A model generated the notes under the pieces. It saw nothing but the letters and a program-made list of their open reading frames with translations. It did not search any database and was not told the DNA's origin. From Pirellulales bacterium (lineage in GTDB: Bacteria; Planctomycetota; Planctomycetia; Pirellulales; JAICIG01): a DNA stretch of 23,425 nt. The stretch covers positions 1 to 23,425 of the forward strand of contig JAICIG010000063.1 in the NCBI GenBank assembly GCA_025924495.1, given 5' to 3'. A program made the translations under genes and the position numbers. Shown here piece after piece: positions 1 through 23,425 of this stretch. Within the stretch, counting starts at the first letter, position 1, and every line of letters begins with the position of its first letter.

Positions 1-404
1 GCAGCCAACCTCGCACTTACCCAAGAAAGGCGCACACCAGGCGACAAAAGTCCACGAAATTTGTGAAAGCTCAACGCAAGACAGCCACCGCCGATAGCGA
101 GCCGTTCGCCCCTTAACGAGTAAAAGTAAGTGGCATTGGGCGCGAGCCGGCGGTCAACATCCGCCAAACAGGAAAGGGCTTAGCGCAAAAAAAGACCCCG
201 GCAAGGCGGGGCAGGTACCTTACCGAGGCCCGTCAGCACGAGGCTGACATCAGAAGTTTAGCCGCGGAAACGATTCGTGCAAGCGGCTTTTAATAAAAAA
301 CTTCAGCAGGCAGTTTGACCGGATAATTCGTTAGGAATTTCGTGCAAAGTTTGCCAAATGGAACCCAGTTGTCCTCGCTCGCCTCGGAATTTCACAAACG
401 GTTT
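1..404. other. Non-coding stretch downstream of the acyltransferase gene
   Basis: No reading frame here looks like a protein in any frame. The stretch holds the terminator of the minus-strand acyltransferase gene (187-212) and a second small hairpin, GTCAGC-ACGAG-GCTGAC, at 232-248, which has no T-run on either side. Nothing else is recognisable in the first 180 bases. Confidence 0.6.
187..212 (-). terminator. Intrinsic terminator of the acyltransferase gene
   Basis: Read on the minus strand, a perfect CCCCG / CGGGG stem with a 6-nt loop (196-211) is followed at once by TC and a run of seven T (187-193). It lies about 195 bp beyond the acyltransferase stop codon and faces the right way. The stem is short, but the U-tract is long. 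Confidence 0.7.
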
Positions 405-1394
405 CTATTCATTCAGCGGTTCGCCGACGGGCGGGCCCGTTCCCATGCCAGCTCCGAGATGGGGAGGCTCGCCGGAGGAGACCAAGGCAATATCTTCCAT
501 CACTGCGCGCGCCGATGCTTGACGCTGGCTCAACTCCGGAAAACGCTGCGCGGCGCTGGCTCGCCACTCCGCGGCGTTCATGATTGGCCCAAAGCTGTAA
601 CGGACGCGGTCGCGGCGAGGTATCTCGCGCGCCAAGTCGTGATCTCGCACAGCCGGCAAGGTGCAGCCGTCGATCCGCCCCATCACGACAAAGTCGGAAT
701 ACTTCAGATAGCTGTCGATTTCTTCGATTGCTCGCGGCATCGTCTCCTGTCCCAGCCGAGTCCTGGTTCCGGCGGGAAAGAGAGCTAACAGCCAGCCGCG
801 GCGTCGCAGCTGGTGAATCGCGCGGTAGGCCCGCATATTCATGCGAAGCGCCTCGCTCCTTTCCAGCTCGTCGTGCGGACTGAGAAACCACGACTTCGGT
901 GTCAGAACGACGCGCGGAAAGCAGTTTGCCAACAGCCGAGTTGGGCCGACATCTTCATCGAGCTTTCTGCCCGAGACCCACAGAATGCGCTCGAAGATTT
1001 CCGCGGCCCCGTGATCCTCAAGCAATGCATAAAGCGTGGGAACATCAAAGTTTGATTGGTGGTTCATGCACAACAAGCAGGAGTGTCGTTTTTCAGCCAG
1101 CTTGACGAGTTGCGACAAACGTTCGAGGCCTGCCACGCCGCTGCCTGGCAATAATAAACCGCGACAGAGCGCGGCAAACTTAATCCGCCCGACGCGACTA
1201 CCTTTTTGGAACGCATCTGCGAAGCTGAAGCGCGGCGAGCAATCCGGCGATGCCAAACGGCAGATCTCTGCGATCTGTTCGGCAAACACCGAGAAAGCCT
1301 CTGCCTCGGGGAATGGTTGGCAGTTGTCTTCGTACATGGACAAAAGCGCCCGAGCACGGCAAATCGCTTCGCCTCGACTGACCATCGCTCGCAC
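405..1394 (-). CDS. PlsC/PlsB-type glycerolipid acyltransferase
   Basis: This is predicted to transfer an acyl chain to (lyso)glycerol-3-phosphate at the cytoplasmic membrane. The acyltransferase block I motif H-x4-D is seen as NHQSNFD (residues 111-117, H112 and D117), and the block III-like substrate motif is FPAGTRT (206-212). The stretch WVSGRKL around residues 139-145 recalls PlsB-type glycerol-3-phosphate acyltransferases more than short AGPATs. The roughly 100-residue N-terminal extension is helical and Cys-containing, with no clear transmembrane segment. The start is uncertain: GTG at 1394, or ATG at 1385, three codons further in; neither has a good Shine-Dalgarno. Two tandem sigma-54-like promoters lie 70-105 bp upstream. 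The family is clear; the exact acyl acceptor is not. Confidence 0.85.
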   Translation of the reverse strand: MRAMVSRGEAICRARALLSMYEDNCQPFPEAEAFSVFAEQIAEICRLASPDCSPRFSFADAFQKGSRVGRIKFAALCRGLLLPGSGVAGLERLSQLVKLAEKRHSCLLCMNHQSNFDVPTLYALLEDHGAAEIFERILWVSGRKLDEDVGPTRLLANCFPRVVLTPKSWFLSPHDELERSEALRMNMRAYRAIHQLRRRGWLLALFPAGTRTRLGQETMPRAIEEIDSYLKYSDFVVMGRIDGCTLPAVRDHDLAREIPRRDRVRYSFGPIMNAAEWRASAAQRFPELSQRQASARAVMEDIALVSSGEPPHLGAGMGTGPPVGEPLNE

Positions 1395-1460
1395 GGCGAT
1401 ATATGGGACGATTAGAGCGGCAGCGCGAGGAAAGGCCCGAAATAAGGTCGTCTACAAAGT

Positions 1461-1476
1461 CGCAAAGCTCGTGCCG
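1461..1476 (-). promoter_or_regulatory. Candidate sigma-54 promoter, proximal copy, for the acyltransferase gene
   Basis: On the minus strand the sequence is CGGCACGAGCTTTGCG. It has GG-N10-GC spacing and agrees with TGGCACG-N4-TTGC except for the first base. The predicted transcription start near 1450 leaves a leader of about 55-65 nt. It is one of four exact GGCACG-N5-TGC matches found in the window. Confidence 0.62.
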
Positions 1477-1482
1477 AGCGTT

Positions 1483-1498
1483 TGCTTTCCGCGTGCCA
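1483..1498 (-). promoter_or_regulatory. Candidate sigma-54 promoter, distal copy, for the acyltransferase gene
   Basis: On the minus strand the sequence is TGGCACGCGGAAAGCA. The -24 element is perfect and the GG-N10-GC spacing is kept; the -12 element is AAGC instead of TTGC. It lies 22 bp upstream of the proximal copy, on the same face of the helix (about two turns), so the two could be alternative or redundant. Confidence 0.5.
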
Positions 1499-1705
1499 TT
1501 CCGGGCGGCCAGTTTTTTCTAGTGTTGATTGAACTGCGCTCGCCAAAATCGCACCGGCCATTTGATTATCTGCTGCGGCCGGGGCGCCTGCCCGTCCTAG
1601 GAGCGTCTCAGCTGCGAAGATAGAATGGGCGTTCGGCTTGGCGCCCACAGAATTTTAAAATCAATCGCCAAATGAGCGAAACCTCCAACCGCCGGCAGCC
1701 GCCGA

Positions 1706-1755
1706 CAATCGCGGTGCGATTGAAAAGGGGCTGGAACGATGCTTCAATCGCCCCT
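1706..1755 (+). promoter_or_regulatory. Leader with competing hairpins before the first ABC permease
   Basis: GCGATTG (1716-1722) can pair with CAATCGC just upstream (1706-1712, 3-nt loop). Extended to GCGATTGAA (1716-1724), it can pair with TTCAATCGC downstream (1743-1751, 9 bp). A further pair, AGGGGC (1726-1731) with GCCCCT (1750-1755), is compatible with the first fold and excludes the second. The structure ends 11 nt before the ATG at 1767, which has only a poor Shine-Dalgarno. Translational or transcriptional switching is an inference. Confidence 0.4.
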
Positions 1756-1766
1756 GATCGGACGTC

Positions 1767-2918
1767 ATGACGTTTTTTGAGCTGGTTTTTCGCAATCTCG
1801 TGCGGCGGAAATTGCGTTCGTCGCTTACGGCCATAGGCGTGGCCGTGGCCATCGCGACGGTTATTACCCTCGTCGGCATCTCGCAAGGTTTGACGCAGTC
1901 GGCCGTCGAGGCATTCCGCAGCCATGGCGTCGACCTGATCGTCGTGCGCGCCGGCGCCATGCAGCGGATGTCGAGCAGTCTGCATGAACAACTGAGCGGC
2001 CGGCTCGCGCGGTTGCCAGGCGTCGCCGAAGTCATCCCTGCCTTGACCGACATGGTCGCGCTGGAAGGAGCGGGGCCGATCGGCGTTCCGATCCACGGGT
2101 GGCCGCTCGAGTCCCGTCTTTGGAAGACTCTCCATATCGTCCGCGGGCGGACGCTGCGCTCCGGGGACGCCCATTCCGCAATTCTCGGCGACTCGTTGGC
2201 ACAAACGCTAGGCAAGGACGTGAGCGATGTCATCGAGATCGAGACGAGGCGGTTCCGCGTGGTCGGCATCTACGAAAGTTCGAACCTTTATGAAAGCGGC
2301 GCGGCGACCGTGCTGCTGCCCGACTTGCAGCAGCTCATGGACCGTAATGGCCAGGTGTCGGAATTCATGGTGTCGCTCAAGCAAGGGCTGCCAGATCCTG
2401 CCTCGACCGTCGCACTGTTAAAACGCGAGATAGACGTCATGACTGACGAGAGAGGCCTTTCGCTCGGCCTGACCGCCATGCCTACCGAGCAATACGTCAG
2501 CCATAACTTGGAATTGCGGCTGGCACGTGACATGGCATGGGCCGTGTCATCCATCGCGCTATTGATCGGTTCGGTAAGCGTGCTGAATACCATGCTGATG
2601 GCGGTCCTGGAGCGAACTCAGGAAATCGGCGTTTTGCGAGCGATCGGCTGGCGCAGGCGCCGAATCATCGGCATGATCGTTTGCGAGTCGTGCTTGCTTA
2701 GCCTGGTCGGAGCCTCGCTCGGAATCGCCGGCGGCATCTTGCTGACCGCCGGCCTAGGCCGATTTCCCGCGGCTCGCGGCCTGGTGCGCGGAGATACCTC
2801 GCCGACCATCATCGCGGTTGGGCTGCTGGTAGCGACCGTGGTCGGACTGTTGGGCGCAACCTACCCGGCGTATCGGGGCGCAGCACTGCAGCCGACCGAG
2901 GCGCTGCGCTATGAATAA
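1767..2918 (+). CDS. FtsX/MacB-type ABC transporter permease (first of a tandem pair)
   Basis: A 383-residue membrane subunit of the MacB/LolC/FtsX superfamily. An N-terminal transmembrane helix (about residues 20-42) follows the basic segment FRNLVRRKLRSS. A periplasmic MacB-like domain spans about 45-250. The C-terminal FtsX module has three helices (about 255-280, 305-330, 345-370), with the cytoplasmic loop QEIGVLRAIGWRRRRI, the usual coupling segment to the ATPase, near residues 287-302. It ends in the typical YPAYRGAALQPTEALRYE. No ATPase gene is adjacent, so its partner must be encoded elsewhere. The next gene is a clear paralogue. The substrate is unknown; export of lipids or lipoproteins across the envelope is typical of the family. 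Confidence 0.9.
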   Translation: MTFFELVFRNLVRRKLRSSLTAIGVAVAIATVITLVGISQGLTQSAVEAFRSHGVDLIVVRAGAMQRMSSSLHEQLSGRLARLPGVAEVIPALTDMVALEGAGPIGVPIHGWPLESRLWKTLHIVRGRTLRSGDAHSAILGDSLAQTLGKDVSDVIEIETRRFRVVGIYESSNLYESGAATVLLPDLQQLMDRNGQVSEFMVSLKQGLPDPASTVALLKREIDVMTDERGLSLGLTAMPTEQYVSHNLELRLARDMAWAVSSIALLIGSVSVLNTMLMAVLERTQEIGVLRAIGWRRRRIIGMIVCESCLLSLVGASLGIAGGILLTAGLGRFPAARGLVRGDTSPTIIAVGLLVATVVGLLGATYPAYRGAALQPTEALRYE

Positions 2919-3021
2919 CTTGCGATCGAGCGGATTGCGATCGGCGGCCAAGACTGCCTGTTGTGCCCGCCGTGGCGATCCCGACGACCCCGCACCGGTT
3001 GGGAATATGCCTGGTCCGCTT

Positions 3022-3025
3022 GGAG
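3022..3025 (+). promoter_or_regulatory. Ribosome binding site that fixes the start of the second permease
   Basis: GGAG stands 7 nt before ATG 3033. The reading frame remains open upstream to 2961, but the extra 24 residues are Arg/Trp/Pro-rich, unlike a permease N-terminus, while the segment from 3033 aligns with the N-terminus of the first permease. Confidence 0.65.
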
Positions 3026-3032
3026 CAATGCC

Positions 3033-4160
3033 ATGAGATTCTTGACCTTTGCGGCGAAGAACCTGCTGCGCCGCCCGGCGCGCTCAGCGCTCACGCTCGT
3101 CGGCATTGCCTTGGCCGTCGCCGCCGTCGTCTCGCTGCTGGGAATTTCCGATGGTTTCGAACGATCATACTACGAGCTCTATTCGGGCAGAGGCATCGAT
3201 CTGGTCGTCCACCATGCCGGACGCAGCCAACAACTCTCGAGCGGCCTGGACCAAGCGCTGGGTGATCGTATCCGGCGCCTGCCCGGCGTGCGCGACGTTA
3301 TTGGCGGGCTGGTTGACGTGGTTTCCTTCGAACAGGCGGATTTGTTCGTGGTGCTCGTCAACGGCTGGGATGCCGACTCCTCGATCTTCGATCGATTGAA
3401 GATCGTCTCCGGTCGGAAGCTGAAAAACTCCGATCACAGGCAACTATTGCTCGGTAAGGTCTTGGCCGCCAATCTCGGCAAACGCGTCGGCGATGTCATT
3501 GATTTATACGGTCAACATTTTCACATAGCAGGCATTTTCGAGAGCTTTAACGTTTACGAAAACGGTTCAATCGCCATGCTGCTCGGCGAGATGCAGCAGT
3601 TAACCGATAGACGAAACGAAGTCAGCGGCTTCACCGTCGAGGCCGAACCGACAGCAAACGCGGCGGCGATCTCCGCCTTAAAGCGCAGCATTGAGCGACT
3701 TGCGCCCGAGCTCACCGTGCTTTCCACGGTCGAATTCGTCAACAGCGTCGCCCAAATTCGCATGGCTCGCGCCATGGCCTGGCTGACGTCGGCAGTAGCA
3801 GTGGTTTTGGGAGGAATCGGAGTGCTGAACACCATGATCATGTCGGTGTTCGAACGGACTCGCGAACTGGGGGTGCTACGCGCGCTGGGCTGGTCGCGGC
3901 AGCGAATCGTGCGGATGATACTGTCAGAGTCGGTCCTGCTCACGCTGTCTGGAGCGGCAATCGGCTCGGCAAGCGGAGTGGCGCTCGCCCAAGCGCTGGG
4001 CCGGTTCCATACGACGGCCGGCCTGATCGAAGGTCGCGTGGCCCCGATTGTCATCTTGCAGGGCTTTCTCTTGGCTCTGGCAATCGGCTTGTTCGGTGCG
4101 GCGTATCCTGCCTGGTGGAGCGCCAGCCTGCGACCTGTCGACGCGCTGCGGCAGAAATAG
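3033..4160 (+). CDS. FtsX/MacB-type ABC transporter permease (second of a tandem pair)
   Basis: 375 residues, co-directional with the previous permease and 114 bp downstream. The layout is the same: N-terminal helix after FAAKNLLRRPARS (about residues 15-40), a periplasmic domain, then an FtsX module with the coupling loop RELGVLRALGWSRQRI and the C-terminus YPAWWSASLRPVDALRQK. Shared blocks such as the helix-loop FERTRELGVLRALGW against LERTQEIGVLRAIGW show that the two arose by duplication. Together they could form a heterodimeric channel needing one ATPase dimer, as LolC-LolE do; this is an inference. The MacB-type ATPase at 16732-17487 is the only candidate in the window, but it sits in its own operon. 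Confidence 0.9.
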   Translation: MRFLTFAAKNLLRRPARSALTLVGIALAVAAVVSLLGISDGFERSYYELYSGRGIDLVVHHAGRSQQLSSGLDQALGDRIRRLPGVRDVIGGLVDVVSFEQADLFVVLVNGWDADSSIFDRLKIVSGRKLKNSDHRQLLLGKVLAANLGKRVGDVIDLYGQHFHIAGIFESFNVYENGSIAMLLGEMQQLTDRRNEVSGFTVEAEPTANAAAISALKRSIERLAPELTVLSTVEFVNSVAQIRMARAMAWLTSAVAVVLGGIGVLNTMIMSVFERTRELGVLRALGWSRQRIVRMILSESVLLTLSGAAIGSASGVALAQALGRFHTTAGLIEGRVAPIVILQGFLLALAIGLFGAAYPAWWSASLRPVDALRQK

Positions 4161-4299
4161 ACGAAGGTTGCCCTGCTTAACGATCGGCGATCCTTTCTGT
4201 CACAATATGTGCCAGATCTGTGAGCCCTTTCCGCACATGACGTCGAGTTCTGACGAATATTCATTCCTGACGGTGCGGTCTGTCGGTTCTTTCTCTCGG

Positions 4300-4315
4300 C
4301 GGAATGGCAATTGCA
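4300..4315 (+). promoter_or_regulatory. Weak sigma-54-like promoter before the CHAD gene
   Basis: The sequence is CGGAATGGCAATTGCA, with GG-N10-GC spacing and a perfect TTGCA -12 element, but the -24 element has three mismatches. The predicted start near 4326 would give a leader of under 20 nt that still includes the GAGGAG ribosome site. Confidence 0.33.
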
Positions 4316-4327
4316 TTACTCCGTCGC

Positions 4328-4333
4328 GAGGAG
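4328..4333 (+). promoter_or_regulatory. Ribosome binding site that fixes the CHAD start
   Basis: GAGGAG lies 9 nt before ATG 4343. The in-frame ATG at 4304 has no such site, and its 13 extra residues are not CHAD-like, so 4343 is preferred. Confidence 0.7.
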
Positions 4334-4342
4334 AATTCCACG

Positions 4343-5359
4343 ATGGCAATCTCAATGTCCGACCGGTTCATTCGAGGCGCTACGGCGATAGACCGACCGA
4401 GCGATGTGGCGCGCGCCACATTGGCCATTCGCCTGGCTGCAGTCCAAATCGCCTTGCCCCTGGCCGCCGAGCGTGCGGACGAAGACGTGGAACACGTTCA
4501 CGACCTGCGAGTTTGGTCGCGGCGCGCCGTAGCGGCATTGGAACTGTACGCAGAATTCCTGCCGCCGCGCCGGATTGCGCGGTTGAAAAGGCAACTCAAG
4601 AATTTGCGCAAAGCGGCAAACCAGGCGCGTGATTGCGACGTGTTGATACAGATTCTTTCGTCGGAACCGCATTCGCCGCAAACCAGGGACTGGCTGAAGC
4701 AGGTCCGCCGAGAACGCGCCAAAGCTCAAACGCCGATTCGCCTGGCCTACGGGCGTTTCACGCGCAAGCGGCGCTTCGAGCGCCGAATCGGAGAATTGCT
4801 AAGACGGACACGGAGGCGTCTGCCGGAGGAAGAGCCGCAGTTTGGGGTCTGGGCGCGGGCGCGGCTGAAGCCGATTGTGGAGCGATTCTTCGCCGCCGTT
4901 CCGCCAGACGATGCCGAACTGGAGCAGTTGCACCGCTTCCGCATTCGCGGCAAAGACCTACGCTATGCCATGGAGTTGCTGGCCGACGCCTTCCCGCCTG
5001 CATTCAAGGAGCAGCTTTATCCGATGATCGAGGCGATTCAGGAAAAGCTTGGCCCTGTTAACGATTTAGCCGCGGCGCAGGCACGATTGAAACTTCGCCT
5101 GGATCGCCGGCTGAAACGAAAACGGCGGCTTGAATTGCGGCGACGCTACGTGCAGCAGGATCTGCAGCTCGCTGGGGCGCGATGGGCCTTCCACCAGTGG
5201 TTTTCTGCGAAAACACGAGTCGCTCTGCGCGCTCAGTTCCAACAGGCGCTCGCGGCCGAATCTTGCCCAGCTGTTCCTAGAGCAGCGCTCCCCATACCAT
5301 TTTCTCCGGCCCAGAATTGGCGGACTCCCCGCATTTCGGGCAACGGCCGAGGCTTCTAA
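4343..5359 (+). CDS. CHAD domain protein (polyphosphate-binding type)
   Basis: A 338-residue, very basic, mostly helical protein. CHAD hallmarks are seen in order: HVHDLRVWSRR (51-61, with conserved His and the basic helix), the RDCDV turn (96-100), a strongly basic middle (about 125-160), and HRFRIRGKDLRYAMELL (about 197-213) followed by EKLGPVNDL. CHAD domains are known to bind inorganic polyphosphate and to localise to polyphosphate granules, often fused to or beside a CYTH triphosphatase. Here there is no CYTH domain in the protein or next door. The gene stands alone, with a weak sigma-54-like promoter. The C-terminal 30 residues after about 310 are low in conservation. A structural or granule-associated role is inferred; catalysis is not expected. 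Confidence 0.88.
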   Translation: MAISMSDRFIRGATAIDRPSDVARATLAIRLAAVQIALPLAAERADEDVEHVHDLRVWSRRAVAALELYAEFLPPRRIARLKRQLKNLRKAANQARDCDVLIQILSSEPHSPQTRDWLKQVRRERAKAQTPIRLAYGRFTRKRRFERRIGELLRRTRRRLPEEEPQFGVWARARLKPIVERFFAAVPPDDAELEQLHRFRIRGKDLRYAMELLADAFPPAFKEQLYPMIEAIQEKLGPVNDLAAAQARLKLRLDRRLKRKRRLELRRRYVQQDLQLAGARWAFHQWFSAKTRVALRAQFQQALAAESCPAVPRAALPIPFSPAQNWRTPRISGNGRGF

Positions 5360-6023
5360 AATTGGTGCGGCGGCGCCGCTCCGCGCGGCGAAGGGCCAAA
5401 ACCGCTGTATCGCAATTACTCGCCGCCGCTGAAAGGCAGCTGCCTGCGGACATCTGCATAGATGCGCAATTTTTTTTTGGCGTCGCAGATTGCCGGTTCA
5501 ACTGGCGCAGATTGCATGATCTGCGAAAAGTCTCGCCTGATAACAGATGCTCGATGTCAATGGTATCGCCAAACGTCAACGCTGGCATATCATGCAAGCG
5601 AACGTCTCCGCGCGGGCAATGTGGCGTTTCGCGCTGCGACCGAATGGCGGTGTTAACGCTGCGTCGCGCCTTTGGGCTATCGCGGCTGAGCGGCACAGCT
5701 AGCGTGCTCAACGGCACGACCTGGAAAGGCGCGGACAATCTCCCCCAGTCAAGTACGCACTCGGGCCACCGCAAGTCGACAAAGTTTGTCCAGGCCTCAA
5801 ACTCGATGGGGTTCGGTATGTGAGTTGCTTTCATCGTGCGCGGCTCATGCGCGATCTGCTTTAGCAACCTGGCGAGCGAGGGAGGATCGGTCGCTACGCG
5901 GCGGGCACGGAAGCACGCACGAACAGGGCGGGCGACAAACGCGAAATTCGATGGTTTGCAGCAGGCGGCAGGAGGCTGTGCGTCGTTTCCTCTCTAAGGC
6001 TCCTTTGTGGAAAGGGTGTTGCT
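5360..6023. other. Gap of about 660 bp without a convincing gene
   Basis: Two overlapping frames on opposite strands (plus 5317-5823, minus 5277-5867) are open, but neither has recognisable domains, a good ribosome site or family-like composition. The minus frame ends with a single CPKCGE zinc-knuckle-like turn and overlaps the 3' end of the CHAD gene. It may be a decayed gene or chance. The last 160 bp should contain the promoter of the GCYG protein gene, but no clear element was seen. Confidence 0.45.
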
Positions 6024-6431
6024 ATGAATCGTGTACTTGCATTGGCTGTTGCTCTGTTCTTTGCCGTGGTCGCGATCTCGCTGATTTCGACCGACAACGT
6101 CGCTCAAGCCGGTCATGGCCGGCGCGGGTGCGCCTGCTCGGGGTGCTATGGTTGCGACTGCTCGGGCTGCTACGGCGGCGGGTGCTATGGTTGTCGCGGA
6201 CGGCGCGGTTGCCGCGGGTGCTATGGCTACTCGAACTGCTGTGGCTGCAATGGGGGATATAGCTGCAATGGATGCTACGGCGGCAATGGCTGCGATGGGA
6301 CGCAAGGCGCCCCAATGCAACCCGCGCCGGCTGCGCCGGAAGCGGCGCCGGCCGCTCCCCCCGCTCCGGCTCCCGCGCCGAGCGCCGCGGCTCCGCGTTC
6401 GAACGCGAGGCCGGTCGCCTTACGTAAGTAA
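6024..6431 (+). CDS. Secreted Gly/Cys/Tyr-rich GCYG-repeat protein with Ala/Pro tail
   Basis: 135 residues. A classical signal peptide covers residues 1-30 (MNRVLALAVALFFAVVAISL, cleavage likely after AQA). The mature N-terminal half is almost entirely Gly, Cys, Tyr, Arg and Asn, with recurring GCYG/SGCYG units and 16 cysteines within about 58 residues. The rest is an Ala/Pro linker (about 98-128) ending in a basic tail. GGAAAGG 8 nt upstream supports the start. Small GCYG-rich secreted proteins are known in planctomycetes, often attached to a TIGR03000 domain, which is absent here. A disulfide-crosslinked wall component or metal-binding role is conceivable but unproven. The gene ends in a strong terminator, so it is monocistronic. 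Confidence 0.78.
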   Translation: MNRVLALAVALFFAVVAISLISTDNVAQAGHGRRGCACSGCYGCDCSGCYGGGCYGCRGRRGCRGCYGYSNCCGCNGGYSCNGCYGGNGCDGTQGAPMQPAPAAPEAAPAAPPAPAPAPSAAAPRSNARPVALRK

Positions 6432-6468
6432 GACCGTCTAAGCATTCCAACCCCTGCGGTTTTTCCCC

Positions 6469-6516
6469 GGGGCCGTCCGAGACGGATTCTCCCGTCTCGC
6501 TGACGGCCCCCTTTTT
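6469..6516 (+). terminator. Strong intrinsic terminator of the GCYG-protein gene
   Basis: GGGGCCGTC (6469-6477) pairs perfectly with GACGGCCCC (6502-6510). Inside it, GAGACGG (6479-6485) pairs with CCGTCTC (6492-6498) around a 6-nt loop. A C and five T follow (6511-6516). It lies 38 bp after the stop codon and is one of the clearest terminators in the window. Confidence 0.93.
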
Positions 6517-6974
6517 CTGCGCATCGGCAAGCGGGCATGCATGCACCTCCTCGTCTTAATTCACGCATGACCTCGCTTGATCGGGCGTCGGCGTCCTGCA
6601 AGTACTCAGCGGCTTATTTCCCCCGTCTTTCTGCAATGGCAGCAAAGCTGCTTCAACGCGTTGTGCCGTTGAAGCTTTGTGCCGCTGAATACGTCCGGTC
6701 GCCGTCGCATCGCCCAACATACCCATTGAAGCAAAGTGACTGCCGGAGCTTACGAAGCTAGTCTCTCTTGACGACATCGCTTGCGGCGCCTGGCGCCTCG
6801 TCCTGCTGCAAGTTAATCCGCAGAGGCGATGCGTCGAAGGTCGGCGACACGCAGTCTCCGTCGAACCCTAAAGCGAAAGAGCGAATTCAAATAGAAAAAC
6901 ATGAGCAGATGGATCGGGAGGCTCCGCTAGCGCCGCACGTTGATCTCATCGATTCGACAATGGCCCGACTCGCA
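6517..6974. other. Non-coding stretch between two convergent terminators
   Basis: No gene can be supported here; the open frames are short, lack ribosome sites and have no family-like sequence. The one visible structure is the inverted repeat at 6643-6682. The stretch is bounded on both sides by strong terminators of convergent genes, so it would be transcriptionally quiet unless it has its own promoter. Confidence 0.55.
6643..6682. repeat. Inverted repeat, 9-bp perfect core
   Basis: GCTTCAACG (6650-6658) and CGTTGAAGC (6667-6675) flank an 8-nt loop. The arms extend imperfectly outward as CAAA / TTTG after a 2-nt bulge. No T-run follows on either strand, so it is not an obvious terminator. 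Confidence 0.5.
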
Positions 6975-7034
6975 CAAATAAAAAGCAGCTCGGCATCGCC
7001 GCCCAGCCAAAGGCATGGCGGCGTGCCGAGCTGC
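6975..7034 (-). terminator. Strong intrinsic terminator of the giant surface-protein gene
   Basis: On the minus strand, GCAGCTCGGCA plus CGCCGCC (7034-7017) pairs with GGCGGCG plus TGCCGAGCTGC (7003-6985), 18 bp with a single bulged base. The loop contains its own GCC-TTT-GGC mini-hairpin. TTTTTATTTG follows directly. It begins 47 bp after the stop codon. Confidence 0.93.
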
Positions 7035-7080
7035 TGCTTCAACCTTGCTGGCGGCAGTGAATCGCCGCCGGTTCATGTGA

Positions 7081-10000
7081 CTACGGCGCCGTTTTGTTGA
7101 AGTACTCCTGGGACGAAGCGATGCCGGCAAACATCTGCTGATCGGTCGCGCCCGAATTCAGGCTGGCCACCCAGGCGTCGAGTCCGCCGGTGTCGGCCTG
7201 GCGTTCGAGTAGGTGTTCGTACGCCAGCTTCACCACGTCTTGGCGATACTCCTGCGTGGTCAGAATCTGGTCTACGACCTGCGTGCGAGTCGCGCCGCCG
7301 GCCAACACCGAGTTCCACCACGCCAGGCCGGTCGGATCGATCGGGCGTTCCAGCGCGTCTTCGTAGACGGCATTCAAGAAGCCGTCGTTCGTGCCGCCCC
7401 CCTGAGCGCTGAAGAACTCGTCAGAACCCGCCAGCTCGGCCGAGATCTGCTCGATCGTCTTGCCTCCTTCCAACTGGGCTGAGAAGAAGTCCAAGCCGCC
7501 GCCATCGGCGCTGCGGTGCAGATACCGCTGATAAAGCTGTTCGACCGTCACATCGGCAAACTCGCGCGTATGTTCGATCTGCGTCACGATCGAGTCGCGA
7601 GATTCCCCGGCGGTTAACTGGGCGCCCCAGTGCGAAAGTCCTTCGGGATCAACTTGCCGGTTGAGCAGATCGCGATAGACTTCCGAAATCCAGCGCTGGT
7701 CCGCCGTGCCGCGAACTCCGCCCGGTAGCAATTCCTCCAAAATCGTCGCGGTGGTATTGACCGTCGCCGAGGCAGTATCTCCGGCGCCGACATCCTGGAT
7801 GGAGACCTTCACCGGGAAGTCCTTCTCATCCGTGTAGGTGTGCGATCCCGATACGGTATATACGCCGGCGGCAAGCGAGACCGTGCCGGCCGACGTCAGG
7901 CCATCGCCCCACTCGATCGTCGCGGTGAAGTCGCTCGCCGACTCGATGCCTCCAGCGTGCGTGAACGTGGCGAGCTTGACATCAGCCAGCGGCGTGAACT
8001 CGAAACCGTTGATGGCGACCGTTGTGGCGGTGATTCCGTCTTCCACCACGTCGGAGACGCTGTCGACCGTGACATTGGGCGCGCTTTCATGCGAAATCGT
8101 CACCTTGATCGGCGACGAAACGTGCTCCGCATAGGTATGAGAGCCTTGCACGGTGAACGTGCCGCCTGCTTCGGTGATCGTTCCTGCGTCGCTTGTGCTA
8201 TCGCCCCAGTCGATGCTGGCCGAGTAATCACCAGTCACCTCGGGGCCGCCCGGATCGGTGAAGGTGGCCACCGTCTGCAAGCCGCTGCTGTGACCCTCGG
8301 TCGAGCTGACCGTAAAGCCGCCGGTGGCGACCACCTCCGGGTCGACCACGTGCGCCTCGCTCGTGACAGTGGCATCGGGCGTTGCATTTTCATGGTGCAC
8401 CGTCACGGTAATTTGATATGGGTTCGAGCCCGCATGTTCCGCGGCGCTTTCCTCGGCGTACGTATGGCTGCCTTGCACGGTGAATGTGCCGCCGACCTCA
8501 GTGATCACACCCGAGGTGGTCGTCGTGCCGTCACCCCAATCGATCGTGGCCGCATAATCGCCCACAACTTCTGGCCCACCCGGGTCGGTGAACGTGGCCA
8601 CCGTCTGCAGGCTGGAAGCAGCGCCTTCGGTCGCAGTGACGGTGAAGCCGCCGGTCGCAACGACAGGCGGGTTCGCCACGGTCGCCACGCTGGTGACGGT
8701 GGCGTCTGGCGTCGCAGCTTCATGACTGATCGTCACGCTGATCTGATACGGGTTTGATCCGGCATGTTCGGCGCCGCTCTCTTCCGAGTAGGTATGGTTG
8801 CCTTGCGCCGTGAAGATGCCCGTCAGCGAATCGAGCGTGATCGTGCCCGCAGTGGCAGCGGTGCCGTCGCCCCAGTCGATCGTGGCCGAGTAGTCGCCGA
8901 CCAATTCGGCGCCGCCAGGATCAGCAAAGGTAGCCACGGTTTGCAGTCCGGAAGCGGCGCCCTCGGTCGCGGCGACGGTGAAGCCGCCGTCAGCAGCCAC
9001 GGGCGGATCGGAGACTGTCGCGTCGCTTGTTGCCGTTCCCGAGACAAGCGTGAAGATGTTATTGTCGTCGATCGTTACCGTGACAACATAATGATTTAGT
9101 CCGCCCGGCGTGTGGTCAGGCGTGCTTTCTTCCGCGTAGGTATGGCTTCCCTGCACGGTGAAGGTCCCGCCCGACTCTGTGATCGCAGCCCCGCTCGTCG
9201 TCGCACCATCGCCCCAATCGATCGTAGCCGTGTAGTTGCCCATCGGTTCGGGCCCGCCCACGTCAGTGAAGGTGGCGACCGTCACCACGCCCGACGGAAT
9301 GCCTTCGGCCAACGTCAAGTTATTCGCCGTGACCACGGGGGCGACATTGTTGACCGTCCATGTGAACGACTCCGTCTCAAGATTGACGCCATCGGTCACC
9401 GACACCACCACATTGAACGGCGCGTGGTCGGCGGCCGTGCCAGCGATCGTCCCGCTGATCACGCCGGTGCTTGAATTGATGCTCAATCCGTCAGGCAGAC
9501 CCGTGGCGCTGTAGAGTAGTGTATCGCCATCTGAATCGCTGGCGATGACCGGAAGATTGACCGTGTCGTTTTCGTTGTTGGTCTGGTCCACGATCGGCGT
9601 GATCACCGGGGTCGTTGCGTCGTTGATATTCAGGCTGACCGTGGCGATGTTGCTGTTTGCCAGGCCGTCTGTAGCGTGATATGTGAACGTGTCAACGCCG
9701 TGGAAGCCGGCAGTCGACGTGTACGAAAAAGAGCCGTCCGGATTCAAGGTCAACACGCCGTGGCTCACGTTGGCGTCGAGCACGGCCTGCAGCGCCTCCT
9801 TGCCGGGGTCGACGGCTCCGGACAGTACGCCCGGAGCCGGCAGGTTCATAAGCACGGCCTCGGTCACGCCGTAAGAATGATCGATGACGGTCGGGATGAC
9901 GTTCGCCACGGTCCAGGTGAAAGTCTTGGTATCGAGGTGGCCTGCGGGGTCCGTCGCGGTCACGTTGACGGTGTATGGCCCGTGATCGGCGAACAGGGTG

Positions 10001-10995
10001 TTGACATTTCCCGTGATCAGGCCGCTTCCCGGATTCAACGTCAAGCCCGGCGGCAGGCCGGTCTGCGAGTACGTTAATGGATCGCCATCGCTATCGCTGG
10101 CGACAATCTGCAAGTTCACCGCGTCGCCTTCGGTGTTGAACTGATTGCTGGGCTGCGTGACGACGGGGACCGTATCGATGACATAGGTGGCGATCGCCGC
10201 GCCCCAATCGCGGTCGGGAATCGTGCCAGTGGCGCTGTATGCGCCTGTTGCGCTCACCGTTTGAAATTCCGGATTGATTGTGACGTTGGATGCAAGAAAT
10301 CCACCGTCGTTCGTGCCGGCCCGTCCGATGGCCGTGAAGCCGCTCCCCGCAGCAAACGAGTCGGTGCTGTGCCCTTGAACGCCGATGGCGCCGATCAACA
10401 GTTCGTCAGGATGGTGCGTCGTTGCGGTCGCACCGGAATTGGGAGCCGTGCTGCTGCCGATCGCGGAATGAGCATCGTCCAACTTGTTTGAAAGCACCAG
10501 GCCATTGACTCCTAATGCGCTGATGGCTTCGGCGGATGGGGTTCCACCGGCGGGGAAATGCACGATGATATGATCGCCTGCTACTAAAGCGGTGGTTACC
10601 GGCGCCGAAAAGATCCAAGTCTCTACGCCCGTGGTGAAAAGGCCGCTGCCCGGGTTCGTAACATTCTCATCCTGCGTATACACGTTCCCTTTGTCGTCGG
10701 TCACCGTTACTGGGCCGCCAGTCGGGTCAGCCGCAACCTCTACAATGACGGAGTCGTTAACTGGCACTCCGGCGGCGGGAACCGTAATGGACAAGTCATG
10801 TGCGCCCGAATGGTCAGTATTCGTGCCGATGCTGGTCACGGTTGCCGACAATAGCGATCGTTTTTCCAGCGTCTCGAGTCGGCTGCCAAACGCTAACTTG
10901 CGTCCAGACCACCGGTTCCGCGTCTTCCGACCCCGCTTTTTGCCTGATCGTGTCGCACCGCTGCTCCAACCCGCCCAATCCGTGAATCGCCTCAT
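7081..10995 (-). CDS. Giant exported protein: LEPR-XLL-like N-terminus, Ig/cadherin-like and PKD-like repeats, four DUF4214 units
   Basis: 1304 residues. The basic N-terminus ends in LETLEKRSLLSA (40-51), the planctomycete export-type signature, in place of a classical signal peptide. Then come a unique beta-rich domain (about 55-272), a putative Ig (He_PIG) domain (275-365, DSDGDPLTYSQTGLPPGL), a cadherin-like domain with SHGVLTLNPDGSFSYTS (366-460), a second He_PIG (462-550), five PKD-like repeats each with an (A)T/S-I-D/E-WGD core (about 550-1085), and four DUF4214 units (about 1091-1304; for example EVYRDLLNRQVDPEGLSHW). DUF4214 units occur at the C-termini of many secreted bacterial proteins. 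Adhesion or cell-surface architecture is likely; no catalytic domain is seen. The start is chosen at ATG 10995 because GAGGTGAG stands just upstream; the frame is open 13 codons further. Confidence 0.9.
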   Translation of the reverse strand: MRRFTDWAGWSSGATRSGKKRGRKTRNRWSGRKLAFGSRLETLEKRSLLSATVTSIGTNTDHSGAHDLSITVPAAGVPVNDSVIVEVAADPTGGPVTVTDDKGNVYTQDENVTNPGSGLFTTGVETWIFSAPVTTALVAGDHIIVHFPAGGTPSAEAISALGVNGLVLSNKLDDAHSAIGSSTAPNSGATATTHHPDELLIGAIGVQGHSTDSFAAGSGFTAIGRAGTNDGGFLASNVTINPEFQTVSATGAYSATGTIPDRDWGAAIATYVIDTVPVVTQPSNQFNTEGDAVNLQIVASDSDGDPLTYSQTGLPPGLTLNPGSGLITGNVNTLFADHGPYTVNVTATDPAGHLDTKTFTWTVANVIPTVIDHSYGVTEAVLMNLPAPGVLSGAVDPGKEALQAVLDANVSHGVLTLNPDGSFSYTSTAGFHGVDTFTYHATDGLANSNIATVSLNINDATTPVITPIVDQTNNENDTVNLPVIASDSDGDTLLYSATGLPDGLSINSSTGVISGTIAGTAADHAPFNVVVSVTDGVNLETESFTWTVNNVAPVVTANNLTLAEGIPSGVVTVATFTDVGGPEPMGNYTATIDWGDGATTSGAAITESGGTFTVQGSHTYAEESTPDHTPGGLNHYVVTVTIDDNNIFTLVSGTATSDATVSDPPVAADGGFTVAATEGAASGLQTVATFADPGGAELVGDYSATIDWGDGTAATAGTITLDSLTGIFTAQGNHTYSEESGAEHAGSNPYQISVTISHEAATPDATVTSVATVANPPVVATGGFTVTATEGAASSLQTVATFTDPGGPEVVGDYAATIDWGDGTTTTSGVITEVGGTFTVQGSHTYAEESAAEHAGSNPYQITVTVHHENATPDATVTSEAHVVDPEVVATGGFTVSSTEGHSSGLQTVATFTDPGGPEVTGDYSASIDWGDSTSDAGTITEAGGTFTVQGSHTYAEHVSSPIKVTISHESAPNVTVDSVSDVVEDGITATTVAINGFEFTPLADVKLATFTHAGGIESASDFTATIEWGDGLTSAGTVSLAAGVYTVSGSHTYTDEKDFPVKVSIQDVGAGDTASATVNTTATILEELLPGGVRGTADQRWISEVYRDLLNRQVDPEGLSHWGAQLTAGESRDSIVTQIEHTREFADVTVEQLYQRYLHRSADGGGLDFFSAQLEGGKTIEQISAELAGSDEFFSAQGGGTNDGFLNAVYEDALERPIDPTGLAWWNSVLAGGATRTQVVDQILTTQEYRQDVVKLAYEHLLERQADTGGLDAWVASLNSGATDQQMFAGIASSQEYFNKTAP
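7745..9345 (-). repeat. Five tandem PKD-like coding repeats
   Basis: Five units of about 290-340 bp in the surface-protein gene, each coding for a block of the form TVATFTDPGG...GDYxATIDWGDGT...GTFTVQGSHTYAEE. The middle units (about 8035-9005) are the most alike in both protein and DNA, pointing to recent duplication or gene conversion. The last unit (about 7745-8034) is the most diverged (TIEWGDGL). Unit borders are approximate. Confidence 0.75.
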
Positions 10996-10998
10996 GAT

Positions 10999-11006
10999 CT
11001 CACCTC
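10999..11006 (-). promoter_or_regulatory. Ribosome binding site that fixes the surface-protein start
   Basis: On the minus strand, GAGGTGAG lies a few bases before ATG 10995. It favours this start over the upstream in-frame ATG at 11034. Confidence 0.7.
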
Positions 11007-11352
11007 GGTTTGTCGAATTTTGATTCAATAACAACCGCCCCTAGCGCTCCCTGAAAGCACGGCGCGCGCAGGCCGATTAGGCGAACGCTCGCCACGATGC
11101 CAACAGGAAACGATTCAATAAGAAGGCCGGTCAGCGCACGCCAACTGGCGCCCGACGACATCAGCCTCAAGACGAGACTTCACAAGCTCTCGGCAGACTC
11201 AAGTACTCGGGCCGAGCTATGTTCGCCGAAACGTGCAAATGCGTCCGTCGCGAACGCATTGCTTCTCAAGAATGAGAAAAGAATCCCCTCAACCAACCCA
11301 GCCGTAACGGCCCAAAACTTTCTGCATTCTGCAGACGAGCGATTCCGATCCG

Positions 11353-11368
11353 AGCAAGCTTTTTGCCA
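11353..11368 (-). promoter_or_regulatory. Candidate sigma-54 promoter for the surface-protein gene
   Basis: On the minus strand the sequence is TGGCAAAAAGCTTGCT. It has GG-N10-GC spacing and a perfect TTGCT -12 element, with TGGCAAA instead of TGGCACG at -24. The leader would be long, about 345 nt, which lowers confidence. A perfect dyad sits about 95 bp further upstream. Confidence 0.43.
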
Positions 11369-11462
11369 AAAACAGACGTACGTTAACAACTCTTACCCCA
11401 TTCGTCAAATCTTCTCCTGCCCAGACTGCCCAACTGCGTCAATCTGACGTTGCCATGGCGCC

Positions 11463-11487
11463 GTTGACAACCCGCTTGTTTGTCAAC
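11463..11487. promoter_or_regulatory. Perfect dyad GTTGACAA-N9-TTGTCAAC
   Basis: Two 8-bp arms (11463-11470 and 11480-11487) are separated by 9 bp. There is no T-run on either side, so it is operator-like and not a terminator. It lies 75 bp beyond the end of hsp20-1 and 95-119 bp upstream of the candidate -24 element at 11368, a normal distance for an enhancer site. The geometry resembles CIRCE (9-bp arms, N9), but the sequence does not. Confidence 0.5.
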
Positions 11488-11562
11488 TTGTGAGCGCTGA
11501 CAGCGTTTGCGAGCCATGCTCTCCATGTTGACGACGCCAAACGGGCGGACTGACGCGCCCCA

Positions 11563-12054
11563 TTAAGATTTGATTTCAATCTGCTTCGGCTGAGCCTCCT
11601 CCGTCTTGGGCAGAATGATCTTGAGCAGTCCGTCTTGATAACGGGCCTCGATCCGGTCTTCGTCGACGGTTCCCGGCAGGGGAATGACGCGATGGAAATC
11701 CCCGTAGCAGTGCTCGACGCGGTGCCAGGTCTTGCCTCTCTGCTTCGTCTCCTCCTTTTTTTCGCCGGAGATCCATAGATCTCCGTGACGCAGCTCGACG
11801 CGCACGTCTTCGCGCTTCACGCCGGGCAGTTCCAGCGTAACTTCATACTCGTGCTCCGTTTCCGCCAGACTAGCTGAGGGAACGAAACAGGCGGCGCCCA
11901 CGTACCGTTCTGCAGCGCTGCCGAAGAAACGTTCCATGAGCTGCTCGAAATCGCGTTCCAGACGGGCCAGAGGTTTCGGCAGCCGATCAAGCCAGGGATC
12001 TCGGCGATACCAGGGGCGAGTTCGCGTTTCTTTTTCTTCCGTTGCCGTGGCCAT
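11563..12054 (-). CDS. Small heat shock protein, Hsp20/alpha-crystallin family (copy 1)
   Basis: 163 residues. The N-terminal arm is about 55 residues (PWLDRLPKPLARLERDFEQLMERFFG). The alpha-crystallin domain covers about 57-150, with YEVTLELPGVKREDVRVELRHGDLWISGEKK and the hallmark RVIPLPGTVDEDRIEARYQDGLLKI-LPK region. It ends in the C-terminal I-x-I anchor (IEI, in QIEIKS). Such proteins form oligomers that hold unfolding proteins in the cytoplasm. AAAGGAGAA (12061-12069) is well placed before ATG 12054. A sigma-54-like promoter lies at 12155-12170, with no CIRCE or obvious sigma-32 site. It is paralogous to the copy at 18257-18709 and divergent from the CBS gene. Confidence 0.95.
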   Translation of the reverse strand: MATATEEKETRTRPWYRRDPWLDRLPKPLARLERDFEQLMERFFGSAAERYVGAACFVPSASLAETEHEYEVTLELPGVKREDVRVELRHGDLWISGEKKEETKQRGKTWHRVEHCYGDFHRVIPLPGTVDEDRIEARYQDGLLKIILPKTEEAQPKQIEIKS

Positions 12055-12154
12055 GATTCGTTCTCCTTTCGCATGAGAGTTCGCCCGAGTTGCTCGTGTC
12101 AGCCAGTTCCGCAGCGCTCATCGCTGCGCCGGGCGCGGCCTGCGGGCCTCAGTT

Positions 12155-12170
12155 CGCAAACGGCGTGCCG
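12155..12170 (-). promoter_or_regulatory. Candidate sigma-54 promoter for hsp20-1
   Basis: On the minus strand the sequence is CGGCACGCCGTTTGCG: -24 GGCACG, -12 TTGC, GG-N10-GC spacing. It is an exact GGCACG-N5-TGC match. The predicted start near 12143 gives a leader of about 90 nt. Confidence 0.72.
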
Positions 12171-12552
12171 GCACTTGGGCAAGGCCGGCAAACCTGAACG
12201 GCTCGCTCGATCGACCGAGAGCACGGCGAGTCGCTCAGCAAGCGAACGCTTCAGAGCAAACCTGCGGGTAATTACACGTTGTCGGCCCATCGTGGCCACG
12301 CGCAGGCGCCTTCAGATTCCTGGTCACACCAATTCATAGAACGCTCGGTGGCATTGTTAACTTCTCCAGAGATCTGTTCCCCACAGGCACACTTTCGCGC
12401 GCCCATTCGCACGATACACCCGATTAGGTTCGCGCCCTCGCCGCGTCCCGGCGCCTACTGCCGTCTTTTTTGCACTGCTTGACCCGCAGCATGCAATTCA
12501 CAAGAGGCTAGAGGCCCATCTTCGCCGCTACATCGGCAGAGCCTCCTTTGTC

Positions 12553-12568
12553 TGGCACGCAACGTGCA
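12553..12568 (+). promoter_or_regulatory. Candidate sigma-54 promoter for the CBS gene
   Basis: The sequence is TGGCACGCAACGTGCA, with a perfect -24 element, a GTGC -12 element and GG-N10-GC spacing. It differs by only two bases (G/A and A/C) from the promoter of the Usp gene at 22705-22720. The predicted start is near 12579. The -12 element lies inside a 13-bp tandem duplication. Confidence 0.78.
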
Positions 12569-12586
12569 TATCTAACGTGCATATCT
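12561..12586 (+). repeat. 13-bp perfect tandem duplication across the -12 element
   Basis: AACGTGCATATCT occurs twice head to tail (12561-12573, 12574-12586). The first copy carries the -12 TGC of the sigma-54-like promoter. The second copy places another TGC at 12579-12580 that has no matching -24 element at the right spacing. Confidence 0.85.
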
Positions 12587-12589
12587 GTT

Positions 12590-12625
12590 GATGTCTTTCG
12601 CAGAGCTGATGTCTTTCGCAGAGCT
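12590..12625 (+). repeat. 18-bp perfect tandem duplication in the CBS leader
   Basis: GATGTCTTTCGCAGAGCT occurs twice head to tail (12590-12607, 12608-12625), followed by a partial third start, AATGTC. It lies between the predicted transcription start and the chosen ATG at 12669. It would read as MSFAEL-MSFAEL in the CBS frame if translation began further upstream. Confidence 0.85.
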
Positions 12626-12656
12626 AATGTCAACCATCATTCACGCGTTCGTCGTC

Positions 12657-12660
12657 GGAG
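12657..12660 (+). promoter_or_regulatory. Ribosome binding site that fixes the CBS start
   Basis: GGAG lies 8 nt before ATG 12669. Upstream in-frame starts at 12588-12630 lack a ribosome site and begin inside the tandem repeat, so 12669 is preferred. Confidence 0.65.
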
Positions 12661-12668
12661 AAGCAATC

Positions 12669-13109
12669 ATGAATCTTGGCGAAATGTTCCACAGCAATGT
12701 CGTGACGGTCGGGCTGGACGACACGCTCACGATGGCCATCAGCCTGATGCAGCAGCACAACGTGGGCGCGGTCGTCGTCATTGATCGGAAAGAGGTCGAT
12801 CGGAAAGAGGTCGCGGGTATCCTCACCGACCGCGATGTCGCCCTGGCAGTCGTGCTCGGCACAGCGACGCCCGATAGCACCGTCAGCGAAACCATGTCGC
12901 GCAAAGTAGTAACGATCTGGGATGACCAAGGCATCTTCGACGCTACGCAAGCCATGCAAGGTCATCAGGTTCGCCGGCTGCCGATTGTCAATCGCCAGAA
13001 TGAACTGGTGGGCATCGTCGCTTTGGACGATCTTGTCGGCCTGCTCACGAAAGAGCTTTCCAATCTGGGCGAGGCCATCGCCCCGGCGTTGGCCGAAAAA
13101 GCGTACTAG
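12669..13109 (+). CDS. Twin CBS-domain protein
   Basis: 146 residues that consist of one CBS pair (Bateman module) and nothing else: CBS1 about residues 7-66 with GILTDRD (50-56), and CBS2 about 76-131 with RRLPIVNRQNELVGIVALDDL. Such stand-alone pairs bind adenine nucleotides or similar ligands and act as energy-status sensors or regulators of partner proteins. The turn before GILTDRD carries a perfect five-residue duplication, DRKEV-DRKEV (39-48), from a 15-bp tandem duplication; it lengthens a beta hairpin near the ligand cleft. The final Asp of each domain, commonly ribose-binding, is present (TDRD, ALDD). The gene is divergent from hsp20-1 and convergent with the ABC operon, with a 36-bp gap. 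Confidence 0.92.
   Translation: MNLGEMFHSNVVTVGLDDTLTMAISLMQQHNVGAVVVIDRKEVDRKEVAGILTDRDVALAVVLGTATPDSTVSETMSRKVVTIWDDQGIFDATQAMQGHQVRRLPIVNRQNELVGIVALDDLVGLLTKELSNLGEAIAPALAEKAY
12783..12812 (+). repeat. 15-bp perfect in-frame tandem duplication inside CBS1
   Basis: GATCGGAAAGAGGTC occurs twice (12783-12797, 12798-12812), adding five codons (DRKEV) to the CBS protein without breaking the frame. It is the third perfect tandem duplication within 250 bp. Confidence 0.88.
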
Positions 13110-13145
13110 CGTGCGAAATAAGCGTCGCGGCGCCGGACGGCATCC

Positions 13146-14354
13146 TCACGGCGCTCGCGCCGCCACCCTGACGCTGTCGGCGACTCGATCGCTGGGATGC
13201 AGGATGACCTGGTCCTGTTCTTCGAGGCCGCCTAGCACTTGGGCTTCAAGATCGTTGCGCTCGCCAATTTGCACGGTGCGCAGCGCGGCTTGGCCGTCGT
13301 CAACGACAAACACGGCCCACTGGCCGGCGTGGCGAAATAGCGCGCTCGCCGGGACTTTCAGGACATCCGGCTGTTCCCAGACGACAATGCGAGCCTCGAC
13401 CCGGAATGCATCGCCCAATATGCCGCGCGTCGCCGCAGCATCGACCAGGTCGGCGATGACGTTGACTCGCTGCTCCTCAACGCCCAGTGCAGACACTTTA
13501 GTGAAACCCGCCGGCTCGACCAATCGCACGCGTCCGCGCAAGCGATGGTCGCCGCCCCAGTGCTCTAACCAGACTTTGGCCCCGGGCTTGATCTTGACGG
13601 CGTCCGTGGAGAGCACGTCAATTACGACTTCGAGGTTTGCAGGATCGCCCAATTCCAGAATCTGCGTGCCGGGTTGAACGACGGCGGCGCTTTCCTGAAA
13701 TACTCGCAACACGCGACCGTCGATGGGCGAGAGGATGTCCATCCGCCAGGCATCGGCGCTCGATTTTTCCGAGGGAAATGAGCGCATCAGCGCGGCTTGG
13801 GCCTGCTCGAGTTCGAAATCGGCCACCTGCAAGGCAAACTCCGCCGCTCGAAGTTCTTCTTTGCGGCTGCGTCGATCGACTTCGGACTGTTCGAACTGGT
13901 CGAGCGTGATGGTCCCCTTCTTGGCTAATTCCTGAAAGCGGCGATAGTCGGCCTCGGCGTGCTCGGCGGCCGCATCGGCATGCTCGATCTGCGTTTCGGC
14001 TCGGCGCCGCGACGCTTCGGCGGCCTTCACTCGCGCTTGGGCCTCGGCCTGCTGACGCGCGTCGAGCAACGACGGATCGGCCGGTTCCAGGCTGGTCAGC
14101 AAGGTCTTTCCGGCTCGCACGACGTCGCCGGCGCGGAGATCGACGCGCAAGAGCTGGCCCGCCGCAGGGGAAGAAACGACGTAGCGGTCCTTGATTCGCG
14201 TCTTGCCGTCCTCATCAACCGTGATCTCAAGCGGGCCGCGCGTCGCCTTGCCCAAGTCGACCTCGACGGGTTGCGGCCGGAAGCCATAAACAAGCGCGCC
14301 GCACCCCGCGGCAATCGCGAGCAAGAGTAACACGCGCTTGATCCACGCCGTCAC
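13146..14354 (-). CDS. HlyD/RND-type periplasmic adaptor of the ABC exporter
   Basis: 402 residues. An N-terminal membrane anchor (about 6-24, RVLLLLAIAAGCGALVYGF) precedes the first half of a biotinyl-lipoyl-like domain (GDVVRAGKTLL, near 77-87). A long helical hairpin rich in Ala, Glu, Arg and Gln follows (about 97-193), then the second lipoyl half (ILSPIDGRVLRVFQESAAVVQPGTQI, split here by D and F), and beta-barrel and membrane-proximal domains (about 245-400). Such adaptors link an inner-membrane transporter to an outer-membrane channel. The start is GTG 14354, six bases after the permease stop, with GGGAG upstream; it is the last gene of the operon. No TolC-like gene is in the window. 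Confidence 0.9.
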   Translation of the reverse strand: MTAWIKRVLLLLAIAAGCGALVYGFRPQPVEVDLGKATRGPLEITVDEDGKTRIKDRYVVSSPAAGQLLRVDLRAGDVVRAGKTLLTSLEPADPSLLDARQQAEAQARVKAAEASRRRAETQIEHADAAAEHAEADYRRFQELAKKGTITLDQFEQSEVDRRSRKEELRAAEFALQVADFELEQAQAALMRSFPSEKSSADAWRMDILSPIDGRVLRVFQESAAVVQPGTQILELGDPANLEVVIDVLSTDAVKIKPGAKVWLEHWGGDHRLRGRVRLVEPAGFTKVSALGVEEQRVNVIADLVDAAATRGILGDAFRVEARIVVWEQPDVLKVPASALFRHAGQWAVFVVDDGQAALRTVQIGERNDLEAQVLGGLEEQDQVILHPSDRVADSVRVAARAP

Positions 14355-14360
14355 AACCGG

Positions 14361-16724
14361 TCACTCCCTGGTTTTCAACACGGCGACGAGGTCGAGATGA
14401 TCGAGCCGCCGCCGCACCGCGAGCCCCGAAACGATGGCTGCGGAGATCACAACGCTCGCCGCCATGGCGTAGGTCGCGGGCAAGATTACCAGCGGAATGC
14501 GGAACATTTCCGTGTCGTATCCCCAGGTCATAAACCAAGCCAGGCCGTAACCCAACGCCAAACCCGGCGGAACGGCCGCCAGTGTCAGGATGGCCAATTC
14601 GCCTAACAGAATGAACGAGATCTCGGCGCGCGTAAAGCCCAGCACGCGCAGGCTGGCCAGTTCGCGGCTGCGTTCGGCCACCGAGATGCGCGCGCTATTA
14701 TAGACTACGCCAAAGGCGATAATGGCGGCAAACGCCACATTGACGGCCTTCATCCGCAGCAGACTATCGGCCAGCGTCTCCTGGAGGCTCCGTCGGGCCG
14801 CGTCTTTTACGGTGGCGGCGGCGATTTGCGGCGTGACCTTGACCGCCGCATACAGCCTGGGCAAAACCTGAGAGTCGACGCGGAGAAACGCCCCTGAAAT
14901 GCAGCCGTCCTCGCGCATCAGGCGGTGCAACGCCTGCAAATCCATGTAGGCGCCAGTCCCGACAAAGTCAGAAATGACGGCGGTCACCAGCATGGCGCGC
15001 ACGGGGCGCTCGGCCTCGAGGACTTCAACGGTCAGCGGTTCTCCCTCGGCTACCCGCAACACTTCGGCCAGCTTCGCGCTCAGCACGATGCCGCCAGGCG
15101 GCAACCGCAGCGGCGAGCGAGTTTCGTCGAGCACGCGCAGCATTTGTGAATGCTCCGCCAGCCCGAGTATTTCGCTGCGCCGGCGCCGATGTCCGTTGCG
15201 CAAGCGGACGGGAACGGCGCGGAACGCCTCGCTGCCTAAAACTCCCGGCAAATGCTCGATATCATGCAACACGCCCTGCGAGGTCGGTTCGACGAGCGCC
15301 AGCGTCACGTCCTGCCGATGCATGACATCGAACTCCATGTGGATCAGATCATCCAAAGCGTCGCCGATAAAATTCCCCAACACGAGAATCGCCACAGCCA
15401 TCGCAATTCCAGCGACCGAGAGAGCAGCAGGGATCCAGCGCCGCTCGAGATTGCGAACGATGATTCGCATCGAATGGGAGAATAGCCATCCCATTCCCCA
15501 GCGCTCGAGCAGCGTCGGCCGGTATTGAGCCGGCGGTTCAGGGCGCATCGCCTCGGCAGGAGGCAGTCGCACCGCGCGGCGCACGGCGCCTAATGTTCCT
15601 AGCATGGCGGCCGCGCTACTTGTCGCCAACGCCCAGATTACGACCGAAGCGCTAAGGTGGTACTCGAGCAGCGGGAAGTGAAAAAATCGGGTGTACATAT
15701 TCGTCAAACCGCTTCCTAGCCAGGCCCCCAAGCCGGCGCCGAGCAAGGAACCGGCCGCAACGACCGTCAACACCATCTTCAGGTAGTGCAGTGCGATCTC
15801 GCGGCGCGTATAGCCGAAAGCCTTAAGTGCGGCAATCTGCTCGCGTTGGGCGCTAGTGATTCGCGACAACACCACATTCAATAAGAACGCCGCGACCAGC
15901 AGGAAGATTACCGGCGCGAACAAGCCCATATTGCGCAGCTCGCGAATTTCGTTGCTCAAGTAACGGTGCGAAACCTGGTCTTCCCGTCCGTAGGCGCTCA
16001 GACCGCCGTACGCATCGATCAGACGGTCGATCCGCGCCAGCACTTCCGGCTCGGAGGCTTCGGGCGAGAGGTAGCACGACAAGTCATTGAACGAGCTTCG
16101 CATGTCGAACGCCGCTGCCAGCTCGGTCTCTGCCATCCAGAACACGCCGAATGTTCGGTCGTTGGGAAATACCTCGCTGCCTCGAATCTGGTAAACATAT
16201 TCGGGCGAAAGCACGACGCCCACGATCGACAGCACCTCTCGGCGGCCATTGATCACCGCGGATACGCGATCGCCCGGCTCGAGTCCGTTCGCCGACGCAA
16301 AAGCCTCGGCAACCAAGGCTTCGCCCGCGCGGCCCGGTTCGATGTACCGCCCGCTGCGCAAATACAACGCATTCATCGCCGGCAGGCGGCCTTCAGGAAT
16401 CGAGATCAAGCGGCCCACGGCTGGCTGGTCCAGACCCGGCACGTCGAGCACGACGTCGGCGACGACGCGAGTTTGCACCTGGGCGACTCCGGGAATCGCC
16501 TCGAGCCGCGGACGCAAAGCAACAGGCGCCCGTTTCAGATGAGCGAATACGTGCGCGAACCGATAACGCTCATAGTACGTCGCTTGCGTCATCTCCAGCG
16601 ATTCGAGCGTGCTCAGCGACATCACAAACGTGCCGATGCCGCAGGCGATCACGGCGCCGATGGCTGTGAACTGGCCTCGCAGTTGCCAGACGTCGCGCAT
16701 GAGCTTGCGGTCGAGTGCGGTCAT
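14361..16724 (-). CDS. Two-module ABC exporter permease (FtsX/MacB superfamily)
   Basis: 787 residues. It has an N-terminal helix (about 18-38), a first periplasmic domain, an FtsX module (about 270-390, coupling loop REQIAALKAFGYTRREI), then a second copy of the same layout: helix around 435-455, periplasmic domain, FtsX module (about 660-780, loop RSRELASLRVLGFTRAEI). This is the fused form in which one chain supplies both halves of the channel, as in DevC/YbbP-like exporters. The frame can begin with TTG 16730, but ATG 16724 is preferred, with GGTGAG upstream in the end of the ATPase gene. The gap to the ATPase is 7 bp and to the adaptor gene 6 bp, so they are translated together. Confidence 0.92.
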   Translation of the reverse strand: MTALDRKLMRDVWQLRGQFTAIGAVIACGIGTFVMSLSTLESLEMTQATYYERYRFAHVFAHLKRAPVALRPRLEAIPGVAQVQTRVVADVVLDVPGLDQPAVGRLISIPEGRLPAMNALYLRSGRYIEPGRAGEALVAEAFASANGLEPGDRVSAVINGRREVLSIVGVVLSPEYVYQIRGSEVFPNDRTFGVFWMAETELAAAFDMRSSFNDLSCYLSPEASEPEVLARIDRLIDAYGGLSAYGREDQVSHRYLSNEIRELRNMGLFAPVIFLLVAAFLLNVVLSRITSAQREQIAALKAFGYTRREIALHYLKMVLTVVAAGSLLGAGLGAWLGSGLTNMYTRFFHFPLLEYHLSASVVIWALATSSAAAMLGTLGAVRRAVRLPPAEAMRPEPPAQYRPTLLERWGMGWLFSHSMRIIVRNLERRWIPAALSVAGIAMAVAILVLGNFIGDALDDLIHMEFDVMHRQDVTLALVEPTSQGVLHDIEHLPGVLGSEAFRAVPVRLRNGHRRRRSEILGLAEHSQMLRVLDETRSPLRLPPGGIVLSAKLAEVLRVAEGEPLTVEVLEAERPVRAMLVTAVISDFVGTGAYMDLQALHRLMREDGCISGAFLRVDSQVLPRLYAAVKVTPQIAAATVKDAARRSLQETLADSLLRMKAVNVAFAAIIAFGVVYNSARISVAERSRELASLRVLGFTRAEISFILLGELAILTLAAVPPGLALGYGLAWFMTWGYDTEMFRIPLVILPATYAMAASVVISAAIVSGLAVRRRLDHLDLVAVLKTRE

Positions 16725-16731
16725 CGGCAAC

Positions 16732-17487
16732 TCACCATTCCAACTGGGATGCCGGCTTTCGCTGCGCGTTGCTCCTGACGCCGGAAATTCGGCCGTCGAA
16801 GAGCGAAATCACGCGGTCGGCCATGCCCGCGATGGATGCGTTGTGCGTGATGACCGCGGTCGTTGCGCCCAGTTCGCGATTCACGCGATCGATCGCCTCC
16901 AGAACTTTGATGCCCGTCTTGACGTCGAGTGCACCGGTCGGTTCGTCGCAGAGCAACACTTCAGGTCGCTTGGCGATGGCGCGCGCGATTGCCACGCGCT
17001 GCTGTTCGCCGCCCGAGAGCTGAGCGGGAAAATGGTCCATTCGATCGGTCAGGCCTACCAGTTCCAAGGCCTCTTCCGCCTTCATTGGTTTGCGAGCGAT
17101 GTCGGTGACCAGCGCCACGTTCTCGCGCGCGGTCAAGCTCGGAATCAGGTTATAGAACTGGAACACGAAACCGACGTGGTCTCGGCGGTAGCGAGTCAGT
17201 TGGCGATCATCTTCAATCGTCAGATCATGATCGCGAAAATTGACGTGCCCGCTGGTCGGCACGTCAAGCCCGCCGAGGATGTTGAGCAGCGTCGACTTGC
17301 CGCTGCCCGAAGGCCCCAGCAGCACGACGAATTCTCCCGCATACAGTTCCAGATCGACCCCGCGCAAGGCCTGCACTTCGACCTCGCCCATCTGGTAAGT
17401 TTTCGTCAGTCCGCGGGCGACAAAGACCGCCGGCCGGTGAACCTCCGGCGGAACATCGTGCTCAGTCTTTTCACCGGACGAATACAT
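16732..17487 (-). CDS. ABC exporter ATPase (MacB/LolD/DevA type)
   Basis: 251 residues. Walker A is GPSGSGKST (58-66), the Q-loop is in FVFQ (107-110), the signature is LSGGEQQR (157-164), Walker B is [11 protein letters not shown] (178-188) with catalytic Glu, and the H-loop is in VITHN. TGALD and the short Q-loop segment [18 protein letters not shown] are typical of the MacB/LolD group, which drives substrate extrusion from the periplasmic face and not classical import. It is the first gene of an ATPase-permease-adaptor operon. The N-terminal 18 residues are extra and poorly conserved. The ribosome site is weak. It might also serve the orphan permeases at 1767-4160, which is speculative. 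Confidence 0.96.
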
Positions 17488-17795
17488 CAGAACAGTGATC
17501 GGAGGCGCCGTTTGATCTGCAAACCTTGCGTCGTTGGCCAGCTTGTCAGGTGCGTTCCATTTTGGCTTGCGTGCTTAAGGCAACAGCGAGCGAATTGGCT
17601 GCTATCGAATGCGAACGCCCTCGAGCCTCGGCCAGTAACCATTCTACTGGCTGAGCGCCAGCTTGGCTCGCCCTATCTCATCACGACAGTCAAGAACGGC
17701 CTTTGGTTTAACGCCGGAGCGCTGGAAGAAATCAGCCCAAAGACTTACCGCCTTGGCGACGTCAGGCGAGTAGCCGCCTGCCGAGTTGCTTCTGG
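17488..17795. other. Intergenic region upstream of the ABC operon
   Basis: About 310 bp. A systematic look for GG-N10-GC on the minus strand found no sigma-54-like promoter here, unlike the stress genes on either side. The visible feature is the dyad at 17631-17651. A long plus-strand frame crossing this region is antisense to the ATPase gene and is not called. Confidence 0.5.
17631..17651. promoter_or_regulatory. Perfect dyad GCCAGTA-N7-TACTGGC
   Basis: Seven-base arms (17631-17637, 17645-17651) are separated by 7 bp, about 145 bp upstream of the ATPase start. Spacing and symmetry suit a dimeric repressor or activator. It could also be a 3' hairpin of the BON transcript, though there is no T-run. 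Confidence 0.4.
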
Positions 17796-18116
17796 CTATC
17801 GGACGGCGATAAGCGACGGCTGCAATCCGGGCGTTACGATCAACCGGTCAATCACGTTCAGCACGCCCGCGACATGTCGGCAGCCTTCGCAGATACGCCA
17901 TTTGATGGATGCCGAGGCGACCATCCCGCGCAAAAGGACATTGCCGTTCATGATCGTGAAGCGTATGCATTCCAAGCCGTCAATGTTCCGCAGAGCCAGG
18001 TAACTGAGCACGCGACGTTGCAGATGTTTATCCGAGGGACGTTGCCCGGGTTCGGCGGAATCATCACAGGTGCGGTTCTGAAAGGGCGAGTTTTGAGCGG
18101 GTCCGAAGGCTACCAT
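17796..18116 (-). CDS. Small BON-domain protein
   Basis: 106 residues. From about residue 35 the sequence follows the BON pattern: LQRRVLSYLALRNIDGLECI, then the strand-turn NGNVLLRGMV (family consensus NGxVxLxGxV), then a helix and CRHVAGVLNVIDRLIV (consensus ar-V-GV-xV-d-L-V). BON domains bind phospholipid membranes and are typical of OsmY-like stress proteins. Here there is only one BON and no signal peptide, so it is probably cytoplasmic or misses an N-terminal part. The start at ATG 18116 is the best in-frame choice, but its ribosome site is weak; the frame is open to 18227. No sigma-54-like promoter was found. Confidence 0.68.
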   Translation of the reverse strand: MVAFGPAQNSPFQNRTCDDSAEPGQRPSDKHLQRRVLSYLALRNIDGLECIRFTIMNGNVLLRGMVASASIKWRICEGCRHVAGVLNVIDRLIVTPGLQPSLIAVR

Positions 18117-18190
18117 GAGTCGGAATTCTCGGTGCGATGGCGGGAAGAATAACAGGCGGGAATTATCTTGAGCCGGGCAGCTACGCACCG

Positions 18191-18225
18191 GCCGGGACGC
18201 CCGCAAACTGCCGCGGCGTCCCGGC
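18191..18225 (-). terminator. Large perfect hairpin after hsp20-2 (no T-run)
   Basis: GCCGGGACGCC and GGCGTCCCGGC, an 11-bp perfect stem with a 13-nt loop, begin 31 bp after the hsp20-2 stop. No U-tract follows, so it may act as an RNA 3' stabiliser or a pause/terminator of the hairpin-only kind. It also lies in the leader region of the BON gene. Confidence 0.5.
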
Positions 18226-18256
18226 ACGTGAACGTAGCGGATCCGTTAAGGTCAAC

Positions 18257-18709
18257 TCAGACGCCAACCTTGATCTGTTTCGGCTTGGTCTTTTCGCTTT
18301 TGGGCAGCACGATCTTGAGCACGCCGTCAGTGCAGCGCGCTTCGATCTTGGCTTCTTCCACGACGCCGGGCAGCGGAATCGATCGATAAAAGCTTCCAAA
18401 GCTCGACTCGAGTCGATGGAAGGTCTTGCCTTTTTCTTCCTTCTCTTCCTTCCGTTCGCCGGAAACGATCAGATTCTGTTTTTGCAATTCAACCTTCACG
18501 TCTTCCGCTTTCATGCCGGGCAGGTCGACGTTCACCTCGTACTGAGCGTCCGTTTCCGCAACGTTGACCTGCGGAAGGTAGGCGTCCAATCCTTGCCATT
18601 CGCCATCGCCCGCTCCGAAGAACCGTTGCATCAAGTTTTCCATTTCTCGGGCAAAACCTTCGAACGGGCGGGGCAGTCTTTCTGCTTGTGGAACCAACGA
18701 GCGAATCAT
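18257..18709 (-). CDS. Small heat shock protein, Hsp20/alpha-crystallin family (copy 2)
   Basis: 150 residues. A short N-terminal arm (LPRPFEGFAREMENLMQRFF) precedes the alpha-crystallin domain, about 45-140, with YEVNVDLPGMKAEDVKVELQ, the signature RSIPLPGVVEEAKIEARCTDGVLKI-LPK and a C-terminal IKV anchor in QIKVGV. The role is ATP-independent holding of unfolding proteins. It shares its architecture and much of its alpha-crystallin domain with copy 1, but the N-terminal arm is shorter and different. A perfect AGGAGG (18718-18723) lies 8 nt before ATG 18709, and a sigma-54-like promoter at 18816-18831. Confidence 0.95.
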   Translation of the reverse strand: MIRSLVPQAERLPRPFEGFAREMENLMQRFFGAGDGEWQGLDAYLPQVNVAETDAQYEVNVDLPGMKAEDVKVELQKQNLIVSGERKEEKEEKGKTFHRLESSFGSFYRSIPLPGVVEEAKIEARCTDGVLKIVLPKSEKTKPKQIKVGV

Positions 18710-18717
18710 GTCTTGTG

Positions 18718-18723
18718 CCTCCT
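18718..18723 (-). promoter_or_regulatory. Consensus ribosome binding site of hsp20-2
   Basis: A full AGGAGG with 8-nt spacing to ATG 18709, the strongest in the window. It suggests high expression. Confidence 0.85.
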
Positions 18724-18815
18724 AGAATTGAGTAACGTCCTAAAGCATAGGAACTGAATGTATCTGCCGTCCCAAACTGGAGTGGCTGGTTTACTGGCAA
18801 CTTTTTGCTGGCAGA

Positions 18816-18831
18816 TGCAAAACGCATGCCC
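18816..18831 (-). promoter_or_regulatory. Candidate sigma-54 promoter for hsp20-2
   Basis: On the minus strand the sequence is GGGCATGCGTTTTGCA, with GG-N10-GC spacing and a perfect TTGCA -12 element; the -24 element is GGCATG. The predicted start near 18804 gives a leader of about 95 nt, similar to hsp20-1. Confidence 0.68.
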
Positions 18832-18861
18832 GCGCTCGGCCGGCGAATAACCGCTGGAATT

Positions 18862-18897
18862 GCCGATCGCTAGCACCGCGAGGGCGTGCGGATCGGC
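18862..18897. promoter_or_regulatory. Nested dyad between hsp20-2 and the alcohol dehydrogenase gene
   Basis: GCCGATC (18862-18868) pairs with GATCGGC (18891-18897); inside it GCAC (18873-18876) pairs with GTGC (18886-18889). It lies 31-66 bp upstream of the hsp20-2 -24 element, in a divergent control region. An operator is possible; an RNA hairpin is also possible. Confidence 0.38.
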
Positions 18898-19044
18898 GCG
18901 CAGGTGTGCTTGATAGCTCTTTTGTGCATCTCATGTCGACGCATCGCATTGAACGCCGTGGATTCAAGAACCCTCCCGTCGCGCGGCAAAGCTTTTGACA
19001 ACATTGATCTATCCGGCATTGCTGGCGAGGCTAGGATCAAGATT

Positions 19045-20031
19045 ATGAAAGCCATGTTACTTGATTCGGCCCGGCGGCCCTTGAGAGCCGCGGATCTTCC
19101 CCAGCCAAAGCCCGGCGCCGGACAATTGCTGCTGCGCGTCAAGGCATGCGGGGTCTGCCGCACCGATTTGCACGTGGTCGACGGAGAGTTGCCCCAGCCC
19201 AAGCTGCCGTTAGTCCCCGGCCACGAAGTCGTGGGGGTCGTGGAAGCCGCGGGCGAAGGCGCGACCGACGTAGCGCTTGGCGCGCGCATGGGAGTGCCGT
19301 GGCTCGGCTGGACATGCGGCGAGTGCTTTTTTTGCCGGCGCGGCGAGGAAAACCTGTGCGACCGCGCCCGCTTCACAGGCTATCAACTGGATGGCGGCTA
19401 TGCCGAGTATATCGTCGCCGATCGCCGGTTCTGTTTTCCCATTCCCGACGGCTACTCCGATGCGAACGCGGCTCCGCTCTTGTGCGCGGGCTTGATCGGC
19501 TATCGCTCGCTACGAATGACGGGCGAAGCGAAGCGTCTGGGCTTCTATGGGTTCGGGGCGGCAGCGCACATCTTGATTCAGGTCGCGACGTTTCAGCAAC
19601 GCGAAGTCTTTGCGTTTGTGCGACCGGGCGACCTCGAGGCACAGGAGTTCGCCAGATCGCTTGGAGCCGTGTGGGCCGGCGACTCGGACGTCTGTCCGCC
19701 GCAGTCGCTTGACGCGGCCATCCTGTTCGCACCCGTCGGCGCTTTGGTTCCCGCGGCGCTGCGCGCTGTGCGCAAAGGGGGCGTGGTGGTCTGCGCCGGC
19801 ATTCACATGAGCGACATCCCCTCGTTTCCCTATGACATCCTGTGGGGTGAGCGCGTAATTCGATCGGTGGCGAACCTGTCGCGGCAAGACGGCGCCGAGT
19901 TCATGGAGTTATTGCGTGAGGTTCCCATCCGCACTGAAGTGCAAATCTATCCGCTCGAGAAGGCCAATCAGGCCCTCGGCGATCTGCGAAACGGCGAAGT
20001 TCGCGGCGCGGCCGTGCTGCTCGTCGATTAG
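19045..20031 (+). CDS. Zinc-dependent alcohol dehydrogenase (MDR family, TIGR02822-like)
   Basis: 328 residues, predicted to oxidise alcohols or reduce aldehydes with NAD(P). Catalytic zinc ligands are expected at C38 (ACGVCRTDLH), H60 (GHE) and C147 (PLLCAG). The structural zinc site is complete: C91, C94, C97 and C105 in CGECFFCRRGEENLC. The cofactor loop is GFYGFGAAAH (166-175), where the third Gly of GxGxxG is replaced, as in the adh_fam_2 subgroup. The segments APVGALVPAALRAV and AGIHMSDIPSFPYDILWGER also fit that subgroup. The start is at ATG 19045, with AGGA upstream; the frame is open to 18886. Only a defective sigma-54-like sequence (CGGCAAAGCTTTTGAC, GA instead of GC) lies before it, at 18984-18999. 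Confidence 0.92.
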   Translation: MKAMLLDSARRPLRAADLPQPKPGAGQLLLRVKACGVCRTDLHVVDGELPQPKLPLVPGHEVVGVVEAAGEGATDVALGARMGVPWLGWTCGECFFCRRGEENLCDRARFTGYQLDGGYAEYIVADRRFCFPIPDGYSDANAAPLLCAGLIGYRSLRMTGEAKRLGFYGFGAAAHILIQVATFQQREVFAFVRPGDLEAQEFARSLGAVWAGDSDVCPPQSLDAAILFAPVGALVPAALRAVRKGGVVVCAGIHMSDIPSFPYDILWGERVIRSVANLSRQDGAEFMELLREVPIRTEVQIYPLEKANQALGDLRNGEVRGAAVLLVD

Positions 20032-20060
20032 GACAACGCGGTTCGATTGCCGGTGAGAGA

Positions 20061-21164
20061 TCAGTAATTCCTGACCCACGCCATGATGATCTCGAACGCG
20101 ATCAGCAGGATGACCGTCAACTCCAAGAGCTCGGTGCGGTGCCGGGAGGCCTGGTCCGACAACACCTGGTAGACGCTCTCCGCAACTTGCAGCGACCGGT
20201 GAATGCTGTTCGTCCATTCCTCAAGATGAAACTTGGCTGCCAGCAGCCGGTACGTGCGCGCCAGATACTGATCGCCCATCAACTTCAGTACATTACTTGT
20301 CCGTTCCACGACCGCGTTGGCCTCGATCTTCAAGTCGCCCAGGTCGCGCATGGGTCGCACGTGAGTTCGCCAGGGAAAGAGCCAGGCACGGGGCGATCGA
20401 TGCACCAAGGAGTAAGCGGCCGCCAGTTGATCGTCGAGCCGAGTATCCGTGTGCCGAAACTCCAATAGTTGCAGATTGGCAAATTCAATCGTTTGCAGCG
20501 TTTCCTCGCAATCGCGATCGACAAGCACAGCCGCGGACCATTCGAGAATCAGCAGATCCTTCGGGCTGTAGCTGAGGCGGAGCCGCAGCGATTCCGTAAC
20601 CTCTTCCTGGCTGAGCGGCTCCGCCTCGAGACGCAACAGGCCCGCCAGCCAATCGGCCGAATCGCGCATTAGTTGGGCGGGCGGCGGCAACGAGCCGTCG
20701 GTCGGAAGGACGAAGACGAAGTACTCCTCGCTCAGCGCGCTCCAGGCAGGTCCTTGGATGGCGGGGAGCAGATGCTGATAGAGCGACTCGCTGGCGCGGC
20801 GCGCGGCCAGCACGATAGGCTCCGCGTCGCTCAGCGAATTCGCGAGTCCGGTCAAGCCAGCCGGGTTGAGGCAGAAGGGAACATGCAACGCCACATTGAC
20901 CGCGGCGAAATCGAATACCGTGGCTTCCGCTTCGACTTCGATGGCGCCCAACGGCGCCAGCGAAAGCGACGCCTTGGGCAGAGTAAAGCGGAGCGGAGCC
21001 GGACGATACGCAATGGATGAAGGGGTGCGCGGGCGGCGCGCCAGCGGACGAAACTGCGACGGCGCCAATTGCCGGGCGTGCTCCAAGTTAACCTCGTCCC
21101 CCCAGTCAAACGCCACGGCGACGCGCAAGATTCCAGTCAGCCCAACAGCGGGATCCATCGTCAT
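20061..21164 (-). CDS. RMD1/DUF155-like membrane-anchored protein
   Basis: 367 residues from ATG 21164 (GGAAAG four bases upstream; a second ATG lies at 21158). The N-terminal two thirds show no familiar catalytic motif. The C-terminal part looks like bacterial RMD1/DUF155 proteins: NLQLLEFRHTDTRLDDQL, then LGDLKIEANAVVERTSNVLK, GDQYLARTYRLLAAKFHLEEW, a long helical stretch and a final transmembrane helix with short tail (LLELTVILLIAFEIIMAWVRNY, last 22 residues). The conserved ending E-LLE-(I/V)ILLI-xE is the family's tail anchor. Eukaryotic members (RMND1, Rmd1) work in mitochondria; bacterial function is unknown. It is convergent with the alcohol dehydrogenase gene, 29 bp apart, and divergent from galT. 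Confidence 0.65.
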   Translation of the reverse strand: MTMDPAVGLTGILRVAVAFDWGDEVNLEHARQLAPSQFRPLARRPRTPSSIAYRPAPLRFTLPKASLSLAPLGAIEVEAEATVFDFAAVNVALHVPFCLNPAGLTGLANSLSDAEPIVLAARRASESLYQHLLPAIQGPAWSALSEEYFVFVLPTDGSLPPPAQLMRDSADWLAGLLRLEAEPLSQEEVTESLRLRLSYSPKDLLILEWSAAVLVDRDCEETLQTIEFANLQLLEFRHTDTRLDDQLAAAYSLVHRSPRAWLFPWRTHVRPMRDLGDLKIEANAVVERTSNVLKLMGDQYLARTYRLLAAKFHLEEWTNSIHRSLQVAESVYQVLSDQASRHRTELLELTVILLIAFEIIMAWVRNY

Positions 21165-21253
21165 CGGTCTTTCCAGCCAATTCGTTTGCGGATTTGAGCT
21201 CGCGCCCTGATTTCGCCTGAGTCCGCCGCGATTCAAGATACAATATCGTCGCT

Positions 21254-21272
21254 CGATTGCTCGCACCAATCG
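21254..21272. promoter_or_regulatory. Dyad CGATTG-N7-CAATCG upstream of the galT promoter
   Basis: Six-base perfect arms (21254-21259, 21267-21272) are separated by 7 bp, 115-133 bp upstream of the -24 element of galT. The position suits an enhancer-binding protein site; it is equally close to the start of the RMD1-like gene. Confidence 0.38.
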
Positions 21273-21386
21273 TCTCCGCGGCATCATCCGCTGATTTCAA
21301 CTGCGCGTCTGGACGCCTGCGCGGATCTGCGCGAAAATCGGCGTTCCGGCGCCGCCGTATCAGGCTGAGAGATTGGGGGTGCGGCG

Positions 21387-21402
21387 TGGCGCGTAAATTG
21401 CT
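21387..21402 (+). promoter_or_regulatory. Candidate sigma-54 promoter for galT
   Basis: The sequence is TGGCGCGTAAATTGCT, one mismatch from TGGCACG-N4-TTGCT, with GG-N10-GC spacing. The predicted start near 21413 gives a leader of about 36 nt and supports ATG 21449 as the true start, since the open frame upstream would lie outside the transcript. Confidence 0.73.
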
Positions 21403-21448
21403 CCACGTACGCCGGAAGGGTTCAATTCACTCTCTCAACTTCATCACG

Positions 21449-22498
21449 ATGTCGCAATTACGATTTGACGTTTCCACCGGGGACTGGGTAGTTTTTGCAC
21501 CTTCGCGCGCCTTGCGCCCGCAGCATGCCCCTGCGGAAACGCGTCCGCACGACGCGCATCCCGCGCAGTGTCCTTTTTGCCCCGGCAATGAGGCCTTTAC
21601 TCCGCCGGAAATTTACACCGTGCGTTCCTCACGCGGCGATAACGGCTGGCTGGTCCGCGTGATACCAAATAAGTTCCCTGCGTTGCAGATCGAGGCCGAT
21701 ACGCGTCGCATCGAAGAGGGACCGTCGTTTCATTCCATGGGCGGCTGCGGCGCCCACGAAGTAATCGTCGAGTCGCCCGAGCATACAGTATTTCTCGCGC
21801 AACAGTCGGTCGAGCAAATTGAGCTGGTGCTGCGCACCGTGCAACTGCGACAGCAAGACTTGATGCGCGACCGGCGATTTCAGGCGTTGATCGCTTTCAA
21901 GAATCACGGTATGGCCGCGGGAACATCGCTCGAACATCCGCACTGGCAGATGATTGCAACGCCGGTCGTTCCCCGTCTCCTTCGGCAGAAACATGCGGTG
22001 GCGGCGGAATACTTCGACCGCACCGGCGATTGCCTGTATTGCGTAACGCTCGCCGATGAAATGGCGTCCGGCAAACGCATTCTGGCCGCGAATCCCGCAT
22101 ATACCGCGCTTTTGCCCTATGCCTCGCACGTGCCGTTTGAAACCTGGATCGTGCCGCGGCGCGCCCGGGCCGCCTTCACTTCGGTTCCCACCGAAGAATT
22201 GCGGCCGCTCGCAGAACTCCTGCGATTGGTCCTGCTCAAACTGTATACGGCGCTTGACAACCCCAGTTTCAATCTGACGATCGACACCGTGTCTCGCGGC
22301 GATGAAGAAAAGGAATACTTTCTATGGCATCTAAGAATCCTGCCGCGGCTGACGACTCCGGCCGGATTCGAAATGGGCAGCGGCATGTCGATCAACACCG
22401 TACTGCCCGAGGATGCTCGGGATTTTCTCAGCGAAGTCGCAACGACAAGCAATCATGCCGTGCAACTTTCCAGTTCGGCGGCAGGCCAACCTTCCTAG
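21449..22498 (+). CDS. GalT-family hexose-1-phosphate nucleotidyltransferase
   Basis: 349 residues of the galactose-1-phosphate uridylyltransferase branch of the HIT superfamily. A zinc-knuckle-like CPFCPGNE (41-48), GAHEVIVESPEH (101-112) and the active-site HPHWQ (163-167) are seen; H165 would be the nucleotidylated His. A second Cys pair lies in GDCLYC. Classical GalT has HPHGQ; the Trp variant, and the isolated setting without galK or galE, leave open an ADP-glucose or other sugar-nucleotide phosphorylase-type activity. ATG 21449 has no clear Shine-Dalgarno, but the GalT-like sequence (LRFDVSTGDWVVFAPSR) begins right after it and a sigma-54-like promoter sits 47 bp upstream. The last 25 residues are unconserved. 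Confidence 0.85.
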   Translation: MSQLRFDVSTGDWVVFAPSRALRPQHAPAETRPHDAHPAQCPFCPGNEAFTPPEIYTVRSSRGDNGWLVRVIPNKFPALQIEADTRRIEEGPSFHSMGGCGAHEVIVESPEHTVFLAQQSVEQIELVLRTVQLRQQDLMRDRRFQALIAFKNHGMAAGTSLEHPHWQMIATPVVPRLLRQKHAVAAEYFDRTGDCLYCVTLADEMASGKRILAANPAYTALLPYASHVPFETWIVPRRARAAFTSVPTEELRPLAELLRLVLLKLYTALDNPSFNLTIDTVSRGDEEKEYFLWHLRILPRLTTPAGFEMGSGMSINTVLPEDARDFLSEVATTSNHAVQLSSSAAGQPS

Positions 22499-22588
22499 GC
22501 GAGCGGTTGCAGTTCTTGCTTGCTGGTAAATGGCCTGAATCAGCGAATTGGTTGGGGCAACGAGCGAACCGCAAGCCCGCGACTGTGC

Positions 22589-22625
22589 AAAGTGTGCGGT
22601 GACATGCGCCACACAGCACACTTTT
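22589..22625 (+). terminator. Inverted repeat after galT: terminator or Usp enhancer site
   Basis: AAAGTGTGC (22589-22597) pairs perfectly with GCACACTTT (22616-22624), with four T at 22622-22625. It lies 90 bp after the galT stop, which suits a modest intrinsic terminator. It also lies 81-116 bp upstream of the -24 element of the Usp gene, where an activator could bind as DNA. Both uses are possible. Confidence 0.5.
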
Positions 22626-22704
22626 AAGCTGTTTAGCCGCTCAGCCCAATGCTTCGCGCGCAACTCTGCTCGGCAAACACGACGTGCTTGCTACTCCTGC
22701 GCTT

Positions 22705-22720
22705 TGGCACGCAACATGCC
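22705..22720 (+). promoter_or_regulatory. Candidate sigma-54 promoter for the Usp gene
   Basis: The sequence is TGGCACGCAACATGCC, with a perfect -24 element, an ATGC -12 element and GG-N10-GC spacing. The first 11 bases are identical to the CBS promoter. The predicted start near 22731 gives a leader of about 66 nt. Confidence 0.78.
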
Positions 22721-22796
22721 CTCTTAAATCAGCAACCTGGGCTCGCACCATCTGCGAGCCATGTCCGCACCATGCAGATACATGATGGAGTCGCAT

Positions 22797-23425
22797 ATGG
22801 ACGCGCCATGGCCCGTCTTCCGTAATATCCTGGTCGCGACCGACTTCTCGCCGTCGGCCAAGACCGCATTAAAAACAGCCATTGCCACGGCTCGACGCTG
22901 CCACGCCAGCCTTAACCTCGTCCACGTGGTTCGCGACGTCGCCGCCTCGCTGGCGGTCGTCGGTTACGGCGATAGCTGGCAGCCGACGCTCGAAGAGATG
23001 ATGACCCTGCAGGATGAATATCGCCGCGACGGAGAGCGCCACTTGAGCTCTCTGCTTGCTTCGCAGCGTCTGAATGGCCTCGAGGTGAAGAGCGAAGTTG
23101 TTGTCGGCACGCCTTACGAAGAAATCGTTCGCGCCGCGGACCGGCTTGGCTCTGATCTAGTGATTGCTGGGACGCGCGGACACTCGGCGCTGAAACGAAT
23201 GCTCGTGGGCAGCACCGCGACTCGTTTGGCGCGGGTCTGCCCCTGTCCGACCTGGATCGTTCGTCCGAAACAGGCGTCCGAACTCCGATCTATCCTTGTA
23301 CCGGTCGATTTTTCGCCGGTGAGCGAAAAAGCTTTATCGATTGCAGCCTCCCTTGCCCTGGCGGCCGGCGCGCAATTGCATTTGCTGCACGTCTGCGATG
23401 TCGACGATCTGCACCTGGTTCCCCC
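22797..23425 (+). CDS. Tandem universal stress protein (UspA family), cut by the window end
   Basis: The frame is open from ATG 22797 to the last base (209 codons visible). Domain 1 (about 8-156) begins FRNILVATDFSPSA and carries the ATP-binding motif G-2x-G-9x-G(S/T) as GTRGHSALKRMLVGST (125-140), followed by CPCPTWIVRP. Domain 2 begins at about residue 164 with LRSILVPVDFSPVSEKAL and is truncated, so the complete protein should be about 290-320 residues. Double Usp proteins bind ATP and support survival under starvation, hypoxia or stress. GGAG lies six bases before the start. The gene has its own sigma-54-like promoter and is probably the head of a transcript extending beyond the window. 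Confidence 0.92.
   Translation, partial: MDAPWPVFRNILVATDFSPSAKTALKTAIATARRCHASLNLVHVVRDVAASLAVVGYGDSWQPTLEEMMTLQDEYRRDGERHLSSLLASQRLNGLEVKSEVVVGTPYEEIVRAADRLGSDLVIAGTRGHSALKRMLVGSTATRLARVCPCPTWIVRPKQASELRSILVPVDFSPVSEKALSIAASLALAAGAQLHLLHVCDVDDLHLVP

Follow-up and report, generated by a model that had tools for sequence, protein, structure and literature searches.

RNA polymerase carrying sigma-54, once seated at a -24/-12 site, starts transcription only on contact by an AAA+ activator. Sigma-54 activators (by citing text, proposed promoters too) were reportedly studied in silico by Studholme and Dixon in 2004 in Pirellula sp. strain 1, a related planctomycete. More recently, Carrera-Reyna et al. 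(2025, PMC12316311) predicted sigma-54 sites in Planctomycetia before genes of the Hsp20/IbpA, GroES, GroEL, GrpE, DnaJ, DnaK and Usp families. Predicted sigma-54 enrichment of the Hsp20/IbpA, GroES, GroEL, DnaK and Usp families is thus already in print, and the preliminary description of our locus went too far in calling such control little described in planctomycetes. The stretch of DNA analysed here (23,425 nucleotides, hereafter the window) resembles that regulon in having sigma-54 sites before Hsp20 and Usp genes. The available text of that paper describes neither a dense cluster at a single locus nor an enhancer motif, and the terms 'upstream activat' and 'uas' are absent from its main text; what the present analysis adds is such a dense cluster, together with a candidate heat-shock enhancer from relatives. 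In Rhodopirellula baltica, Hsp20, GroEL, DnaK, DnaJ and GrpE are heat-induced and rpoN is present, itself not heat-regulated but down under high salinity; in contrast to the window, no sigma-54 site before Hsp20 is mentioned in the available part of that work (PMC2754498).

Another comparable system is the lxa locus of Burkholderia cenocepacia, a stress locus which, like the window, combines usp genes with those for a heat-shock and a BON protein, and for which a CRP/FNR-type regulator has been suggested in the available text (PMC6127331). This shared content would fit a low-oxygen island of the same type, in which the sigma-54 sites are minor. However, FNR-like sites in the window were at chance level (5 versus 5.6 expected at two mismatches or fewer, none exact), and we regard this explanation as highly improbable. 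Searches of the window for CIRCE sites, of positions 11000-23425 for sigma-70-like sites, and with Rfam yielded nothing above chance or threshold.

From the sequence, we consider it likely that the window carries a planctomycete stress cluster, probably from Pirellulales, in which at least six units (acyltransferase, hsp20-1, CBS, hsp20-2, galT and usp) each possess a sigma-54 promoter of their own (Table 1). Sigma-54 RNA polymerase would occupy the -24/-12 site of each unit and, judging from the known mechanism, transcription would begin only once an AAA+ activator contacts the polymerase. The units would share the sigma factor, each through its own promoter. As previously proposed, intergenic and correctly oriented sites were found before all six genes, 47 to about 107 bp from their likely starts: 67 and 89 bp for acyltransferase, 101 for hsp20-1, 107 for hsp20-2, 47 for galT and 77 for usp. 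For CBS the distance was 104 bp to the start used, or about 101 bp to the ATG at 12669. With starts chosen by a codon model, the distances became 124 and 146 bp (acyltransferase), 173 (hsp20-2), 23 (CBS) and 62 (usp). As for the weaker sites said to precede the surface protein and CHAD genes, both exist, but the CHAD site lies upstream only if that gene starts at about 4343, and the surface-protein site (11353-11368) is 358 bp away from its gene and is probably not the promoter of the next gene. Another site, 6008-6023, abuts the ATG of a Cys-rich ORF and is probably a chance match. The permease, export and ADH genes, together with 20061-21164, were without a convincing sigma-54 site of their own.

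Table 1. Genes, predicted sigma-54 sites and an inverted repeat in the window. Scores are in bits.
Feature	Positions	Strand	Pfam match (E-value) or sequence	Literature matrix	Relatives' matrix	Remark
Acyltransferase	405..1394	-	PF01553 (4.3e-07)
Sigma-54 site, acyltransferase	1461..1476	-	CGGCACGAGCTTTGCG	13.2	14.0	in 4-bp gap set
Weaker tandem sigma-54-like site, acyltransferase	1483..1498	-	TGGCACGCGGAAAGCA	10.1		poor -12; outside the nine relatives'-matrix matches of >=9
Possible sigma-54 site, CHAD	4300..4315	+	CGGAATGGCAATTGCA	11.35		outside the nine relatives'-matrix matches of >=9
CHAD-domain protein	4304..5359	+	PF05235 (5.5e-32)			ORF as scanned
hsp20-1	11563..12054	-	PF00011 (4e-23)
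Sigma-54 site, hsp20-1	12155..12170	-	CGGCACGCCGTTTGCG	11.5	15.3
Sigma-54 site, CBS-domain gene	12553..12568	+	TGGCACGCAACGTGCA	14.35	11.9
CBS-domain protein	12669..13109	+	PF00571 (1.9e-23)			scanned from 12672
hsp20-2	18257..18709	-	PF00011 (4.6e-24)
Sigma-54 site, hsp20-2	18816..18831	-	GGGCATGCGTTTTGCA	13.5	12.1
Sigma-54 site, galT	21387..21402	+	TGGCGCGTAAATTGCT	15.1	17.0	top match by both matrices
galT-like uridylyltransferase	21449..22498	+	PF01087 (5.1e-16)
13-nt inverted repeat, upstream of usp	22589..22624	.	AAAGTGTGCGGTG / CACAGCACACTTT			92% complementary
Sigma-54 site, usp	22705..22720	+	TGGCACGCAACATGCC	12.7	10.1
Universal stress protein (usp)	22797..23425	+	PF00582 (9.2e-44)			runs past window end

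The four exact matches to GGCACG-N5-TGC were recovered where they had been placed, versus 0.61 expected from shuffles, 1 of 100 shuffles reaching four. The fuller pattern TGGCACG-N4-TTGC, allowing one mismatch, occurred five times versus 0.93 expected, a count reached by none of 100 shuffles. A literature-based weight matrix applied to hand-annotated intergenic DNA returned 8 sites of at least 11 bits versus 0.9 in shuffles (0 of 200 shuffles as high), although these 8 include 11353 and 6008, probably not next-gene promoters. A second matrix, trained on 34 sites from relatives, gave 9 window matches of at least 9 bits, all 9 intergenic; the two matrices are not independent because the training sites were chosen with the literature-based one. 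By position, seven window matches were gene-linked, two lay elsewhere in intergenic DNA, and none of at least 11 bits was coding. Spacing gave a further control: all five near-consensus sites with a 4-bp gap in the window were intergenic, while gaps of 0-3 and 5-9 bp gave no intergenic near-consensus site. In relatives, 37 of 64 were intergenic at gap 4, with 3-9 intergenic at other gaps.

The sites might alternatively be chance products of GC-rich intergenic DNA. This would agree with the lack of enrichment of GGCACG-N5-TGC at one mismatch (15 observed versus 13.8 expected), with relatives' genome-wide near-matches, which for the most part are about as common as those of the reversed control (summed, a modest excess of 3194 versus 2269), and with the poor placement of a few window matches (6008, 11353). 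The spacing and intergenic controls, the intergenic shuffles, the density relative to other genomes and the conservation at hsp20 speak against it, and make it very unlikely. Spacing, orientation, gene linkage and the hsp20 sites in relatives support the prediction that the window sites behave as sigma-54 promoters.

The sites are denser in the window than in relatives' DNA. With the relatives' matrix, seven gene-linked sites were present in the window versus 1.28 per 23.4 kb in relatives, a density inflated because the window was chosen for that very property. The richest of 55 relative pieces had at most four gene-linked sites, these pieces being 16-20 kb long, shorter than the window, and partly selected for hsp20, galT or ADH. 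As for individual genes, a sigma-54 site was present at 14 of 33 hsp20 genes in relatives versus 14 of 562 control ORFs, where several hsp20 loci are near-duplicates, hsp20 regions end at the model match and control regions end 50 bp inside the ORF. Sites preceded galT in 4 of 27 cases and usp in 4 of 30 (controls, 19 of 562), the 30 usp loci being those returned, a subset of usp matches with some second domains among them. None of 27 ADH genes had a site. Given these few or absent sites, support from conservation is thin outside hsp20.

We then consider what might activate these promoters. The proposal of a dispersed regulon packed into one locus found support as regards the dense sigma-54 sites, but not as regards a single activator. 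Were one NtrC-type activator bound before every gene, the whole cluster would form one such regulon; the same sigma factor and the crowding of sites would suit this, as would the situation in relatives, where one candidate enhancer motif can link many sigma-54 chaperone promoters. That motif, CTGYCA-N3-TGRCAG, was found by a related k-mer search of 16 relatives' hsp20 promoters, which had more power because it used more sequences than the window's seven promoters. It also lies upstream of dnaK, groES and groEL with sigma-54 sites, and amounts to 95 sites in 26 genomes. For its follow-up, 40 stretches were chosen with A+T-rich cores favoured, and 51 distinct dyads were scored; the downstream genes numbered 22, of which 20 were run against Pfam. 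However, the dyad is absent from the window, its best matches there being at chance level, and the seven window promoters have no common k-mer or dyad beyond shuffles (the observed sharing was reached by 6 to 60 of 60 shuffles, depending on the measure). One candidate, GACGCGCAG, occurred in six of the seven regions against a maximum of five in 8 crude shuffles, and was rejected since 19 of 60 dinucleotide shuffles reached six. In addition, usp has an inverted repeat of its own 81-116 bp upstream of its sigma-54 site, possibly a private activator site. Finally, a Pfam scan of 17 window proteins included no activator, while relatives carry 6 to 19 each (16 of 16 genomes; G478 had six matches only). 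A single activator for all genes is thus unlikely. With a common sigma factor and no recognisable enhancer, several activators, or one with an undetected site, are more probable than a single established switch.

The sigma factor gene itself, rpoN, was present in 18 of 19 other genomes, and was not found in one of the 16 relatives. In a search for the heat-shock activator, 40 activator regions from six genomes, whose activators were sampled in part, were grouped with 10 earlier loci; one region was without a recognisable activator. Three groups had members in each of G478, G280, G396, G451 and G447, and therefore no single heat-shock activator candidate emerged.

Heat-shock control is poorly understood in these bacteria, for which the window offers a concrete predicted promoter map of a stress cluster. 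The candidate enhancer in relatives sharpens the published statistical prediction into a hypothesis of one activator, one DNA site and few target genes. We tentatively suggest, with somewhat more doubt than confidence, that sigma-54 fills the role of sigma-32/sigma-B in this planctomycete order. One activator would act via CTGYCA-N3-TGRCAG on a core DnaK, GroES/EL and Hsp20 regulon, and a second, separately activated tier, with the window as a packed example, would add Hsp20, Usp, CBS and metabolic genes. If this is true, heat shock and general stress responses in the group would rely on an ATP-driven activator and not on a dedicated heat-shock sigma factor.

Regarding the distribution of the cluster, a plasmid search with hsp20-1 gave matches below 60% identity only. 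With ADH as anchor, 12 relatives (63-71% identity) were obtained; the stretches fetched for them contained no window-like cluster, and their ADH genes had no upstream site of at least 11 bits. The cluster was likewise not recovered with galT as anchor, which in relatives lies mostly in other contexts. Closer galT homologues, at 80-82% identity, lie on short contigs. In G451, galT, an Hsp20 gene (33% identity) and an ABC/HlyD set are located near one another, with one gene-linked site of at least 11 bits.

The preliminary description placed sigma-54 promoter sequences before many stress genes of the window, and these sites are real by four tests, namely sequence, place, spacing and density. TGGCACG-N4-TTGC with one mismatch occurs five times (0.93 in shuffles), and the exact loose pattern GGCACG-N5-TGC four times (0.61 expected from shuffles); with one mismatch, the loose pattern is not enriched in the window. 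All nine window matches of at least 9 bits were intergenic when scored with a matrix built from 34 relatives' sites, which is not independent of the literature-based matrix because its training sites were selected with the latter. At the 4-bp gap, all five window sites are intergenic, while gaps of 0-3 and 5-9 bp gave no intergenic site, three coding sites having gaps of 5 and 7 bp. For relatives, the corresponding figures are 37 of 64 intergenic at gap 4 and three to nine at other gaps. Seven sites in the window are gene-linked, whereas 1.26 Mb of DNA from relatives averages 1.28 such sites per 23.4 kb, with a maximum of four per piece (55 pieces, each at least 16 kb), and the one-mismatch pattern (3194 occurrences in 98.1 Mb from 16 genomes; reversed control 2269) averages 0.76 per 23.4 kb versus five in the window, a density contrast inflated because the window was picked for density.

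Pfam assignments in the window comprise an acyltransferase, two MacB/FtsX permeases, CHAD, two Hsp20, a CBS protein, an HlyD/FtsX/ATPase export set, BON, a zinc alcohol dehydrogenase, a galT-like enzyme, Usp and a large surface protein carrying DUF4214 and Ig-like domains. Of the 17 window proteins compared with Pfam, two lack a match and none is a sigma-54 activator. This gene set resembles that of the lxa locus, for which the accessible part of the report (PMC6127331) suggests a regulator of CRP/FNR type; CRP/FNR-type sites in the window show no excess over chance. As far as the available portions of two further reports go, sigma-54 enrichment was predicted in Planctomycetia for the Hsp20/IbpA, GroES, GroEL, GrpE, DnaJ, DnaK and Usp families (PMC12316311), and in R. 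baltica Hsp20 and other chaperones are heat-induced, rpoN itself not being heat-regulated (PMC2754498).

Sites parallel to those before the window's hsp20 genes are present in relatives. Among 33 hsp20 genes of relatives, 14 have a site of at least 12 bits in the 350 bp upstream, versus 14 of 562 ORFs of at least 300 aa (Fisher value 3e-12, which overstates certainty because hsp20 loci include near-duplicates); on the opposite strand, one of the 33 had a site. At 11 bits, sites precede 4/30 usp, 4/27 galT and 0/27 alcohol dehydrogenase genes of relatives, and 19/562 controls. From these counts, hsp20 genes with predicted sigma-54 control are common in the group, the case for the other genes coming mainly from the window. 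Named galT relatives are mostly Pirellulales, and the window and its relatives presumably all belong to this order. The gene rpoN was found in all three genomes reached via galT loci and in 15 of 16 others, the exception being G632, whose completeness is not stated; activator matches number 6-19 per genome in all 16 genomes (E up to 1e-40). On contig C16 of the relative G451 (stretches L136 and L204), galT, an Hsp20 gene and an ABC ATPase (77%)/permease/HlyD set lie close together, with few sigma-54 sites.

Upstream of 16 relatives' hsp20 sites (the 14 within 350 bp and two beyond), 12 regions have in common a 10-mer with one mismatch, compared with four to five in four crude shuffles. This 10-mer is the dyad CTGYCA-N3-TGRCAG. 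Its core, TGYCA-N3-TGRCA, stands in exact form 104-186 bp upstream of 11 of the 16 sites and in one-mismatch form before one, four having none; of 17 exact cores in 1.51 Mb, 12 precede relatives' hsp20 sites. The full dyad occurs 95 times in 26 genomes (30 for the reversed control) and is absent from three of them. For 25 of 47 distinct intergenic dyads, a site of at least 11 bits lies at 60-220 bp on the correct side, compared with 6% of 1620 random intergenic positions. Twenty downstream genes scanned with Pfam comprised seven HSP70, six Cpn10, one Cpn60, two HSP20, two response-regulator receivers and two without a match. In relatives, the dyad is a candidate for the enhancer that serves a sigma-54 heat-shock regulon; the response-regulator genes might link this regulon to phospho-signalling. 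No description of it was found in print at the level of titles and abstract openings, most subscription journals lying outside the search.

The further proposal, that one activator controls a regulon packed in one locus, is not supported. The exact dyad is absent from the window, where one-mismatch matches are at chance level; the seven window promoters have nothing in common beyond shuffles (seven sequences giving less power than sixteen), and at usp a 13-nt inverted repeat of its own precedes the site by 81-116 bp. Taken together, there is good support for the window genes sharing control by sigma-54, but not for their sharing one activator. At the window sites, sigma-54 polymerase would bind and an AAA+ activator would be required, and the genes would be induced by stress.

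Coordinates of individual features in the window and in stretches of relatives' DNA (L)
Location	Feature	Remark
Window 6024-6431	Small ORF	Abundant Cys-Gly-Tyr repeats; without Pfam match
Window 12561-12625	CBS promoter, two tandem direct repeats	From -12 element into leader; 13-bp and 18-bp units, two copies each (by eye)
Window 20061-21164	Protein of 367 aa	No Pfam match
L243:385, L260:9779, L379:1580, L383:1580, L409:1543, L413:1566	Dyad examples	Some 100-190 bp ahead of the sigma-54 sites of hsp20, dnaK, groES
L402:882-1283, L405:1881-2282	Single-domain response-regulator genes (133 aa)	Dyad and sigma-54 site in front
L239:1094-1181 (genome G446)	20-bit sigma-54 site about 500 bp before hsp20	Here the dyad follows the site and does not precede it
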